From the NCBI RefSeq assembly GCF_003628535.1, contig NZ_RBCI01000001.1, positions 806,001 through 870,000 on the forward strand: a stretch of DNA of 64,000 nucleotides, given 5' to 3'. Both the position numbers and the translations under genes were made by a program. The notes below the pieces were generated by a model. That model did not search any database. It saw only the letters and a list, made by a program, of their open reading frames with translations, and was not told where the DNA came from. The stretch comes from Flavisolibacter nicotianae. Lineage in GTDB: Bacteria > Bacteroidota > Bacteroidia > Chitinophagales > Chitinophagaceae. Below, piece after piece: positions 1 through 64,000 of the stretch (positions are counted from its first letter, which is position 1; each line of letters opens with the position of its first letter).

Positions 1-600
1 GCCGGCAATGCGATAAGGGTAAAAATAGTCGTCCATGTGAATGGCATCCACATCGTACCGGCTAACGATGTCTCTGATAACATCGACCACCCAGTGCTGC
101 GCTTCTTTGTTACCCGGATCGAAATAGAGCGTGTTGCCGTAGCGCAAAAACCACTCTGGATGCAGGCGGGTGATGTGTGCCGGTGCAATGGAGGCCTTGC
201 CGATGGCAAAATTGGCCCGGTAGGGATTGACCCAGGCGTGGTACTCCATGCCGCGTTTGTGCGTTTCGGCGATCGTGAAGGCCAGCGGATCGTAAAACGG
301 CTCCGGCGGACGTCCCTGCGCACCGGTAAGCCACTGGCTCCAGGGCTCGTATGGCGAGGGGTAAAGGGCATCAGCGGCAGGACGCACCTGCACAATGGCG
401 GCGTTCATGCCGTTTTGCTTGTGCATGTCCAACTGGCGAATAAACTCCGTTTTCTGGCTGTCAACATTCCATTGGTTTCGTTTGGGCCAGTCGATGTTGT
501 CTACCGAGGCGATCCACACGCCGCGGAATTCAGCCTTTGGCTGGGCAAACGAAAACAAGGCAATCAATGCAAAGCTGAGGAGAGAGGTGGCTTTCTTCAT
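1..600 (-). CDS. GHL10-type glycoside hydrolase, N-terminal part (cut by window edge)
   Basis: The reading frame starts with ATG at 600 and runs off the left edge, so only the first 200 residues are present. Residues 1-20 form a signal peptide ending near SFAQ, so the enzyme is exported. From residue 24 the text EFRGVWIASVDNIDWP is the characteristic opening of the glycosyl hydrolase-like 10 family (PF02638, DUF187), predicted TIM-barrel hydrolases acting on peptidoglycan or other glycans. HAWVNPYRANFA and DAIHMDDYFYPYRI are further family blocks. Substrate is unknown. The gene reads away from the MarR gene upstream, separated by 138 bases. Family assignment is confident; enzymatic role is inferred. 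Confidence 0.88.
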   Translation of the reverse strand, partial: MKKATSLLSFALIALFSFAQPKAEFRGVWIASVDNIDWPKRNQWNVDSQKTEFIRQLDMHKQNGMNAAIVQVRPAADALYPSPYEPWSQWLTGAQGRPPEPFYDPLAFTIAETHKRGMEYHAWVNPYRANFAIGKASIAPAHITRLHPEWFLRYGNTLYFDPGNKEAQHWVVDVIRDIVSRYDVDAIHMDDYFYPYRIAG

Positions 601-738
601 AGTGTCTTGGTAAAAAGAATGAAGATAAGGAAACAGGTTTAGCCTGTAGCCTGTTAATGTCTATAAAAAGTTCAATGGCATGCCTGTGGCGGCAAACAGG
701 GATAAAGGAGGGATTGAAAAACAGGGATGAGGAAACGG

Positions 739-1203
739 TTAGGTCGTTTCTTCACTGCCGCGAAGCTTATCGAGCAGGCGGCTCAGGATTTCGGCTTCTT
801 CTTCCGAAACGCCGCTGGCGATCTGGTCCATCTCATCCTGCTGGGCATCCAGCTTTTTTAGCAGCTCCTGGCCTTTTGCGGTAATCACCACATCCACCAG
901 GCGCTTGTCTTTGGGACAGGTGCTTTTTTGAACCAGGTCTTTTACGATCATTCGGTCCACAATCCGGCTGGTATCGCTCATCCGGTCCAGCATGCGCTCA
1001 CGGATCTGCAGCGTGGAGAGCGGCTCGGGATGGGCACCCCGCAGGATGCGGAGGATGTTGTACTGCTGGTGGGTGATGTCTTCCTGCGCCAGGAAATGTT
1101 TGATCTTTTCGATCACCCATCCATAGGTGTACAGAAGGTTGATGATTGCCTTTTGGCGGTGGTTGCGGAAGGTTTGCTGGTGGATTTCTTTCTCAATGCC
1201 CAT
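739..1203 (-). CDS. MarR family transcriptional regulator
   Basis: A 154-residue protein of normal MarR length. Residues about 30-110 contain the winged helix-turn-helix: QQYNILRILRGAHPEPLSTL, then the recognition helix region MSDTSRIVDRMIVKDLV and the wing TCPKDKRLVDVVITAKG, whose DKR motif is typical of MarR. These proteins bind DNA as dimers and usually repress nearby genes until a small ligand is bound. The divergent membrane protein at 1338 is the nearest candidate target. Minus-strand sequence just upstream carries TATCTTCG, one base off the TAnnTTTG -7 consensus. The ligand cannot be read from sequence. Confidence 0.93.
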   Translation of the reverse strand: MGIEKEIHQQTFRNHRQKAIINLLYTYGWVIEKIKHFLAQEDITHQQYNILRILRGAHPEPLSTLQIRERMLDRMSDTSRIVDRMIVKDLVQKSTCPKDKRLVDVVITAKGQELLKKLDAQQDEMDQIASGVSEEEAEILSRLLDKLRGSEETT

Positions 1204-1337
1204 CGTACTGCGAATTAAATGGAATGAAACGGAACACTACAGTTCCCGAAGATAGGATATCCGACCGGGCAAAGTTTTTGTAACTACTTGTTGGTCTTCC
1301 CTGAATTGAACAGTCTCATCTTTTAAAATAAAAATGT

Positions 1338-1772
1338 ATGAACTACAATTATGAACAGTCATTCCTGTCGAGAACGATTTTGACGAGTGTCTTGGTTGGC
1401 TTTGCAGCGACAGTCCTTTGCCTGGCGTACAACATTTTTTACCGCGAGAGCACGGGCTACCAGCCGGCCGATTTTATCAATGTCTCGTCGCTGATCTTTG
1501 CCGTCAACATTATCTTTTTTGTGATCGGTCTGATTTACTTCGTTCTTCTGCGCACGGTGAAAAAAGCCGATTTGGTGTTCACGGTGCTGTTTGCGCTGGT
1601 TACCATTCTTTGCGTGTGGCGTGCCAGCCAGGCAACGATGCAACACAACGCGTTGCTCTCTTCCGAGTTCAGGACATTGTTGACCGGTGTTATTGTGATC
1701 ATGGGAATTGGCGCCTCGTTCTTTGTGCCGTATTTATTCCGTCATAAGAACCTAACCGATCGCATCCTGTAA
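1338..1772 (+). CDS. Four-helix integral membrane protein, unknown function
   Basis: A 144-residue protein that is mostly hydrophobic. Four membrane segments are visible at about residues 13-33, 48-70, 78-96 and 112-132, with a short basic C-terminus (FRHKNLTDRIL). I recognise no domain or catalytic motif. It is divergent from the MarR regulator and convergent with the radical SAM gene, whose stop lies only 5 bases past its own. Being next to a MarR gene suggests a possible regulated envelope role, but this is inference only. Confidence 0.7.
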   Translation: MNYNYEQSFLSRTILTSVLVGFAATVLCLAYNIFYRESTGYQPADFINVSSLIFAVNIIFFVIGLIYFVLLRTVKKADLVFTVLFALVTILCVWRASQATMQHNALLSSEFRTLLTGVIVIMGIGASFFVPYLFRHKNLTDRIL

Positions 1773-1777
1773 GAGCC

Positions 1778-2803
1778 CTAGCCCCACACTTTCACGCCTT
1801 CGGAGCAGTTGGCGCAGATGTCGATGTTCTTGCGGCTTTGCAGCACCTGGCCGCGAAATTTTTTGTAGTCGGGATTTTGCCACAATTCTTTGAAAGGCAT
1901 TTGCTGCAGGCTTCCGAGTTTGTGCTGTGCGTCCTTGTCGAAGCAGCAGGGCACCACGGTGCCGTCCCAGGTAATCACGGGATCGTGCCAGAGCCGCCAG
2001 CAGTGGTTGGCGTTGTTGCCCTTGAAAACGTTCCTGCCTTGCCTGTCTTTTTTGTAGCGGCTGTATTTGGTATTGAGCGGAATGAGTTTGTTCGGATCGT
2101 TTTCGTAGTCGTAAACCTGCGCCGTTTTCAGCCACACATCGTCTACGCCGATTTTTTTGGCGAGACGCTTTACGTCTTCGATCTGGTGCTCGTTGTGGCG
2201 CACCACCAAAAACTGGAAAATGATAAAGGGCGTGTTGCTCTTCAGTTCTTTTTTCCACTTCACGATGTTGGCTGCACCTTCGAGCACTTTGTTCAGGTTT
2301 CCGCCCACGCGGTATTGCTTATACGTTTCCTGCGTGGTGCCGTCGATGGAAATGATCAGGCGGTCCAGACCGCTTTCCACCGTTTTGCGTGCATTGGCCT
2401 CGGTGAGGTAATGGGCATTGGTCGAGGTGGCCGTGTAAATTTTTTTACCCGCCGCGTATTTTACCATCTCCAAAAAATCAGGGTTGAGATAAGGCTCACC
2501 CTGGAAGTAAAACACCAGGTACATGAGCTCACGGTGCAACTGGTCGATGGTGTCTTTAAAAAAATTCTTTTGCAGCATGCCGGTTGGCCGGGTAAAAGCC
2601 CGCAGGCCGCTGGGACATTCGGGGCAGCGAAGGTTGCACGAAGTGGTGGGCTCGAACGAAATGGAAACCGGGTAGCCCCATTGCACAGGTTTTTTGATCC
2701 ATTTGCTGACCTGGTAACTGGCCAGCACTTTGAACGCATTGACGGCCCTTTTCAGCGTGAGCTTACGCAACAAGTTCAGACTATCGCTCCAGTTCCATTG
2801 CAT
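1778..2803 (-). CDS. Radical SAM/SPASM domain protein
   Basis: I place the start at ATG 2803 (MQWNWSD), giving 341 residues; a longer frame upstream reads through low-complexity repeat DNA. The radical SAM cluster motif CNLRCPEC is at residues 56-63 and would bind the [4Fe-4S] cluster that cleaves S-adenosylmethionine. The C-terminus has a SPASM-type second cluster region (TVVPCCFDKD, then ICANCSEG). Such enzymes modify peptides or small substrates by radical chemistry. No precursor peptide gene is evident next to it, so the substrate is unknown. The upstream space is the repeat-rich region 2804-3174. Confidence 0.88.
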   Translation of the reverse strand: MQWNWSDSLNLLRKLTLKRAVNAFKVLASYQVSKWIKKPVQWGYPVSISFEPTTSCNLRCPECPSGLRAFTRPTGMLQKNFFKDTIDQLHRELMYLVFYFQGEPYLNPDFLEMVKYAAGKKIYTATSTNAHYLTEANARKTVESGLDRLIISIDGTTQETYKQYRVGGNLNKVLEGAANIVKWKKELKSNTPFIIFQFLVVRHNEHQIEDVKRLAKKIGVDDVWLKTAQVYDYENDPNKLIPLNTKYSRYKKDRQGRNVFKGNNANHCWRLWHDPVITWDGTVVPCCFDKDAQHKLGSLQQMPFKELWQNPDYKKFRGQVLQSRKNIDICANCSEGVKVWG

Positions 2804-2824
2804 GCGGCAAAGATAGGCGGCCCC

Positions 2825-3140
2825 CTCGATCCCCCAAGGAGGAAGTGGCGGCCCCACCTAACCTCCCCAACGGAGGAGGAACAGACGATATACCAAGGCC
2901 AGCTTCAGCAAGATGCATTTTCAGAGAGAAGGATGCCATCCCTTGGAGGGATGGCATCCTTCTCTGCTCCGTTGCATTCTGAACGTTGAAGGGTGCGACG
3001 CAACAGACGATGACAAGCGATGCTGTTGCTGGTAACATAAAAAGAAAAAGCCTGCATCATAAAGAACGGTGGGGGCTTTGTTGTATCGTGCAAAAGCGAG
3101 GGTTGTGTCCGGCCAGTTCCCCGTTGGGGGAGTGAGGGGG
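2825..3140. repeat. Modular hairpin repeat array, copy 1
   Basis: The whole gap between the divergent radical SAM and lysozyme genes is repeat DNA. In order it holds C/G-rich CCCC..GGAGG inverted motifs (2825-2880), a perfect 19-bp hairpin at 2925-2965, the motif TTCTGAACGTTGAA (about 2977-2990), a block AAAGCC..GGCTTTGTTGTATCGTGC (3047-3091) ending in AAGCGAG, and another CCCC/GGGGG motif (3117-3140). The same modules in the same order recur at 48004-48345. Function unknown. Confidence 0.75.
2925..2965. repeat. Perfect 19-bp palindrome (GATGCCATCCCT type)
   Basis: AGAGAAGGATGCCATCCCT at 2925-2943 is followed by a 3-base loop and its exact reverse complement at 2947-2965. There is no T-run on either side, and it lies between divergent genes, so it is unlikely to be an ordinary terminator. 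A shorter relative sits at 48004-48032. Confidence 0.85.
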
Positions 3141-3174
3141 CTGCAATTCTTCCGCCGGATTGCCCGTTATTTGC

Positions 3175-3960
3175 ATGTTTTACACCGTGGCAAAGCGAAA
3201 AAATTCATACGGCTCCATGCGCCCATTTATGTGGGCCACTGCAGTGGCAGCAGCGCTTTTTTTCGGTTACCTGTTTTTCCTCTGGGCGGCCACACCAGGG
3301 CCCAGTTCCATCCGCTACAGGGAGTTTGGTATTTCCATCCCTACCCATTACACCATCCACGGCATCGACGTGAGTCGCTACCAGCAAAACGTTTCCTGGA
3401 AGCTGGTAAGGGAAATGAACGTGAACAACATCCAGATCGGCTTTGTCTTTATCAAGGCAACGGAGGGCAACAACCTGGTGGACCCGTATTTTAAACGCAA
3501 CTGGAAAAAAGCCAAAGAGGCGGGGATGATCCGGGGCGCCTACCATTTTTTCAATCCCCGCAAAGACGGCAAATCGCAGGCGCAGCGGTTCCTGTCGTCG
3601 GTAGAACTGGCCAGCGGCGACCTGCCGCCGGTGCTGGATATTGAAAAAAGCTGGGGCATGAGCAAAGCCAAGTTGCAACAGGAAATCAAAGCCTGGCTGG
3701 ACGCCGTGGAGGCAAGCACCGGCGTGAAACCCATCCTGTACACCTATGTCACATTTTACGAAACTTACCTGCAGGGCGCTTTCGACGACTACCCGCTTTG
3801 GATTGCCCATTACTACCAGCCCGGCAATCCCCGCATCGAACGCTCCTGGCATTTCTGGCAGCACAGCGAAGAAGGCCACGTGAACGGCATTGCCGCCAAA
3901 GTGGATTTTAATGTGTTCAACGGCGACTCGGCCGACTTCAGGGCGTTGCTGATCCCCTAA
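3175..3960 (+). CDS. GH25 family lysozyme (muramidase), membrane-anchored
   Basis: I use ATG 3175, giving 261 residues; a TTG at 3160 is possible. A single membrane anchor spans about residues 19-41, so the catalytic domain faces the periplasm. The GH25 domain begins with GIDVSRYQ (Asp65). It continues with FIKATEG, AYHFF and the VLDIE catalytic motif, and ends with KVDFNVFNG, all hallmarks of Chalaropsis-type lysozymes that hydrolyse the MurNAc-GlcNAc bond of peptidoglycan. It stands alone and is followed by a repeat element. Role in cell-wall turnover or predation is inferred. Confidence 0.93.
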   Translation: MFYTVAKRKNSYGSMRPFMWATAVAAALFFGYLFFLWAATPGPSSIRYREFGISIPTHYTIHGIDVSRYQQNVSWKLVREMNVNNIQIGFVFIKATEGNNLVDPYFKRNWKKAKEAGMIRGAYHFFNPRKDGKSQAQRFLSSVELASGDLPPVLDIEKSWGMSKAKLQQEIKAWLDAVEASTGVKPILYTYVTFYETYLQGAFDDYPLWIAHYYQPGNPRIERSWHFWQHSEEGHVNGIAAKVDFNVFNGDSADFRALLIP

Positions 3961-4078
3961 AGGATTTCACGAGTTTACCGGTTTAGGGGCTCCGGTGAAA
4001 AGAAGTCCTGAGGAGAATCAGTTCCGAAAACCAGCAACTTGTGAACGTATGAACTCGTGAACTTGCGAACTTTACACC
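3961..4078. repeat. Inverted 8-nt unit repeat element without ORF (GTGAAC type)
   Basis: This fills the gap from the lysozyme stop codon to the next start. The right arm (4029-4073) is a run of octamers of form NNGTGAAC, for example TTGTGAAC and TCGTGAAC. The left arm (3965-3990) carries the inverted form TTTCACGAGTTTACC. The same unit family occurs at 63359-63484. No terminator hairpin is visible inside. Confidence 0.7.
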
Positions 4079-4318
4079 ATGGACGAATACAACCAGGGCT
4101 GGGACCCGGAGGTAAAACAATACTTCCGAAAAATCATGAACTCGTTTGCCATGGGGGCACTTTGGCTGTTGCTGATCGGCCTTTCGGGCTTTGCGTTTAA
4201 GCTGGCCATCATCAAAGACAGCGTGCGCTGGTACAACCTTGTTTTTTACGGCGTGTTTCTCCTGAGCCTTTCGCTCTTGCTGTTGTTTTATTACCGCGTT
4301 TGGCGAAAGAACGGGTGA
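4079..4318 (+). CDS. Small two-helix membrane protein
   Basis: A 79-residue protein with a soluble N-terminus (DEYNQGWDPEVKQYFRKI) and two membrane helices at about residues 25-44 and 53-71, ending in a basic tail (RVWRKNG). I do not recognise a named family, though small proteins of this layout are common in Bacteroidota. It is convergent with the DUF4440-like gene, with stops only 6 bases apart. Function unknown. Confidence 0.7.
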   Translation: MDEYNQGWDPEVKQYFRKIMNSFAMGALWLLLIGLSGFAFKLAIIKDSVRWYNLVFYGVFLLSLSLLLLFYYRVWRKNG

Positions 4319-4324
4319 GTTTTC

Positions 4325-4747
4325 CTAGGAAGAATGATCGGCTACGATCACCCACCGGCCCTTGATTTTCCGGAGCAGCAGGTTGTAATGCCCGCTCAGG
4401 TCCCCGATCATTCGCTGCAGCATCCATTTGCCGACGACATAATAGTAATCCGCCGACAGTTTTTTCACCACCAGGATGTTGAAGGAAAGTTTGCCCATGG
4501 CGGTTGTGTCGGGATAGCTTTTTTGGTAATTGCGGAGTGTTTCCTGCCAGCCCCATTTCAGGCCATTCTTGCCGATGAACAGCAGGGAGTCGCTTTTCCA
4601 GTAGGTTTTCATAAATCCTTCCAGGTCGCCGTGGTTCCAGGCTTCGGTTTGCGCGGCAAGCAGCCCGCGGATTTTTTCCCCGTCGCTTTTTTGAGCACCG
4701 GCCAACAGCGACACAAAAAGAAAAAGCAGGAGCAGGCTTCTTTTCAT
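4325..4747 (-). CDS. Secreted SnoaL/DUF4440-like protein (NTF2 fold)
   Basis: Start at ATG 4747 gives 140 residues with a clear signal peptide (MKRSLLLLFLFVSLLAGAQ). The mature part matches the NTF2-like DUF4440 pattern: IRGLLAAQTEAWNHGDLEGF near the N-terminus, then SDSLLFIG and the closing GRWVIVADHSS. These cone-shaped domains serve as small-molecule pockets or enzymes, but the ligand is not predictable. The gene stands alone, divergent from the SCO1-Fur pair. Confidence 0.85.
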   Translation of the reverse strand: MKRSLLLLFLFVSLLAGAQKSDGEKIRGLLAAQTEAWNHGDLEGFMKTYWKSDSLLFIGKNGLKWGWQETLRNYQKSYPDTTAMGKLSFNILVVKKLSADYYYVVGKWMLQRMIGDLSGHYNLLLRKIKGRWVIVADHSS

Positions 4748-4773
4748 ACAAGGTCTTTTGAGCAAGATAGAGC

Positions 4774-4808
4774 AGATAATGGATATTGGAATATTGGGAT
4801 ATTGTATT
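4774..4808. repeat. Single arm of GATATTGG-type unit repeat
   Basis: The gap between divergent genes contains ATGGATATTGGAATATTGGG, a run of about 8-nt units. A two-armed version of the same unit sits at 41527-41590. Only one arm is evident here. Confidence 0.5.
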
Positions 4809-4886
4809 GCCCGGAGACAGCCGATTTGTGCGGGAAACCTGTTTAAAGCTCCTGTTAATCCTTCGCTTCGGCAGACGATCAGCGGT

Positions 4887-4894
4887 TAACTTTG
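4887..4894 (+). promoter_or_regulatory. Candidate -7 box of the SCO1-fur operon
   Basis: TAACTTTG matches the Bacteroidota -7 consensus TAnnTTTG exactly and lies 19 bases before the SCO1 start codon. A weak -33 element (TTCG near 4862) precedes it at about 21 bases. Confidence 0.5.
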
Positions 4895-4913
4895 CGTCAC
4901 AAGCATTTCCCGC

Positions 4914-5522
4914 ATGTCCAAAAAAACGGTCTTCTACATCGTCTTTTTCACCGTATTGGTCCTGGGCTTTTACGCGGCCCTTTCCTCGTCGATCCCGGGG
5001 TTCGGCAAAAAGCGTTTTCCGCCCATCACCAAGGTGGAACCGTTTGCCTTTACCAACCAGGACGGCCAGACGGTCACTAACGAAAACATTAAAGGCAAGG
5101 TGGCCGTGGTGAATTTTTTCTTTACCACCTGCACCTCGGTTTGTCCGCGCATGAACAACAACCTGAAAAACGTTTACGAAACGCTTCAAAACACACCGGG
5201 TGTGGTGTTTCTTTCCTTTACCTCCGACCCGGCCCGCGACTCGGCAGCCCGGCTGAAACACTATGCCGACTCGATGGGTGTGAATACGGCTAAATGGATT
5301 TTTCTCACGGGGCGCAAGGACAGCCTGTACAATGCTGCCCGCTACAGTTTCAAGGTCGACGACCCGGATAATTTTGCTGCTAACGAAGGCGTGGATTTTT
5401 TGCACACGCAGTTTGTTGCCCTGGTAAACAAAAAAGGTGAGGTGGTTAAAATTTATGACGGCATCAAACCGTCGGAGCTGCACGGCCTTCCTGCCGACGT
5501 TAAAAACCTGCTGAACGAATGA
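4914..5522 (+). CDS. SCO1/SenC family copper chaperone, membrane-anchored
   Basis: A 202-residue protein with an N-terminal anchor (residues 5-24) and a thioredoxin-fold domain. The copper-binding CTSVC motif is at Cys73 and Cys77 and the third ligand His164 is in FLHTQF. SCO proteins deliver copper to the CuA site of cytochrome oxidase or act as periplasmic thiol reductases. The gene overlaps the next one by 4 bases, so it is translationally coupled to a Fur-family regulator. That suggests metal-responsive control. No cytochrome oxidase genes are in the window. Confidence 0.93.
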   Translation: MSKKTVFYIVFFTVLVLGFYAALSSSIPGFGKKRFPPITKVEPFAFTNQDGQTVTNENIKGKVAVVNFFFTTCTSVCPRMNNNLKNVYETLQNTPGVVFLSFTSDPARDSAARLKHYADSMGVNTAKWIFLTGRKDSLYNAARYSFKVDDPDNFAANEGVDFLHTQFVALVNKKGEVVKIYDGIKPSELHGLPADVKNLLNE

Positions 5523-5962
5523 TGGAAACCAAAAGCACCACAACACGGCTGAACGATATTTTGCACCGCCGGCAGCTCAGCTCCACCGAAAGCCGGCGCA
5601 AAATCCTTTCGCTGTTTTTGAACAGCCACGATGCCCTGACACACGGCATCATTGAAAAAGAAGTGGGCGACAAATTCGACCGCGTGACCATCTACCGCAC
5701 CCTGCAAACCTTCGAGGAAAAAGGGATTGTTCACACCATTCCCACGGCCGACAACTCCGTGCTTTATGCCTTGTGCAAAGAGTGCGAGGAAGGCCATCAC
5801 CACGACGATCATGTGCATTTTATCTGCACCCGTTGCGAACGCACCATTTGCCTCGATGACGTGGTATCGCCGAAATTGGAATTGCCGGATGGCTATGTCA
5901 CCGACAGTGTGCAGGTAGTGATCCATGGAATTTGCAAAGACTGCTCGTCTGAACCGGGATAA
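5519..5962 (+). CDS. Fur family metal-responsive repressor
   Basis: A 147-residue protein whose ATG overlaps the SCO1 stop codon. The winged helix (residues about 15-75) includes the recognition region FDRVTIYRTLQTFEEKGIVH, the family signature. The C-terminal dimer and metal domain has the histidine cluster GHHHDDHVHF and two zinc Cys pairs, CTRC and CKDC. It could be a Fur, Zur or PerR subtype; these cannot be separated from sequence alone. Its coupling to a copper chaperone hints at control of copper, zinc or iron homeostasis. A perfect terminator follows at 6005. Confidence 0.93.
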   Translation: MMETKSTTTRLNDILHRRQLSSTESRRKILSLFLNSHDALTHGIIEKEVGDKFDRVTIYRTLQTFEEKGIVHTIPTADNSVLYALCKECEEGHHHDDHVHFICTRCERTICLDDVVSPKLELPDGYVTDSVQVVIHGICKDCSSEPG

Positions 5963-5964
5963 AT

Positions 5965-6100
5965 GTCTGAACCACCATTTGGTGGATCAAATTGATTAAG
6001 CCGGAAAAGCAAGAGGCGTTCTGTGATGAACGCCTCTTGCTTTTGAACGAAGATTTGATTTCATCTCCATCTTCAAAATCTCCTTCGAATCATGGTTCAG
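5965..6100. repeat. TCTGAACCATGATT inverted repeat element enclosing a terminator
   Basis: The left arm starts 2 bases after the fur stop with TCTGAACCACCATTTGG. The right arm, read on the minus strand from about 6100, starts TCTGAACCATGATTCG, and its TGA is the stop codon of the S9 peptidase. The arms share TCTGAACCA, GATT/CATT and GGA. The middle holds a 17-bp terminator. The same arms flank the GxxExxY gene at 16116-16596. Confidence 0.75.
6005..6044. terminator. Bidirectional terminator, fur / S9 peptidase
   Basis: AAAAGCAAGAGGCGTTC is followed by a 6-base loop and the exact 17-base reverse complement ending in TTTT. A-runs and T-runs on both sides suit both convergent genes. Confidence 0.93.
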
Positions 6101-8508
6101 AAACTGGCTTTCTTCACATACTTCTCCAGCCACTGGTTTTGCTCGGCCAGCATGTGCAGCAGGTTTTCCTTGCCACGATAGCTGTGCGCTTCGTAAGGAA
6201 GCATCACCAAACGAACGGTCCCGCCATGGCCTTTTACCGCATTGAACAGGCGTTCGCTGTTGATGGGGAAGGTACCGGGATTGTCGTCGGCCTCTCCGTG
6301 AATCAGCAGCAGCGGTGTTTTGATTTTGTCGGCATAACTGAACGGGCTCATTTCGTAGTAAAGCTGCGGTGCCTGCCAGTAGGTCCGGTCTTCGTTCTGA
6401 AAACCAAAGGGCGTGAGGGTGCGGTTGTAGGCCCCGCTGCGGGCAATACCGGCCTTGAAAAGGTTGGTGTGCGCCAGCAGGTTGGCCGTCATAAAGGCAC
6501 CATAGCTATGGCCGCCCACAGCCACGCGGTTCCGGTCGCCGACACCCATCTCCGCCAGTTTGTTAATGGCTGCTTCGGCGTTCATCTGCAGTTGCGCAAT
6601 AAAATTGTCGTTGGGTTTTGCCGTAGAGTCTTTGGCAACAATGGGCATTTCGGCATTGTCCAGAACAGCAAAGCCCTGCGTCACATAATAAACCGGCGAG
6701 GCCCAACTTACCGTGGGAAAGCGGTATTGTGAACCACGCACCTGCGCCGCATCGTTGGCGGAATTAAACTCACGGGGATAGGCCCACATCACCACGGGCA
6801 GCGGGCCGTCCTTGTCTTTGTTATAGCCTTTGGGCAAATACAGGTCACCCGTTAGATCCACACCATCGGCACGCTTGTAAAACACTTTTTGTTTCGTGAC
6901 GCCAACGAGTTGCGGGTAGGGATTGGCAAAGCTGGTAATGGGCCGGTCGGCTATTTTGCGCACCAGGTCTTTCAGGAAATAATTCGGCACGGCCGTTTGC
7001 GTTTCGCGTCTTGTTACTACAACCAAATGTTGGGGGTCCAGCACGTCGGCAACATATTCGTACGAGCCTTCGGGACAGCGCCAGATGATCTCGTTTTTCC
7101 TGCTGGTGAGATCATATTTGGCCAGGAACGGCAGGTCGCCTTTGGCAGATGAACCGACCGGGTTGTTTATCAGCATTTTTTTACCGCCATCTACGGTCAC
7201 AATCACGTCGCGGCCCCACTGGTTTTTTTCCAGTACGGGATCGCCGGGATCGTTGTAGGCATCGGTTTGCGCCAGGTCGTAGAGTTTTTCCAGCGTACCC
7301 GTTGTGGTATTGTAGCGGCTGACGCGGTTCGTTTGTTTGGAGCGGAGGCCTTCGATCACCAGGGCCAGCGACGCATTGCCCCAGGTCGTGCCGCGGTAGC
7401 GCAGGGTGGTTTTAAACAATTCTTTTGGCTCGCTGCTAAACGGTGCAGCCAGTGCATACACGACATCATGAAAGGGCACCTGTTTTTTAATCAAGCCGCT
7501 GTCGAGCGGCTGTGCCCACACCACGGTTGCCGCTTCGTCATCCCGCCATTCAAAAGCACGGGGAACGTTTTGCGTGTTGTCGTAACCGCTCGGTGTGCCT
7601 TCGGCAGACGGCAACGCTGCCAGCTGCTTCACCACCTTTCCTGTCATGTCGGTGACGCTGAGTGTTGCGGGGAAACCGCCAGCCGTCACGAGGTAAGAAA
7701 ACGGTTTGCGGACGGTTCTCGTGAGCAGGTATTTTTTATCGGGTGAAGGGCTTACGGTTAAGTAAATCGCAGGCGCACCCAGTTTTGTTTCAACCCCGTT
7801 GCTGTTTTGCACCAATTGCGAAGTGCCGTAAAACTCGAACAGGTCTTCGTCATACGGGGATTTGATCAGGTCCTGGAATGTTGCACTGGGAGCAGCCTTG
7901 CCCATATTCTCCTGGATGGTGGGTCCTTTCGGCGTGATGCTTTTCTTCGGTGCTGCCGTTGCCGGCGCAGTGGTGGCCTTGTATAAAACCGTGTTGTCGT
8001 CAAGCCAGGTGTAAGCGGCTCCCAGCGTGTTGTTCACTGCCTGTTTGTTGATCTTTGTTGCTGTTTGTGTGGCTACGTCAATCACGTAAAGGTCTACCCG
8101 GGATTCACCGGTGTTCAGGAAAGCAATCTTTTTGTCGGCAGGGCTCCAGCTGATATTGGTTGCCAGCAAATTTTGCGGCAGGCCTGTTACCGTCATTTCT
8201 TTTCCGCTCCGGATGTTCCTTAATTTGAAATTGTTGATGAACACCTGGCGGCTGGGCGAAAAGTTGGCGGGGTTAAGCCGCAGGCCGGCAATGCGGATCT
8301 CGGGCTGACCCAGTTCTTCGACGGTGGGATAAGGATTTCGTTCGCTCAGCAGCATCCACTCGCCCTTGTCGTCGATGCTGACAGCCGGTGTGGGTTTGGC
8401 CAGTAGCAAGTCCGCCACATCTTTTGGTGGCAGTTGATAACCGGCAGTTTGGGCAGAAAGGTTAGCGTAAACAGAAAAGAGCAGTAGAAAGGTCACTAGT
8501 CGCTTCAT
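6097..8508 (-). CDS. S9 family serine peptidase (glutamyl endopeptidase-like)
   Basis: An 803-residue secreted protein with signal peptide MKRLVTFLLLFSVYANLSAQ. The N-terminal two-thirds is a beta-propeller-like region and the C-terminal third an alpha/beta hydrolase. The nucleophile is Ser668 in GGHSYGAFM; the acid is about Asp741 in IHGEADDNPG and the base His775 in PYEAHSYRG. The pattern resembles the S9D group containing plant chloroplast glutamyl endopeptidases. It would cleave peptides in the periplasm. The stop codon lies inside a repeat-element arm. Monocistronic by context. Confidence 0.92.
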   Translation of the reverse strand: MKRLVTFLLLFSVYANLSAQTAGYQLPPKDVADLLLAKPTPAVSIDDKGEWMLLSERNPYPTVEELGQPEIRIAGLRLNPANFSPSRQVFINNFKLRNIRSGKEMTVTGLPQNLLATNISWSPADKKIAFLNTGESRVDLYVIDVATQTATKINKQAVNNTLGAAYTWLDDNTVLYKATTAPATAAPKKSITPKGPTIQENMGKAAPSATFQDLIKSPYDEDLFEFYGTSQLVQNSNGVETKLGAPAIYLTVSPSPDKKYLLTRTVRKPFSYLVTAGGFPATLSVTDMTGKVVKQLAALPSAEGTPSGYDNTQNVPRAFEWRDDEAATVVWAQPLDSGLIKKQVPFHDVVYALAAPFSSEPKELFKTTLRYRGTTWGNASLALVIEGLRSKQTNRVSRYNTTTGTLEKLYDLAQTDAYNDPGDPVLEKNQWGRDVIVTVDGGKKMLINNPVGSSAKGDLPFLAKYDLTSRKNEIIWRCPEGSYEYVADVLDPQHLVVVTRRETQTAVPNYFLKDLVRKIADRPITSFANPYPQLVGVTKQKVFYKRADGVDLTGDLYLPKGYNKDKDGPLPVVMWAYPREFNSANDAAQVRGSQYRFPTVSWASPVYYVTQGFAVLDNAEMPIVAKDSTAKPNDNFIAQLQMNAEAAINKLAEMGVGDRNRVAVGGHSYGAFMTANLLAHTNLFKAGIARSGAYNRTLTPFGFQNEDRTYWQAPQLYYEMSPFSYADKIKTPLLLIHGEADDNPGTFPINSERLFNAVKGHGGTVRLVMLPYEAHSYRGKENLLHMLAEQNQWLEKYVKKASF

Positions 8509-8726
8509 GGCAGGTATCTTTTGGAAGAGAGCAAGTTAGATCAAACCGCTTTTACGTCGGTAAGGTTTTATTTGATGGCAGATGACGGATAAGAGATGAG
8601 AGCAGGGAAGGGCAATCAGCAGTCGCCAGTAATAGAGATCCGCATGCCGGTTGGGCATGAAACACAAATTCCTCCCTTGTCTGGGAGGAATTTGTATTGG
8701 TATCGTACCCGCCGGGGCGAACCTTC

Positions 8727-9068
8727 TTAAAATGGAAGGCCTTCTTCGCCGCCGCCGTCATTGTAATCGCCGGAAAAAGGAACGCCGTCATCGGCAGCCG
8801 GAGCGCCATCCAGCTCTACTTTCCATGCTTTAACATCGGTGTACCAGCGGCCATTGAACTCCCGGCTTTCGACGTCGAAATCAATTTTCAACCGGTTGCC
8901 AATCTTCAACAAGTCGGCGTTGATCTTATCGCCCCACACGGAAATGCAGATCTTCTTCGGGTACTGCCCGTCGGTTTCCACGATGATGTCCTGTTTTTTC
9001 CATTGGCCGTTGCGGCCCGTGCCGGTCTGCAGAGGGAGAAGCTGAATGAGTTTGGCGGAAACTTGCAT
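8727..9068 (-). CDS. DUF3127 domain protein (OB-fold)
   Basis: A 113-residue protein matching the Bacteroidota-restricted DUF3127 family: an N-terminal strand set with GQWKKQDIIVET and NADLLKIGNRLKIDFDVESR, then a short acidic, glycine-rich tail (GDYNDGGGEEGLPF) like those of single-stranded DNA-binding proteins. The OB-like fold and acidic tail suggest nucleic-acid or protein binding, but this is unproven for the family. It lies between two peptidase genes with gaps of about 150-220 bases on each side and is probably transcribed alone. Confidence 0.88.
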   Translation of the reverse strand: MQVSAKLIQLLPLQTGTGRNGQWKKQDIIVETDGQYPKKICISVWGDKINADLLKIGNRLKIDFDVESREFNGRWYTDVKAWKVELDGAPAADDGVPFSGDYNDGGGEEGLPF

Positions 9069-9219
9069 AAACTGTTTTGAGTTGAATGTGATTCGAAAAA
9101 TGTAAAATTGATGTTCTTCCGTAAAACGGTAAAATTCGATTGATAGTCGTATACCGCAGCGCCCAATGGCACGAAAAGCTCCGGCATCCCCCGAAGCTTT
9201 TCGTTCAGCGCCTTCCTGC

Positions 9220-10959
9220 TTACTTCACGACCGGGTGCGTCACTTTTTCCAGCTCGCCCTGCACAAACAGCATCAATTCGCTGATGTAATCGGGTGAGAA
9301 GCTGAATTTCAGCCCGGCGGCTTCGTACAGCTGTGGGAGGGTTTTGGTTCCACCCAGCTGCAGCGCCTTGATATAATTGTCGATGGCTTTTTGCTTGTCT
9401 TCCTTGAACTGCTTCCACAGGCCGATGGCGCCCAGTTGGGCAATGCCGTATTCGATGTAGTAGAACGGCACTTCGTAGAGGTGCAACTGCCGCTGCCAGC
9501 TCCATTTGCGGTATTCGTCCAGGCCGGAAACATCCAGCGCCACCGACGTGTATTCGGCCAAAATGCTTCGCCAGGCCTCTTCGCGTTGCTCCAGGCTATG
9601 CGTTGGATTTTCATACACCCAGTGCTGGAACTTGTCGATGGTGGCAATCCAGGGGAAGATGGTGATCACCCGTTCCAGCTGGTGCTGCTTGGCTCGTTGA
9701 AGGTCTTCTTCGTTGTCGAAGAACACATCCCAGTAATCCATGCTGAAGAGTTCCATCGTCATGGAGGCCACTTCGGCAATCTCCATGGGATATTCTTTGA
9801 ACGCCGTCAGCGGCAGGTCGTGTGCCAGGAAGGAATGAACCGCGTGGCCGCCTTCGTGCACCATCGTGGTCACGTCGCTCATTTGCCCGGCGGCATTCAT
9901 AAAGATGAAGGGGGCGCCGGTTTCGGGCAGGGGACAATTGTATCCGCCGGGGGCTTTGCCCTTGCGGCTGTCCAGGTCAAGCCGGCCCATGGCCTTCATT
10001 TTAACGAGGCATTCGGCAAAGAAAGGATTGATGCGGTTGAAGCACTCGATGGTTTTGCCCACCAGCTCTTCGCCGGTGGCGAAAGGCGTCAGTGGCTTTA
10101 CACCTTCGGGTTCGGCTTCCGTATCCCAGGGACGAAGCGAGGGCAAACCCAGCTTCTGCCGCTTGCGGTCGTAAATAAAATCCACCAGCGGACGCACCTG
10201 CGTTTTCACGGCTTCGTGAAACTGGAAGCAATCTTCTTTTTTATAATCGAACCGTCCCAGGTCCACGAACTTGTAATCGCGGTAGTTGGCAAAGCCGGCG
10301 TTCTTCGCCACCCTGTCGCGAAGGCCAACCAGCTTGGAGAACAACTCATTCAACTGGTCTTTGTCCTGCATGCGGCGCTCCTGGATCTTGCGATACACCT
10401 TTTCCCGCAGGTCGCGGTCCGGGTTCTCCAAAAACTTGGACGCCTGCTGCAGCGTGTATTCCTGGCCGTCCACCTCCACGCTCATCTTGCCGTTGATGAC
10501 ACCGTACTGTTGTGCCAGCACGGCGATCTCCGACTGCAGCGGAATGTTTTCATCGCGGAAAAGCTCGATGCTTTTTCTCACATTGCGCAGGTACACCTGG
10601 TAGGCATCGCCTTCCAGTGTTTTGGTGTATTCGTTTTCCACCAGCTTGCGATTGAGCTTGTCGGCATAGGGCTGCATTTTCGGCTGGATCTCGGTCACAA
10701 AAAACGTAAAGGCGTTTTCCAGCTCTTTGTTTTCCGTGTCGCAGGTCATGCGGATCTGGCGCCAGGCGGCGTCTTCGCCTACCACCGCTTCCAGCTCGCT
10801 GAGGTCCTTCAGCCAGCCTTCCAGATCTTCCCTGGTCGTCAACGGACGATCAAGCAGCTCTTTGAAATAAGGCTCCAGGGCTTCCCAGTTCGTCACCTTA
10901 AAGTCCTTCGGCAAAAAGGACCGGGGGATACTGGTAATATTTGCCGTGTATTGTTCCAT
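9220..10959 (-). CDS. M3 family oligoendopeptidase
   Basis: Start at ATG 10959 (MEQYTANITS) gives 579 residues, normal for bacterial PepF-like oligoendopeptidases. The zinc site HEGGH is at residues 368-372 inside TTMVHEGGHAVHSF, and the third ligand is the Glu in ASMTMELFSMD. There is no signal peptide, so it acts in the cytoplasm on short peptides. A repeat element (10988-11058) separates it from the upstream DUF5606 gene. Family identity is secure; the substrate range is not readable. Confidence 0.95.
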   Translation of the reverse strand: MEQYTANITSIPRSFLPKDFKVTNWEALEPYFKELLDRPLTTREDLEGWLKDLSELEAVVGEDAAWRQIRMTCDTENKELENAFTFFVTEIQPKMQPYADKLNRKLVENEYTKTLEGDAYQVYLRNVRKSIELFRDENIPLQSEIAVLAQQYGVINGKMSVEVDGQEYTLQQASKFLENPDRDLREKVYRKIQERRMQDKDQLNELFSKLVGLRDRVAKNAGFANYRDYKFVDLGRFDYKKEDCFQFHEAVKTQVRPLVDFIYDRKRQKLGLPSLRPWDTEAEPEGVKPLTPFATGEELVGKTIECFNRINPFFAECLVKMKAMGRLDLDSRKGKAPGGYNCPLPETGAPFIFMNAAGQMSDVTTMVHEGGHAVHSFLAHDLPLTAFKEYPMEIAEVASMTMELFSMDYWDVFFDNEEDLQRAKQHQLERVITIFPWIATIDKFQHWVYENPTHSLEQREEAWRSILAEYTSVALDVSGLDEYRKWSWQRQLHLYEVPFYYIEYGIAQLGAIGLWKQFKEDKQKAIDNYIKALQLGGTKTLPQLYEAAGLKFSFSPDYISELMLFVQGELEKVTHPVVK

Positions 10960-10987
10960 GCTTTTTGTTTTGGGATTAAGGGCTTTG

Positions 10988-11058
10988 GATGAATGGTGAA
11001 TGGTCAACGGTGAATAGGCAGACTTTTCTGCTTTGCACTATTCACTATTCATTCATCA
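10988..11058. repeat. Inverted 8-nt unit repeat element (GTGAATAG/GG type)
   Basis: The left arm contains GAATGGTGAATGG and GGTGAATAGG. The right arm carries the inverse CACTATTCACTATTCATTC and ends directly at the DUF5606 stop codon (11059). A related pair is at 24205-24320. No ORF inside. Confidence 0.7.
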
Positions 11059-11565
11059 CTACTCCTCGGTTTTCTTTTTCCGCCCGCGGCTGCTTTTTGC
11101 AGGGGCGGCGGGTTCTGCGGCCACTTCTTCGGGTGCTACCGATGCATCGGCTGTTTCCTCGCTGCCTTCTTCGGCCGGTTGCTCCGTTGCCGTAAAGTCG
11201 ATATTGTGTTTTTGCAGGGCGCTGAACCAGTTTACCATTTTTTTCATGTCGCTGGCATATACCCTGTCAAAATCCAGCTCGGGGTAGGCTTTTTCAAAAT
11301 AAGCTTTCAGGGCTTTGTTGTCTTTGGTGTTGGGCAGGGCTTCGCTGCTGCCTTTCATCGCTGTGAAAATATCGGACAACGAAACGTTCTCACCCGTTGT
11401 ATAGATCTCGATGCTTTCGAGGTGCGACAGGTTGTGCACCCGGCTCGAAATAAACTTGGTGCTTCCATCTTCCAGTGAACGCACAATGGCGCCATCGTTT
11501 TTGCTGCTCAGGATTTCGTACAAACCCGGCAATCCGGTAACGGCTACTATTCGGCTATACTCCAT
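11059..11565 (-). CDS. DUF5606 domain protein
   Basis: Start at ATG 11565 (MEYSRIVAVTG) gives 168 residues. The N-terminal SRIVAVTGLPGLYEILSSKN followed by TKFISSRVHNLSHLESIEIY is the DUF5606 pattern found across Bacteroidota. The second half has a helical segment with DFDRVYASDMKKMVNWFSAL. It ends in a low-complexity Ala/Glu linker and a basic tail (SSRGRKKKTEE). Function is unknown; the tail could bind nucleic acid. It stands divergent from the barrel gene at 11761. Confidence 0.85.
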   Translation of the reverse strand: MEYSRIVAVTGLPGLYEILSSKNDGAIVRSLEDGSTKFISSRVHNLSHLESIEIYTTGENVSLSDIFTAMKGSSEALPNTKDNKALKAYFEKAYPELDFDRVYASDMKKMVNWFSALQKHNIDFTATEQPAEEGSEETADASVAPEEVAAEPAAPAKSSRGRKKKTEE

Positions 11566-11599
11566 AATCAAATTATTTGGGGCTGCAAGATAAGAAAGA

Positions 11600-11674
11600 G
11601 TAAGCAGTACGCAGTATGCAGCCGGCAGCCGGAGTTCTTTACTGCTTACCGCATACCGCCGACTGCCAACCGGT
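11600..11674. repeat. Inverted 7-nt unit repeat element (AGTANGC type)
   Basis: The left arm is a run of heptamers AGTACGC, AGTATGC and AGCCGGC. The right arm is the inverted set (ACTGCTTACCGCATACCGCC). It lies between divergent genes and encloses no ORF. Confidence 0.7.
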
Positions 11675-11760
11675 TTTTTTATTAGCCTTAATTAACCTGT
11701 CGGGCTCGCGGTACGGCACCATTTTTACGGAGTTTTGTGTTTGTAGATCAATCAGCGTTT

Positions 11761-14682
11761 ATGTTCAGAAGAGTTTTACCCTTTGTTTTGGCTTTGCTTT
11801 TTACCCATGTTCTCCATGCACAATACAGTATCAGCGGCACCATCAAAGACCAGCAGGCAGGTACGCCCCTGAGCGGTGCCAGCGTTCGCCTCAGAAGTGT
11901 CACCAATAAGACCGTGTTGCATAACCAGCTCAGCGACTCCCTGGGCCGCTTTCAGTTTCAAAATTTGGCACCCGACAGTTTTTTGCTCACCATCTCGTTT
12001 GTTGGCTTTAAAGATGTCAGCCGCGGCGTGCGGCTGGACTCCAGCAACATTATCCTGGATACTACCGGAGCCGGTGGTGTGGACATAAACATTGCGATGG
12101 TGCCCAGCGCCTCGCAGGATTTGGCCACGGTGGTGGTCACGGCAAAAACGCCACCGGCAAGACAAAAAGGAGATACCCTGGAGATCAATGCCAGCCAGTT
12201 TAAAGTCAACCCCGATGCATCGGCAGAAGACCTGGCCCGGAAAGTTCCGGGCATCACCATCGAAAACGGGCAGGTGAAGGCACAGGGCGAAAACGTGCAG
12301 AAAGTGACCATTGACGGCCGCGAACTGTTTGGTGACGATGCCACGGCAGCCCTTCGAAACCTGCCGGCAGAGATCATTGACAAGATCCAGGTGTTTGACC
12401 GCCTGAGCGACCAGGCCCAACTGACCGGCGTGGACGACGGCAACACCAACAAAGGCATCAACATCGTCACAAAAGCCAACATGCGGAACGGTCAGTTTGG
12501 ACGGGTGTACGCAGGCTATGGTACCGAAAGCCGCTACCTGGCCGGCGGCAATGCCACCATCTTAAAAGACAACCGGCGCATTTCCCTTGTGGGCAATTTC
12601 AACAACGTCAACCAACAAAACTTTTCGCAGCAAGACCTGCTGGGTGTAACCAGTAGCGGCGGCCGTGGCGGCGGAGGCGGTGGTTTTCGAGGCGGCGGGG
12701 GTGGTGGAGGTGGCAATCCCCGCGGAGGTGGTGGCGGCGGTAACTTTGGCGGTGGCGGAGCCGGCAACTTTTTGGTCGGTCAGCAAAACGGCATCAACCG
12801 CACAAACGCACTGGGAGTTAATTTTTCCGATGTGTGGGGAAAAAAGCTGACGGTCACCGGCAGTTATCTTTTCAACGACACAAAGAACACCACCAACCAG
12901 CTGACCAATACGCAATACTTCACCAGCAAGATTGCCAACATTGTGGATACCACCACATCGGAAAGCAACAACACCAATCACCGGCTGAACCTGCGGGTGG
13001 AATGGCGGCCCGACTCCTTTAACCAGATCACCATTATTCCGAACCTGAGCTTTCAAAACAACAATTCATCCAGGCGGGTGGGAACGTCCACGGCCTTTGT
13101 TTCCGGCAACCCGATTGTGCAAACCCTGAATACCAATATCAACAATGCCGACCGTACAGGCAACAACCTGAGTAATGCCATTTTCTACCGCCGCCTGTTC
13201 AAAAAACGCGGCCGTTCCTTCTCGGTCAGCCTGAATACATCCTACAACGAACGGACAGGGGAAACCTATTACAATACCTTCCAGCGGTCGATTGAACCTT
13301 CCAACTATAATGACACGGCATCGAACCGCTTTACCGACCAGGCGAACAACAGCTTCACCATTGCGCCCAACATCAACTATTCGGAACCGTTGAGCGAGAA
13401 TTCGCAAATCCAGTTTACCTACAATCCGCGGTTTACTAAAAGCGAGTCGAACCAGCAGACCTTTGCAGAGAACCCAAACACGAAAGTTTATTCTGAGTTC
13501 CTGAATAATTTTTCCAATGTGCTCCAAACAAGAAGCAATGCACAGAATGGCGGCGTTTCGTACCGCTGGGGCAACCGTGACCGGATGCTCTCCTTCGGCG
13601 TGAACTACCAAAGCACCAACCTGAAAAGCGATCAAAGTTACCCGACCGCTGTAACCGTGGACAAGACGTTCAGCAATGTTTTGCCCAACGCCATGCTTCG
13701 GTACAAGCTTTCTTCCCGCAGCAGCATCCGGCTGTTTTACCGGGCCAATGTGAACGAGCCTTCCGTGACCCAACTGCAAGGCGTGCTGGACCCGACCAAC
13801 GCTCCTGTTTACACCATCGGTAACGTGAACCTGAACCAGCAGTACATGCACATTGGCAGCTTTCAATACACGTTTACCAACACGGCAAAAGGACTGTTGT
13901 TTGTGGGCAACCTGTTTTACCAAACCGCCAATGACTACATCACAAATGCCACCTACACGCCAACCAGAGACACCGTGGTGGGCGGCGTGCCGCTGCTGGT
14001 GGGCTCAAGAATTAGCGCTCCTACCAACCTGGATGGGTACCAGAACCTGCGTTCTTTCTTTACGTTTGCGGTGCCGGTGGGTTTTATCAAATCCAACTTC
14101 AACCTGAACGGCGGGGTATCGTTTTCAAAGATCCCGGGCATTACCAACAACATCCTGAACGAGACCGAAAACCTGACCTACACACTCGGCAGTGTGATTG
14201 CCAGCAACGTCAGCCAGTATGTTGATTTCACCGTTTCGTATTCAGCCAATTTCAACAAGGTGCGGAACAAAGCGCAGCCGCTGCTGAACAACAATTATTT
14301 TCAACACGTGGCCGGTCTGCAAGTAAACCTGTTATCAAAAACGGGATGGTTTTTCCAGAACGATGTTTCCAACCAATATTATAGCGGGTTGACGGAAGGC
14401 TTCAACCAGAACTATGTCTTGTGGAACATGAGCGCCGGCAAAAAACTTTTCAAGAGCCAGAAAGGAGAAATCAAACTGAGTGTTTTCGACCTGCTGAAAC
14501 AAAACCAAAGCATCACCCGCAACGTGACCGGCGATTATATTGAAGATGTTCGCAACGAAGTGTTGCGACAGTACTTTATGCTGCACTTTACCTACAACCT
14601 GCGCAACTTTGGAACCGCTGCCACACGGCAAATGAACAGGGGAGGCGGCAACCGGAACTTCGGCGGCGAGCCGCGGTTTTAG
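11761..14682 (+). CDS. Outer-membrane beta-barrel receptor with glycine-rich loop
   Basis: Start at ATG 11761 gives 973 residues. A signal peptide (to about residue 23, HVLHAQ) precedes a carboxypeptidase-regulatory-like domain (residues 24-110; ISGTIKDQQAGTPLSGASV). A TonB plug-like region follows (LARKVPGITIENGQV, DGRELFGDDATAALRN), then a long C-terminal barrel rich in aromatic and Asn residues. Residues about 298-338 form an unusual loop that is nearly all glycine with a few Arg, Asn and Phe. It belongs to the TonB-dependent receptor-related barrel family (PF14905 type) and would take up or bind an unknown ligand. No SusD partner is adjacent. Confidence 0.9.
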   Translation: MFRRVLPFVLALLFTHVLHAQYSISGTIKDQQAGTPLSGASVRLRSVTNKTVLHNQLSDSLGRFQFQNLAPDSFLLTISFVGFKDVSRGVRLDSSNIILDTTGAGGVDINIAMVPSASQDLATVVVTAKTPPARQKGDTLEINASQFKVNPDASAEDLARKVPGITIENGQVKAQGENVQKVTIDGRELFGDDATAALRNLPAEIIDKIQVFDRLSDQAQLTGVDDGNTNKGINIVTKANMRNGQFGRVYAGYGTESRYLAGGNATILKDNRRISLVGNFNNVNQQNFSQQDLLGVTSSGGRGGGGGGFRGGGGGGGGNPRGGGGGGNFGGGGAGNFLVGQQNGINRTNALGVNFSDVWGKKLTVTGSYLFNDTKNTTNQLTNTQYFTSKIANIVDTTTSESNNTNHRLNLRVEWRPDSFNQITIIPNLSFQNNNSSRRVGTSTAFVSGNPIVQTLNTNINNADRTGNNLSNAIFYRRLFKKRGRSFSVSLNTSYNERTGETYYNTFQRSIEPSNYNDTASNRFTDQANNSFTIAPNINYSEPLSENSQIQFTYNPRFTKSESNQQTFAENPNTKVYSEFLNNFSNVLQTRSNAQNGGVSYRWGNRDRMLSFGVNYQSTNLKSDQSYPTAVTVDKTFSNVLPNAMLRYKLSSRSSIRLFYRANVNEPSVTQLQGVLDPTNAPVYTIGNVNLNQQYMHIGSFQYTFTNTAKGLLFVGNLFYQTANDYITNATYTPTRDTVVGGVPLLVGSRISAPTNLDGYQNLRSFFTFAVPVGFIKSNFNLNGGVSFSKIPGITNNILNETENLTYTLGSVIASNVSQYVDFTVSYSANFNKVRNKAQPLLNNNYFQHVAGLQVNLLSKTGWFFQNDVSNQYYSGLTEGFNQNYVLWNMSAGKKLFKSQKGEIKLSVFDLLKQNQSITRNVTGDYIEDVRNEVLRQYFMLHFTYNLRNFGTAATRQMNRGGGNRNFGGEPRF

Positions 14683-14748
14683 CTGTGTACACCAAGGCAT
14701 ATTACACTCGTTCCTTTACCTGGAATGCTAGTAAGATTCAATCATAGA

Positions 14749-14793
14749 AAATAAAGCTTGTGCGCTTTGAACAAAAGTCCACAAGCTTTATTT
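14749..14793 (+). terminator. Terminator of the barrel gene
   Basis: AAATAAAGCTTGTG pairs exactly with CACAAGCTTTATTT across a 17-base loop, and the second arm runs into TTTTT. It lies 67 bases past the barrel stop codon. Confidence 0.8.
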
Positions 14794-14851
14794 TTATCAG
14801 CCGGCACAAGCTCATGCCTGCAAAATTTTTTCTTTACCAAAACAACAACGT

Positions 14852-15418
14852 ATGGCAACCGACGCGATCAAATCCGCGATGGAATCGCAGATGAAAAACC
14901 TGGAAGAAAAAACCGGCAGAAAGCTGGATGAATGGTTCAGGATTGTCAACGAAAGCGGCCTGCAAAAACACGGCGAGCTTGTGAGCATGCTCAAGGAAAA
15001 ATACGGCATGGGCCACGGCAATGCCAACATGCTGGTGCACCACGCCAAACAAAGCCACGCCGGCTTTGCCGAAGACGATGTGCTGATCAGCGAACAATAC
15101 AAGGGCAAAGAAAAATTGAAGACCTGGTACGACAAACTGCTGAAAGAAGTAGACGCCTTTGGCAGCGATGTGGACGTGTCGCCGAAGAAAGCGTACGTGA
15201 GCCTGCGGCGAAAAAAGCAGTTCGCCATCCTTCAGCCCTCCACCAAGACAAGGCTTGACATTGGCTTGAACCTGAAAGAGGCGGCACCAACCGGCAAGCT
15301 GGAAGACGCCGGCAGCTGGAACGGCATGTGCAACTACCGGATCCGGATCGAAGACGAAAAAGACCTGGACAACACGGTAACTGCGTGGCTGAAGAAAGCC
15401 TACGAGCAGGCGGGCTAA
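14852..15418 (+). CDS. DUF4287/DUF5655 domain protein
   Basis: A 188-residue cytoplasmic protein. Residues 1-65 match DUF4287 (MKNLEEKTGRKLDEWFRIV, then KYGMGHGNANMLVHHAK). Residues 80-188 match DUF5655 (WYDKLLKEVDAFGSDVDVSP, KKAYVSLRRKKQFAILQP). The pairing is widespread in bacteria and its role is not known; DUF5655 has been proposed to share a fold with some nucleases, which I cannot confirm. It is probably transcribed alone, between two terminators. Confidence 0.88.
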   Translation: MATDAIKSAMESQMKNLEEKTGRKLDEWFRIVNESGLQKHGELVSMLKEKYGMGHGNANMLVHHAKQSHAGFAEDDVLISEQYKGKEKLKTWYDKLLKEVDAFGSDVDVSPKKAYVSLRRKKQFAILQPSTKTRLDIGLNLKEAAPTGKLEDAGSWNGMCNYRIRIEDEKDLDNTVTAWLKKAYEQAG

Positions 15419-15443
15419 AGGAAACAAAAAGATTTATGCAAAC

Positions 15444-15471
15444 AAAAGCCGTTCACTGGTGAACGGCTTTT
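15444..15471. terminator. Bidirectional terminator, DUF4287 / DsbA-like
   Basis: AAAAGCCGTTCA, loop CTGG, then TGAACGGCTTTT: a perfect 12-bp stem between two convergent genes, 3 bases from the stop of the minus-strand gene. Confidence 0.92.
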
Positions 15472-15474
15472 ACA

Positions 15475-16125
15475 TTATTGCGTTTTTACTTCGGCCAGTG
15501 CGTTTTCCAGTCGCTGCTTTAACGTGTCGTAATCTGTAAAGCCCTGTGCCAGCAGGTAAAATTTCGAAGCACTCACCTGCAGAAATACAGCCGGAGAGCC
15601 TGTCACCCGCAACTGCTTTACCAGTGCAAATTCGTAATAGGCCTTTTGCTTGTATGCTTCGCTTTTCAGCTTTGTATAAAATTCGTCTTCAGGAATGTTG
15701 TACTTCGGCAGGAGGTGGCGGTAAGCTTCTTTGTCAGTTAAATCCCTTCCTTCATAATTCAGGGCATACTGCAGGTCGGCCGCCATTTCCACGGCTCTTT
15801 CCGGCTGGTATTCTTTGAAAATGCACAGTGCAATGGCCGGCATTTCGGACGACGGATACCAGTCCGTTTCATCGGGATGGAAAACATGCCAGAGAAAGTC
15901 CTCGCCGAATTTGGCTCCTGTCAATTCTTCCACCCGCTTGTAGGCGCCTTGAATATACTTTGCCATCGGCGCAAAATGCCGTGGTTGTTCCGGCAGGATC
16001 ATCCCGCCGGAAAAGACTTCAAACTCCAGTTGATCGCTGTACTCTTCGGCGATGCGTGTGATCACTTTGCTGAAGCCATAGCACCAGCCGCAGTAAGCAT
16101 CGTAACAGTAAATGATCTGAACCAT
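15475..16125 (-). CDS. DsbA family thiol oxidoreductase-like protein
   Basis: A 216-residue thioredoxin-fold protein. The active-site motif CGWC follows the first strand (IIYCYDAYCGWCYGFS). The cis-Pro region is VTGSPAVFLQ, and the helical insertion is that of the DsbA/FrnE group. No signal peptide is visible, so it probably acts in the cytoplasm on thiols or as an isomerase-like enzyme. The start codon ATG GTT CAG at 16125 lies within the TCTGAACCATGATT repeat arm, so the first three residues are element-derived. Confidence 0.9.
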   Translation of the reverse strand: MVQIIYCYDAYCGWCYGFSKVITRIAEEYSDQLEFEVFSGGMILPEQPRHFAPMAKYIQGAYKRVEELTGAKFGEDFLWHVFHPDETDWYPSSEMPAIALCIFKEYQPERAVEMAADLQYALNYEGRDLTDKEAYRHLLPKYNIPEDEFYTKLKSEAYKQKAYYEFALVKQLRVTGSPAVFLQVSASKFYLLAQGFTDYDTLKQRLENALAEVKTQ

Positions 16126-16596
16126 GATTTGGGTGGATTTATTGATTTAACGGAAATGGATTTTCTACAAACTTCAAATTCTCCAGCCGTTTGAATTGAA
16201 GGCTGATGCTGCCAAAGTTGATGAGCAGGCCGACCTGAATATTATAGGCTTCCAGGTAGTTTTTTGCTTGCGCCAGGTGAACGTTTTCCAATTGTGTGAT
16301 GGCTTTTAGCTCGACCATGATCTTATCCTCTACAAAAAAGTCAACCCTCCGTTCGCCAATGTTGTAGCCTTTGTAGTAAATAGGCATACTAAACTCTCTT
16401 TTGAAGCGAATGTTTTGCTCCTGTAATTCAATTTCCAGCGCTCGTTGGTAAATGACTTCCTGAAAGCCGTTTCCCAGGGCGGAATGCACTTTCATGGAAG
16501 CACCAATGATCTTTTCTGTGACTTCATGAAATTTATATGTTGCCATAACGATCAGTTTCCTGCTCATCCCAAAATCTCCCCAAATCATGGTTCAGA
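16116..16596. mobile_element. Repeat-bounded element carrying a GxxExxY ORF (TCTGAACCATGATT arms)
   Basis: The left arm (16116-16150) reads TCTGAACCATGATTTGGG then GGATTTATTGATTT. The right arm, on the minus strand from 16596, reads TCTGAACCATGATTTGGG then GAGATTTTGG. The first 18 bases are identical in both arms. The arm lies 3 bases past the polA stop codon at one end and contains the dsbA-like start codon at the other. It encloses one ORF. An ORF-less relative is at 5965-6100. Confidence 0.75.
16139..16546 (-). CDS. GxxExxY family protein
   Basis: Start at ATG 16546 (MATYKFHEVTEKI) gives 135 residues. The family signature is present as GNGFQEVIYQ (G-x2-E-x2-Y), followed by the conserved block RRVDFFVEDKIMVELKAI, which resembles a PD-(D/E)xK nuclease core (Asp, Glu-x-Lys). 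These are lone genes scattered through many genomes. Here it sits between inverted repeat arms, downstream of polA. Catalytic activity is plausible but unproven. A second, divergent member is at 45073. Confidence 0.9.
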   Translation of the reverse strand: MATYKFHEVTEKIIGASMKVHSALGNGFQEVIYQRALEIELQEQNIRFKREFSMPIYYKGYNIGERRVDFFVEDKIMVELKAITQLENVHLAQAKNYLEAYNIQVGLLINFGSISLQFKRLENLKFVENPFPLNQ

Positions 16597-16599
16597 CTT

Positions 16600-19413
16600 T
16601 TAATGCGCCTCCAGCCAATTCTCACCCACACCCACTTCGGCAATGATGGGAATGCCATTGGGTAATGTCATGGCCGATTGCATGCAGTCCAGAATCACCG
16701 GTTTTACCTTTTCCACTTCCTCTTTGATCACATCAAATACCAGTTCATCATGCACCTGCAGGATCATGCGTGACTGAAAGTTATGCTCTTTGAAGGCCTT
16801 GTGAATTTTCACCATCGCCAGCTTGATCATATCGGCGGCCGTTCCCTGGATGGGCGAGTTGATGGCGTTGCGTTCGGCATAGCCACGCACCGTGAAGTTG
16901 GACGAATTGATATCCCGAAGCCAGCGCTTGCGGCCCAGTACCGTTTGCACATAGCCGTGCTCACGGGCATAGTTGATCATCTCGTCCATGTAGCGGGTGA
17001 TGCCGGCAAACTGGATCTTGTAATTGTCAATAATCTCTTTGGCTTCGGTACGACTGATGTTCAGGTTTTCGGCCAGACCAAACGAGCTTTGTCCGTAAAT
17101 GATGCCGAAGTTCACGCTCTTGGCTTTGCGGCGCATTTCCTTGGTCACGGCTTCTTCGGCCACGTTGTACACTTTGGCGGCGGTGGCGGTATGGATGTCC
17201 TTGTTTTGAATAAAGGCCTCGCACATGGCCGGGTCACTGCTGAGGGCCGCCACAATGCGCAACTCGATCTGCGAATAGTCGGCGCTGACCAGCACATGGT
17301 TTTCATCGCGGGGAATAAAGGCCTTGCGAATTTCCCGTCCCCGTTCAGTGCGGATGGGAATGTTTTGCAGGTTGGGATTGTTGCTGGAAAGACGTCCGGT
17401 TACGGCAATGGCCTGCGCATAATTCGTGTGCACTCTTCCCGTCTTTGGATTGATCAGCAGCGGTAGCGAATCCACGTAGGTTGACTTGAGTTTGGTGTAT
17501 TCGCGGTAGGCCAGGATGTCGTCGACGATGGTATATTCCGATGCCAGCTTTCGCAACACGTCTTCACCGGTTGCATACTGGCCTGTTTTCGTTTTCTTGG
17601 CTTTGGGATCGAGCTTTAATTTTTCAAACAGCACTTCGCCCAACTGCTTGGGTGAGCCCAGGTTGAAACGAACGCCGGCGGTCTCATACACTTTTTCTTC
17701 GTGCACACGGGCTTCGGTGTCCAGCACGGTGGAGTATTCATTCAAAAAGTTGGTGTCAATCCGAACGCCTTCAAATTCCATATCGGTGAGCACCGGCACC
17801 AGCGGGTTTTCCACGTCGCAGAAAACGTTTTCCACCTCGTGCTTTTTCAACTGCGGCTCAAAAACGGATTTGAACTGCAGCGTAATGTCGGCATCTTCCA
17901 CGGCGTATTCCTTGATCTTTTCCAGCTCCACATCCCGCATGTTGCCCTGGCCCTTGCCTTTTTTGCCAATGAGTTCTTCAATGTGAACGGGTTCGTAGCC
18001 GAGGTATTTGGCACTGAGCCAGTCCATGTTGCTCTTGCCATCAGGCTCAATAAGGTAATGCGCCAGCATGGTATCGAACAGCTTTCCTTTTATTTCCACA
18101 CCGTACCACTTCAACATCAAAAGGTCGTACTTGATGTTGTGGCCGAGCCACATCTTTTTTTCATCGTTGAACAAATGGCTGAATCGGGCCAGGATGTTTT
18201 TTGTTTCGGCCACATTATCCGGCGGCAGCGGCACGTACCAGCCGTGATGCGGCTTTACACTAAAACTCATACCCACCAGCAACGCATTATTGGCGTCAAG
18301 TCCGGTGGTCTCGGTATCGAACGAGATTTCTGTATGCTGCGCCAGTGCATCCAGCAGTGTTTTAAACTCCCCTTCACTTTCGACTAACTCGTACTCGTGT
18401 TCAACATTGTGGATGTTCTTGCCGGGTTGAACCACATTGTTTTCTTCCTGTACGTCTGCTGTGTCTGCAGATGCGCTGCCAAACAGATCCGTCTGTACAC
18501 CTGCACCCGGTTTCTTTGGTGTGGCAATATCGCCGCCAAAATCATCCCCCAGCAAACGCTTGCCGAGGGTTTTAAATTCCAGTTCGTTGAAGATATCCCG
18601 GAGGCCTTCTTTGTTCCATTCTTTCAGCCCAAAGTCTTCCTCGTGAAATTCTACCGGCACATTGGTAATGATGGTCGCCAGCTTTTTGCTCAGGATTGCT
18701 GCTTCTTTGCCAGCCCGCACCTTCTCGCCCAGGGCGCCTTTGATATTGTCGGCATTGGCCAGGATGTTTTCCAGCGAGCCGTATTCGGTAATCAGCTTGC
18801 ACGCCGTTTTTTGTCCCACGCCGGCAATGCCAGGGATATTGTCCACCGCGTCGCCCATGAGGCCCAAAATGTCAATCACATGGGCCACGTCCGGAATGCA
18901 CCATTTTTCGCAGACTTCTTTTGGACCCATGATCTCCACGTCGCCGCCCTGGTAGCCGGGTTTGTAAATTTTTACCTTGTCGCTTACCAGCTGGCCATAA
19001 TCCTTGTCCGGCGTCACCATGTACACTTCGTAACCGAGTTTCTCGGCCTGCTTGCTCAGTGTGCCGATCACGTCGTCGGCCTCATAGCCGTCGTATTCGA
19101 TGATGGGAATATTCAGGCCACGGATGATGCGCTTGATGTCGGGCACGGCGGCTGAAATATCCTCCGGCGTTTCCTGGCGGTTGGCCTTGTAGTCCACAAA
19201 ATCGGTGTGACGTTCGGTGGGAGCGCCGGTGTCGAAGCACACGGCCATGTGTGTGGGTTTTTGATTGTTGATTAACTCCAGGAGTGTATTGGTAAACCCG
19301 AATTGGGCGTTGGTATTTTTTCCTTTCGAGGTGATGCGCGGATTGCGGATCAGTGCATAATAAGCCCGGAAGATCAGGGCATAGGCATCGAGCAAAAACA
19401 AGCGTTTGTCCAT
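16600..19413 (-). CDS. polA: DNA polymerase I
   Basis: A 937-residue protein with all three domains. The 5'-3' exonuclease is at residues 1-290 (LFLLDAYALIFRAYYAL; EADDVIGTLSKQ). The 3'-5' proofreading domain from about 350 keeps its catalytic acids (SFDTETTGLD). The polymerase domain has motif A (SADYSQIELR), motif B (RRKAKSVNFGIIYG) and motif C (QVHDELVF). It fills gaps in excision repair and removes RNA primers. It lies near uvrB and recA but in separate transcripts. Its stop codon is followed within 3 bases by the repeat-element arm. Confidence 0.98.
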   Translation of the reverse strand: MDKRLFLLDAYALIFRAYYALIRNPRITSKGKNTNAQFGFTNTLLELINNQKPTHMAVCFDTGAPTERHTDFVDYKANRQETPEDISAAVPDIKRIIRGLNIPIIEYDGYEADDVIGTLSKQAEKLGYEVYMVTPDKDYGQLVSDKVKIYKPGYQGGDVEIMGPKEVCEKWCIPDVAHVIDILGLMGDAVDNIPGIAGVGQKTACKLITEYGSLENILANADNIKGALGEKVRAGKEAAILSKKLATIITNVPVEFHEEDFGLKEWNKEGLRDIFNELEFKTLGKRLLGDDFGGDIATPKKPGAGVQTDLFGSASADTADVQEENNVVQPGKNIHNVEHEYELVESEGEFKTLLDALAQHTEISFDTETTGLDANNALLVGMSFSVKPHHGWYVPLPPDNVAETKNILARFSHLFNDEKKMWLGHNIKYDLLMLKWYGVEIKGKLFDTMLAHYLIEPDGKSNMDWLSAKYLGYEPVHIEELIGKKGKGQGNMRDVELEKIKEYAVEDADITLQFKSVFEPQLKKHEVENVFCDVENPLVPVLTDMEFEGVRIDTNFLNEYSTVLDTEARVHEEKVYETAGVRFNLGSPKQLGEVLFEKLKLDPKAKKTKTGQYATGEDVLRKLASEYTIVDDILAYREYTKLKSTYVDSLPLLINPKTGRVHTNYAQAIAVTGRLSSNNPNLQNIPIRTERGREIRKAFIPRDENHVLVSADYSQIELRIVAALSSDPAMCEAFIQNKDIHTATAAKVYNVAEEAVTKEMRRKAKSVNFGIIYGQSSFGLAENLNISRTEAKEIIDNYKIQFAGITRYMDEMINYAREHGYVQTVLGRKRWLRDINSSNFTVRGYAERNAINSPIQGTAADMIKLAMVKIHKAFKEHNFQSRMILQVHDELVFDVIKEEVEKVKPVILDCMQSAMTLPNGIPIIAEVGVGENWLEAH

Positions 19414-19459
19414 AGCTCACGAAGGTAGGCCATAGACGGTTTTGTTGGGCTGTAACAAA

Positions 19460-19492
19460 AAAGCAGATCCCGCCTCTCGCGGGATCTGCTTT
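19460..19492 (-). terminator. Terminator of the small membrane protein gene
   Basis: AAAGCAGATCCCGC pairs with GCGGGATCTGCTTT over a 5-base loop. Read on the minus strand it ends in a run of six T, 23 bases past the stop at 19515. Confidence 0.9.
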
Positions 19493-19514
19493 GGGGTGTT
19501 GGTTGGTGCCGGAT

Positions 19515-19712
19515 TTACTTCAGCACGGTGTTGTTTTCAGGTTGGGCAACGGCACTGTTTTCACTGGTAACGGTGGTTGACAGCGTGGATGTTTTTCCCG
19601 CTTTCAAAAAAGAAGCACTGCTTCCTTCCTTGCTAACAAAATTCAGGTAAAGCGCTACAAACAGCAGCGAAAACGAAAAGACATAAAGAAGCTTGGTGGC
19701 GATTTTCTTCAT
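19515..19712 (-). CDS. Small single-helix membrane protein
   Basis: A 65-residue protein with a basic start (MKKIATK), one hydrophobic segment at about residues 8-25 and a Ser/Thr/Ala-rich, polar remainder. It may be a membrane-anchored or exported small protein. I recognise no family. Support for a real gene comes from the strong terminator just downstream and a TACTTTCG box (19734-19741 on the minus strand) one base off the -7 consensus, 22 bases before the start. Confidence 0.6.
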   Translation of the reverse strand: MKKIATKLLYVFSFSLLFVALYLNFVSKEGSSASFLKAGKTSTLSTTVTSENSAVAQPENNTVLK

Positions 19713-19925
19713 ACAATACGGATTAATGAAATACGAAAGTAAATCGTCAGGAGCAGTCTCACAAGCGCAAGACTACGGAAGTTCGATGCGTAGATGTACG
19801 AAAAGCGTTTAGCCGCGAGACAGGAAACGTTAAAAGTGACAAGAATAAACGCAGTGTGCGGTTTTGCTTTCCCACCGCGGCTTCTCCAACCCGTGAACAA
19901 GTGAACCTGTAAAGTTTCTACTGTC

Positions 19926-21959
19926 TCACGTCTTCATTCCTTCCAGCTTTTTCTGCATCGAGAACATCTCATCCCGCAGGCGGGCCGCTTCCATAAAATC
20001 CATATCGCGGGCCGCTTTTTCCATTTCCTTTTTCGTGGAAGCGATCTTCTTCTCCAGTTGCGGAATGGTGGTGTACTCGGCTCCGTCTTCGGCTGCTTTG
20101 GATGTCGGGATTTCATCCACGGCAAACGGCGAGTCGGGGTCGTAACCTTTGATATCCAGCACGGAGGTTTGGCCCATGATCTGTTCGATGGATTTTTTCA
20201 CCGTGGTTGGAATAATGCCGTGTTTGGTATTGTAGGCCAGTTGCTTTTCCCGCCGCCGGTTGGTTTCGTCGATGGTGCGCTGCATGCTTTCGGTCATCTG
20301 GTCGGCATAGAAGATCACCAGGCCTTCCGCATTGCGGGCCGCACGGCCGGCGGTCTGTGTCAGCGAACGTTCGTTGCGTAAAAAACCTTCCTTGTCGGCG
20401 TCGAGGATGGCCACCAGCGAAACTTCGGGTAAATCCAATCCTTCCCGCAGCAGGTTCACGCCTACCAGCACATCGATCTTTCCCAGCCGCAGGTCACGCA
20501 AAATCACCACCCGTTCCAGGGCATCGATATCGCTGTGAATGTATCTCGATTTGATGTCGATCCGTTTGAGGTATTTATCCATTTCTTCGGCCATGCGCTT
20601 GGTCAGCGTGGTCACCAGCACGCGGTCGCCTTTTTTCACCCGCTTGTCAATTTCATCCAACAGGTCATCAATCTGGTTCACGCTGGGCCGCACATCGATC
20701 GGCGGTTCCAGCAGGCCGGTTGGCCGCACCACCTGCTCGACCACCACGCCGCCGGTTGTTTCCAGCTCGTAGTCGCCGGGGGTGGCACTGACAAACACCA
20801 CCTGGTTCAGCAGGTTTTCAAACTCGTGAAAGTTCAGCGGACGGTTGTCCAGCGCCGATGGCAGACGGAAACCGTAATCCACCAGTGTCATTTTGCGGCT
20901 GCGGTCACCACCGTACATGCCGCTTACCTGCGGAACGGTCTGGTGGCTTTCGTCGATCACGCAGAGAAAATCTTTCGGAAAATAATCCAGTAAACAAAAT
21001 GGTCTTGTACCGGGCTGCCGCCGGTCGAAAAAGCGGGAATAGTTTTCAATCCCGTTACAGAAACCCAGCTCCCGTATCATCTCCAGGTCGTAGTCGACCC
21101 GTTCTTTCAGGCGCTGCGCTTCGATGAACTTGCCCACGCCCTTGAAATAATCCACCTGCGCAGCCATCTCGTCCTGGATCTCGTAAAGCACATTCTGGAT
21201 CATGTCCTTTGGCGCCACGTAAAGATTGGCCGGGAAGATGGCAGCGTTATCCAGTTTCCCGATCCGTTTGCCGTTCTGCACGTCGATGCTTTCAATTTCC
21301 TCGATCTCGTCGCCAAAGAAGGTCACCCGGTAACCAAAATCAACATAGGGCAGGTTGATGTCCACCGTGTCGCCTTTGACGCGAAACGTGCCACGGTTAA
21401 ATTCGATCGACGTCCGGTTATAGAGCGAATTCACCAGTGCATGCAAAAAGCCTTGCCGGGACATCACATCGCCCTTGGCGATACGAATGATCCCGCTTTC
21501 GTAATCGGTGGGATTTCCCATACCGTAGATACAGCTGACGGAAGCCACCACGATGATATCCCGTCGTCCCGACAGCAACGACGTCGTTGCACGAAGCCGG
21601 AGCTTGTCCAGTTCCTCGTTGATATTCAGATCTTTTTCAATGTACGTATCAGTTGTAGGCAGGTAAGCTTCGGGCTGGTAATAGTCATAGTAGGAAACAA
21701 AATATTCCACCGCGTTGTTCGGGAAGAATTGTTTGAATTCCCCGTAGAGTTGCGCCACCAGCGTCTTGTTGTGCGTCAGCACCAAGGTTGGCTTTTGCAC
21801 ATTCTGAATGACGTTGGCCATGGTAAAGGTTTTACCCGAGCCGGTAACCCCCAGCAAAACCTGGTGCTTTTCGCCACGCAAAACGCCTTCGGTCAGTTCC
21901 TGTATAGCAACCGGCTGATCGCCTGCGGGCTTGTATGGAGCCTGTAGTTGAAATCCCAT
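19926..21959 (-). CDS. uvrB: Excinuclease ABC subunit B
   Basis: A 677-residue protein of normal UvrB length. Walker A GVTGSGKT lies near residue 40 and the beta-hairpin that clamps damaged DNA is at EYFVSYYDYYQPEAY. The helicase motifs VSATPG, VGVNLLREGLDLPEV and QTAGRAARN follow. The C-terminal UVR motif (residues about 635-670; EKAARDMDFMEAARLRDEM) binds UvrC. It verifies lesions in nucleotide excision repair. A perfect TAnnTTTG box ends about 12 bases before the start codon, so the leader is very short. Confidence 0.98.
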   Translation of the reverse strand: MGFQLQAPYKPAGDQPVAIQELTEGVLRGEKHQVLLGVTGSGKTFTMANVIQNVQKPTLVLTHNKTLVAQLYGEFKQFFPNNAVEYFVSYYDYYQPEAYLPTTDTYIEKDLNINEELDKLRLRATTSLLSGRRDIIVVASVSCIYGMGNPTDYESGIIRIAKGDVMSRQGFLHALVNSLYNRTSIEFNRGTFRVKGDTVDINLPYVDFGYRVTFFGDEIEEIESIDVQNGKRIGKLDNAAIFPANLYVAPKDMIQNVLYEIQDEMAAQVDYFKGVGKFIEAQRLKERVDYDLEMIRELGFCNGIENYSRFFDRRQPGTRPFCLLDYFPKDFLCVIDESHQTVPQVSGMYGGDRSRKMTLVDYGFRLPSALDNRPLNFHEFENLLNQVVFVSATPGDYELETTGGVVVEQVVRPTGLLEPPIDVRPSVNQIDDLLDEIDKRVKKGDRVLVTTLTKRMAEEMDKYLKRIDIKSRYIHSDIDALERVVILRDLRLGKIDVLVGVNLLREGLDLPEVSLVAILDADKEGFLRNERSLTQTAGRAARNAEGLVIFYADQMTESMQRTIDETNRRREKQLAYNTKHGIIPTTVKKSIEQIMGQTSVLDIKGYDPDSPFAVDEIPTSKAAEDGAEYTTIPQLEKKIASTKKEMEKAARDMDFMEAARLRDEMFSMQKKLEGMKT

Positions 21960-21970
21960 TGTGAAGTGTT

Positions 21971-21978
21971 CAAATTTA
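21971..21978 (-). promoter_or_regulatory. Candidate -7 box of uvrB
   Basis: The plus-strand CAAATTTA reads TAAATTTG on the minus strand, an exact TAnnTTTG match. It implies a transcription start about 5 bases before the ATG. No clear -33 element is visible. Confidence 0.45.
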
Positions 21979-22365
21979 CGAAAGAGTTAGCCGCGGCGGG
22001 GGCCGGATTTGCTAAGCTTTTGTCATAACTGTGCGGCTGTATTTTCCCATCCGGACCGCTTTTTCTCCCGCCGAACTGCTTTCATTAACCGTCAAATAAA
22101 CATGTATTAAAAATAAATAAAATTCATGGGCGCCTTTTTCTTGACAATACGCAAAAAATTCCTTGCAGTGTCTTCTTGTTTTCCGCCAATCACCGTTGTG
22201 GTTTTCTTTGGCAAAGCGTTTGTTTTACTATCTGCAGTTGTACCGGGAAACACTGTAGCCCTGAAGAATGAACCACTGACGAGAACTGATTTTTCCTGGA
22301 AAACCACCCGTACCTAATGAAGATGGCACTCTGCCAGTAAGCAACGCTAACAATAGCCGTACATA
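21979..22365. other. Intergenic region between uvrB and the recA terminator
   Basis: About 390 bases without a gene I can support. A 63-codon frame on the plus strand (22126-22317) has one hydrophobic stretch but no terminator, no recognised homologue and no promoter box, so I leave it out. Nothing else stands out. Confidence 0.5.
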
Positions 22366-22394
22366 AAAAATCCCGCTTTATCTGCGGGATTTTT
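22366..22394 (-). terminator. recA terminator
   Basis: AAAAATCCCGC and GCGGGATTTTT form a perfect 11-bp stem around a 7-base loop, 20 bases past the recA stop on the minus strand. Confidence 0.92.
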
Positions 22395-22413
22395 CGTTCA
22401 ATAACGTATCAAC

Positions 22414-23415
22414 TTAAGCTGCCTGCAGATCGCTGATCTTTTCGCGGATCTTTGTTTCCAGTTCGTTCGACAGTTCAGGATTGTCTTTCAGCAACTGCTT
22501 TACTGCTTCACGGCCCTGGCCCAGTTTGTTGTCGTTGTAGCTAAACCAGCTACCGCTTTTGTTGATGATGCCCATTTCCACACCCATGTCGAGGATCTCG
22601 CCAATCTTGGAGATACCTTCTCCAAACACGAGGTCGAATTCGGCGGTGCGGAAGGGAGGTGCCACCTTGTTCTTCACCACTTTCACCTTCACGCGGTTAC
22701 CGATCGCTTCGTCACCATCCTTAATCTGCGTCATACGACGGATATCGAGACGAACGGAAGCATAGAACTTCAGGGCATTACCACCGGTGGTTGTTTCGGG
22801 GTTACCGAACATCACACCGATCTTTTCACGCAACTGGTTGATGAAAATACAGATCGTGTTTGTCTTAGAAATGGTGGCGGTCAGCTTTCGCAGGGCCTGC
22901 GACATCAAACGGGCTTGCAAACCCATTTTGCTGTCGCCCATTTCACCTTCCAGTTCGCCCTTCGGCACCAGTGCCGCTACAGAGTCGATCACGACAACGT
23001 CCAGCGCACCGGAAAGAATCAGGCGGTCGGCAATTTCAAGGGCCTGCTCACCGTAGTCGGGTTGAGAGATCAGTAAGTTATCGATGTCAACGCCCAGCTT
23101 TTGTGCATAGGCACTGTCGAATGCGTGTTCGGCGTCGATGATCGCACACATGCCACCTTTCTTTTGTGCTTCGGCAATCACATGCGTGGCAATGGTGGTT
23201 TTACCGGAGCTTTCCGGACCGTAGATCTCGACCACGCGGCCACGGGGCAAACCACCAATTCCAAGTGCCGCATCCAGGCCGATTGAGCCGGTGGAAACCA
23301 CTTCCTGCGTTTGCTCGGCACGTTCGTTCATCATCATCACACTGCCTTTGCCAAAGTCCTTGTCAATTTTATCAATGGTTAGTTTCAGTGCTTTTAATTT
23401 TTCAGCGTTTGACAT
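22414..23415 (-). CDS. recA: Recombinase RecA
   Basis: A 333-residue protein. Walker [10 protein letters not shown] is near residue 65, Walker B is in [11 protein letters not shown], and the MAW-type loop and L2 region are at [17 protein letters not shown]. The C-terminus ends without a long acidic tail, as in other Bacteroidota. It forms nucleoprotein filaments for homologous recombination and stimulates LexA-type cleavage where present. The 300 bases upstream show a TAACTTTA box (one mismatch) but no SOS box I can recognise. Transcribed alone. Confidence 0.99.
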
Positions 23416-23667
23416 GTTTCTGATTTTGATTTTTGTGAGTAGATGGTGATTTAAAGTTAGGCTTTTTCACCAGCCATCCGGAATTTTTAATTGAGGTGTA
23501 AAGCTAATGATTTTAGCAAAAAGCGCAGGAAATATTTGCCTGTTTTATCGCTAAGAATAGGTTAAAGAAACAGGTGCCTTTTTTCGTTTGGCAGGCTTTG
23601 CATCGGGGCGGCAAACAGCTCCTGTACGCATCACCTTCCCTTCCCTTTTTCAGACCGTTGCAGCCAC

Positions 23668-23697
23668 TTTCCCGCGAAGCAAATGACAGTATCTTTG
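23668..23697 (+). promoter_or_regulatory. Candidate promoter of the DUF4920 gene
   Basis: TATCTTTG at 23690-23697 is an exact TAnnTTTG -7 box. A near-consensus -33 element TTTC at 23668 lies 18 bases upstream. The start codon follows 21 bases later. Confidence 0.55.
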
Positions 23698-23718
23698 GTT
23701 GCCTAAATCAAGACGTGC

Positions 23719-24189
23719 ATGAAAAAACTTCTCTTCGCTTCTGCGCTGTTCCTGGCCCTCGGCGCGGCAGCCCAAACCAAAGAAAAAATCCCCGCTGCCA
23801 GGGGTGTGGTGTACGGCGCAGTGGCCGGTGAAAATGCGCCGGCAGCACCGGATGAACTCGCGGCTAAACTGGTGAACAACCAATACGAAGGCCAGCTCAA
23901 AGCCAAAGTGGTGGATGTGTGCAAAGCCGAAGGCTGCTGGCTTAAAGTGCAGCGCAAAGACGGCACGGCCATGATGGTAAGGGCCAGGGATCACGCCTTC
24001 CTGCTGCCGGAAAACATCGTGGGCAAAACCGTGCTGATTGAAGGCAGCGCCACCGTGAAGGAAACCTCCGAAGCCATGCGCCGGCACTACGCCGAAGACG
24101 CCGGTAAATCAAAGGAGGAAATCGCCAAAATCAAGGGGCCGGAAAGGGACATCCAGTTTTCCGCCAAGGGCGTCAAAGTACTGGATTGA
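23719..24189 (+). CDS. Secreted DUF4920 protein
   Basis: A 156-residue protein with signal peptide MKKLLFASALFLALGAAAQ. The mature part is a DUF4920 domain: AKVVDVCKAEGCWLKVQRKD contains the two conserved Cys, then IVGKTVLIEGSATVKE and the C-terminal FSAKGVKVLD. The family looks like an OB-fold domain confined mainly to Bacteroidota and related phyla; the Cys pair could bind metal or form a disulfide. Role unknown. It is followed by a repeat element rather than a terminator. Confidence 0.88.
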   Translation: MKKLLFASALFLALGAAAQTKEKIPAARGVVYGAVAGENAPAAPDELAAKLVNNQYEGQLKAKVVDVCKAEGCWLKVQRKDGTAMMVRARDHAFLLPENIVGKTVLIEGSATVKETSEAMRRHYAEDAGKSKEEIAKIKGPERDIQFSAKGVKVLD

Positions 24190-24204
24190 TACCCGCACAA
24201 AACC

Positions 24205-24320
24205 TATTGTGAATAGACAATGGTGAATGGTGACAGAAATGCGTAATGAGCACTCGCTCATTCCACCGCCAACTGCCTGCCAGTAACTCCCCTTTCCTAT
24301 TGCCCATTCACCATTCACCC
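24205..24320. repeat. Inverted 8-nt unit repeat element (GTGAATGG type)
   Basis: The left arm has GTGAATAG and TGGTGAATGGTG, and the right arm has the inverse CCCATTCACCATTCACCC. No ORF or T-run is inside. It is a relative of the element at 10988-11058. Confidence 0.65.
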
Positions 24321-24436
24321 GGTGGGGATTTTCTTTTTCATTTCCCCAGATCGCTGCGTTTTTGCGCAGCATTTCTTCCAGCGCTCCGCCCGGCTGCTTA
24401 TGGCATGGAATTTTTCCTTTTGTATAAAAAGAGAGC

Positions 24437-25246
24437 ATGAAGCGATGGGTGATCTATAGCAGCTTTGTCCTGCTTGCCTGCGGCACGGAGCCAAAGGAGG
24501 TCACCATCTCGTCCGAATCAAAAAACACCGCTACGGCGCCGGCTGTTGCCGACACGCCGCCGGACAGCGGCAGCCGCATTCCCGCCGACAACACGACCGA
24601 AATGGTAACGGTGACGCCGGTAACGCCAAAACCGGCCGGTATTTACCGGGCCATGCTTCCCTACGGCGAGGGAAAAAAAATCCTTCACACCATTGCTTTT
24701 TATCCTACGACCTACCGCCTGCAGGAAGAATACCCGGGTAAACCGGACAGCGTGGTCATCACGCAGGGAACCTGGGCACCGTCGGGTGGTTATATCTGGC
24801 TTTACCGCGACCAGGTTGCGGCCGGCCGCTATACCTGGAAAGGGAGCACCCTGCAGTACTACAACCCGCAATTGAAAAAAAGCACTTCAATGGAAAAGCT
24901 GGTGCCGGCAGCCACCAACCAGGTTTGGCAAACCAAGAAAAAACAAGGCATCGCTTTGTATGGTGTGGGAACAGAGCCGTTTTGGAGCGTGGAGGTTGAT
25001 GACAGCGATTCGCTTGTAGTGAATATGCCCGACTGGACCTCGCCTTTGCGCTCAAAGATCACAGCAGCCGACCGCAGCCAGGACAGCGTGACGTATACTG
25101 CATCCGGAGACTCGCTGCAACTCATCGTTTATCCCCGTTTCTGCAGCGACGGCATGAGCGACTTTCTCTACACGCAAAAACTAAAGCTGGTCTACAAGGG
25201 ACAAGCCTACAAAGGCTGCGGCGAAGTATTCCGCCCGGTTCGTTAG
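24437..25246 (+). CDS. Lipoprotein with NlpE-like and COG3650-like domains
   Basis: A 269-residue protein with a lipoprotein signal and lipobox LLAC (Cys15). A low-complexity linker leads to an NlpE N-terminal-like domain at residues about 70-155 (GIYRAMLPYGEGKKILHTIA; YIWLYRDQVAAGRY). The C-terminal domain begins at ALYGVGTEPFWSVEVDD and ends at YKGCGEVFR, the pattern of COG3650 envelope proteins, with two Cys (RFCSDGMSD, KGCGE) likely to form a disulfide. In Enterobacteria NlpE senses copper and surface stress; a similar envelope-stress role here is inference. Confidence 0.8.
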   Translation: MKRWVIYSSFVLLACGTEPKEVTISSESKNTATAPAVADTPPDSGSRIPADNTTEMVTVTPVTPKPAGIYRAMLPYGEGKKILHTIAFYPTTYRLQEEYPGKPDSVVITQGTWAPSGGYIWLYRDQVAAGRYTWKGSTLQYYNPQLKKSTSMEKLVPAATNQVWQTKKKQGIALYGVGTEPFWSVEVDDSDSLVVNMPDWTSPLRSKITAADRSQDSVTYTASGDSLQLIVYPRFCSDGMSDFLYTQKLKLVYKGQAYKGCGEVFRPVR

Positions 25247-25325
25247 CGTTTCTTTAGGAAAGGAAACATACCAAGATTGTTTTTCATGCGTTATCGGGTA
25301 ACAGACTTCCCTAAAACCGGAACGT

Positions 25326-26594
25326 ATGCAAAAGATTTACGTCCTCCTCCGCAACGACAAACAAACGGGCCCTTACAGCCTTGAAGAAATCATTCAGTTT
25401 GACCTTAAGCCCTACGACCTGATCTGGATCGAAGGCAAAAGTGCCGGGTGGTACTACCCGCAGGAGATCGGTGCGCTGCATCCCTACCTGCAGTTCCTGC
25501 CGCAAAAGCCAAAGCCCGTTGTGCAAACCACCACGGCCAGCCCCGTGTTTGTGGCAATGCCGTCTGCACCCCGTGTGGACGCGGTTCAACCCGCTCCGTT
25601 GCAGGAGGCTCCGGTAATCGCCGCCGAAACCAGCACCAGGTCATCCGGGGCAGCTTCGAAAAATCTAGAAGAGGCCATCTATGCGCAGTTCACCGCGCCG
25701 GCTGAAAAACAAACCGTCAACACAACGACCACGATCCCCGCAAAGCAAAAGAAAAGAGGCTCGGTCACCGTTGCCGGCGGCGTAATGGCAGTTTTGGTAG
25801 TGGGCGGCGTGTTTGCCGCTTCCTGGATGCTGAACCGCCACAACTACGATGACACTGTTACACCGGAACCGGCATTGACAGCGCCGGCTTCCGCCGAAAT
25901 TTCGTCCACGGCCGTTGCAAAAACCGATGACACCAAAAACACCGTGACCAATGCCGGGCAAAAACGCAGGCAGCAGCGAACCAGCGCGGCTTCCGGACGC
26001 ACCGTGCCGGTAACGAAACAGGCGGTATCGCAAAAGCAAAAGACAGTAACCGTTTCTCCCGCCGAAGAAGCAAACAACGGGCATGTATCCACGGCTCCGC
26101 CGCAGGAGGAGCCGGTGACGAAGAAAGAAGAAAGCACGGCAGCACCCGCTGGAACGACAGCGCCGCAGGAAACAAAGAAAAAGCTCCGCGACAAGATCCT
26201 CGACCTTTTTAAAAAGAAACCCGGAGAGCAGAAAAGCGAGGAAGCCAAACCGGCAGACAACAACAACAGCGAACGCACAGCCACCCATCGCGAAGCCGGC
26301 GCAAACCTGGCGCAAATGGTCAGCATCCGTTTTGATATTCCCAATGATTGGATGATGGGCATCAAAGGCGCCAAAGCAATCCTGGTGAACCGGGGCAGCG
26401 AAAAGATTTCGAAGGCCACCGTGGAAGTTCTCTACTACAACGACGACAACGAGCTGCTGCAAAAAAAGGTCATCAACTTCAGTAAGATCGACGGCAAAGA
26501 ATCGCAAACCATTGCCATTCCCGATCATGCAACAGCCACCCGGGTCGACTACAACGTGCTTTCCGTAACGGGTTCCGGCCAGCCATCGGCGTGA
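25326..26594 (+). CDS. GYF_2 domain protein with membrane helix
   Basis: A 422-residue protein. Residues 1-60 are a GYF_2 (DUF4339) domain (QTGPYSLEEIIQFDLKPYDL, WIEGKSAGWYYP). A transmembrane helix lies at about 142-163 (VTVAGGVMAVLVVGGVFAAS). Then comes a long Ala/Thr/Lys low-complexity stretch, and a C-terminal beta domain (residues 325-420) resembling FxLYD-type folds. GYF domains bind proline-rich peptides, so this may be a membrane adaptor. The stop codon TGA coincides with the first TGA of the repeat arm GTGAGGATGT. Function unknown. Confidence 0.78.
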   Translation: MQKIYVLLRNDKQTGPYSLEEIIQFDLKPYDLIWIEGKSAGWYYPQEIGALHPYLQFLPQKPKPVVQTTTASPVFVAMPSAPRVDAVQPAPLQEAPVIAAETSTRSSGAASKNLEEAIYAQFTAPAEKQTVNTTTTIPAKQKKRGSVTVAGGVMAVLVVGGVFAASWMLNRHNYDDTVTPEPALTAPASAEISSTAVAKTDDTKNTVTNAGQKRRQQRTSAASGRTVPVTKQAVSQKQKTVTVSPAEEANNGHVSTAPPQEEPVTKKEESTAAPAGTTAPQETKKKLRDKILDLFKKKPGEQKSEEAKPADNNNSERTATHREAGANLAQMVSIRFDIPNDWMMGIKGAKAILVNRGSEKISKATVEVLYYNDDNELLQKKVINFSKIDGKESQTIAIPDHATATRVDYNVLSVTGSGQPSA

Positions 26595-27060
26595 GGATGT
26601 CAAACGTCAGACGAGAGACGGGAGACGTGAAACCAGTGAAACTTCAAACCAAACTATCGTTTAGATGTTTTGCATTAAGCCAAAAATCACTTCATGTGTA
26701 TGCAGCCGTACGAGAGCTGGTGAAAGAAGTTTCCTCGTTGACTATTCTGCTTCCCGAAAGAAAAATTTAATAGGCTGACGCAACTGCGAAGAGCAGCATT
26801 TTTAGTCAAACCAAATTTATCAGAAGCTGCTTCTCGAAAATCAGGTGCAGAACGAAACCGATTCGTTGAAGTAGCAAGAGGATCCGTAGTGGAAATAGAC
26901 GCGGCTATCGAAACGGCAGTTGATCTCGACTACTACAAACCTGAACAACTGCGCACTGTCGGCAAGCTCCTGAACAAGTGCTTTGCCATGCTGTCGAACT
27001 TGATAGAACGATAGGCGGCCTAAAGTTTCACGTCTGCCGTCTAGCGTTTTACATCCTCAC
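26591..27060. mobile_element. Heptamer inverted-repeat element with decayed four-helix-bundle ORF
   Basis: Both arms begin GTGAGGATGT and continue as 7-nt units of form GNNARAC (GTCAGAC, GAGAGAC, GTGAAAC). The left arm is 26591-26640; the right arm is 27025-27060 in inverse orientation. The TGA in each terminal GTGAGGATGT is the stop codon of the flanking gene (GYF_2 on plus, LytTR on minus). The enclosed ORF is a frameshifted relative of the one at 40271. Confidence 0.8.
26665..27014 (+). pseudogene. Four-helix-bundle (23S IVS-type) protein, frameshifted
   Basis: Translated in pieces, this region matches the intact protein at 40271-40624. One frame gives SQKSLHVYAAVRELVKEV and ILLPE; after a frame change it continues with QLRRAAFLVKPNLSEAASRK and then GAERNRFVEVARGSVVEIDA through to SNLIER and a stop. 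Compared with the intact copy there is a 2-base loss just after the ATG and another net frame change near 26768, followed by in-frame stops. The C-terminal two-thirds is nearly identical in sequence, so decay is recent. Confidence 0.88.
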
Positions 27061-27779
27061 TTTATCATCTTGTTCCGGATAATCTCCATCAGGTCGGCCT
27101 TGTAGTTTTCACCGATCAGGATTTCACTGTGCACATTTTTCAGGCGGAGCAGGTTGCCCTCAATGCCGGTGATCTTGGCAATGGGAATGATAAAAGATTT
27201 GTGCACCCGCAAAAAGTTTTTGTGCGGCAGGCGCTCTTCCAGTTCCTTCATGCTGGTATACACCAGTGTTTTCTTTTCACCGCAATGAATGGCCACGTAA
27301 TTCTTCATGCCTTCAATGTAGTCGATGTCGGCGAGGTTGATCTTTAAGAGCTTTCCTTTCGATTCGGTCTTTACAAAGATGTAATCGTCCTCCACATCAC
27401 CGGCCGGAAGATCTTTGCCGTGCTCCGGTGCCTCTTTGGCCACCTTTTGCACCGCCTGTAAAAAACGGGGAAAGCGAACGGGTTTCAGCAGGTAATCCAC
27501 CACATCCAGTTCGTAACTCTCCAGGGCAAATTCGCTGTAAGCCGTTGTCAGGATCACCTTTGCCTTTCCGTGAATGGCCTTGATAAAATCGATGCCCGAC
27601 AACTCGGGCATTTGAATATCCAGGAAGATCAGTTCAATTGCCTGCTCATTGACGATCTGCAGCGCTTCGATGGGATTGGTAGTGGAAGCCGACAAATGTA
27701 GAAACGGCGTCTGGCTGATGTAATGGGTGAGAATATCGATGGCGTGTTGTTCATCGTCTACAATGAGGCAGTTGATCAT
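27057..27779 (-). CDS. LytTR family response regulator
   Basis: A 240-residue protein. The receiver domain (residues 1-120) has the phospho-acceptor Asp in LIFLDIQMPELSG and the conserved Lys in LLKPVRF. The LytTR DNA-binding domain (residues about 140-240) has FVKTESKGKLLKINLADIDY and FLRVHKSFIIPIAKI. Its ATG overlaps the kinase stop by 4 bases, so the pair is translationally coupled. The likely target is the barrel gene operon upstream. The stop codon TGA forms part of the downstream repeat arm. Confidence 0.95.
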   Translation of the reverse strand: MINCLIVDDEQHAIDILTHYISQTPFLHLSASTTNPIEALQIVNEQAIELIFLDIQMPELSGIDFIKAIHGKAKVILTTAYSEFALESYELDVVDYLLKPVRFPRFLQAVQKVAKEAPEHGKDLPAGDVEDDYIFVKTESKGKLLKINLADIDYIEGMKNYVAIHCGEKKTLVYTSMKELEERLPHKNFLRVHKSFIIPIAKITGIEGNLLRLKNVHSEILIGENYKADLMEIIRNKMIK

Positions 27780-28891
27780 ACAGCATTAATGGTTAAATCC
27801 GTGGTGTAAAATTCGGCTTCGTCTTTTACATTGAGCGAATAATTTCGGCCGTAGGTCAGGTCCAGTTGCTTTTTGATGTTCTCCAGGCCGATACCGGTAG
27901 AGATTTCTTTGGACCCGCCTTTCTTTTTGTTATGGCAGTAAAAACGCAGCAGGCCGTCACCCACATCCAGACGGATGTCGATCGGGTGTTCGGGGCTTTT
28001 GAGGTCGCCGTGCTTGAATGCATTTTCCACAATGGTGATCAGGATAAAGGGAATGATCATGGCACCGTTCACCACGCCGTTCACGCTGAAATCCACATGC
28101 AGGTTATTGGCATAGCGAAGCTGGTTGATCTTGATAACATTTCGTACATGCTCAATTTCATCTTTCAGCAGCACCTTCCCGTCTTTGGCGGCAGGCCCCA
28201 GCGCATAGCGCATGATGTCGGACAGGGTAAGAATGCCTTCCGACAGCTCGGCGGAATAGGGCAGTGATTTGGCGTACAGAAAATTGAGGGTGTTGTGCAA
28301 AAAATGCGGGTTGATCTGCGCTTTTAAAAAATTGAGGTTGGCCTGCGATTTTTCCACCTCCAGCTGCATTTTTTGTTCCTCTAAAACCTTGCGTTGCTTC
28401 CGCTCGTCGCGCAGGTAAGTAAGGTAGGCAAGCAGCAGGGAGGAACCGATGATGAAAAGCGAAGAAAAAAAGTAGGAAAAGATCACGAGGCCCACCGTCA
28501 GCTCGCTTTCCATCTTTCCGTTGTTGACCGTGAAGTGAAGCTTGGTGCTGCTGACAAAAAGAAAGGACACCGTGAAATAGGCAGCCATCAGGAAGAAACT
28601 AATCAGCACCGGCTGCACATACTGCACGATCCGGTGTTTGCCCGCAAACAGGCGGTAGAACATGTTGAGTGTAACGAAATAAAACAGGATGAAAAAACCA
28701 ACGCTGAACGCCTGGCTCAGCAGGTTTTGCCAACTGAAAACCTTGTCCCAATTGGGTTGTTTGTTCAGGGCCGGCGACACAAACAAAGCGATCAGGCCGA
28801 CGGCCTGGAAAAACAAAAAAACACCCAGCGTGATCCAAAACACACGGGAAAACCGGAAGCGACGCCGATGAAGCAAAGAGGGGATTTTCAT
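27776..28891 (-). CDS. LytS-type sensor histidine kinase
   Basis: A 371-residue protein with four membrane helices in the first 165 residues (about 20-40, 52-72, 88-108, 130-155) and a coiled-coil linker. The His_kinase domain (PF06580) has the acceptor His in INPHFLHNTLNFL. The ATPase domain has IVENAFKHGD and GIGLENIKKQL. It pairs with the LytTR regulator immediately downstream. The signal is unknown. A repeat element separates it from the barrel gene on the same strand. Confidence 0.94.
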   Translation of the reverse strand: MKIPSLLHRRRFRFSRVFWITLGVFLFFQAVGLIALFVSPALNKQPNWDKVFSWQNLLSQAFSVGFFILFYFVTLNMFYRLFAGKHRIVQYVQPVLISFFLMAAYFTVSFLFVSSTKLHFTVNNGKMESELTVGLVIFSYFFSSLFIIGSSLLLAYLTYLRDERKQRKVLEEQKMQLEVEKSQANLNFLKAQINPHFLHNTLNFLYAKSLPYSAELSEGILTLSDIMRYALGPAAKDGKVLLKDEIEHVRNVIKINQLRYANNLHVDFSVNGVVNGAMIIPFILITIVENAFKHGDLKSPEHPIDIRLDVGDGLLRFYCHNKKKGGSKEISTGIGLENIKKQLDLTYGRNYSLNVKDEAEFYTTDLTINAV

Positions 28892-28899
28892 GTTTGTTC

Positions 28900-28987
28900 G
28901 ATTGCCGTGAATGGAGAATCGCCAACCGCGAAGGAAAGATAACCAAAGGAAGGCTTCCGATTCGCGATTGACGATTGCCGTTTCACC
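28900..28987. repeat. Inverted 7-nt unit repeat element (GNNAATC type)
   Basis: The right arm on the minus strand reads as heptamers GGCAATC, GTCAATC and GCGAATC. The left arm is more diverged (GATTGCCGTGAATGG, then AGAATCGCC). It lies between the barrel gene and the histidine kinase on the same strand. No ORF. Confidence 0.6.
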
Positions 28988-28993
28988 GGTAGA

Positions 28994-31453
28994 TTAATTA
29001 TTGTTGTTGCCGATACCGATACCGCCGCCCTGCTGCTCGGCTCTTTTCTTTTCGTCTTCGGCAGAGCCGTTCTTTTGCTTGGCACCCTTTACCGTGGTGC
29101 TTCCAAAGCGCAGGGTAAAGTTGACCTTGAACTGTTGCGCCTCCCAGCGGGCCAGCACTCGTGTCGTTTGCCCCGCAAAATCGGACGTGGCGCGGAAGCG
29201 GAAGGTGTGCAAAAGATCGGTACCGGAAACCTTGATGGTACCGTTGCCTTTCAGGATCTGCTTTTGCAGGCCGAGATCAACACCACCCATGCCTTTGTTT
29301 TTAAAAGTACCCATCATCACGCTGGGCGCCACGTACACACCGCTTAGCTCCGCGGTCCATGTCTTGGCAAAGCGCAGGGAGTTTTGTGCAAAGAATACCG
29401 CGCCAAAAACATTCAGGTCGATCTTGCGCCCTGTACCGAAATCGGCTTTGTACATCGAGTAGTTAGTACTCAGGTTGGCAAACAGGCTATACGCTTTGTA
29501 CTGGAAAGGATAGCTGATGTTCAGGCTGAACACATCCTGCGTAGCCAGGTTCTTTTTGCTCATGAATGCCTTTGATTTTTCGGCCGTATCCACGATCTGC
29601 GTAAACAGGTCTTTGATGTGGCTATAGTTTAACGTGGTGGTCAAACGGTATTTGTAAATGCGGGTCACGCCAAAGCTGTTGGTAAACTGCGGACGGAGTT
29701 CCGTATTTCCTTTCATGAAAGAATATTCATCGAGCTTGAACTCAAAGGGGTTCAGGTCCTGGTAGGCCGGGCGGTCGATGCGGCGGCTGTAGGTGAGGCT
29801 CCACTGGTTCAGCGGGTTTTTGTTGAAGGTGACCGACGCACTCGGGAAAAAGTTGGTGTAATTCCGTTTGAATTCAGACATCGTTGGCTGGTAGCCGCTG
29901 CCGTTCAGTTTTTGCCCTGTAGATGTTCCGGTGCTGACGGTGTTTTCGACACGCATCCCGGCCTGTACCATCAGGCCTTTGTAGGCTTTGTTCCAGTTGG
30001 CATACACGGCGTTGATGTTCTCTTTGTATTTGAAACGGTTGCTGCGGTCGCGGTCCAGGATGTTGCTGCCATTCACCACGTCGTAACGCTGGAAGTCGTT
30101 GTCGGTATTTACAAAGCCGATCTTTCCACCCAGTCCCAGCTTACCGCCGCCCAGGTTTTTTTCGTAATCCACCTTACCGGAATTGATGTGAATTTTTGTC
30201 GGCGCAATCATGTTGTAGATCACGGTTCTTGTCTGGATCTTTTCATCCGGTGTATAGTAGTAGTTGGGCTGGTACTGGTCGTTGTTGTTATCGTAGTAGC
30301 CGTTGTCCAGGTTCAATAGCAAGCTGGTACCGTTGGCGCCGTTGTAATTATAGTTCAGGTTCAGGTTGTAGTTACCACGTTTCAGGTTGGAGTGGTTATC
30401 GGCAATCAGGATCCTGTCCACCACACCGGTTGGTGCGTAAGTAATCGGCGTGCGGCTGTAGTTGGTCACTTTCGGATCGGAGATAGAACCGTTGAATAAA
30501 ACCCCCACGGACGACGCTTTATCCAGCGAGTAATCCGCACCCACCTTCACGTTGTGGCTTTGGTTGTCGTAACGGAAAAACCCTTTCTGGTTAAAAATGG
30601 TATCGGCTACACTACGGTACAATTCGATGGAATTGTGATTGAGCCCTTTCGAAACGCTGTACGTACCATAGAGGTTGATGTTCTTGTTGCGGTGGTTCAG
30701 GCTGAAGCTCCCGTTGTACTTGGGAAACACGCCGATGGCATAACCGGCATTCACCGAACCGTTGGTGCCGTATGCCTTGTTCTTTTTGAGGCGAATGTTG
30801 ATGATACCCGCATTACCGGCTGCTTCGAATTTTGCCGACGGGTTGGTGATGATCTCGATGGCTTCGATCTGCGAAGACTGCAGCGACTTCAGGTAGTTGG
30901 CGAGGTCGGAACCGGAAAGAGGCGAGGGGCGGCCGTCGATATAGACCTGCACGCCGTTCTTGCCGTTCACCGTCAGGTTTTCGTCCCTGTCAACCGTCAC
31001 GCCGGGAGATTTACGCAGGAGTTCGAGGCCATCCGAACCGGCGGCGTTGATGGTGCCTTCGACGTTCAGCACTGTCTTGTCGGCTTTTACTTCGATAATG
31101 GGTTTCTGGTAGGAAACGGTAACGGCTTTCAGGTCGCCGGATGCTTTTGCCAGTGCAAAAGCAGGAACCGTTACGTCGGTACCGGCCACCGCAAAGGGTG
31201 CCGAAACAAAGGGCTTGTAGCCAACGTGGCTTACCGAAACACGGTACTGCCCATCGTTGATGCTGGCAAACGAATAAGCACCGTCGGCTTTGGATATGGT
31301 AAACTTCACCGTGGAGGTGTCTTTTGCTTTTACCAGCGACACCGTGGCATCGGCCACCGGTGCACCCTGGTCGTCTTTGGCGATGCCGCTAATGGTTTGA
31401 GCCTGCGTGGTGGTAAACCCGGCAAGAAGGAGGAAGAGGAAAAACAGTCGCAT
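28994..31453 (-). CDS. Outer-membrane beta-barrel receptor protein
   Basis: Start at ATG 31453 (MRLFFLFLLL) gives 819 residues. A signal peptide is followed by a carboxypeptidase-regulatory-like domain (ISGIAKDDQGAPVADATVSL). The plug-like region holds LLRKSPGVTVDRDENLTVNG, QVYIDGRPSPLSG and EIITNPSAKFEAAGNAGIIN. The outer-membrane beta-barrel family region (PF14905) follows. The C-terminus ends in a glycine/Asn tail (GGGIGIGNNNN). The same strand continues into a LytS/LytTR pair about 100 bases later, suggesting linked expression or regulation. Ligand unknown. Confidence 0.9.
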   Translation of the reverse strand: MRLFFLFLLLAGFTTTQAQTISGIAKDDQGAPVADATVSLVKAKDTSTVKFTISKADGAYSFASINDGQYRVSVSHVGYKPFVSAPFAVAGTDVTVPAFALAKASGDLKAVTVSYQKPIIEVKADKTVLNVEGTINAAGSDGLELLRKSPGVTVDRDENLTVNGKNGVQVYIDGRPSPLSGSDLANYLKSLQSSQIEAIEIITNPSAKFEAAGNAGIINIRLKKNKAYGTNGSVNAGYAIGVFPKYNGSFSLNHRNKNINLYGTYSVSKGLNHNSIELYRSVADTIFNQKGFFRYDNQSHNVKVGADYSLDKASSVGVLFNGSISDPKVTNYSRTPITYAPTGVVDRILIADNHSNLKRGNYNLNLNYNYNGANGTSLLLNLDNGYYDNNNDQYQPNYYYTPDEKIQTRTVIYNMIAPTKIHINSGKVDYEKNLGGGKLGLGGKIGFVNTDNDFQRYDVVNGSNILDRDRSNRFKYKENINAVYANWNKAYKGLMVQAGMRVENTVSTGTSTGQKLNGSGYQPTMSEFKRNYTNFFPSASVTFNKNPLNQWSLTYSRRIDRPAYQDLNPFEFKLDEYSFMKGNTELRPQFTNSFGVTRIYKYRLTTTLNYSHIKDLFTQIVDTAEKSKAFMSKKNLATQDVFSLNISYPFQYKAYSLFANLSTNYSMYKADFGTGRKIDLNVFGAVFFAQNSLRFAKTWTAELSGVYVAPSVMMGTFKNKGMGGVDLGLQKQILKGNGTIKVSGTDLLHTFRFRATSDFAGQTTRVLARWEAQQFKVNFTLRFGSTTVKGAKQKNGSAEDEKKRAEQQGGGIGIGNNNN

Positions 31454-31890
31454 TTCTTTGTTATTTAGGTTGAGTAATCGGCTTTGGATTGATCGAAGCA
31501 CAAACCTAGAATGGCCGGAAGGGGAGGAAAAATCTGTTCAACGAAAGGGGTTTTTGGCAGGACGAAAACGGAGTTGGGGTTTGGAAGGAGACAATCCGGC
31601 ACGGCCCCGCAACCAGAACGCCTTTCCGCTGCTGTTGGCGCCCACGCCAATGGCTTTGTTGAACGTAATTGCGTTAGTGCGTATGCTAATGTAAGTAACA
31701 ATGAGCGGGAATAATTTTGATCAACTGCCTCTACACAAACGCCACAACCGATCCGTTTCAATCTACAGGGTTACAGAACAATACCCGCCGATCTGCAGCC
31801 GGGCTCCTGGTCATGTACCTGTTGGTCAACCATGCCACCGCACGACCCATATCGTAAATCCACAGAACAGGAGTTATTGCAGCCAACCGC
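31454..31890. other. Intergenic region before the Crp/Fnr gene
   Basis: About 440 bases with no gene I can support. A 98-codon minus-strand frame (31465-31761) lacks family features and reads through CAACAGCAGCGGAAAGG and GCCAATGGC palindromic text that looks like repeat DNA. The only regulatory signal I see is the -7 box at 31891. Confidence 0.5.
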
Positions 31891-31898
31891 TATTTTTG
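31891..31898 (+). promoter_or_regulatory. Candidate -7 box of the Crp/Fnr gene
   Basis: TATTTTTG matches TAnnTTTG exactly. It ends 7 bases before the ATG at 31906, implying a nearly leaderless transcript. Confidence 0.45.
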
Positions 31899-31905
31899 CT
31901 GTTCC

Positions 31906-32487
31906 ATGTTTGAGCTCCTGTTTACCAAGTTTGATGAAAAAGTGCAGCTGACCGAGGAAGAAAAAGAACTGGCTAAAACGTTCTTTCTTCCCAAGAAACT
32001 ACGCAAACGCCAATACCTGCTGCAGGAAGGCGACATAAGCAAATATGTTGCGTTTGTTGAAAAAGGAACGCTTCGTTCGTATACGGTTGATGAAAGAGGC
32101 GTGGAGCATATCATTCAGTTTGCGTTCGAAGGCTGGTGGATCGGCGACATGTATTCTTTTATCACGAACGAACCGTCTACGTACAATATCGATGCATTGG
32201 AAGATTGCGAACTTTTGCTGCTAAGCCAGCAGGCAGAAGAGCAAATGTTTGAAAAAATTCCAAAGATGGAACGCTTCTTCCGCATACTTGTTCAAAATAG
32301 TCTGATCGCTACGCAAAGAAGATTGGTTGGTTCATTAAGTCAAACCGCGGAAGAAAGATATAACGACCTGGTAGCATCCTGTCCCACCATTCCGCAGCGG
32401 GTACCGCAACACATGATGGCCTCGTTCCTTGGCATTACGCCGGAAACGCTGAGCCGGATTCGCAAGCAGGCGAGTTTGAAAAAATAA
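31906..32487 (+). CDS. Crp/Fnr family transcriptional regulator
   Basis: A 193-residue protein. The cyclic-nucleotide-binding-like domain (residues 15-120) includes YLLQEGDISKYVAFVEKGTL. The C-terminal winged helix has HMMASFLGITPETLSRIRKQ. Its recognition helix reads E-T-L-S-R, which corresponds to the FNR-type E..SR contacts rather than CRP R-E..R. The four Cys ligands of a true FNR iron-sulfur cluster are absent, so the signal is not the FNR cluster. An FNR-like palindrome at 32663 and a redox operon lie directly downstream, a likely target. Confidence 0.92.
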   Translation: MFELLFTKFDEKVQLTEEEKELAKTFFLPKKLRKRQYLLQEGDISKYVAFVEKGTLRSYTVDERGVEHIIQFAFEGWWIGDMYSFITNEPSTYNIDALEDCELLLLSQQAEEQMFEKIPKMERFFRILVQNSLIATQRRLVGSLSQTAEERYNDLVASCPTIPQRVPQHMMASFLGITPETLSRIRKQASLKK

Positions 32488-32596
32488 ATCCTGTTTGTTT
32501 ATGGCAAGCAGTTGAATTTATTGCACAGAGCTCATGAGAAAAGGAAATGAAAAAAACGTCTTCTCTTTTGCTCCTTTTCTTTGTGCAACGATTTTT

Positions 32597-32616
32597 AGGA
32601 CACGCCAGGGCGTGTC
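32597..32616. repeat. Palindrome GGACACGCC/GGCGTGTCC
   Basis: A perfect 9-bp stem with only two intervening bases, 110 bases after the Crp/Fnr stop. A T-run precedes it on the plus strand, so it would work as a terminator only on the minus strand, where no gene ends. Probably a dispersed palindromic repeat. Confidence 0.55.
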
Positions 32617-32662
32617 CCTACTTCTTCATTCACTATTTCTTGTTCCTCTGTTCGAAATTCCC

Positions 32663-32676
32663 TTGACATATATCAA
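32663..32676. promoter_or_regulatory. FNR-like operator TTGACATATATCAA
   Basis: This near-perfect dyad matches TTGAT-N4-ATCAA at 9 of 10 positions. It lies 176 bases after the Crp/Fnr gene and 96 bases before the first gene of the redox run. It fits the E..SR recognition helix of that regulator. Confidence 0.55.
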
Positions 32677-32771
32677 CGCTCCATCTTACGCTATGTCAAT
32701 GCTATTTCTTGCCCTATCGCAATGGTGACCCGCTGACAGCTTGCGAGCTTTGTGTAACAAAACAGAGCAAT

Positions 32772-33431
32772 ATGGCAAAGACAGCAATCGCAATTATTGG
32801 AGCGACGGGAAACATGGGATCGGCTATTGCAAAAAGCCTGGCAAAAGGCCCTTACCGCCTGCTCTTGTTTGCACACGATAAAGCAAAACTGGAAAGCGTA
32901 AAACAAGACATCACGAAAGCAACGCCGTCGGCAGATATCGACTGCGTTGGCTGCCCGATGGATGCAAGCTGGGAAGCGGATGTGATCATTTCTGCCGTGC
33001 CGTACGCGGCCGAAAAAGACGTAGTGGAAAAGATCCGGAACGTTGCCACGCAAAAAGTAGTGGTCAGCATCGCCAACCCGCTGAACGAAACCTATGATGG
33101 ACTGGTGACCGAACCAGGCACCAGCGCTGCCGAAGAATTGCAAAAGCTGCTGCCTTCTTCGAAAGTGGTGAAGGCGTTCAATACAACCTACGCCGCCGAT
33201 TTCGCACAGCCCGTGATCAACGGTCAGCAAGTGGATGCGTTCATTGCCGGAAACGATGAAGACGCCGTGGACGTGGTGAAAGGCCTTGTGACCACAGCCG
33301 GCTTCAATGCCATTGTCGCCGGTGATTTGTCGAAGAGCCGGACCCTGGAAGCCATGCAGGCGCTTTTGATCCAGCTCACGATAAAGAACAACTACAACTG
33401 GTTAGCCGGTTTTAAAATTTTACACAACTAA
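32772..33431 (+). CDS. NADPH-dependent F420 reductase-like / NAD(P)-binding protein
   Basis: Start at ATG 32772 gives 219 residues. The N-terminal Rossmann motif is AIIGATGNMGSAIAKSLAKG. WEADVIISAVPY and NPLNETYDGLV are typical of the F420-dependent NADP reductase and pyrroline-5-carboxylate-reductase-like fold. In Bacteroidota such proteins act in oxidoreduction with an unknown substrate; real F420 use is unlikely here. It opens a tight run with a nitroreductase (16 bases later), DoxX and an NAD(P)H-binding protein. Confidence 0.85.
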   Translation: MAKTAIAIIGATGNMGSAIAKSLAKGPYRLLLFAHDKAKLESVKQDITKATPSADIDCVGCPMDASWEADVIISAVPYAAEKDVVEKIRNVATQKVVVSIANPLNETYDGLVTEPGTSAAEELQKLLPSSKVVKAFNTTYAADFAQPVINGQQVDAFIAGNDEDAVDVVKGLVTTAGFNAIVAGDLSKSRTLEAMQALLIQLTIKNNYNWLAGFKILHN

Positions 33432-33447
33432 ACTCAACGAGAATACA

Positions 33448-34074
33448 ATGGAACTTTTAGATGCACTTCAATGGCGCTATGCGTCCAAGAAAATGAACGG
33501 ACAGGCCGTGCCCGAAGAGAAAGTGGAAAGAATACTGGAAGCCATTCGCCTGGCACCTTCCTCCATGGGCCTTCAGCCCTACACGGTGCTGGTGATCAAA
33601 GATGCCGAACTGAAAAAGCAGATCCTTCCCGTTGCCAATAACCAGCAACAAGTGGTGGATGCATCACATCTCCTGGTATTTGCCGCATGGGACAACATCA
33701 CACCGGAGCATGTGGCTGATTATATCAGCCTGATGGCGGAAACCCGGAACATACCGGTCGAAAGCCTGGATCAATTCAAGGCGGCCCTGCTGCGGATTGC
33801 CGGCCGTTCGGCGGAAGAAAACTTTCAGTGGACAGCACGCCAATCCTACATCGCCTTTGCCACAGCAATTGCTGCTGCAGCCGAAGAGCATGTGGATGCC
33901 ACGCCGATGGAAGGCTTCAACAGCGCAGCGCTGGATGAATTACTGGGATTGAAAGAAAAAGGCCTTCGCAGCATTACCCTTCTGCCGCTTGGCTACCGCG
34001 ATGAAGAGAACGACTGGCTGGCAAAATCTCCAAAAGTGCGCAGGGAAAAAGATAAATTATTTGTCATTAGCTAA
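33448..34074 (+). CDS. NAD(P)H-dependent nitroreductase family protein
   Basis: A 208-residue FMN-binding nitroreductase. Characteristic blocks are LQWRYASKKMNG at the N-terminus (phosphate-binding Arg), LAPSSMGLQPYTVLVI, and the C-terminal RSITLLPLGYRDEEND. NfsB-type enzymes reduce nitro compounds and quinones with NAD(P)H. The gene sits in a redox run, 16 bases after the F420 reductase-like gene and 57 bases before DoxX, so co-transcription is likely. Probable role: detoxification of electrophiles or quinones. Confidence 0.93.
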   Translation: MELLDALQWRYASKKMNGQAVPEEKVERILEAIRLAPSSMGLQPYTVLVIKDAELKKQILPVANNQQQVVDASHLLVFAAWDNITPEHVADYISLMAETRNIPVESLDQFKAALLRIAGRSAEENFQWTARQSYIAFATAIAAAAEEHVDATPMEGFNSAALDELLGLKEKGLRSITLLPLGYRDEENDWLAKSPKVRREKDKLFVIS

Positions 34075-34131
34075 TTGATCAAAAGAGTAACCCTCTTTTC
34101 AAATCTTAGCCCAAAAACACAACAAACAAGT

Positions 34132-34590
34132 ATGAAAAATCTGTTCAAAACAAACAATGAAAACTGGTCGGCGCTGATTGCACGGCTGGCACTGGCCCTT
34201 GTGGTATTTCCGCACGGTGCACAAAAATTATTCGGATGGTTCGGCGGCAACGGCTTCGAGGGAACCATGGGCTTTCTAACAACACAGGGCGGCCTTCCGT
34301 GGATCGTTGCCTTGTTCGTCATCCTTATTGAAAGCATTGCAGCCCTAATGGTCTTCTTTGGCTTTGCCACACGGGTAGCAGCCCTGGGCATCTTTGGCCT
34401 GTTCAGCATCATTGCGGTACAATACCATTCGGCCAACGGCTTCTTCATGAACTGGTTTGGCAACCAAAAAGGCGAGGGCCTGGAATACTTCATCATCCTT
34501 TTGGGATTGGCCCTGACGCTGATCATCACCGGTGGCGGGAAAGCCAGCGCAGACGCAGCATTGGTACCCGTTAACAACAACGCTAACTAA
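34132..34590 (+). CDS. DoxX family membrane protein
   Basis: Start at ATG 34132 gives 152 residues. Four membrane segments are visible at about residues 15-33, 58-80, 84-104 and 117-140. The DoxX signature ALALVVFPHGAQKLFGWFGG is at the N-terminus. DoxX-like proteins form membrane redox complexes and are linked to oxidative-stress resistance and quinone metabolism. It is followed after only 6 bases by an NAD(P)H-binding protein, so it is part of the redox operon. Confidence 0.93.
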   Translation: MKNLFKTNNENWSALIARLALALVVFPHGAQKLFGWFGGNGFEGTMGFLTTQGGLPWIVALFVILIESIAALMVFFGFATRVAALGIFGLFSIIAVQYHSANGFFMNWFGNQKGEGLEYFIILLGLALTLIITGGGKASADAALVPVNNNAN

Positions 34591-34596
34591 ACACAT

Positions 34597-35250
34597 ATGA
34601 AAATTTCATTGATAGGAGCTTCCGGATTTGTAGGCTCGGCTATTTTAAAAGAAGCCCTGAACAGAGGGCACCAGGTTACAGCGATAGTTCGCAATCCGCA
34701 AAACATCACGGTCGAACACGAAAACCTGACAAAGCAAAAAGCAAATGCATTGCAGGCAGATGAAGTGGCCGGCGTTGTAAAAGGACATGATGTAGTCATC
34801 AACGCCTTTAATCCTGGCTGGACAAACCCTGCTATCTACAACGAATCGCTGCAAGGTGCGCAGGCAATTCAGGAAGGTGTAAAAAGAGCCGGTGTGAAAA
34901 GGCTGTTTGTCATTGGCGGTGCAGGAAGCCTTTATATCGCTCCCGGACAGCAACTGGTAGATAGCCCCGATTTCCCGCAAGACTGGAAAGCAGGTGCGCT
35001 GGCAGCAAGAGACTACCTCGAGATCTTACGAAAAGAAGCAGAACTGGACTGGACCTTCTTAAGTCCCGCCATTGAAATGCATCAGGGAACATCAGGCGAA
35101 CGAAAAGGAACCTACAGAAGCGGATTGGAAAACCCTGTGTTTGATTCAAACGGACGAAGCCTTATTTCAGTAGAGGATATGGCCATTGCCATCCTCGACG
35201 AGATTGAAAACCCAAGGCATATCCGCCAACGTTTTACTGTTGCATATTAA
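34597..35250 (+). CDS. NAD(P)H-binding, NmrA/YwnB-like protein
   Basis: A 217-residue atypical short-chain dehydrogenase. The dinucleotide motif ISLIGASGFVGSAILKEA opens the protein, then VTAIVRNPQNI, VKRLFVIGGAGSLY and a C-terminal EDMAIAILDEIENPRH. This group resembles NmrA-like redox sensors and YwnB/BVR-B-like reductases. The 6-base gap after DoxX indicates operon membership. Substrate unknown; a flavin or quinone reductase role fits the neighbours. Confidence 0.9.
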   Translation: MKISLIGASGFVGSAILKEALNRGHQVTAIVRNPQNITVEHENLTKQKANALQADEVAGVVKGHDVVINAFNPGWTNPAIYNESLQGAQAIQEGVKRAGVKRLFVIGGAGSLYIAPGQQLVDSPDFPQDWKAGALAARDYLEILRKEAELDWTFLSPAIEMHQGTSGERKGTYRSGLENPVFDSNGRSLISVEDMAIAILDEIENPRHIRQRFTVAY

Positions 35251-35298
35251 CAAGCAGTCACGTATTCAAAAACCATAAAAATTAAAACAAGAAAACAA

Positions 35299-35868
35299 AT
35301 GAAAAAGATTCTTTTCCTGGCAGCCGCTGTCGTTAGTTTAGTTGCCTTTACCACACCCAGCAACTGGAACAATGACGCTGCACACTCCAAACTGACCTTT
35401 ACCGTTACCCACCTTGGCATTTCAGACATATCGGGATTGTTCAAAAACTTTGATGTGAAGGTTGCCAACTCGAAAGATGATTTCAGCGATGCGGTGTTTG
35501 AGCTGAGCGCCGACGTAGCCTCTGTGAACACGGAAGTGGAGATGCGTGACAACCACCTGAAAAGCGCCGACTTTTTCGACGCAGAAAAGTACCCGAAGCT
35601 GACCTTCAAAAGCACGGGCATCAAGCCTGCCGGTAAAAACCAGTACAAGCTGACCGGTAACCTGACCCTGCACGGCATCACCAAACCGGTCACGATGGAC
35701 CTGCTGTACCGCGGCACGGTAGAAAACCCCATGTCGAAGAAACCCACATCCGGTTTCCAGGTGACAGGCACGATCAAGCGTTCTGATTTCGGTATCGGCG
35801 AAAAATTCCCGGCGCCCATGATCAGCGACGAAGTGCGCATCAAAGCCGATGGCGAGTTTACGAAATAG
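35299..35868 (+). CDS. YceI family periplasmic lipocalin-like protein
   Basis: A 189-residue protein with a cleavable signal peptide (to about residue 20). The YceI domain shows WNNDAAHSKLTFTVTHLGIS, EMRDNHLKSADFFDAEKYP and a C-terminal ISDEVRIKADGEF. YceI proteins form an elongated beta-barrel that binds polyisoprenoids such as quinones. That fits the preceding DoxX and nitroreductase genes and suggests a quinone-related stress operon. Its TAG stop overlaps the start of a repeat arm. Confidence 0.94.
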   Translation: MKKILFLAAAVVSLVAFTTPSNWNNDAAHSKLTFTVTHLGISDISGLFKNFDVKVANSKDDFSDAVFELSADVASVNTEVEMRDNHLKSADFFDAEKYPKLTFKSTGIKPAGKNQYKLTGNLTLHGITKPVTMDLLYRGTVENPMSKKPTSGFQVTGTIKRSDFGIGEKFPAPMISDEVRIKADGEFTK

Positions 35869-35948
35869 TGAACACGTGAGACGAGAAACGTGAAACAAGG
35901 GAAATATTGATGACAATGTGAACTCCTGTTTCACGTTTGACGTCTCAC
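35868..35948. repeat. Compact heptamer inverted-repeat element without ORF (GTGARAC type)
   Basis: The left arm holds heptamers GTGAGAC, GAGAAAC and GTGAAAC starting at the YceI stop. The right arm read on the minus strand has GTGAGAC, GTCAAAC and GTGAAAC, followed by AGGAG. Units match the arms of the elements at 26591 and 40225. Only about 30 bases separate the arms. Confidence 0.75.
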
Positions 35949-35984
35949 TTTCTTAAGCCTGCAAGGCTGGTATGGCACTGAAGT

Positions 35985-36884
35985 ATGGAACGAAAACAAT
36001 TTATTCAAACAATTTTATTCGGAGGAGTAGCGATGAATTCTTTATCAGCCTTTAGCAGGTTTACAGACACACTCAAGCAAGATGACCACACCATGCCCGT
36101 GTTGTTCATTGGTCACGGTTCGCCCATGAACGGCATCGAACACACGGCGTTTAGTGAATACTGGAAAAAGCTGGCCAGGGAAATTCCCACGCCGAAAGCG
36201 GTGCTGGTCATTTCGGCCCACTGGCTTACCCGGGGAACAAAAATTACCGCCATGGATTTCCCCAAAACCATTCATGATTTTGGCGGCTTCCCGCAGGCAC
36301 TTTTCGATGTACAGTACCCGGCACCCGGCGATGCGGCGCTGGCACAGGAAACCAGGTCGCTGATCAAATCAGCCGATGTTGAACTGGACCACGACTGGGG
36401 ACTGGACCACGGCACCTGGACCGTTGTGCGGCACATGTACCCCGAGGCCAACATTCCCGTTTTGCAGTTGAGCATCGATTACAGCAAAGGCCCGCAATAC
36501 CACTACGAACTGGCCAAAGAACTGGCGGCGCTGCGCAAAAAAGGCGTGCTCATTATCGGCAGCGGCAACATGGTGCACAACCTGCGCATGGTGCACATGC
36601 CGAATAGAAGCGTGAATGATTTCAACAGGGCGTATGGCTACGACTGGGCGATCGAATTGAATGAGCTGTTTAAAAAGAATATTCTCGATGGCAATCACGA
36701 GCCGCTGATCAACTACGAAAAGATGCATGCAGCAGCACAGCTGGCAATACCGACACCGGATCATTACTACCCGCTGCTCTACACACTTGGCCTGCAGGGT
36801 AAAAAAGACCAGGCGTCGATCTTCAACGATTCGCTGCTGGCCGGTTCGCTGAGTATGACGTCGGTGAAACTGACAGCCGCTTAA
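35985..36884 (+). CDS. ygiD: 4,5-DOPA-extradiol dioxygenase-like protein (LigB family)
   Basis: A 299-residue class III extradiol dioxygenase. The iron/zinc ligands are visible in PVLFIGHGSPMNGI (His), VLVISAHWLTRG (His) and IIGSGNMVHNLRMVH (His). A short hydrophobic N-terminus may be a signal or anchor. E. coli YgiD opens the ring of DOPA-type catechols; the physiological substrate here is unknown. It closes the redox run after a repeat element and has a strong terminator. Confidence 0.92.
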   Translation: MERKQFIQTILFGGVAMNSLSAFSRFTDTLKQDDHTMPVLFIGHGSPMNGIEHTAFSEYWKKLAREIPTPKAVLVISAHWLTRGTKITAMDFPKTIHDFGGFPQALFDVQYPAPGDAALAQETRSLIKSADVELDHDWGLDHGTWTVVRHMYPEANIPVLQLSIDYSKGPQYHYELAKELAALRKKGVLIIGSGNMVHNLRMVHMPNRSVNDFNRAYGYDWAIELNELFKKNILDGNHEPLINYEKMHAAAQLAIPTPDHYYPLLYTLGLQGKKDQASIFNDSLLAGSLSMTSVKLTAA

Positions 36885-36914
36885 CGCTTTTTCAGTACAC
36901 GATTGATTTTTCCG

Positions 36915-36950
36915 GGCACAACATCACGACGGTGATGTTGTGCCTTTTTT
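36915..36950 (+). terminator. Terminator of the dioxygenase gene
   Basis: GGCACAACATCAC, loop GACG, GTGATGTTGTGCC, then six T: a perfect 13-bp stem, 30 bases past the stop. Confidence 0.95.
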
Positions 36951-37113
36951 GTTGCCGTATGCTTTCTGAAATGAAATGCGTTCCGCTGGTAAAACAACGC
37001 TCCTTTCTTTAACGAAAGCATGCTCAGCAACACTTGCAGAAACGCAGCTACCGCCGGTGGATTTTTTTCGTCGTCACACGAAAATGTTCGTAACTTACTA
37101 CAAACCTCTTTTT

Positions 37114-38013
37114 ATGAAACCACTGCTACTCCTTGGCTGCTTGCTGCTGGGCGGAACAGCAATGCGTGCACAATTTTCCCTCCTTCCTTACGCAGGTTTT
37201 GAACAGTCACGCAACAGGGTTACAAACACCAACGGCCTTTCCGCTTCCGACATCAGCCGCAACCTCCGCGCAGGACTGAAAATGGATTACCGCCTGAAAG
37301 GCGGGCACGGTCCGTTCATTAGTCTCGGCACAAGCCCTGCACCGGTCAGTTTCCGTTTCAACAACCTTGGCTCGGTGGCCAGCAGTTACGAAGCTGCAAA
37401 AGGCGCACTCCAGTTTCGCATGGAGGGCGGCTACCAGTACAGCAGCCGGCCCATTTCCCTTGGAAAGAAACGCACAGCCGCCAGTCCTTCTGCCTCCCTC
37501 GTTCCCGACCAGAGCGCAGCGCCACAAAAAACCTGCGGCTCCCTCCTGTATAAATCACGCTGCGGAGAACGAAAAGCATTGACAAAAGCCAGCCCGGTGA
37601 ACAAGACACTGAACATGCGCCTGCAGCCCTTGCTGGCACTTGCCTATATTCCGTCGGCCACGGAGAGCGTTAAACAAACCGCCAGCGGGTTTGAATACAC
37701 CGCCGCCCCGAAAACAGCCCTTGTTCCGGCCATGGGTTTTGAATTTGCCAAGGGCAGCCAGCGGCTTCTCACCCTGGGCCTGTTTTACAGCCGTGCGCTT
37801 GGACAAAAAGAGCAAACCGTCAACAGCCTATCCGGAGGCAAAGCCTACACCACCACACTATCGCCCCGCACATCTACCTGGGGACTTACGCTGGGTATTC
37901 CTATCGGGCTGACCAAAACAAAAGCCGTGAAGCAAATGACAGAGACAAGGCAACGAACAGAGAAACGGTCGTGCACCCAAAGCCATTACAGGCGGTGCAT
38001 GCAATGGCAATAG
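37114..38013 (+). CDS. Secreted protein, probable outer-membrane beta-barrel, unknown
   Basis: Start at ATG 37114 (MKPLLLLGCLLLGGTAMRAQ) gives 299 residues with a signal peptide. The mature protein opens FSLLPYAGFEQSRNRVTNTN and has alternating hydrophobic strands with Gly/Ser/aromatic turns (RAGLKMDYRLKGGHGPFISL; GLFYSRALGQKEQTVN), suggesting a beta-barrel or porin-like fold. A basic, Ala/Pro-rich segment in the middle has several Arg and Cys and looks low-complexity. The C-terminus has several basic residues and Cys. No named family recognised. Confidence 0.65.
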   Translation: MKPLLLLGCLLLGGTAMRAQFSLLPYAGFEQSRNRVTNTNGLSASDISRNLRAGLKMDYRLKGGHGPFISLGTSPAPVSFRFNNLGSVASSYEAAKGALQFRMEGGYQYSSRPISLGKKRTAASPSASLVPDQSAAPQKTCGSLLYKSRCGERKALTKASPVNKTLNMRLQPLLALAYIPSATESVKQTASGFEYTAAPKTALVPAMGFEFAKGSQRLLTLGLFYSRALGQKEQTVNSLSGGKAYTTTLSPRTSTWGLTLGIPIGLTKTKAVKQMTETRQRTEKRSCTQSHYRRCMQWQ

Positions 38014-38227
38014 GCTTTTTCGTGGCAGGAATTGTTTCCTGTGCTGCTTTGCCTTACTTTCCCTTTGTGTTGTTGTTTTCGCCGGAAAGGCGAAGGCAGA
38101 ACGCAAAGGGTTTTTTGTGCACGACCGCTCTTCACAACAACCCGAACGATTTAGCAAATTCTTACATTCCTGCACAAGCGGAATCAGGATATTTGTTTAC
38201 CTGTAATTGAGAAAATTAACCGATACC

Positions 38228-40228
38228 ATGATGAGAAGCTTGATGCTCCTCTTTTTTTGCTTTTTGTGTTCGGCCCTGTGGGCACAGTCTGTCTGTACAG
38301 CGCCGGGGCAAAACCCTTCCACTGCTTTTCCTGTGTGCGGCACCAGTACCTTTGCACAGGCTTCGGTTCCTATTTGCGGCGGTCGCCGGATGCCGTTCAA
38401 AAGTTGCGGCAACGACCTGCTCACAGATGTCAATCCGTTCTGGTATAAGTTCACCTGTTTTCAAAACGGCACACTGGGCTTTTTAATTACCCCGCTCGAC
38501 CTGAACGAAGACTACGATTGGGAGCTTTACGATATCACCAACCGCAATCCCGATGATGTTTATACCGATGCCAGCCTGGTGGTCAGTAATAACTGGAGCG
38601 GTGAATATGGAGAAACCGGCGCCTCGTCGGCCGGCACACAACTTTTTGTTTGCGGCGGCGACGGCAAGCCTCTTTTCAGCCAGCGGCCGCAGTTGATAGC
38701 CGGGCACAACTACCTCCTGCTGGTCAGCCATTTTTCCCAAACGCAAAGCGGCTACAAGCTGTCCTTTGGCGGCGGTACGGCCGTGATCACGGACTCCACA
38801 GAACCGCACCTGAAAAAGGTGGAGGCCAATTGCGGCGGCGACCTGCTTGCACTCAAGCTCAGTAAAAAAATGCGCTGCGCAAGCGTTGCCGGCGACGGTT
38901 CCGAGTTTTACCTCACGCCGGCTGTTACAACAGTGAAAAGCAGCGTTGGTATTGGGTGCACACAACAGTTCGACACCGATTCGCTGCAGTTGAAACTGGC
39001 CGCCCCGCTGCAACCCGGCACGTATACGCTGCACATTAAAAAGGGCACCGACAACAACACGATACTCGATTACTGCGACCGGCCGGTTGCCGAAACCGAA
39101 ACACTCAGCTTTACCATTCTGCCCAAAGCCCCGACACCGATGGACAGCCTGGCACCACTTTCCTGTGCACCTGCTGCGCTCCACCTCATTTTTTCCAAGC
39201 CGATTCTTTGTTCCAGTTTTGCTGCCGACGGTTCGGAGTTTACCATCAACGGCACGTACCCGGTTTCAATAACGGGAGCCACGGGGAGTTGCGCCAACGG
39301 GAGCACCAAAGAAATTGTGGTGAGCCTTGCACAGCCGCTGCAAAAGGCCGGAACATTCCAGGTGGTTTTGAAAAAAGGAGCCGACGGCAATACGCTGCTC
39401 GACGAATGCGGCGAAGAAACGCGGGTGGGTTCGGCGCTTTCGTTTTCCGTGAAGGACACGGTGAATGCAGACTTTACCTACACCATTTTTTACGGCTGTG
39501 AAAAAGATGCGGTGGCGTTTCAGCATCCCGGCAACGGCGTAAGCCAGTGGACATGGAACCTCGACGAATCGCAGCAAAGCAGTCTGCAAAACCCCCAAGC
39601 GAACTATACTCTCTTCAACCAGCCGAAGGCAGTCAAGCTGGTAGTGAGCAACGGCTTTTGCAGCGACACGGCGGAACAGATCATCACGCTGGAAAATTTC
39701 CTGAAGGCCGATTTTTCCGTTTATGGAGACAACTGCCCGAACGAAGCGGTTCCGTTCACCAGTGCGGCAGAAGGAAAGATCATTGCGCACAACTGGTCTT
39801 TTGGCGATGGCACCACGGCTTCGGAAAAAGATCCTACACACGTTTACGCGGCGCCTTACCAGCAAACGTCCTATACGGTTCGCTACACGGTGACGGATAC
39901 GTACGGCTGCCAGCAAACGGCAGAAAAAAAGATTACCGTTTATCCCAGCTGCTATCTCACCGTGCCCTCGGCCTTTACACCCAACGGCGATGGCCGCAAC
40001 GACCTGTTTCGTGTGCTCAATGCCATCAAGGCCGAAAACCTGGAACTGCTCCTTTTCAACCGCTGGGGACAACTGGTTTACAAAACCAGCAACTGGAAAC
40101 AGGGCTGGGACGGAAAGATCAACGGCCAGCCGCAGCCCACCAGTGTGTACGTATGGTTTCTTCGCTATACCGACAGGAATACCAAAAAGAAAATCGAGCA
40201 AAAGGGAACGGTGACGCTGGTCAGGTGA
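38228..40228 (+). CDS. PKD-containing surface protein with T9SS type B sorting domain
   Basis: Start at ATG 38228 gives 666 residues with a signal peptide (to about SALWAQ). The middle holds Ig-like repeats with paired Cys (YCDRPVAETETLSFTI and similar). Two PKD-like domains follow (FQHPGNGVSQWTWNLDES; AEGKIIAHNWSFGDGTTASE). The C-terminal domain SAFTPNGDGRNDLFRVLN through LLFNRWGQLVYKTSNWKQGW is the gliding-motility-associated type B sorting signal. It would be secreted by the type IX system to the cell surface. The TGA stop coincides with a repeat arm. Ligand unknown. Confidence 0.93.
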   Translation: MMRSLMLLFFCFLCSALWAQSVCTAPGQNPSTAFPVCGTSTFAQASVPICGGRRMPFKSCGNDLLTDVNPFWYKFTCFQNGTLGFLITPLDLNEDYDWELYDITNRNPDDVYTDASLVVSNNWSGEYGETGASSAGTQLFVCGGDGKPLFSQRPQLIAGHNYLLLVSHFSQTQSGYKLSFGGGTAVITDSTEPHLKKVEANCGGDLLALKLSKKMRCASVAGDGSEFYLTPAVTTVKSSVGIGCTQQFDTDSLQLKLAAPLQPGTYTLHIKKGTDNNTILDYCDRPVAETETLSFTILPKAPTPMDSLAPLSCAPAALHLIFSKPILCSSFAADGSEFTINGTYPVSITGATGSCANGSTKEIVVSLAQPLQKAGTFQVVLKKGADGNTLLDECGEETRVGSALSFSVKDTVNADFTYTIFYGCEKDAVAFQHPGNGVSQWTWNLDESQQSSLQNPQANYTLFNQPKAVKLVVSNGFCSDTAEQIITLENFLKADFSVYGDNCPNEAVPFTSAAEGKIIAHNWSFGDGTTASEKDPTHVYAAPYQQTSYTVRYTVTDTYGCQQTAEKKITVYPSCYLTVPSAFTPNGDGRNDLFRVLNAIKAENLELLLFNRWGQLVYKTSNWKQGWDGKINGQPQPTSVYVWFLRYTDRNTKKKIEQKGTVTLVR

Positions 40229-40692
40229 GGACGTGAGACGTCAGACGTGAAATGTGAAACTGTTGGCCGCCTATCGTTCTATCATGTTCGACAGCATGGC
40301 AAAGCACTTGTTCAGGAGTTCGCCGACAGTGCGCAGTTGTTCAGGTTTGTAGTATTCGAGATCAACTGCCGTTTCGATAGCCGCGTCTATTTCCACCACC
40401 GACCCTCTCGCTACTTCAACGAATCGGTTTCGTTCTGCACCTGACTGCCGGCTGGCGCCTTCGGCCAAATTGAGCTTAACGGAAAGCACCGCTCTTCGTA
40501 ATTGGGGTACCATATTGAATTTCTCCTCGGCAGGGAGAAGATGAGTGATTGCATAAACTTCTTTTGTCAGTTCCCGAATGGCCGTATACACATGAAGCGA
40601 TTTGTGACTCAGATGTAAAAACATATAGCGAGAGGTTTTGGTTTACAGGCTCTCCTGTTTCACGTCTACCGTCTCTCGTCTCACATCCTCAC
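40225..40692. mobile_element. Heptamer inverted-repeat element carrying an intact four-helix-bundle ORF
   Basis: The left arm starts GTGAGGACGTGAGACG and continues as 7-nt units (GTCAGAC, GTGAAAT, GTGAAAC). The right arm on the minus strand starts GTGAGGATGTGAGACG and continues GAGAGAC, GGTAGAC, GTGAAAC. The terminal TGA in each arm is the stop codon of the flanking gene: the T9SS protein on plus and the LuxR regulator on minus. It has the same design as 26591-27060. Confidence 0.82.
40271..40624 (-). CDS. Four-helix-bundle protein (23S rRNA IVS family)
   Basis: A 117-residue all-helical protein. Conserved family text: HKSLHVYTAIRELTKEVYAI, QLRRAVLSVKLNLAEGASRQ, and SGAERNRFVEVARGSVVEID, then ELLNKCFAMLSNMIER. 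The family (TIGR02436) was first seen in intervening sequences of 23S rRNA and is related to the bAvd protein of diversity-generating retroelements. It has no known enzymatic motif and is thought to bind nucleic acid. It is the only ORF in a repeat-bounded element. A frameshifted close relative is at 26665. Confidence 0.93.
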   Translation of the reverse strand: MFLHLSHKSLHVYTAIRELTKEVYAITHLLPAEEKFNMVPQLRRAVLSVKLNLAEGASRQSGAERNRFVEVARGSVVEIDAAIETAVDLEYYKPEQLRTVGELLNKCFAMLSNMIER

Positions 40693-41393
40693 ACCAGGTT
40701 GAACGCCTGGGCAAATTGCAGGAGGTCGTAGGTGGATTCCGCATTGAGCTTGCTGCGAATGTTCTTGCGGTGTGTTTTTACCGTGGCTTCGGAGATGAAC
40801 AAGTCATCGGCAATTTCCATGGAATTGCGGCCGAGTACCAGCAGACGAAGCACTTCCCTTTCCCGCTTGGAAAGCGAGGCAAAAGCCTGCTGGTTTTGCC
40901 GTAAAAAACTATTTTCCTGCATCAGCCGTTCGATCTTCGGGGTAATGTAGTGTTCTTCATCGATGGGCAGGGCAATGGTCAGTGAAAGCAGGGGCCTGGC
41001 GTCATGGTCGCGAAGCAGGATTTTCATGGAGCTGGAGTACCACCGCCAGGGATCACTGGGCGAGGGCCGCACCTGCTGAAAAAATGTTACGATCTCATCA
41101 TCGGCATTGCGCTCCATCAGGGCAAAAATCTTCGGCGCATAGTTGGGGATGTCTTCCATGTTGAAGTAACGCTGGTGATATTCCTGGTGCGGCATCCGGA
41201 TCTCCTCCAGGGTTACACCCAGCGTTTTTCGTCCCCATTCCGACATGTATACGATGGTCTGCTCTACAAGATTGTGCACGATGAGAGCACCGGGAATGTC
41301 CTTCTCCACTTCCTGTATGCGAAGAATCTTTTCATGCGCCGCCTGTTGTAAAATGGGGTCTTGGGTGTGGTTCAGCCAGTCTGGTCCTTTCAT
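40689..41393 (-). CDS. LuxR-type regulator with PAS-like N-terminus
   Basis: Start at ATG 41393 (MKGPDWLNHTQDP) gives 234 residues. The N-terminal half looks like a PAS sensor (PGALIVHNLVEQTIVYMSEW; WRWYSSSMKILLRDHDARPL). The C-terminal LuxR helix-turn-helix is FASLSKREREVLRLLVLGRN and ISEATVKTHRKNIRSKL. No receiver domain is present, so it probably senses a ligand directly. Targets are unknown. The stop codon TGA lies in the repeat arm GTGAGGATGT. Confidence 0.88.
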   Translation of the reverse strand: MKGPDWLNHTQDPILQQAAHEKILRIQEVEKDIPGALIVHNLVEQTIVYMSEWGRKTLGVTLEEIRMPHQEYHQRYFNMEDIPNYAPKIFALMERNADDEIVTFFQQVRPSPSDPWRWYSSSMKILLRDHDARPLLSLTIALPIDEEHYITPKIERLMQENSFLRQNQQAFASLSKREREVLRLLVLGRNSMEIADDLFISEATVKTHRKNIRSKLNAESTYDLLQFAQAFNLV

Positions 41394-41464
41394 CAATTCA
41401 GAAAAACCAAATATACCTTTTTGCGCCGGGTTTTTGTATACCCAAAATGCGGTATCAGAAAACA

Positions 41465-41492
41465 AAATTGCCCTCCTGGATGAGGGCAATTT
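41465..41492 (-). terminator. Probable terminator of the prolyl oligopeptidase gene
   Basis: AAATTGCCCTC and GAGGGCAATTT form a perfect 11-bp stem over a 6-base loop. On the minus strand it is followed by TTTTG, about 130 bases past the peptidase stop. Confidence 0.7.
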
Positions 41493-41526
41493 CAGCATAA
41501 GATTATTTTCACTTCAGTGGCTGCTA

Positions 41527-41590
41527 TGGAGATATTGTGATATTGGTGGCAGATACTATCCCCCTATCTTACTATCCCAATATCCTGCTT
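41527..41590. repeat. Inverted 8-nt unit repeat (GATATTGG type)
   Basis: The left arm has GGAGATATTGTGATATTGG and the right arm inverted CTATCTTACTATCCCAATAT. No ORF is enclosed. A single arm of the same unit is at 4774-4808. Confidence 0.6.
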
Positions 41591-41619
41591 GCAAACTGAA
41601 ACTGGTATAAGATTATTTC

Positions 41620-43779
41620 TTACAGCACTTTTTTCACGTCGCCTTTCGCAGCCGGTTTGCCGTTGCCGGGGAAGGTTTCCCGGAAGTTCATCCCGAGGTT
41701 GCTCATCACAAAGCTCCAGATATCGGTCGTAAGATCGATGCGCTTGGACGTGGGCATTCCGCCTCCGTGACCGGCATTGGTTTCTATACGGATCAAGGTT
41801 GGGTTTGCGCCTGCATTGGCCTCCTGCAGCGAAGCAGCATATTTAAACGAGTGCGCCGGCACCACGCGGTCGTCGTGGTCGGCAGTCGTCACCAGCGTGG
41901 CGGGATAGGTCACGCCTTTTTTCAGGTTGTGCAGCGGCGAATACTTGTACAGGTACTGGAACTGTTCTGGCTTTTCGCTGTTGCCGTATTCCTGCGCCCA
42001 GGCATAACCGATCGTGAACTTGTGAAAGCGCAGCATGTCCATCACACCCACCTGCGGCACCACCGCTTTGAACAGGTCGGGGCGCTGCGTCATGGCCGCG
42101 CCGATCAGCAGGCCGCCGTTGGAGCCACCGGTCGCCGCCAGTTTCCCGGGATTGGTGTAGTTGTTTTTCACCAGCCATTCGGCAGCGCCGATGAAATCAT
42201 CAAACACGTTTTGCTTGTTCTGCAGCATGCCGGCCTTATGCCAGTTCTCGCCGTACTCGCTGCCGCCGCGTAGCACCACGTCGGCATAGATACCGCCCTG
42301 CTCCACGAAGAACAGGTTCGACACACTGAAATACGGTGTTTCGTTGGCATTGAACCCACCATAGCCATACACCAGCGTAGGGTTTTGTCCATTCAGCACA
42401 AGACCTTTTTTATAGGTCAGGAACATGGGCACTTTGGTACCGTCTTTACTGGTGAAGAAAACCTGTTTGACCTCGTAGTCTTCGGGCTTGAATTTCACCT
42501 CTGCTTTCCGGTATAGCGTTGTGGACCCAGCGGGAATCGAAAAGCGAAAAATAGACGGCGGGTAATTGTAGGAGGTGAAGGAATAGAACAATTCCTTGTC
42601 TTCTTTTTTGGCGCTGAAGCCACCGGCCGAACCAATGCCGGGCAATGAAATTTCCCGGACCAGCTTGCCGTCGTAGGTGTATTGATACACTTTGGTAGAA
42701 GCGTCGTTCAGATACGAAGCAAACAGAAATCCGCCGCCGGTGTTCACGTCCTGGAGCACGTTTTCTTTTTCGGAAATGATCTCCTTCCAGGCCTCTTTGG
42801 CAGGGTTCTTCGGATCCACCAGCACCAGCTTATAATTGGAGGCGCCGTCGTTGGTTTGCACCAGCAGTTTGTCGCCGACATTATCAACAACAGACGGTTC
42901 GGTAGTAAAGCCTTTGATGAGCGTTGTAAATCCGCTTTGCCCGTTTTTGAGGTCCTTTACCTTGATCTCCCGTCCGCTGGTTCCTTCGGAGGTGTAGAGG
43001 CAAAGAAACCGCTCGTCTTCCGTCACAAAGCCATTGGCAAAGCGCTGCGGGTGTTCCGTGTCTTCGTACACCAGCACGTCGGCCGATTGCGGCGTGCCGA
43101 TCTTGTGGTAATAGAGCTTTTGATTGACGTTGCGGCCCTTCATTTTATCGCCGGCCTGCGGCTCGGGATAGCGGCTGTAGTAAAAGCCTTCTTCGCCCTT
43201 CCAGGAAAAGCCGGTGAACTTCAGCCAGTTCAGGTTGTCGGTTAATTTTTCTTTGGTGCGGGTGTCCATCACAAAAGCCTCCTGCCAGTCGCTGCCGGCC
43301 CGCTGGATGGCATACACAAACAGTTTTCCTTTTTTCGAGAACGCCAGTGAACCCAGCGACACCGTTCCGTCTTCGGACAGCTTGTTGGGATCGAGAAAGA
43401 CTTCGGCCTGGCCGTTCAGTCCTTTCTGCCGGTACCAGACGCTCTGGTTCTGCAGACCGTCGTTTTTGGTGAAGTAGTACCATTCGCCTTCGCGGAAAGG
43501 CGCCGAGTAGCGGGTGTAGTTCCACAGTTCCTGCAGGCGCTTGCGCACTTTGTCGCGGTAGGGAATTTGGGAAAGATAATCCTGCGTAACAGTGTTCTGT
43601 GCCTTCACCCAGGCTTTGGTTTCGTCGCTGTTGTCGTCTTCGAGCCAGCGATAGGGATCGGCCACACTAGTGCCGAAATAATTGTCGACCGTATCCACTT
43701 TCCGGGTAGCAGGATACTGTAGTTGCGCATTGGCTTGTTGCAAAAAGAAAAGCGAGAGCAGCAGTCCGGTTTTTTTCAT
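41620..43779 (-). CDS. Prolyl oligopeptidase (S9A)
   Basis: Start at ATG 43779 gives 719 residues with a signal peptide (MKKTGLLLSLFFLQQANAQ). The N-terminal propeller starts at VDNYFGTSVADPYRWLEDDN, a classical prolyl endopeptidase motif. The catalytic Ser553 is in TGGSNGGLLIG, with DHDDRVVPAHSF near the Asp and the His in ETNAGHGGG. It cleaves after proline in short peptides in the periplasm. It follows the Nramp-like transporter by 57 bases, so it may belong to the 5-oxoproline operon. Confidence 0.95.
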   Translation of the reverse strand: MKKTGLLLSLFFLQQANAQLQYPATRKVDTVDNYFGTSVADPYRWLEDDNSDETKAWVKAQNTVTQDYLSQIPYRDKVRKRLQELWNYTRYSAPFREGEWYYFTKNDGLQNQSVWYRQKGLNGQAEVFLDPNKLSEDGTVSLGSLAFSKKGKLFVYAIQRAGSDWQEAFVMDTRTKEKLTDNLNWLKFTGFSWKGEEGFYYSRYPEPQAGDKMKGRNVNQKLYYHKIGTPQSADVLVYEDTEHPQRFANGFVTEDERFLCLYTSEGTSGREIKVKDLKNGQSGFTTLIKGFTTEPSVVDNVGDKLLVQTNDGASNYKLVLVDPKNPAKEAWKEIISEKENVLQDVNTGGGFLFASYLNDASTKVYQYTYDGKLVREISLPGIGSAGGFSAKKEDKELFYSFTSYNYPPSIFRFSIPAGSTTLYRKAEVKFKPEDYEVKQVFFTSKDGTKVPMFLTYKKGLVLNGQNPTLVYGYGGFNANETPYFSVSNLFFVEQGGIYADVVLRGGSEYGENWHKAGMLQNKQNVFDDFIGAAEWLVKNNYTNPGKLAATGGSNGGLLIGAAMTQRPDLFKAVVPQVGVMDMLRFHKFTIGYAWAQEYGNSEKPEQFQYLYKYSPLHNLKKGVTYPATLVTTADHDDRVVPAHSFKYAASLQEANAGANPTLIRIETNAGHGGGMPTSKRIDLTTDIWSFVMSNLGMNFRETFPGNGKPAAKGDVKKVL

Positions 43780-43836
43780 GAAATAAAATTTGTGATGAGC
43801 AAAAGATGAAACGATCAAGATAAGGAAAAAATGCAG

Positions 43837-45039
43837 TTAGGCCGACCAGATTTTCACCAGCGATACCCAACCCATATAACTCATGGCGGCCACCACCAGC
43901 CAGCCAGCCACCTGCATCCACAGCGGGTGCGAATAATTTTTCATCAGGCGCTTTTGCGTTGCCGCTACTAAAATGATGGCCAGCGCAATGGGAAGGATCA
44001 ACCCGTTGACCGCACCGGCCAGGATGAGCAGCTCTTTTGGCTTTCCGACCGCGACAAAAATGAGTGTTGTCAGGACGATGAAAACCGAAATGCACCAACG
44101 TTCGTGGCGTTCGAAGACCGGGTGAAATGTTTTGAAGAACGAAACCGACGTATACGCCGCACCGACAACAGAAGAAATGGCCGCACTCCACAGGACCACG
44201 CCAAAAATGCGCAGGCCAACCTGTCCGGCCGCTGAGGCAAAAACGGTGGCGGCCGGGTTATCCTTGTCGAGTGAAACCCCTTTTTGCACCACACCCACAA
44301 TCGCCAGGAAAAGAATAAAACGCATGAGGGTGGAAATGATCACGCCACTGACGGCACTGCGGTCGATGGTACGGATGTTTTCTTTGCCCTTGATGCCGGC
44401 ATCCAGCAAGCGGTGTGCTCCGGAGAAGGTGATATAGCCGCCCACTGTTCCGCCCACAATGGTTACGATGGCGGTGGCACTGATCTGTTCCGGAAGAAAG
44501 GTGTGATGGACGGCCTGGGCCAGGGGCGGATGCGCTGCAAATGCAATGATCAGTGTCAGCAGGATTTTCAGGGTGCCGAGGATCTTGGTAAACCCATCCA
44601 GCATTTTTCCCACTTCTTTGATCCAGAACAGCACGAGGGCTACGACACAACTGATAACTGCACCCTGCTCAAAGGACAGTCCTGTCAGAACATTGACACC
44701 CAGGCCACAACCGGCGATGTTACCAATATTGAATGCGAAGCCGCCGATGATCACCAGGAAGGAAAGAAAATAACCTAAACCGGGGAGCAATTGATTGGAA
44801 AGATCCTGTGCCCGCAATTCGCTCATCGTCAGAACACGCCAGGTATTGAGCTGTGCGCCGATATCCAGTAAGACGGAAACGAGAATGACAAAGCCGAAGC
44901 TTGTCAACAGTTGCTGTGTAAAGACACTGGTCTGTGTAAGAAAGCCCGGGCCGATCGATGAATTGGCCATGAGGAAAGCCGCTCCCAAACTGGCGCCGCT
45001 GAAGAAATGTTTTTTCAATTGTTTATTTTTTTGAACCAC
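43837..45039 (-). CDS. Nramp-family transporter lacking metal ligands (5-oxoproline cluster)
   Basis: A 400-residue protein with about eleven membrane helices. Canonical Nramp TM1 has DPGN; here the aligned text is SIGPGF, so the metal-binding Asp and Asn are gone. TM6 should have a Met-Pro-His; here it is GGTVGGYITF. Divalent metal transport is therefore unlikely. Members next to pxpA (such as Bacillus YcsG) are presumed transporters of 5-oxoproline or a related compound. The start is uncertain: the GTG at 45039 lies in the repeat-element arm CCGTGGTTC; a TTG at 45018 is an alternative. Confidence 0.85.
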   Translation of the reverse strand: MVQKNKQLKKHFFSGASLGAAFLMANSSIGPGFLTQTSVFTQQLLTSFGFVILVSVLLDIGAQLNTWRVLTMSELRAQDLSNQLLPGLGYFLSFLVIIGGFAFNIGNIAGCGLGVNVLTGLSFEQGAVISCVVALVLFWIKEVGKMLDGFTKILGTLKILLTLIIAFAAHPPLAQAVHHTFLPEQISATAIVTIVGGTVGGYITFSGAHRLLDAGIKGKENIRTIDRSAVSGVIISTLMRFILFLAIVGVVQKGVSLDKDNPAATVFASAAGQVGLRIFGVVLWSAAISSVVGAAYTSVSFFKTFHPVFERHERWCISVFIVLTTLIFVAVGKPKELLILAGAVNGLILPIALAIILVAATQKRLMKNYSHPLWMQVAGWLVVAAMSYMGWVSLVKIWSA

Positions 45040-45500
45040 GGAGACACAGGGGCACGGAGGATCACAGAGGGTTTATAAAATCATCCGCTTCATTCCATTT
45101 TTCATCAGTGGTGTGTGAAAGTTCAGGATATAACCTAAACGTTTATTGGTTAGTTTGAGATAACTCAGCAACTGTGCTTCCCACACAGGATGCGGGTTTT
45201 CTTGCGCCTTTAATTCAAGGATAACCAAATCATCAACCAGTATGTCAACACGCAGGGCATCTTCGATCACCAATTCATGGTATACAATGGCAACAGCCTT
45301 TTGTCTTTGATATGAAATGTTGCGCTTTGCCTGTTCAAAGCAAAAGATCTTTTCATAAACACTTTCCAGCAAACCCGGACCTAAGGCCTGATGAATGGTA
45401 ATAGCAATACTTACGATCTGCTCTGCCAGCCATTTCTCCCGTTCGGTCAAAGGAGTGAAGGTTCTCTCTGTGTTACCTTGTGTCATTGTGCCTCCGTGGC
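45035..45500. mobile_element. Octamer inverted-repeat element with GxxExxY ORF, inside the pxp operon
   Basis: The left arm (45035-45072) is CCACGGAGACACAGGGG and similar 8-nt units of CACGGAGN/CACAGAGN. The right arm (45461-45500), on the minus strand, starts CCACGGAGGCACAATGAC and ends CACAGAGAGAAC. The arms match at most positions of the CACGGAG/CACAGAG blocks. The pxpA stop codon and the ORF start overlap (ATGA) inside the right arm; the transporter GTG start is in the left. Confidence 0.82.
45073..45486 (-). CDS. GxxExxY family protein
   Basis: A 137-residue protein. The signature is GPGLLESVYEK (G-x2-E-x2-Y), followed by ALRVDILVDDLVILELKAQE, a PD-(D/E)xK nuclease-like core, and GYILNFHTPLMKNGMKRMIL. 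The start codon overlaps the pxpA stop (ATGA) and the first residues (MTQGNTER) are encoded by repeat-arm DNA. It is distantly related to the protein at 16139. In this operon it is an intruder: pxpA and the transporter are normally adjacent. Activity unknown. Confidence 0.9.
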   Translation of the reverse strand: MTQGNTERTFTPLTEREKWLAEQIVSIAITIHQALGPGLLESVYEKIFCFEQAKRNISYQRQKAVAIVYHELVIEDALRVDILVDDLVILELKAQENPHPVWEAQLLSYLKLTNKRLGYILNFHTPLMKNGMKRMIL

Positions 45501-46304
45501 TTTATTGACCGCCTGAAAAATAGCTTTCGCAAATCGAACTGCATTCTTTCCATCGCCGTGGATGCAAACCGTTTCGGCAATGATGGGCACTTCCTTTCCG
45601 GAAACGGCCGTTACCGTTTTCTTTATTACCATTTGCAACACCTGCTGAATGGCTTTGGTTTCGTCCTCGATCAACGCGTTGGGTTGCGAACGCGGTGTGA
45701 GGCTGCCGTTGTCCTGGTAGGTCCGGTCGGCAAACACTTCGCTGCGTGTTTGCAGCCCTGCGGCTTTGGCTTCGCTGATGGAAACACTGCCGCTCAGGCC
45801 AAACAAAACCAGGTTGGCATCGAAATCTTTTACCGCTTGTGCAACGGCTTTTGCCAGCGCTGCATCCCGTGCCGCCATGTTGTACAAGGCACCGTGCGGC
45901 TTTACATGATGCATGCCTGCACCGCCTGCTGCCGCAATTTTTTTGAACAGGATAAGCTGGTCCCGGATCAATTGATACACTTCTTCCGGTGTTGTTTTCA
46001 TCTCTGTGCGGCCAAAATTTGCCCGGTCAAAAAAAGACGGATGCACACCGATGTTCACGCCGTGCCGCATGGCCAGTTGAATGGTCGTTCGCATCGTTTC
46101 TTCGTCGCCGGCGTGGTAGCCGCAGGCAATGTTGGCCGACGTGATAAAAGGCATGATGGCCTCGTCGTTGCCGATGCCTTCGCCCATGTCGCAGTTGATG
46201 TCGATGCCTGCCTGTCCGCCAATGGCGGAGGCGTGGTCGGGCTGCGAAGGCCTGCTTTGCGACGTGTTATCCTCACTCGTTGATTTCATCGTATTGCTGT
46301 GCAT
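45483..46304 (-). CDS. pxpA: 5-oxoprolinase subunit A (LamB/YcsF family)
   Basis: A 273-residue protein. The family start motif appears as DINCDMGEGIGND, then ANIACGYHAGDEETM, NIGVHPSFFDR and HHVKPHGALYNMAA. PxpA works with PxpB and PxpC to hydrolyse 5-oxoproline to glutamate using ATP. Normal members begin near the DINCDMGE motif; here about 30 extra low-complexity residues precede it. The last residues (ATEAQ) and the stop codon are encoded by repeat-element DNA, so the native C-terminus has probably been altered. The pxpC stop is 6 bases upstream. Confidence 0.95.
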   Translation of the reverse strand: MHSNTMKSTSEDNTSQSRPSQPDHASAIGGQAGIDINCDMGEGIGNDEAIMPFITSANIACGYHAGDEETMRTTIQLAMRHGVNIGVHPSFFDRANFGRTEMKTTPEEVYQLIRDQLILFKKIAAAGGAGMHHVKPHGALYNMAARDAALAKAVAQAVKDFDANLVLFGLSGSVSISEAKAAGLQTRSEVFADRTYQDNGSLTPRSQPNALIEDETKAIQQVLQMVIKKTVTAVSGKEVPIIAETVCIHGDGKNAVRFAKAIFQAVNKATEAQ

Positions 46305-46310
46305 TGGTTT

Positions 46311-47288
46311 TTATGCGTGCTGCTGCAACCAGTTTTCGATTTTCAATTTACAGGTGTTTTGCAAGCGGAGTAAATAATCCTTTTGCACAAGGGCTTTTTC
46401 TTCGGCTTCTTCCATCGTTGTCATCACCAGTTTGATTTCCGCACCGGCATTCATTTGGGCCAGCTTTGGCAGATGCACACTGATCACATTCGCTACTCTT
46501 GGATAGCCGCCGGTGGTTTGGTGATCGGCCATTAGCACGACCAGTTGCCCTGTGGGCAGCAACTGCACCGTTCCAAAATTGACGGCAGATGAAACGAGTT
46601 GCTCTTTCCTTTCCTGTTCCAACGCTTCGCCCTGCAGGCGATAGCCCATCCTGTCCGAAGCAGGTGTAATTGAAAACAGTTCGTTTTGCAAATCCGTTTG
46701 CCCTTTTGTCGTCAACCAGCCCCATTCGGGTCCCACAAGAAAACAGATCTCGTTGGTGTCATCAACCGGCTCGTGATATTTCCAGGGCAAAAGACAAAAA
46801 TCTTTTTCCATCAAAAACGAAAGCGGGGCAAACACCAGTTCATCCCCTTTCTGCAGCCGCCTTCCGTCGCATCCGCCAACAGCGGCTTTGAGATTCGTGC
46901 TGAAACTGTTTAGCCAGGGTTGCAGTTGCCACTCGTTCAGCACCGACAGGTAACACCGTGCACCGCGACGCCGTCCTTCAAATGACAGCAACGCATTTCC
47001 TTTCACGGCAACCGGCTGGTTGAGGGAAACTGATTCGCCATTCAGCAATGGTCTAAAATCCGCCCCCGTCAAACAAATGATCGCATGCTTTTGAAAAAGG
47101 ATCTGCGGCGCAGGATAATGCATTTCGATGACCGGTGCCTCCAGCTCTTTTCCCAGCAAGGCGTTGGCGAGGCGGGCCGCAAAACGGTCCATGGCGCCAC
47201 CGGGATTGATGCCCAGGTGCTGAAAGCCATAGCGGCCCCCGTCCTGCACCGTGTCAAGCAATCCGGCTTTGATAATTTTCAAACGCAT
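46311..47288 (-). CDS. pxpC: 5-oxoprolinase subunit C
   Basis: Start at ATG 47288 (MRLKIIKAG) gives 325 residues, the normal length; the longer upstream frame is inside pxpB. Family motifs are GLLDTVQDGGRYGFQHLGIN, GGAMDRFAARLANALLG, and the later RMGYRLQGEAL and VLMADHQTTGGYPRVANVIS. With PxpB it forms the ATP-dependent complex that phosphorylates and opens 5-oxoproline. It overlaps the end of pxpB by 35 bases, showing tight translational coupling. Confidence 0.95.
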   Translation of the reverse strand: MRLKIIKAGLLDTVQDGGRYGFQHLGINPGGAMDRFAARLANALLGKELEAPVIEMHYPAPQILFQKHAIICLTGADFRPLLNGESVSLNQPVAVKGNALLSFEGRRRGARCYLSVLNEWQLQPWLNSFSTNLKAAVGGCDGRRLQKGDELVFAPLSFLMEKDFCLLPWKYHEPVDDTNEICFLVGPEWGWLTTKGQTDLQNELFSITPASDRMGYRLQGEALEQERKEQLVSSAVNFGTVQLLPTGQLVVLMADHQTTGGYPRVANVISVHLPKLAQMNAGAEIKLVMTTMEEAEEKALVQKDYLLRLQNTCKLKIENWLQQHA

Positions 47289-47961
47289 CTTCACTGATGG
47301 GATAAAAGGTAACGCTGTCGCCGGGTTGCAGCAATGTGGGTTCGCTCCTGTCTTTGTCAAACAGTCGGAGGGGCGTACGGCCGATGATGTTCCAGCCGCC
47401 CGGCGAGGTAAACGGGTAAATGCCAGTTTGCTCGCCGGCAATGCCAACGGAACCTGCCGGTATCGCTGTTCGCGGACTGCTTTTCCGTGGTGTGGCAAGG
47501 CGGCTGTCTACCTTGCCCATGTAGGGAAAGCCGGGCAGAAAACCGATCATGTATACCCGGTAGGTCTTTGCCGTATGCAAGCCGATCACTTCTTCGGCGG
47601 ACAACGCTTTTTGCGCCGCCAACTCTTCGAGATCGGGTGCAAAGACTCTTGCATAGCAAACAGGGATTGCGATGGTCTGCCCACTCTTTTCTTTCTCCTG
47701 CACCGTTTGTTGCAGAAAGGGCAACAACGCCTCTTTCACTTTTTCAAAAGCGGTCGCCTCTTTGGTGCGCCACGAATGCACGTCGTAAAAAAACGTGAGC
47801 GAACTATACGCAGGAACAATGTCCGTAAACGGAAGCGGGGTGTTTTGCAGGCAATGGAAAAGCTGCAGCACGTTTTCATTGATCTCTTCCTCCATCACAT
47901 TGCCGAAGGAAATCACGAGAGCGCCGTCGCCGAGCGGCGTGATGGTGAACGCGGGGTGCAT
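47254..47961 (-). CDS. pxpB: 5-oxoprolinase subunit B
   Basis: Start at ATG 47961 gives 235 residues. Motifs: ITPLGDGALVISFGN, the long DVHSWRTKEAT region, VIGLHTAKTYRVYMIGFLPG, then YMGKVDSRLATPRKSSPR and GSVGIAGEQTGIYPFTSPGG. This cyclophilin-like domain (formerly KipI/allophanate hydrolase-like) pairs with PxpC. First gene of the operon; the upstream space is the second modular repeat array, with no clear promoter box. Confidence 0.95.
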   Translation of the reverse strand: MHPAFTITPLGDGALVISFGNVMEEEINENVLQLFHCLQNTPLPFTDIVPAYSSLTFFYDVHSWRTKEATAFEKVKEALLPFLQQTVQEKEKSGQTIAIPVCYARVFAPDLEELAAQKALSAEEVIGLHTAKTYRVYMIGFLPGFPYMGKVDSRLATPRKSSPRTAIPAGSVGIAGEQTGIYPFTSPGGWNIIGRTPLRLFDKDRSEPTLLQPGDSVTFYPISEDAFENYQSRIA

Positions 47962-48003
47962 GACGATCAAAAATACGCTTCTGCCAGTTGTTTTTTAGCG
48001 TAC

Positions 48004-48345
48004 GAATGCCATCCCTTGAAGAGATGGCATTCTTTCTGCACACCTGCGTTCCGAACGTTGAACGGAGCCCTTCCTTCGTCAGGATAAACTGTGCAACGGG
48101 AGCTTCATGGCTATTCTGTTGTTGGTTACAAAAAAATATTGCGCTTCTACAGAGATTTGTTCACTTCTCTATGAACATTTTCTATTAACAGGATGCCCCT
48201 CCGGGGCAAAAGAAAATGCTGTTGGCAAAGACGCCAACGGCAGCAAAAGCCTCCATCAAAAAGAATGATGAAGGCTTTGTAGTATCGTGCGTAAGCGAGT
48301 CTTGCGCTTGAATCATCCCTCCACTGGAGGGCCGGGGTGAGGTTT
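48004..48345. repeat. Modular hairpin repeat array, copy 2
   Basis: From the left: hairpin GAATGCCATC..GATGGCATTC (48004-48032); TTCCGAACGTTGAA (about 48049-48062); a CCCCTCCGGGG palindrome (48195); GCTGTTGGC/GCCAACGGCAGC (48220-48245); AAAGCC..GGCTTTGTAGTATCGTGC then AAGCGAG (48246-48299); CCCTCCACTGGAGGG (48317). The order matches 2925-3140. The AAAGCC hairpin is followed on the minus strand by TTTTG and may serve as the feoB terminator. Confidence 0.7.
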
Positions 48346-50461
48346 ACTTCAGCAGCTGGTAGGCGATAAAGCTGAAGACATAGGCAATGCCGGTCATGTA
48401 AACAAACTGGATAACGGGCCATTTCCAGGTCTTTGTTTCGCGGCGAACAATGGCGAGAGTGCTCATGCACTGCATGGCAAAAAGATAAAAAAGCATCAGC
48501 GATACACCGGTGGCAAGTGTAAACAGCGGCTCGCCGTTGGGCTTTTTGGCTTCCTGCATTTTTTCGCGAAGGAGAGTGCCCTGGTCGTCATCGGCCACGC
48601 TGAACAGTGTTGCCATGGTACCCACAAACACTTCCCGTGCGGCAAACGATGTTACTAAGGCAATGCCGATGCGCCAGTCGTAACCCAGCGGCTTGATCAC
48701 AGGTTCCATGGTTTTGCCCAAAATGCCCGCATAGGAATTTTCGAGCTTCGCTGTATTGTAATGGATGGCAAGCGAATCTTTTTTATCCGGCATTTGCGCC
48801 AGCTGTTGCTGGTAGGTGGCCTCAGCTTTCTCCATGCGGGAGGAAGGACCAAACGAGCTCAGTGCCCAAAGGATCAAGGAAATCACCATGATGATCTTCC
48901 CGGCGTCGGTCACGAAGAGGCGGGCCTTTGTAATCATTGTCTGCACAATGGTCTTGGCCCTCGGCGGACGATAGGTAGGCAGTTCCAGAATAAAAAAGCT
49001 GCGCTCTTTGATATGGATAAACCATTTGGCCACATAGGACACAATCATGGCCATGACAAAGCCCAAGAGATAGAGCCCCATCATGATCAGCGCCTGGAGA
49101 CTGAAGATGCCCCAGTAGTATTTATTGGGAATGACCAGTGCGATAAGGATGGTATAGATCGGCAGTCGGGCCGAGCAGCTCATGAGCGGTGTGATCAAAA
49201 TGGTCAGCAGCCGCTCTTTGCGGTTCTCGATGTTGCGGGCACTCATGATGGCCGGCACGGCACAGGCAAAGCCGCTGATCAGTGGCATCACGCTTTTTCC
49301 GTTGAGGCCCACGCTGCGCATCAGCCGGTCGGTGAGAAAGGAAATGCGGGCCATGTAGCCCGTGTCTTCCAGGATGGTAATCAGCGCAAACAGGATCATG
49401 ATCTGCGGCACAAAAATGATAATGCCGCTTAAGCCGGCAACAATGCCGTTCACCAACAGGTCGGAGAACCAGCCGGCCGGCAGCACGTGGTTCAACCAGG
49501 TGCTGGCGTAGGAAAAGCCTTCCTCGATCCAGGTCATAGGATATTGCGCCAGGTAAAACACGCTTTGGAACAGGAGAAACAAAACCGCCAGCAGGGCAAA
49601 ATAACCCCACACCCGGTGCAGCAGCACTGAATCCATGCGGTCAGTCATCAGCTTTTGCTCCTTTGGATCGGGCTCCGTTACCGACGACTGCATGATCTTG
49701 TTGATGCGCTGGTAGCGCTGCAGGATCTCGGTCGCCTGGGTTTTGGTATGGTTGAACTCGTGCTTTTGCTCAATGCCTTCGATCGTGTCCTGCAGGCGGT
49801 GGTCAAGTTCAAACTCCTCGTGGTTGATCAGGTAATGAATGGCCGAATAATCCGAGGTGCCGGGTAGTACGGCCTGCAGGTCTTCGATGGGCGCCATGGC
49901 CAGTTCGCGGTTCTCGATAAAATCGCGGATGGGAATTTTATACTGGTTCGAGGCGGTGAGCTCAATGGCTTTTTTCAGCTGCGCCATGCCTTTGCCTTTG
50001 CGCGGGTTGACGGACACCACCGGAACACCCAGTTCCCTTTCGAGTTGCGGAATATCGATCTCGATTCCTTTGCGCTTGGCGATGTCGGCCATGGTGAGCG
50101 CCACCACTACCGGCATTTTCAGGTCCATGATTTGCGAGCAGAAAAGCAGGTTGCGTTTCAGGTTGCTCGCATCCACCACCACCACGAAAATATCGGCCCT
50201 GATGTCTTTGTCCTGGTTGAGCAGCACCCGGTAGCTGACCCATTCGTCGAGGCGCTTGGGGTAAAGGCTGTAGGTGCCCGGCAGGTCAATGATGTTGCCG
50301 CTCAGCGTGGCGGAAATGGCGGTGTGGCCCGTTTTCTTGTCCACCGTCACACCCGGGAAATTCCCGGTACGCTGGTTTAGGCCGGTCAGGACGTTGAATA
50401 GCGAGGTCTTACCGCTGTTGGGATTCCCGACAAGAGCAATATGGACGGTTTTTTTAGCCAC
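48344..50461 (-). CDS. feoB: Ferrous iron transporter FeoB
   Basis: The GTG at 50461 gives 705 residues and the usual start just before the G domain; a TTG at 50497 is also in frame. The N-terminal GTPase-like domain has G1 GNPNSGKTS, G3 DLPGTYSLYP and G4 TMAD, where most FeoB have NMxD. The membrane domain follows from about residue 290, with the conserved Cys in GFACAVPAIMSAR and SCSARLPIY. It imports Fe2+ under reducing conditions. No feoA is adjacent or fused. Probably iron-regulated, though I see no Fur box. Confidence 0.95.
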   Translation of the reverse strand: MAKKTVHIALVGNPNSGKTSLFNVLTGLNQRTGNFPGVTVDKKTGHTAISATLSGNIIDLPGTYSLYPKRLDEWVSYRVLLNQDKDIRADIFVVVVDASNLKRNLLFCSQIMDLKMPVVVALTMADIAKRKGIEIDIPQLERELGVPVVSVNPRKGKGMAQLKKAIELTASNQYKIPIRDFIENRELAMAPIEDLQAVLPGTSDYSAIHYLINHEEFELDHRLQDTIEGIEQKHEFNHTKTQATEILQRYQRINKIMQSSVTEPDPKEQKLMTDRMDSVLLHRVWGYFALLAVLFLLFQSVFYLAQYPMTWIEEGFSYASTWLNHVLPAGWFSDLLVNGIVAGLSGIIIFVPQIMILFALITILEDTGYMARISFLTDRLMRSVGLNGKSVMPLISGFACAVPAIMSARNIENRKERLLTILITPLMSCSARLPIYTILIALVIPNKYYWGIFSLQALIMMGLYLLGFVMAMIVSYVAKWFIHIKERSFFILELPTYRPPRAKTIVQTMITKARLFVTDAGKIIMVISLILWALSSFGPSSRMEKAEATYQQQLAQMPDKKDSLAIHYNTAKLENSYAGILGKTMEPVIKPLGYDWRIGIALVTSFAAREVFVGTMATLFSVADDDQGTLLREKMQEAKKPNGEPLFTLATGVSLMLFYLFAMQCMSTLAIVRRETKTWKWPVIQFVYMTGIAYVFSFIAYQLLK

Positions 50462-50624
50462 GATGAGGTTCGCAAAGGTAGCCTGCGGCCTTTGCAATCA
50501 TTTACGAGATCGGGAGTTTTGTGTTAAGGTTAAGGAAAATAGCCCAATCAAAAAAATGACCTTTGACTCTCTGAAAACTCCGGGGCAAAGTATTTTTGCT
50601 ATCCGCACTTTAAAAGATCGTATC

Positions 50625-52280
50625 GTGTTGAAATATTCCCTTCTTCTCTTTTTGTTTCTTGCCGGTTGCGCCACGCAAAAAAAGGCCGCTACGGAAACCA
50701 CTCCTTCGCCTGCCAACCTGCAAAGCCATGTGGCATTCCTCGCCAGTGACAAGCTGGAAGGACGGCGCACAGGAACGGCCGGCGAAAGCCTTGCCGCCGA
50801 TTACATCGCCGCCACGTTTCAGAAAGAAGGCCTGCAGCCTAAAGGAAGCAACGGCTTTTTTCAATCCTTCCCGGTTTCGGAAGGACAGGAAATTGCGCCG
50901 GCCACTTCGCTCAGCATCAACGGCGAGACGCTGGAGGTGAACCGGGATTTTTTCCCGATGGCGTATAGCCAGAACGGCAGTTTTGAAGCATCAGCATCTA
51001 TTGCATTGCTGGAAAAAGGCGAGCCCTGGTTCTTGGATGTGGACGACCTGTTGCAGCAAAACAAAAGCAACCCGCATTTCGATATCGCCAGTGCCCTGCT
51101 CAACAAAGCCAATGATGCGGCACGCAAAGGCGCCACCGCCCTGTTTTTTTACAATAGCTCCAAAGTAGCAGACGGCATCAGCTTCGACGGCAAAAACGGC
51201 GAACACCTGGCCATCCCGGTGCTTTACCTCACACCGGCCACCAGCGCAAAATTTTTGAAAGATCCTTCCGCGCTGCTGCGCATAAAAGGCACCGTGGCCC
51301 TGCAACCAACAAGCCGCAATGGGAAAAACGTGGTCGGCTACGTGGATAACGGCGCTCCCTACACGGTGGTGATCGGCGCCCATTACGACCACCTGGGCTA
51401 TGGCGAAGACCACACCTCGCTGTACAGGGGCACGGACAAACAAATTCACAACGGCGCCGACGACAATGCCAGCGGTACAGCGGCCTTGCTGGAACTGGCA
51501 AGACTGGTGAAAGGCAGCAAGCTGAAAGCAAACAACGTTCTGTTCATCGCCTTTTCGGGCGAAGAGCAGGGGTTATTCGGCTCCAAATATTTTGTGCAGC
51601 ACCCAACGCTTGACCTGGCAAGCATCAACTTCATGATCAACATGGACATGGTGGGCCGCCTGAACGATTCCACCAAAACACTGACCGTCGGTGGCTACGG
51701 CACTTCGCCGGCATGGGGACAATTGTACAGTGCCCAAGGCAAAGAGGCGTTGTATCCTGCAGCGACGTACCGCTTCGATAGCAGCGGCACCGGTCCGAGC
51801 GACCATACCTCGTTTTACCAGAAAGGCATCCCGGTGCTGTTTTATTTCACCGGCCTGCATTCCGATTACCACCGGCCAACCGACGACGTGGAGAAAATCA
51901 ATGTAGCCGGCGAAGCAGCCGTGGTGCAACACGTTTACAGCCTGCTGCTGGCAGCGGATAAACTGCCGGGAAAAATTCCGTTTACCAAAACAAGGGAGGT
52001 GCAGATGGGAACAGCGGCCCGCTTCAGCGTCACCCTCGGCATCATGCCCGATTACACCTTCAACGGCGCCGGTGTGCGGGTGGATGCCGTGAGCGAAGGC
52101 AGGGCGGCGCAAAAGGCCGGCTTGCAGGAAGGCGACGTGATCACGGCACTGGGTGAGTACACGGTTACCTCGATGGAAAGCTACATGCAGGCGCTTTCGC
52201 ACTTTAAAAAAGGAGATACCACCAAACTGCGTTACCTGCGCAACGGGAAGGCGCTGGAAACCACTGCATCGTTTCAATAA
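50625..52280 (+). CDS. M28 family aminopeptidase lipoprotein with PDZ domain
   Basis: I favour the GTG at 50625, which makes a short lipoprotein signal with lipobox FLAGC; an ATG at 50556 would add 23 residues. M28 zinc ligands are seen in VIGAHYDHLGYG (His), GADDNASGTA (Asp), FSGEEQGLFGS (Glu-Glu), INMDMVGR (Asp) and HSDYHRPTDD (His). A PA-like insert precedes the second half of the catalytic domain. The C-terminal 90 residues form a PDZ domain (AQKAGLQEGDVITALGEY). It trims peptides in the envelope. It is divergent from feoB. Confidence 0.92.
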   Translation: MLKYSLLLFLFLAGCATQKKAATETTPSPANLQSHVAFLASDKLEGRRTGTAGESLAADYIAATFQKEGLQPKGSNGFFQSFPVSEGQEIAPATSLSINGETLEVNRDFFPMAYSQNGSFEASASIALLEKGEPWFLDVDDLLQQNKSNPHFDIASALLNKANDAARKGATALFFYNSSKVADGISFDGKNGEHLAIPVLYLTPATSAKFLKDPSALLRIKGTVALQPTSRNGKNVVGYVDNGAPYTVVIGAHYDHLGYGEDHTSLYRGTDKQIHNGADDNASGTAALLELARLVKGSKLKANNVLFIAFSGEEQGLFGSKYFVQHPTLDLASINFMINMDMVGRLNDSTKTLTVGGYGTSPAWGQLYSAQGKEALYPAATYRFDSSGTGPSDHTSFYQKGIPVLFYFTGLHSDYHRPTDDVEKINVAGEAAVVQHVYSLLLAADKLPGKIPFTKTREVQMGTAARFSVTLGIMPDYTFNGAGVRVDAVSEGRAAQKAGLQEGDVITALGEYTVTSMESYMQALSHFKKGDTTKLRYLRNGKALETTASFQ

Positions 52281-52296
52281 TTGAAAAGCGATCGTT

Positions 52297-52731
52297 ATGA
52301 AACTGACCCTGGACAACAAGGATTTAACAGATGGTTTCTTTGAAGAAACCAGGCTGCTGGGCATCATGGCGCCGATCAAGGACTACCTGTTTTGCTGGCA
52401 GGTCAACCAGCTGATGGGTGTCGATTTCCGTGCGAACAACGAACTGGAAATTCAACTGAACAAAAAAGGCCGCAGCTATTTTTTCTCCCTTTATGAATAT
52501 GCCCAGCCGTCCACCTGCCTGATGCATTACCTCTACAACAACCACCACGACGGCGAATACCTGCTGCCCGAATTCAAGCACCTGGATTTTTTGTGGCTGT
52601 TGAAAGATGATTACGTAACCGATGAATTCGTGGACAATTTGATCTATTCCCTGAAGTCCATTAATGGCGTGCAACTGGTGGTGGAACTGACAAACGAAAA
52701 GATCAGGAACAAAGAGCACCTGGTGTTTTAA
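52297..52731 (+). CDS. IPExxxVDY family protein
   Basis: A 144-residue protein of the Bacteroidota-specific IPExxxVDY family. The signature appears in degenerate form as LLPEFKHLDFLW. The N-terminus has FFEETRLLGIMAPIKDYLFC and QVNQLMGVDFRANN, as in other members. No catalytic residues are recognisable and the function is unknown. It follows the M28 gene by 16 bases, suggesting co-transcription. A repeat-bounded element separates it from the pterin dehydratase gene. Confidence 0.82.
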   Translation: MKLTLDNKDLTDGFFEETRLLGIMAPIKDYLFCWQVNQLMGVDFRANNELEIQLNKKGRSYFFSLYEYAQPSTCLMHYLYNNHHDGEYLLPEFKHLDFLWLLKDDYVTDEFVDNLIYSLKSINGVQLVVELTNEKIRNKEHLVF

Positions 52732-53230
52732 TGCGATAATGTGCAAATATGAAAATGTGAAAATGGTTTGAGCGCTGTCTTCTTTACAAAACAAAACCAT
52801 CTCATATGCACACCGATTTAATTGAAAGAAACCCTGTCCTCAAGCACAGTTTTGACTTAGCTCTGAAAGTGATTGCGTATTGCGATTTACTACAGGAACA
52901 AAAGCATTTCATTATTTCCAACCAGTTACTCAAAAGCGGAACCTCGGTTGGAGCCAATGTCATGGAAGCACAAAATGCAGAAAGCAAAGCTGACTTTATT
53001 CACGAAATGAAAGTTGCTGCAAAGGAAGCTGAGGAAACACAGTATTGGTTGATACTTTGCAAGTTTTCGAACAACTATCCTCCGTGTGACGAGCTCCTTT
53101 TCAAACTGAATGAAATTCACAAACTGTTGGGCAAAATTTTAGCAACATCCAAAAGAAAAAATCCATTCAACTACCTTTTGAGCTATTCCATTTTCTGATT
53201 TTCCCATTTTCAAATTTTCACATTTACCTT
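52732..53230. mobile_element. Octamer inverted-repeat element with four-helix-bundle ORF (GAAAATNN type)
   Basis: The left arm (52737-52768) reads AATGTGCAAATATGAAAATG then GAAAATGG. The right arm (53188-53226) on the minus strand reads as octamers GAAAATTT, GAAAATGG, GAAAATCA, GAAAATGG. The left arm starts at the IPExxxVDY stop; the right ends at the pterin dehydratase ATG. It encloses one ORF, unrelated in sequence to that at 40271 except for family. Confidence 0.78.
52806..53198 (+). CDS. Four-helix-bundle protein (23S rRNA IVS family)
   Basis: A 130-residue all-helical protein. Family features: [20 protein letters not shown], the [20 protein letters not shown] block typical of TIGR02436, [20 protein letters not shown] and [13 protein letters not shown]. 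The last residues (YLLSYSIF) run into the repeat arm, which also supplies the stop codon. It is a more typical member than the one at 40271 and clearly divergent from it. The function of the family is unknown; nucleic-acid binding is suspected. Confidence 0.93.
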
Positions 53231-53461
53231 ATGTGGCAAGAAACCAACAACGCCCTGTACCGCAAATTCGAGTTCAGGGATTTCAGCGAAGCGTTTGCGT
53301 TTATGACAAGAGTGGCCCTGGCAGCCGAAAAGATGAACCACCACCCGCGGTGGACCAACGTGTGGAATACCGTGGAAGTCTGGCTTAACACCCACGATGC
53401 CGGAGACGTGGTAACAGAAAAAGACAGGAAGCTGGCGGAAAAGATTGATGCGCTGCTTTAA
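53231..53461 (+). CDS. phhB: 4a-hydroxytetrahydrobiopterin dehydratase
   Basis: A 76-residue short-form pterin-4a-carbinolamine dehydratase. The signature [20 protein letters not shown] with two adjacent His is intact, followed by [20 protein letters not shown]. It regenerates the pterin cofactor of aromatic amino acid hydroxylases or, in other bacteria, helps molybdopterin systems. No hydroxylase is nearby. The gene ends convergently with selD, the two TAA codons sharing the palindrome TTAA. Confidence 0.93.
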
Positions 53462-54519
53462 GCGGATGCCTTTACAAAAATTGTTTTCTCTCCCTTCTTC
53501 ACACACCTGCCAATTGGGGTGAGGTGTTCCTGCAGGTTGTTTTTTGCCAGCACTGCTTTCACTTCATCCACCGCATTTTCAGCAACAGCGATCAGCAGGC
53601 CGCCGTTGGTTTGCGGGTCGGCCAGGAGGTTGACCAGTTCTGTTTCGTTCAGGTCCTCTTCAAACGCCACGCCGTTCCCGTAGCTGCTCCAGTTGCGTGC
53701 CGTGGCGCCGGGAATTGTTTTTAACTGCAGGTAGTCATCAAAGCCTTCCACTTTTTTGATGCCGGCGTAATTGACCTCGGCGCTCACACCGCTGCCGCCA
53801 GCCATCTCTGTCAGGTGGCCCAGGAGGCCAAAGCCGGTAACATCGGTCATGGCATGAACGCCGTCGATTTTTCCAAGCGCTTCGCCAACGCTGTTCAGGG
53901 TGGTGAGCTGCTTCAGCAGAATGCGGTAGTGCTCCTCTTTCAGCAGACCTCTTTTGACGGCTGTTGCCATCACACCTACACCCAGCGGCTTTGTGAGGAA
54001 CAGGAAGTCACCTTCCTGGGCACCGTTGTTTTTTTTCAGGTTTTGGGGAGAAACCGTTCCGGTCACGGCGAGGCCAAAGATGGGCTCCAGCGAATCAATC
54101 GTGTGACCGCCGGCCAGTGGGATCCCGGCTTCGCGGCAAATGGCCCGTCCGCCTTCCAGCACTTGCTGGGCCACCGTTGGCGGCAATTGGGCCACCGGCC
54201 AGCCCAGCACTGCAATGGCCATCAGCGGTCGGCCACCCATGGCGTAGACATCACTGATGGAATTGGCCGCGGCGATCCGTCCAAAGTCGAACGGGTTGTC
54301 GACGATGGGCATGAAAAAGTCGGTGGTGGACACGACAGCCGTGTCTTCGTTCAGCAAATAAACGGCAGCATCGTCGCTGCTTTCGTTACCCACCAACAGA
54401 TCGGGAAACGATCCTTTGTCGCCGGTGGCCAGCATTTGCTGCAAAACAGACGGAGCGATCTTACAGCCGCAGCCGCCGCCTTTCGAAAACTGGGTCAGCC
54501 TGATTTCTTCCTGCATCAT
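53458..54519 (-). CDS. selD: Selenide, water dikinase
   Basis: A 353-residue SelD of normal length. The catalytic Cys17 is in [11 protein letters not shown], the cysteine (not selenocysteine) form. [20 protein letters not shown] and [14 protein letters not shown] are the ATP and metal-binding regions. It makes selenophosphate from selenide and ATP. It starts exactly where mnmH stops, so the two form an operon that makes 2-selenouridine in tRNA wobble position 34. Confidence 0.97.
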
Positions 54520-55662
54520 TTATGAAACAACTTGAGCCTGCGAAAGTAGGACAGCATTTTTCTCCGTGACGGTTTCGCAGGGAATTTTTGTAAGAAGGGT
54601 GGAAAGTTCTTCGCGGTTGTGCAGGCCTTTCAGGTAGTGCTTGTCGTAATAACTGAGGAGGATGCGAAAGCACTCCGTGTAATTTTCCTCTGCTAAAAAC
54701 CGCAACGCATTTTTGGTTTCCAGCCCGCCCAGCCGTTTTTTGATTCGCTCAATGGCGTCCGCTAATTTTTCCTTGCTGCACTGGCTGTATTCTTCGGTAA
54801 TGTGCTTTAGCCGTTCTTCAAACGGAATTTCAAGGAAATAAAGCGGGGAGGTTCGCATGGCCTGCCACAACGAGTTGGGAAGATTGACCGTTCCGATTCG
54901 CTGGCTTTCATCTTCGAGCCAGATGGACGGGTTTGGAGTTTGGAGTTTGGGGTTTGGAGTTGTCTCCGGTTCATCTTTCAGCACGGGCCATTCGCCTGGC
55001 TCTTGGCTCACGGCTCGCAGCTCATGGCTTAACAAGTTTTCAAACATCTCTTGTGTAGGCTGCGGCGGCATGTTGATGTTGCCAAAAGCGGAGCCTTTGT
55101 GCGAGGCGACGCTTTCCAGGCAGATCACTTTTTCGCCCATGGCCCTGAGTTCCTGCAACACTTCCGTTTTCCCGGAGCCGGTATAGCCACCGAGGATTTT
55201 AAAATTATACGGTTGTTCAAACGTCTTCAGCACATGGTTGCGAAAGGCCTTGTAGCCGCCGGTCAGAACCGTCACGTTAAACCCATAAAGGTTCAGCAAC
55301 CAGCCAATGGCGCCGCTGCGCATGCCGCCCCGCCAGCAGTAGAGAAATATGCGATTCGCAATTGGCAATTGACCATTGGCATCTTTGCTTATGGCCTGTT
55401 GCCTGCTGCTAAGTAAAGCCTCTACCTGCTCCACCATCGGCCGCATCTTCGGGCCAAAATAATCGAGCCCGATCTTTATCGCCGCCTGCCGGCTCACCTG
55501 TTTATAGGTCGTGCCGACAACCTTTCGCTCTTCGTCCGTAAACAGCGGGAAACTGATGGCGCCGGGAAGGTGGGCATGGTTGTACTCGGCCGGGGAACGC
55601 ACATCGAGCAGCAATGCATCATTGCAGCCTTCCAAAAACTCGTGAATGGCAACTCGCCTCAT
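54520..55662 (-). CDS. mnmH: tRNA 2-selenouridine synthase, with in-frame repeat insertions
   Basis: Start at ATG 55662 gives 380 residues. The rhodanese domain (residues 1-140) has catalytic Cys109 in FLYCWRGGMRS. The P-loop domain has GGYTGSGKTEV near residue 158 and WLEDESQRIG. It exchanges sulfur for selenium at the tRNA wobble uridine. Two stretches are foreign to the family: residues about 86-104, before the Cys, and about 212-245, before WLEDES. Both are encoded by 7-nt repeat arrays inserted in frame. Domain cores remain intact, so the enzyme may still work. Confidence 0.95.
   Translation of the reverse strand: MRRVAIHEFLEGCNDALLLDVRSPAEYNHAHLPGAISFPLFTDEERKVVGTTYKQVSRQAAIKIGLDYFGPKMRPMVEQVEALLSSRQQAISKDANGQLPIANRIFLYCWRGGMRSGAIGWLLNLYGFNVTVLTGGYKAFRNHVLKTFEQPYNFKILGGYTGSGKTEVLQELRAMGEKVICLESVASHKGSAFGNINMPPQPTQEMFENLLSHELRAVSQEPGEWPVLKDEPETTPNPKLQTPNPSIWLEDESQRIGTVNLPNSLWQAMRTSPLYFLEIPFEERLKHITEEYSQCSKEKLADAIERIKKRLGGLETKNALRFLAEENYTECFRILLSYYDKHYLKGLHNREELSTLLTKIPCETVTEKNAVLLSQAQVVS
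54929..55030. repeat. Heptamer arrays inserted in the mnmH coding sequence (site 2)
   Basis: On the minus strand one block reads GAGCTGC, GAGCCGT, GAGCCAA, GAGCCAG and a second reads AACTCCA, AACCCCA, AACTCCA, AACTCCA. They are separated by about 30 bases. Both keep the frame open and encode Arg/Ser/Glu and Thr/Pro/Asn text absent from the family. Confidence 0.75.
55351..55413. repeat. Heptamer arrays inserted in the mnmH coding sequence (site 1)
   Basis: On the minus strand: AGGCAAC, AGGCCAT, AAGCAAA, then GCCAATG, GTCAATT, GCCAATT, GCGAATC. The stretch encodes the extra residues just before the catalytic-Cys strand. Confidence 0.7.
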
Positions 55663-55751
55663 GCAAACAAAAGTATTCAAAATACAGGCGCACCGGCGGG
55701 CCTTTCGCTCCATGCTTTAGCCCATCGCAAAGCAATTCGCTTGGCTGCAAT

Positions 55752-55997
55752 AAAAAAGGGAGGGTTTATACCCTCCCGAGCAGTGAACTTTGGCTGTTTG
55801 CTCTTTCGATATTTTTCTGTGGCTGCCCGGCGCACCGGAAACCAACTGAGGGACGTTTGGTTTGGAGGGGTACTGGCGTTTTTTTTCTCAGGTCGAATGG
55901 CTAGTGGCGAAGCGCCGCAAAATAAAGTTCTTATTAGTGCCGCCTGTTCAATTTCCCGGATAAACTATAAGGCCTGTCTTTTCGTTTGTTCAGCGCT
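55752..55997 (-). ncRNA. Candidate structured ncRNA (6S-like), minus strand
   Basis: A strong terminator on the minus strand (55758-55777) has no gene upstream of it. About 220 bases upstream lies AATATTTG (55999-56006), one mismatch from the -7 box. The putative 5' end AGCGCTGAAC (55988-55997) and the 3' region GTTCACTGCT (55779-55788) pair at 9 of 10 positions, including one wobble. That would close one long hairpin just before the terminator, as in 6S RNA. Internal complementarity includes GCAC with GTGC. No coding frame here looks real. Confidence 0.4.
55758..55777 (-). terminator. Minus-strand terminator with no upstream CDS
   Basis: GGGAGGG, a 6-base loop, CCCTCCC; on the minus strand it runs into TTTTTT. 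It lies about 95 bases before the mnmH start codon, so it ends an independent transcript. Confidence 0.85.
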
Positions 55998-56244
55998 ACA
56001 AATATTTACTGTTTCCTTTATACCACCACTAATTAATTTTAAGTAGTAAGGGTAGAAACGGAGAGGGCAAAACCGCCGGAAGCCGCACGGTGCAACCGAA
56101 ACGCCGGCACCCCGCGTCTTCCTCTTTCGGAAACAACAAACGGTACTTGCCGAAAACAAAACGTGGTTGCTTTTCTTCGGGTATTCCTTAGCTTTAACCT
56201 CCCGGAAAAACAGCACGATCCGCTCAACCGAAACACTGTGAAGC

Positions 56245-58176
56245 ATGCCCATGAGAAAGCAGTTATTCACCCTTTGCCTCCCCGTTTTTTTGGCAGCCTT
56301 TCAGGGCAGCAGTCAAACGCAGACAATTGACCGCCTGAAAAAGCAGGTGGCCCTGGCCAGCAACCCGCAGCAACGACTACAGGCGCTTTTCCGTTTGTGC
56401 GAACAGCGCCAGTCGCTGAGCACGGACACCTTGTTCAGGTATGCCCAGGCCGCAAAGCAACTCAGTCTGGCCTCGGAATACCCCGTGCAGAAAGCCTGGG
56501 CCGATTACTACATGGCCAACTACTTCGTGAAAAATGGGCGGCTTGATTCCGCCCTTTTGCTGTGCAACGGGAGCCTGGCCACACTTTCCCAGGCCGGGCA
56601 AGCCGACACAGAGTACTGGCTGAAGTTTGCCGCCCTGAAGGCGCAGGTACTTGTAAAAAGCAACAAGTACAAAGACGGCATTGCGGTCTATTACAACACG
56701 CTGGCAAAAGCCGAACGGACCAACGATACGCTGTTGCAGATGATTGCGAAAAATGGCGTGGGTTGGGTAAACATGGAGATGGAGCAGAACGACGAGGCGC
56801 TGAAATGGTTTTACCGTGCTTTGCAAACATCCGGCAACCCGGTGCTGCACCGGAAGAACAGCAATATCTATTCGAATATTGCGGCCATTTACACGGCGCT
56901 CAACCAGTTTGATTCGGCCGACCAATATGTGCGAAAAGCGATTGCCTTTGCCCGGGAGGATGAAAATTTGTTTTATCTCTCGAACAGCCTGAATATCCTC
57001 GCCGATAACTATATCCGCCAGAACAAACCCGCCCTTGCCGAGGCGCCCCTGAAAGAAGCCCTTCAGATCAGGGAACGGATCGGCGACCCGTTTTACATCG
57101 TTTCGGACCTGAGCCAGCTGGCCTTGTTTTACGCCGAACAGCGGCAACCTGCAAAAGGCATTGCGGCCAGCAACAAGGGCATCAGCATTGCCCGGAAATA
57201 CGGGCTTACTGCAAAACTTCCCTACCTGCAATTTGCCCTGGCCAAAAACTACAAAGCGGCCGGCGACTACCTGCAGTACGGCGAGATCATGGAAAATGTT
57301 TTATCGCTGAAAGATTCTGTCTACCAGCAAAACTCCGAAGAGGAGTTGGTGGGACTGAAAGCACGATACAACCAGCAAAAACAGGAAAACCTGATCATCC
57401 AGCAAAAGCTTGACCTGAGCCGGCAGAATACCGTCATTTACGGCGGCGTTACCGTTGGCTTTTTCGGGATCGTGATTGCCGGCATTTTGTTTTCCAATTA
57501 CCGGCGCAGGCAAAGACGAATAGTGGAACAGCTGAAAGAAGAAGAAGCACGCAATGTGCAGCAGGCAATCCTTACGGCCGAAGAGAACGAACGCAAGCGC
57601 ATTTCGGCCGACCTGCACGACAACCTGGGTGCTTATGCTTCGGCCATTTCGGCCAATGCCGATGACCTGATGCTGACCGGCGACCCGGGCACCAGTACCC
57701 TCGTTTCCAACATCAAGAACAACGCCGACGATATCCTGAACAGCCTGAACGAAACCATTTGGGTACTGAACAAAACCGAAATTTTTCTGTCCAGCCTTTG
57801 CGACCGTTTCAAAACCTATGTCGCCCGCATCCGCGATTCGTATCCCGACATGTTGCTCAACATCAATGAAACGATTTTGCAGGACATTTGCCTCTCGCCG
57901 GAAGCAGCGCTCAACATGCTGCGCATCATGCAGGAGGCGTTTCACAATGCCATTAAACACAGCAAAGGCGACAGCATAACGGTGGAGATCACCGGCGGTC
58001 CGGCCATTGAAGTGAGCATTGCCGACAACGGGCAGGGAATGGTTCAGACGGTGAACCTGACGGGACATGGAATTAAAAACATGCAACGGCGGGCCAGGGC
58101 CAACGGCTGGACGCTGACGCTGGAAAGGGGAGAAGTCAGCGGAACCATTGTAAAACTTTCGGCCGCCCTACTCTAA
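56245..58176 (+). CDS. TPR-containing sensor histidine kinase (NarL-type)
   Basis: A 643-residue protein with a signal peptide (to about FQGSSQ). About six TPR-like repeats span residues 40-370, predicted to lie in the periplasm. A membrane helix is at about 393-413 (VIYGGVTVGFFGIVIAGILF). The HisKA_3-type domain has the acceptor His in RKRISADLHDNLGAYAS, and the ATPase domain has MQEAFHNAIKHSKG and GHGIKNMQRRARANG. The response regulator 43 bases downstream is its partner. TPRs suggest a protein or peptide signal. ATG at 56251 is an alternative start. Confidence 0.93.
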   Translation: MPMRKQLFTLCLPVFLAAFQGSSQTQTIDRLKKQVALASNPQQRLQALFRLCEQRQSLSTDTLFRYAQAAKQLSLASEYPVQKAWADYYMANYFVKNGRLDSALLLCNGSLATLSQAGQADTEYWLKFAALKAQVLVKSNKYKDGIAVYYNTLAKAERTNDTLLQMIAKNGVGWVNMEMEQNDEALKWFYRALQTSGNPVLHRKNSNIYSNIAAIYTALNQFDSADQYVRKAIAFAREDENLFYLSNSLNILADNYIRQNKPALAEAPLKEALQIRERIGDPFYIVSDLSQLALFYAEQRQPAKGIAASNKGISIARKYGLTAKLPYLQFALAKNYKAAGDYLQYGEIMENVLSLKDSVYQQNSEEELVGLKARYNQQKQENLIIQQKLDLSRQNTVIYGGVTVGFFGIVIAGILFSNYRRRQRRIVEQLKEEEARNVQQAILTAEENERKRISADLHDNLGAYASAISANADDLMLTGDPGTSTLVSNIKNNADDILNSLNETIWVLNKTEIFLSSLCDRFKTYVARIRDSYPDMLLNINETILQDICLSPEAALNMLRIMQEAFHNAIKHSKGDSITVEITGGPAIEVSIADNGQGMVQTVNLTGHGIKNMQRRARANGWTLTLERGEVSGTIVKLSAALL

Positions 58177-58219
58177 ATTCATTATCTATCACTGATCGAA
58201 AAATCTTCATTTTTACGCT

Positions 58220-58903
58220 ATGCCAACAGCTATCGCTTATGTAGAAGACAATGCCGTCAACCGGAAAACCTTTATCAGCAAGATCAATCATTTCCCGGAT
58301 CTTTCACTTGTATTGACGGGAGAGAACGGCAACGATTTTCTTTTACAAATGAAAGGGCTGCCCCTGGAAAAACATCCCAGTGTGGTGTTCATGGACATTG
58401 AAATGCCGGAGATGGACGGCATCCAGGCCATCCGCATCGGGAAAGCCTTGTATTCCCATATTCATTTTGTGGTGCTGACGGTGTTTGACAACGAAGAAAA
58501 AATCTTTGAGGCTATCCGTGCCGGCGCCACCGGCTACCTGCTGAAAAACGAAAAAGCGGAAGCCATCCGCAAGGCCATCGAAAACGTGCTGGTGGATGGC
58601 GGCATTCCCATGAGTCCTGCCATTGCCCGTAAGGCTATGGAGATGCTGGTAAAAACAGGGCCTTCCACCGCCGGTCAAGCCGGTACAAAGCCTGTCGACA
58701 ACAGCGGCACCATGCTTTCGGGCCGCGAAATGGAAATCCTGGAATACACGATCAAAGGTTGGGACGCCAAGCGAATTGCCTCCTTTCTAAACCTTAGTGT
58801 GCACACCGTTCGCAAGCACATCGCCAATATTTACACCCGGCTTCATGTCAACTCCAAAGCACAGGTGATTCACCTGGCGCACGAGCTCAAATGGTTCCAG
58901 TAG
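58220..58903 (+). CDS. NarL/LuxR-type response regulator
   Basis: A 227-residue protein. The receiver has the acidic pair VEDN, the phospho-acceptor Asp in VVFMDIEMPEMDG and the Lys in YLLKNEKAEA. The C-terminal helix-turn-helix is MLSGREMEILEYTIKGWDAK and LSVHTVRKHIANIYTRL. It pairs with the TPR kinase directly upstream. The regulon cannot be told from this window. Its transcript is not followed by a plus-strand terminator; the hairpin at 58948 has its T-run on the other strand. Confidence 0.95.
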   Translation: MPTAIAYVEDNAVNRKTFISKINHFPDLSLVLTGENGNDFLLQMKGLPLEKHPSVVFMDIEMPEMDGIQAIRIGKALYSHIHFVVLTVFDNEEKIFEAIRAGATGYLLKNEKAEAIRKAIENVLVDGGIPMSPAIARKAMEMLVKTGPSTAGQAGTKPVDNSGTMLSGREMEILEYTIKGWDAKRIASFLNLSVHTVRKHIANIYTRLHVNSKAQVIHLAHELKWFQ

Positions 58904-58947
58904 CAATGGCCGTTCCGGAGCAACAATTGCATGACGGCAATAAAAAA

Positions 58948-58972
58948 AGCTGTCTCGTTTGGCGAGACAGCT
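58948..58972 (-). terminator. Terminator of the lipoprotein gene
   Basis: AGCTGTCTCG, 5-base loop, CGAGACAGCT; on the minus strand it is followed by seven T. It lies 60 bases past the stop at 59033. Confidence 0.92.
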
Positions 58973-59032
58973 CCTAGTGTCGTTTCTGCAGTAAAGGTAC
59001 TAACCTGGTTGCTGCATTGCGAAGAAGAAGGC

Positions 59033-59650
59033 TTACTGCTTTTTCAGATTGCCGTTTGAATCAACCTTGACTTTTTCGCCATTGACTTTGATCTTGGTGT
59101 TGCCTTCCTCGTCGTTTTTCACCTTGATCTTATCACCGTCTTCAGTAACCATTTTCTGCTTGTTGCCAGCATCTGACTCTTTCCACTTTTTCATGTTTTC
59201 CTCGTCTTCTTTCATCCACCTGGTATCGTAGTCAACCCATTTATCTCCATCTCCTTTATACATAAGCTTATCGCCTTCCATTTTGGCTTCGCCTTCCTGG
59301 CTCCAGTCATTGCCACCATACACCCACCAGTTGCGCCTGTCGACATAGCGCCAAACCGGTTCACCGGCTTCCGTAGTGACCCTTCCTGTGCTGCGGTCCA
59401 CCGTTAGTTTTCCGTATGCCTTTCCTGTTTTGGGATTGAGATAGTAACCCTGCTCGCTGTTTTTTTCCACGCTGTCGGCCATGGCTGCATAGTTACCTGT
59501 GCTGCTGGCCATGGTTGTTTCCGTACCTGTGGTTGTCGTTGTTGTAGTAGTGCTGTCGGTTGTAGCGATATCATTGGCACCGTTGCTGCACGAAGTAAAA
59601 CCCAATGCCAACGCCGTGATTGCTGCCAGGCTGAAAAATTGTTTCTTCAT
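59033..59650 (-). CDS. Lipoprotein with Thr tract and charged repeats, unknown
   Basis: A 205-residue protein with a lipoprotein signal and lipobox GFTSC (Cys21). A tract of eight Thr follows at about residues 34-41. The middle domain has GYYLNPKTGKAYGKLTVDRS and VWRYVDRRNWWVYGGNDWSQ with many Trp and Tyr. The C-terminal 70 residues are highly charged with short KIKVKNDEEG-like beta strands. I know no function for it. Strong terminator downstream; well-formed single gene. Confidence 0.75.
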   Translation of the reverse strand: MKKQFFSLAAITALALGFTSCSNGANDIATTDSTTTTTTTTGTETTMASSTGNYAAMADSVEKNSEQGYYLNPKTGKAYGKLTVDRSTGRVTTEAGEPVWRYVDRRNWWVYGGNDWSQEGEAKMEGDKLMYKGDGDKWVDYDTRWMKEDEENMKKWKESDAGNKQKMVTEDGDKIKVKNDEEGNTKIKVNGEKVKVDSNGNLKKQ

Positions 59651-59741
59651 AATTGTTCAATTTGTTTCAGCTTGGAAATACAAAAATGAGACCACAGCAG
59701 CCTCAATGGGCAATTGGCAACGGCAAATGAGCAGAAAAGGA

Positions 59742-59779
59742 AATAGGCCAAGAAGAAAATGATTTCTTCTTGGCCTATT
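59742..59779. terminator. rho terminator
   Basis: AATAGGCCAAGAAGAAA and its exact 17-base complement surround the loop ATGA, 24 bases past the rho stop. T-rich on the minus strand. Confidence 0.9.
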
Positions 59780-59803
59780 GCAAATTGTTTCTTACCGGTT
59801 GGC

Positions 59804-61501
59804 TTACCCGTTCATGGAGGCCAGGAACTCTTCGTTGCTCTTGGTGCCACGCATGCGGCGGAGCAGCTCGGTCATTGCTTCTTCGGTATTCATATCGTTG
59901 AGGTACACACGAAGCAGGTTCATGCGCTGCAACACGTCTCTTTCCAGCAGCAGGTCGTCGCGGCGTGTAGAAGAAGACACCAGGTCGATGGCCGGGAAGA
60001 TACGCTTGTTGGCCAGGCGACGGTCGAGCTGCAGTTCCATGTTACCGGTACCCTTGAATTCTTCAAAGATCACTTCGTCCATTTTCGAACCGGTATCGAT
60101 CAGGGCCGTGGCCAAAATGGTCAGAGAGCCACCGTTCTCGATCTTACGGGCCGCACCAAAAAATTGTTTGGGCTTTTGCATGGCGTTGGCTTCCACACCA
60201 CCCGACAAGACTTTACCCGATGCCGGTGCGACGGTGTTGTGGGCACGGGCCAGGCGGGTGATCGAATCGAGCAGGATAATTACATCGTGCCCGCATTCTA
60301 CCAGGCGCTTTGCTTTTTGCAGGGCCATGGTGGAAACTTTTACGTGCTTTTCGGCCGGCTCGTCAAAAGTGGAAGCAATGACTTCCGCTTTTACGCTGCG
60401 TTCCATATCGGTTACCTCTTCCGGACGCTCGTCCACCAGCACCACCATCAGGTAGCACTCGGGGTGGTTCTTGGCGATGGCGTTGGCCACGGCTTTCAGC
60501 AGCATCGTTTTACCCGTTTTTGGCTGGGCCACGATGAGTCCGCGCTGGCCTTTACCAATGGGAGTAAAAAGGTCCATGATGCGGGTGGGATTGTTCCCGG
60601 CATCGTCGAACAGGTTGAGCTTTTGATAAGGGAAAAGCGGTGTGAGGTAATCGAAGGGTACGCGGTCACGCACTTCCTCGGGGCTTTTGCCGTTGATCTG
60701 GTCAACCTTCAGCAGGGCAAAATATTTTTCGCCTTCCTTGGGCGGACGTACCGCACCCAGCACGGTATCACCCGTTTTCAAACCAAACAGTTTGATCTGC
60801 GACGGAGACACATAAATATCATCGGGCGAAGAAAGATAGTTGTAGTCGGAAGAGCGCAGGAAGCCATAACCGTCAGGCATCATTTCCAGCACGCCTTCGG
60901 CCAAAATGATACCGTCAAACTCGATGTTGAACACCTGTTCGCGGCGTTGCGGGTAAAATTTGTTGATCTGGTTTCCTCTTTCCGGAATTTCAACACCAAT
61001 GGCCGGCAAGCCGTCTTCGGCTTCGTTGCCGCCAGGACCATCTGTAACGGCTTGCTGACCGGCACTGCTGTTGCCTGCATTGTTCTCCGTATCCATGGGC
61101 AGTTGCGGCATTTCGTCCTGTTTTTTCCGGGGACGTTTGTTGGGCGCTTTTTCTTCTTTCGGGTGCGGCTTCTCTTCTTTTTTGGTCGCCGCTTTTTTTG
61201 CAGCAACATGGCGCTTCGGCTCTTCGGCCGCCGCTTCGATAGCCGGCTCGGAAAGGTCTTCCACAACCGCTTCTTCGGTGCTGTTGGCTGTCGTGGCTTT
61301 TACAATGCGTTTGCGCTTGCGTTTGTCGCCATCGGCGGCTGCAGCCGTTTTCTGCTGACTGCCCACTACGGCCTGGCGATCGAGTATTTTATAAACAAGA
61401 TCCTGTTTGGTCAGTTTTTTATAATCGGCGATGTGTAAATTTTCAGCTATGTCCTGCAATTCGGGTAGGAGCATATCGTTCAGCTGCAAAATGTCGTACA
61501 T
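59804..61501 (-). CDS. rho: Transcription termination factor Rho (long form)
   Basis: A 565-residue protein, longer than the 420 residues of E. coli Rho. The N-terminal helical domain (1-45; [20 protein letters not shown]) is followed by an insertion of about 130 Lys/Glu/Pro/Ala-rich residues, common in Bacteroidota. The cold-shock RNA-binding domain has [20 protein letters not shown]. The ATPase domain has Walker [11 protein letters not shown], the Q-loop text [15 protein letters not shown], and [16 protein letters not shown]. Terminator hairpin immediately after. Confidence 0.98.
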
Positions 61502-61873
61502 AGAAAAATGGTATTTAATCTGCTAATCAAGCCCAGATGCGGTTAACGTTTGCTAATTTTCTGCTTGGGAATTGTTTGAAACAACCGGTGTTGTGAGTGA
61601 TTGGGATATGAGCTCTCAACGGTTTCCGGTGCAAGTTTAGGGAGAAATGGGCAAAAGCGAAAAAAATTTTTACTGTCCTGACGCTGGCCGCATGCGGTGG
61701 TTGCAAGCCTTTCTTCTCTTTGTGTTCCGCTAAAACGTGCCGACAAACCGGTGCCACACCTGCCACACCGCCCTCTTCTTTTTTAACAATTCCGGTTGAG
61801 GAACCAGGAAAAATCCACCGGTGAAAAGCTGAGGCCAGTTCCGCACCAATCTATACGCCTTACCAAAGCAGGT

Positions 61874-61903
61874 TTTGCCATCGCAGCCGGCAGTTTATAT
61901 TTG
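61874..61903 (+). promoter_or_regulatory. asnS promoter (TTTG-N18-TAtaTTTG)
   Basis: TTTG at 61874-61877 and TATATTTG at 61896-61903, with 18 bases between, match the Bacteroidota -33/-7 consensus fully. The -7 box ends only 6 bases before the ATG, so the transcript should start at or just before the start codon. Confidence 0.7.
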
Positions 61904-61909
61904 CACCCT

Positions 61910-63358
61910 ATGTTTAACAAACGAATCAAGATCAAAGAGCTTCTTGCCACCGAACCGCAAGAACAGCAAGTGACCGTTATGGGTTGGGTGCGCACCTTTC
62001 GCAACAACCAGTTTGTGGCGCTGAATGATGGCTCTACCAATAATAACCTGCAGGTGGTGATGGAACTGGGAAAGTATGACGAGAGTTTTCTGAAACGCAT
62101 CACCACGTCGGCTTCGCTGAAAGTGACCGGCACCCTGGTCGAATCATTGGGCAAAGGACAAAAAGTAGAAGTAAAGGCGACCGAGGTCGAGATCCTTGGC
62201 GACAGCGACGCAGAGGCGTATCCCCTGCAACCCAAAAAACACAGCCTGGAATTTTTGCGGGAAAAAGCGCACCTGCGCTTTCGCACCAACACCTTCAGCT
62301 CCGTGTTTCGCGTTCGCCACTCGCTGGCCTTTGCGGTGCATAAATTCTTTAACGAAAAAGGATTCTTTTACCTCCACACGCCGATCATCACGGCAAGTGA
62401 TGCGGAAGGCGCCGGTGAAATGTTCCGCGTCTCGACATTGCCGTTTGACAATCCGCCCCGCAAAGAAGACGGTAGCATTGATTTTGCCGACGACTTTTTT
62501 GGCCGTGCTACGAACTTAACCGTGAGCGGACAACTCGAAGGCGAATTGGGTGCCACCGGCCTTGGCGACATTTATACCTTTGGTCCCACGTTCCGTGCGG
62601 AAAATTCCAATACGGCCCGTCACCTGGCGGAGTTCTGGATGATTGAACCGGAGATGGCCTTCTGCGATCTGGAAGACAACGCCAACCTGGCCGAGGAATT
62701 CATCCAGTACATCATCCGCTACGTAATGGAAAACAATGCGGACGACCTGGAGTTCCTTCGCCAGCGTCTCCTGGAGGAGGAGAAAGCAAAACCGCAAACA
62801 GAACGTAGCGAATTGGACCTGATTCAAAAACTGCAGTTTGTGGTTGACAACAAATTCGAACGCATTACCTATACCGAGGCGATCGATATCCTGCTGCAAT
62901 CGAATCACTACAAAAAGAAAAAATTCCAGTACGATGTGAAATGGGGCATCGACATGCAGAGCGAACACGAACGCTACCTGGTGGAAAAGCATTTCAAAAA
63001 GCCGGTGATCGTGACCAATTATCCTGCTGCCATCAAGGCGTTTTACATGCGCCAGGATGAGGGCTGCGAACCGGGAAAAGAAACGGTGGCTGCCATGGAT
63101 ATTTTAGCTCCCGGCATTGGAGAAATCGTCGGCGGCTCGCAACGCGAAGAGCGTTACGACAAGCTCACCGAACGCATGAAGGCGATGCACGTACCGGCCG
63201 ATGAATTGTGGTGGTACCTCGATACACGCCGCTTTGGTACCGTGCCGCATGCCGGCTTTGGCCTCGGCTTCGAACGCATGGTGCAGTTTGTGACCGGTAT
63301 GGGCAACATCCGCGATGTGATCCCTTTTCCACGAACACCGAAGAATGCGGAGTTTTAA
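61910..63358 (+). CDS. asnS: Asparaginyl-tRNA synthetase
   Basis: Start at ATG 61910 ([12 protein letters not shown]) gives 482 residues, standard length; the frame extends upstream but the promoter lies within that extension. The N-terminal OB-fold anticodon-binding domain holds [20 protein letters not shown]. The class II core has motif 2 [16 protein letters not shown] and motif 3 [12 protein letters not shown]. It charges tRNA-Asn directly with asparagine. An ORF-less repeat element with the terminator inside follows. Confidence 0.98.
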
Positions 63359-63484
63359 ACTTTTACACGTTTACCGGTTTATTTGTGCACAAGTTAAAAG
63401 AGAGGAATGCAATCATTCCTCTCTTTTATTTTTAGTAGCGACAACTTGTGAACCAGTGAACGTGTGAACTGGTGAACTTCCTTC
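63359..63484. repeat. Octamer inverted-repeat element enclosing the asnS terminator (GTGAAC type)
   Basis: The right arm is octamers ending in GTGAAC: TTGTGAAC, CAGTGAAC, GTGTGAAC, TGGTGAAC. The left arm carries the inverse (ACACGTTTACCGGTTTA). It fills the gap between the stop codons of the convergent asnS and universal stress protein genes. The same unit is at 3961-4078. Confidence 0.75.
63396..63427. terminator. asnS terminator inside repeat element
   Basis: AAAAGAGAGGAATG, loop CAAT, CATTCCTCTCTTTT: a perfect 14-bp stem with A/T tails suited to both convergent genes. Confidence 0.92.
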
Positions 63485-64000
63485 CTAATCATTCCGCAAA
63501 CTCATCACCGGCACCGGCATGGCATGCAGAATGCCCTTGGTGTGGCCGCGGAAGAAAAGGCGTTCGTATAAATTGTGTTTGTGCGGCAGTACCAGCACCA
63601 GGTCAATGTTGTTCTGCTCTACATAACGTTTGAGGCCTTCCGTTACATCGTCTTCCCGGATGGGATGGTACGATGCGTTGATCCCCACAAATGCCTTCAT
63701 CAACTCCTCGGGGTAGTGGGTGCTTTCTTTCTGCTCCACGTGCACCACGTGCAGGTTGGCGCCCAGCACAGCGATAATCGCAGCTATGTTGGCGGCCGGA
63801 ATTTCTTCCGCATTCAGCAGGTCTGTGGCCAGTACCACGTTGGTGGGTACGCCAACCCGCGTATTTTCCGGCACGGCAATAACGGGCACCGTGCAGTGCT
63901 TAACGAGAGACAAGGTTGTGTCGCCAAAAAGCATCCGGTCGAAACCGGTCATCTGCTTTACGCCGACAACGACAGCCACCGGGTTTCGCTCCTTGCACAC
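63485..64000 (-). CDS. Universal stress protein family (cut by window edge)
   Basis: Only the C-terminal 171 residues are present; the frame continues past 64000. The first part ends a Usp domain (GVKQMTGFDRMLFGDTTLSL; HCTVPVIAVPE). A second Usp domain starts at NVVLATDLLNAEEI and ends with YERLFFRGHTKGILHAMPVP, so this is a tandem two-domain protein. The G-x2-G-x9-type nucleotide-binding glycines are partly altered in the second domain. Such proteins are induced in stress and starvation; the exact role is unknown. Confidence 0.9.
   Translation of the reverse strand: MCKERNPVAVVVGVKQMTGFDRMLFGDTTLSLVKHCTVPVIAVPENTRVGVPTNVVLATDLLNAEEIPAANIAAIIAVLGANLHVVHVEQKESTHYPEELMKAFVGINASYHPIREDDVTEGLKRYVEQNNIDLVLVLPHKHNLYERLFFRGHTKGILHAMPVPVMSLRND

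Follow-up and report, generated by a model that had tools for sequence, protein, structure and literature searches.

Why do so many intergenic gaps in this 64,000-nucleotide stretch of Flavisolibacter nicotianae DNA (the window) hold inverted tandem arrays of 7- or 8-nt units, with a unit that differs from gap to gap? A first-pass annotation had counted at least a dozen such gaps and described one architecture with many unit sequences, and both statements were borne out. Two shuffle tests were applied, and each of the 12 listed gaps passed one or both: the 7/8-nt self-match was significant (p<=0.02) in 11, the exception being the locus at 45035 (p=0.056), and the inverted repeat (p<=0.03) was significant in 11, the exception being the locus at 3961 (p=0.076). 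A strict threshold of at least 18 of 24 matches at a single lag gave 7 regions at lag 7 and 5 at lag 8 in the window (shuffle means of at most 0.1), and none at lags 4 to 6 or 9 to 12. This measure recovers 7 of the 12 listed loci; the arms are shorter in the other five (10988, 28900, 35868, 41527 and 45035). At 10988 and 24205, the unit first described as an octamer has a period of 7. An Rfam search of the window gave no match. The loci without an ORF, to which no strand is assigned, are as follows.

3961..4073: 8-nt array, unit NNGTGAAC, left arm weak (shuffle tests and strict scan)
10988..11058: hairpin, 7-nt unit GTGAATR (inverted repeat p<=0.003, lag 7 13/16)
11598..11670: hairpin, 7-nt unit GCAGTAY and its complement (strict scan and shuffle tests)
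24205..24321: hairpin, 7-nt unit GTGAATG (strict scan and shuffle tests)
28900..28990: hairpin, 7-nt unit GNNAATC (shuffle tests)
35868..35956: hairpin, 7-nt unit GNNARAC (shuffle tests)
41527..41590: hairpin, 8-nt unit GATATTGN (inverted repeat p 0.030, lag 8 p 0.020)
63350..63480: element with 8-nt arms at 63350-63382 and 63443-63480 (strict scan, shuffle tests)

By eye, a terminator-like hairpin lies between the arms of the last of these. Heptamer arrays are also present inside the coding sequence of mnmH (54520-55713), at 54925-55381, and were absent from the first-pass list.

54925..54965, reverse strand: array of GTTTGGR, in frame, giving TPNPKLQTPNP
55347..55381, reverse strand: second array, CAATTGG type
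54993-55023: third array, weaker

The two ORF families that the first-pass annotation had noticed inside some elements could be identified. One consists of four-helix-bundle proteins of PF05635, "23S rRNA-intervening sequence protein" (IVP), and the other of GxxExxY proteins. The window holds the following elements with such genes.

26596..27060, forward strand: element with an IVP remnant (no full ORF), unit GNNARAC, arms 26596-26634 and 27025-27060
40228..40692, reverse strand: element with an intact IVP ORF at 40271-40624 (117 aa), arms 40228-40261 and 40657-40692
45036..45500, reverse strand: element with a GxxExxY ORF at 45073-45486 and short 8-nt arms, CACGGAGN (inverted repeat p<=0.003, lag p 0.056)
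52729..53229, forward strand: element with an IVP ORF at 52806-53198 (130 aa) and 8-nt arms, GAAAATNN, at 52729-52766 and 53188-53229

The first two are copies of one element; as judged from alignments, paralogous copies are alike in arms and interior, and the similarity drops in the flanks. The IVP fold matches that of 2GSC, the IVP of Xanthomonas campestris (TM 0.91, E 4e-7), and that of Avd (4DWL; TM 0.78, E 0.06), and the IVP sequence scores 20 bits against an Avd profile model with a cut-off of 80 bits. IVP has a net charge of only about +2, and we know of no catalytic domain in it. At 34 GxxExxY loci, strict arrays were scarce, with lag-8 arrays in one left and one right flank and lag-9 arrays in one left and four right flanks; these genes seem to belong to a parallel form of the element in which the arms are shorter and the units 8 or 9 nt long.

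The periodicity scan was run on 464 kb (the window plus C1:1-200000 and C2:100001-300000) with a second-order Markov null. It gave 33 arrays at lag 7 where 0.8 were expected and 11 at lag 8 where 0.4 were expected, together 44 against about 1. About 11% of the 464 kb is intergenic, as are 38 of the 44 arrays (29 of 33 at lag 7 and 9 of 11 at lag 8). The intergenic excess comes from lags 7 and 8 and from multiples of the two. Lags 14, 15 and 16 gave 3, 6 and 8 arrays, 14 and 16 being such multiples, and the 6 arrays at lag 6 and the 3, 1 and 3 at lags 9, 11 and 12 are all coding. Because the C2 stretch contains several IVP loci, the array density of the 464 kb is not that of a random sample.

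In relatives, 7/8-nt arrays lie on both sides of the IVP gene at 41 of 87 loci (a set that includes several remnants, and in which L015 and L016 overlap), and across phyla they do so at 43 of 80. ORFs in general have arrays on both sides in 27 of 1794 cases, and at least 1 of the 27 is itself an IVP gene. All four cyanobacterial plasmid IVP genes inspected are flanked on both sides by heptamer arrays. Among 106 loci with two-sided arrays, 90 are inverted, 8 are direct, 6 carry different units and 2 fit either way. Where one side has an array, the score of its unit on the opposite side beats all 20 shuffles in 96 of 101 tests, and the two arms are equally retained (0.883 and 0.876). The earlier statement that purine-rich strands face inward is correct as a trend, with G exceeding C on the inward strand at 97 of 114 IVP loci and a mean purine content of 0.58, but does not hold as a rule. 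The idea that a five-subunit ring would match five units in each arm is not supported, since arm length (36 bp for both periods) is steadier than unit number, the median being 5.14 units in 7-nt arms (n=78) and 4.5 in 8-nt arms (n=18).

The unit is tied to the protein. Units differ between clades, for example AAGTNNT for the IVP of locus L045 and AGCTNNG for that of L085. Among same-period IVP pairs with at least 80% identity, all 13 have the unit in common; the proportion is 79% at 70-80%, 56% at 60-70%, 12% at 55-60% and about 1% below 40%. At 55% identity or more, 94 of 214 same-period pairs share a unit, against a permuted mean of 9.5 and maximum of 22 (1000 permutations; the pairs are non-independent and uncorrected for the tree). 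Four of the 87 loci (L046, L049, L056 and L064) had been read in the wrong frame and were left out of this test; they belong to a further set of 81 loci but lie outside its 64 matched loci. Arm identity is 0.63 against 0.54 for shuffled arms at 55-65% protein identity, 0.73 against 0.59 at 65-75% and 0.81 against 0.60 at 75-90%. The DNA from arm to start codon is at the shuffled level below 75% protein identity (0.55 versus 0.56, n=60; 0.59 versus 0.59, n=13). DNA outside the arms exceeds the shuffled level in closer pairs (0.55 versus 0.49 at 65-75%, 0.65 versus 0.51 at 75-90%), so some of these pairs are orthologous insertions and not separate ones. By these comparisons, units are inherited within IVP protein clades, which indicates descent with unit turnover. 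The first-pass annotation had taken the shared geometry to suggest one generating mechanism instead of descent from a single sequence; given inheritance within clades, this was too strong.

ORF-less arrays carry the unit of an IVP resident in the same genome in 19 of 37 cases (4.0 expected, maximum 9 in 300 draws), and 18 of the 37 have no such match. The unit of the 3961..4073 array matches that of the resident IVP locus L003 at 0.93. The ORF-less copies are probably derivatives. In 19 genomes, sampled at 100 kb each and selected by long contigs and IVP number, array density is weakly linked to IVP number (Spearman 0.42, p=0.07). One array per 100 kb was counted in each of G004 (14 IVPs) and G119 (11 IVPs), and the 7 genomes with 0 or 1 IVP have 0-4, near null. 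Runs of N inflate the counts of G083, whose true count is 8, and of G055 (100 N), which probably has one array fewer per lag.

The orthologous gaps of relatives are occupied, decayed or empty, so that the search for empty sites proposed in the first pass was positive. At the 40228..40692 gap, G154 and G152 have array arms without an ORF. At 45036..45500, the element is present in G154, and the gap is short and array-free in G004 and G156. The 52729..53229 element is found in G154 and is decayed in G159; the other 11 relatives examined have other units or no array. Presence/absence was found at these three window gaps and at one gap elsewhere. In G040 the L244 site is taken up by some 235 bp of unrelated DNA, and the L245 and L261 sites had no collinear match in G130. 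The compared gaps are too diverged for a target-site duplication to be read. The elements have MITE-like traits: they are short and dispersed, with terminal inverted repeats and presence/absence.

The explanation that we favour, and regard as slightly more probable than not, is that these elements are mobile and that each encodes an Avd-like protein able to recognise the tandem units at its two ends. It is unlikely that the element instead acts in RNA, with the arms pairing in the transcript in the manner of 23S rRNA intervening sequences (IVSs), RNase III or IVP acting on the stem, and the hairpin making the insertion tolerable. 23S IVSs do share the PF05635/S23p ORF in the loop of inverted arms; the Coxiella IVS, excised by RNase III, bears GACAGAT heptamers, 2-3 in tandem and one degenerate in the cited passages (PMC4990558); and arrays are rarer in divergent gaps here (2 of 50 versus 29 of 177). 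However, the elements described here are intergenic, with many unit families per genome and ORF-less copies. None of the 80 named IVP loci, read with up to 800 bp of flank, gave an rRNA match, and we reject these as 23S IVSs. We also reject pairing of the arms in RNA: the positions that vary in one arm do not mirror those that vary in the other (permutation p<0.05 at 1 of 64 loci, mean p 0.62), changes that would keep G.U pairing show no preference (79 versus 91), and the direct arms at 8 of 106 loci are unable to pair with each other. Neutral simple repeats, made by polymerase slippage and settled by IVP genes by chance, are a still less probable origin. A heptamer excess has been ascribed to slippage (Mrazek 2007, as related in the cited part of PMC4679880), and in two aligned pairs of close species the arrays differ by many units. 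Slippage alone would leave unaccounted for the tie of unit to protein clade, the same unit on both sides, the predominance of inverted arms, the resident units in ORF-less arrays and the near-null densities in genomes with 0 or 1 IVP.

Two further explanations seem very improbable. In Geobacter metallireducens, multicopy classes 1-3 are built of 7- or 8-nt units repeated in tandem (about 8-9 in class 2) on opposite strands, with variable spacing in classes 1 and 2; they are termed "predicted global regulator binding sites", and the cited passages link no protein gene to them (PMC2700814). Dispersed sites of a chromosomal regulator would fit that architecture, but genomes here have several unrelated units, many of them the units of IVPs carried inside such elements, and relatives have gaps without an array. 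We give even less credence to templated synthesis, in which a reverse transcriptase or telomerase-like activity would extend both 3' ends at a break by copies of the unit and place the same G-rich strand inward. It would explain the geometry and the strand bias, and Avd, described as homologous to PF05635 in the cited part of PMC10053308, partners a reverse transcriptase in diversity-generating retroelements. The likeness to Avd is at fold level only, and searches with the RVT_1 model, the only one used, gave no match in this genome (100% complete). The model was likewise unmatched in 11 of 19 relatives, including G021 (20 arrays per 100 kb) and the IVP-rich G027 and G029; on this basis a reverse transcriptase as array maker is rejected.

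As the first-pass annotation had supposed, no described element class turned up in literature searches that fits, nor any paper linking 7/8-nt arrays to IVP. REPIN/RAYT systems have a protein gene framed by repeats and dispersed ORF-less copies. In contrast to these, and to the single imperfect palindrome of REP/REPIN, the arms here are tandem 7/8-nt arrays, and the element's own protein is no RAYT transposase. The STRR of cyanobacteria share tandem 7-nt units in intergenic gaps; they are described as repeats of unknown function, with IVP not mentioned in the cited passages (PMC2670836). The Xanthomonas GGGAATC and Nostoc GGGGA(C/T)T heptamers resemble the present elements in forming inverted convergent pairs (70 and 75 in two Xanthomonas genomes) and in being under-represented in divergent gaps; according to the cited part of that report, its authors saw, in general, no link to mobile elements (PMC4692102).

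A complete element consists of a 7/8-nt unit array, a short IVP gene and the same array, usually inverted. This architecture is observed, as are the tie of unit to protein, the units common to IVP loci and ORF-less arrays, and the differences in occupancy among orthologous gaps. From these we infer that the protein binds the units, that its target is DNA rather than RNA, and that the elements move. Most likely, the ring formed by IVP binds its own clade's tandem units at the two ends; binding would mark the element for copying into new gaps in cis, ORF-less copies would be served in trans, and slippage would afterwards alter the unit number. The tie of unit to protein points to a large and widespread class of small, apparently mobile elements, of which these are members. 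More tentatively, it is possible that a superfamily of mobile elements exists in bacteria and some archaea in which a transposase-free, Avd-like ring protein reads a clade-specific tandem word of 7 or 8 nt at both ends, with the cyanobacterial STRRs, the Xanthomonas GGGAATC pairs, the Geobacter octamer pairs and the 23S rRNA intervening sequences as members or footprints. If so, one account would cover the bacterial heptamer excess, the STRRs and the origin of 23S intervening sequences, and a function would be gained for two common families that now carry just the labels "four helix bundle protein" and "GxxExxY protein". The natural series of protein-word pairs may then hold a recognition code, and the proposal as a whole could be tested with purified protein and short oligonucleotides.

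The inverted arrays of 7- or 8-nt units that the first-pass annotation had listed in 12 intergenic gaps are real, as each of the 12 passes one or both of two shuffle tests, and the phenomenon extends far beyond the window. Scanning the window against itself at a strict threshold (at least 18 of 24 matches at one lag) gave seven regions at lag 7 and five at lag 8; lags 4 to 6 and 9 to 12 gave none. In 464 kb of the 6.09-Mb genome, made up of the window and a further 400 kb taken in two other regions, there are 33 arrays at lag 7 and 11 at lag 8, versus 0.8 and 0.4 in the Markov null; 29/33 and 9/11, respectively, lie mostly in intergenic DNA. The 400 kb was picked with the genome's matches to IVP, the PF05635 four-helix-bundle protein, already known and includes several IVP loci, so that the sample gives no genome-wide number, and a total of several hundred is a guess. 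Divergent gaps are poor in arrays (2/50 versus 29/177, P = 0.03). Heptamer arrays are also translated in frame in mnmH (54520-55713); among six aligned orthologues, TPNPKLQTPN is present in one, a remnant in one and absent from four.

Two other stretches of the window were recorded. A repeat of about 330 bp (48002-48331) recurs elsewhere in the genome more than 10 times, in part or in full (77 to 84% identity), and the palindrome ATGCCATCCCTTGAAGAGATGGCAT at its edge has a near copy at 2933-2961. Beside selD, up to about 240 bp (53224-53460) is conserved at the DNA level (72 to 80%) in most genus members compared; this stretch gave no tRNA or Rfam match.

Two ORF families are found in the window, IVP and GxxExxY:

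40271-40624, IVP ORF, matching PF05635/TIGR02436
52806-53198, IVP ORF, matching PF05635/TIGR02436
45073-45486, GxxExxY ORF, matching TIGR04256
near 16187-16525, second GxxExxY ORF, flanked by imperfect inverted repeats, its flanks being without 7- or 8-nt arrays

The genome has 17 PF05635 matches, 15 of them above the cut-off (one only with its neighbor in frame). IVP is present in 112 of 147 family genomes versus none of 14 controls; GxxExxY is present in 39 of 60 family genomes, and 3 of the 14 controls give sub-cut-off matches.

IVP genes are commonly flanked by arrays. Among 87 loci (17 from this genome, remnants included, 30 best scoring and 40 picked from the list of IVP-bearing family genomes), 41 have a strict 7- or 8-nt array on each side, and 68 are flanked on one side or both; the corresponding counts are 43 and 69 for the best 80 named loci in a scan of species genomes, a set that consists of the top listed matches and is no census. 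The listed matches, many of them metagenome bins with taxa read from titles, include members of Bacteroidota, Cyanobacteria, Chloroflexota, Acidobacteria, Planctomycetota, Verrucomicrobiota, Clostridia, Fibrobacter, and a Methanophagales archaeon. The baseline for ORFs of at least 100 amino acids is 27/1,794 with arrays on both sides, at least one of the 27 being itself an IVP. Arrays on both sides occur in 106 of 156 usable loci, with 90 inverted, 8 direct, 2 either way, and 6 with different units. At 34 GxxExxY loci, strict arrays flank one left and one right side at lag 8 and one left and four right sides at lag 9; these loci look like a weaker version of the architecture with period 8 or 9, judged by eye beyond the strict arrays. 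On the Pseudanabaena plasmid pPg_01 (L386), an IVP gene lies between cas6 and cas4, and the long heptamer arrays to its left and right share one direction; of two nearly identical viral contigs (L284 and L286), one carries part of the IVP region as a tandem duplicate.

The unit is tied to the protein. For the 114 of 156 loci with matched arms, the proportion of same-period pairs sharing a unit falls with protein identity from 100% (80% or more) to 79% (70 to 80%), 56% (60 to 70%), 12% (55 to 60%), 6% (50 to 55%), 4% (45 to 50%), 3% (40 to 45%), and 1% both at 30 to 40% and below 30%; the top three classes hold 13, 33, and 81 pairs, periods mixed. Units are shared in 94 of the 214 same-period pairs at 55% identity or more, versus a mean of 9.5 (maximum, 22) when units are shuffled among loci, in statistics that ignore kinship between the nonindependent pairs. 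Conservation of the arms equals or exceeds that of the coding sequence, and the leader that separates the arm from the start codon stays at the shuffled level except at 75 to 90% identity (0.66 versus 0.61, n = 7). Because this adjoining leader is not conserved, linkage alone is a poor explanation. In closer pairs the DNA beyond the arms exceeds the shuffled level, and therefore some are orthologous insertions; in one of these (L044/L051), about 64 bp covering the left arm and gene start is identical within an alignment of 87% overall. Most simply, the unit would be under selection and change together with the protein, and the simplest cause would be that IVP recognizes its own unit arrays, which we consider somewhat better supported than not.

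The arms might instead function as an RNA stem. A functional stem should show mirrored variable positions or G.U pairs, but the variable positions of the arms are neither mirrored nor biased toward G.U-compatible changes, and the loci with direct arms count against a required stem. Left and right arms are conserved equally, which would not be necessary if they served solely as a 5' RNA-binding site. For these reasons we favor recognition in DNA. The predicted structure of the 40271-40624 protein (pLDDT 93, 31-sequence alignment) resembles 2GSC (TM 0.91) and 2RLD (TM 0.83), and also Avd (4DWL; TM 0.78, E = 0.06) and chains of the DGR ribonucleoprotein (8UBE/8UB7; TM 0.73 to 0.79). The Xanthomonas protein is described as a homopentamer (PMC4990558), and PF05635 and Avd are stated to be homologous (PMC10053308). 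The 2GSC and 2RLD entries have five chains each. The TRAP ring holds tandem RNA triplets, and by analogy a ring holding a tandem array would be an attractive picture; the number of units per arm does not settle on five.

The first-pass annotation had also proposed comparing orthologous gaps, and full, decayed, and array-free gaps were all found. At 52732-53225, among 13 relatives, G154 has the full element, G159 a decayed remnant, G160 and G155 arrays with a GCTAATNN-like unit, G161 a hairpin with a different 7-nt unit, and G147 a short 7-nt run; the remaining seven have no array (six scored at lags 5 to 10; the seventh, G153, has only 21 bp). Of four relatives read at 45035-45499, G154 has the element, G152 other content, and G004 (44 bp) and G156 (about 75 bp) no array. 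Both relatives read at 40226-40689 have array arms without the gene; the arms are chimeric in G154, and in G152 they are nested with those of a second unit. Beyond the window, the L246 IVP locus measures 512 bp between matching flanks versus 78 bp in G040. Judged from alignments, likeness between the genome's two GNNARAC copies, and among L004, L010, and L014, runs through the arms and drops beyond them; decay of the gene within older arms was also observed. These gap and copy comparisons support gain and loss of what would be discrete elements. The IVP loci L243 and L242, from close species, lose their homology around the left arm, in a way that looks like a rearrangement at that point, and their right arms differ by many units.

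Of the 37 arrays lacking an ORF in the 464 kb, each hairpin arm counted separately, 19 match a unit belonging to one of the genome's own IVPs. Same-sized unit sets drawn 300 times from other genomes gave 4.0 ± 1.9 matches and never more than 9. In G009, G021, and similar relatives, a single unit recurs in several dispersed hairpin pairs. It is quite probable that the arrays are dispersed element families and not neutral repeats.

Single aspects (the heptamers or octamers, their inverted pairing, the IVS, or the protein) are already described in several among PMC2700814, PMC4679880, PMC4990558, PMC2670836, PMC4692102, PMC8934634, PMC10910872, and PMC10053308. Our search, with most subscription journals and bioRxiv preprints outside its scope, found no paper linking unit arrays to IVP, which by itself does not make the link new. 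Most likely, these are a class of mobile elements whose repeat-array ends are specific to the protein. The GGGAATC pairs of Xanthomonas and the solved IVP XCC0516 come from one species, a coincidence that gives the existence of such a class a sharp prediction.
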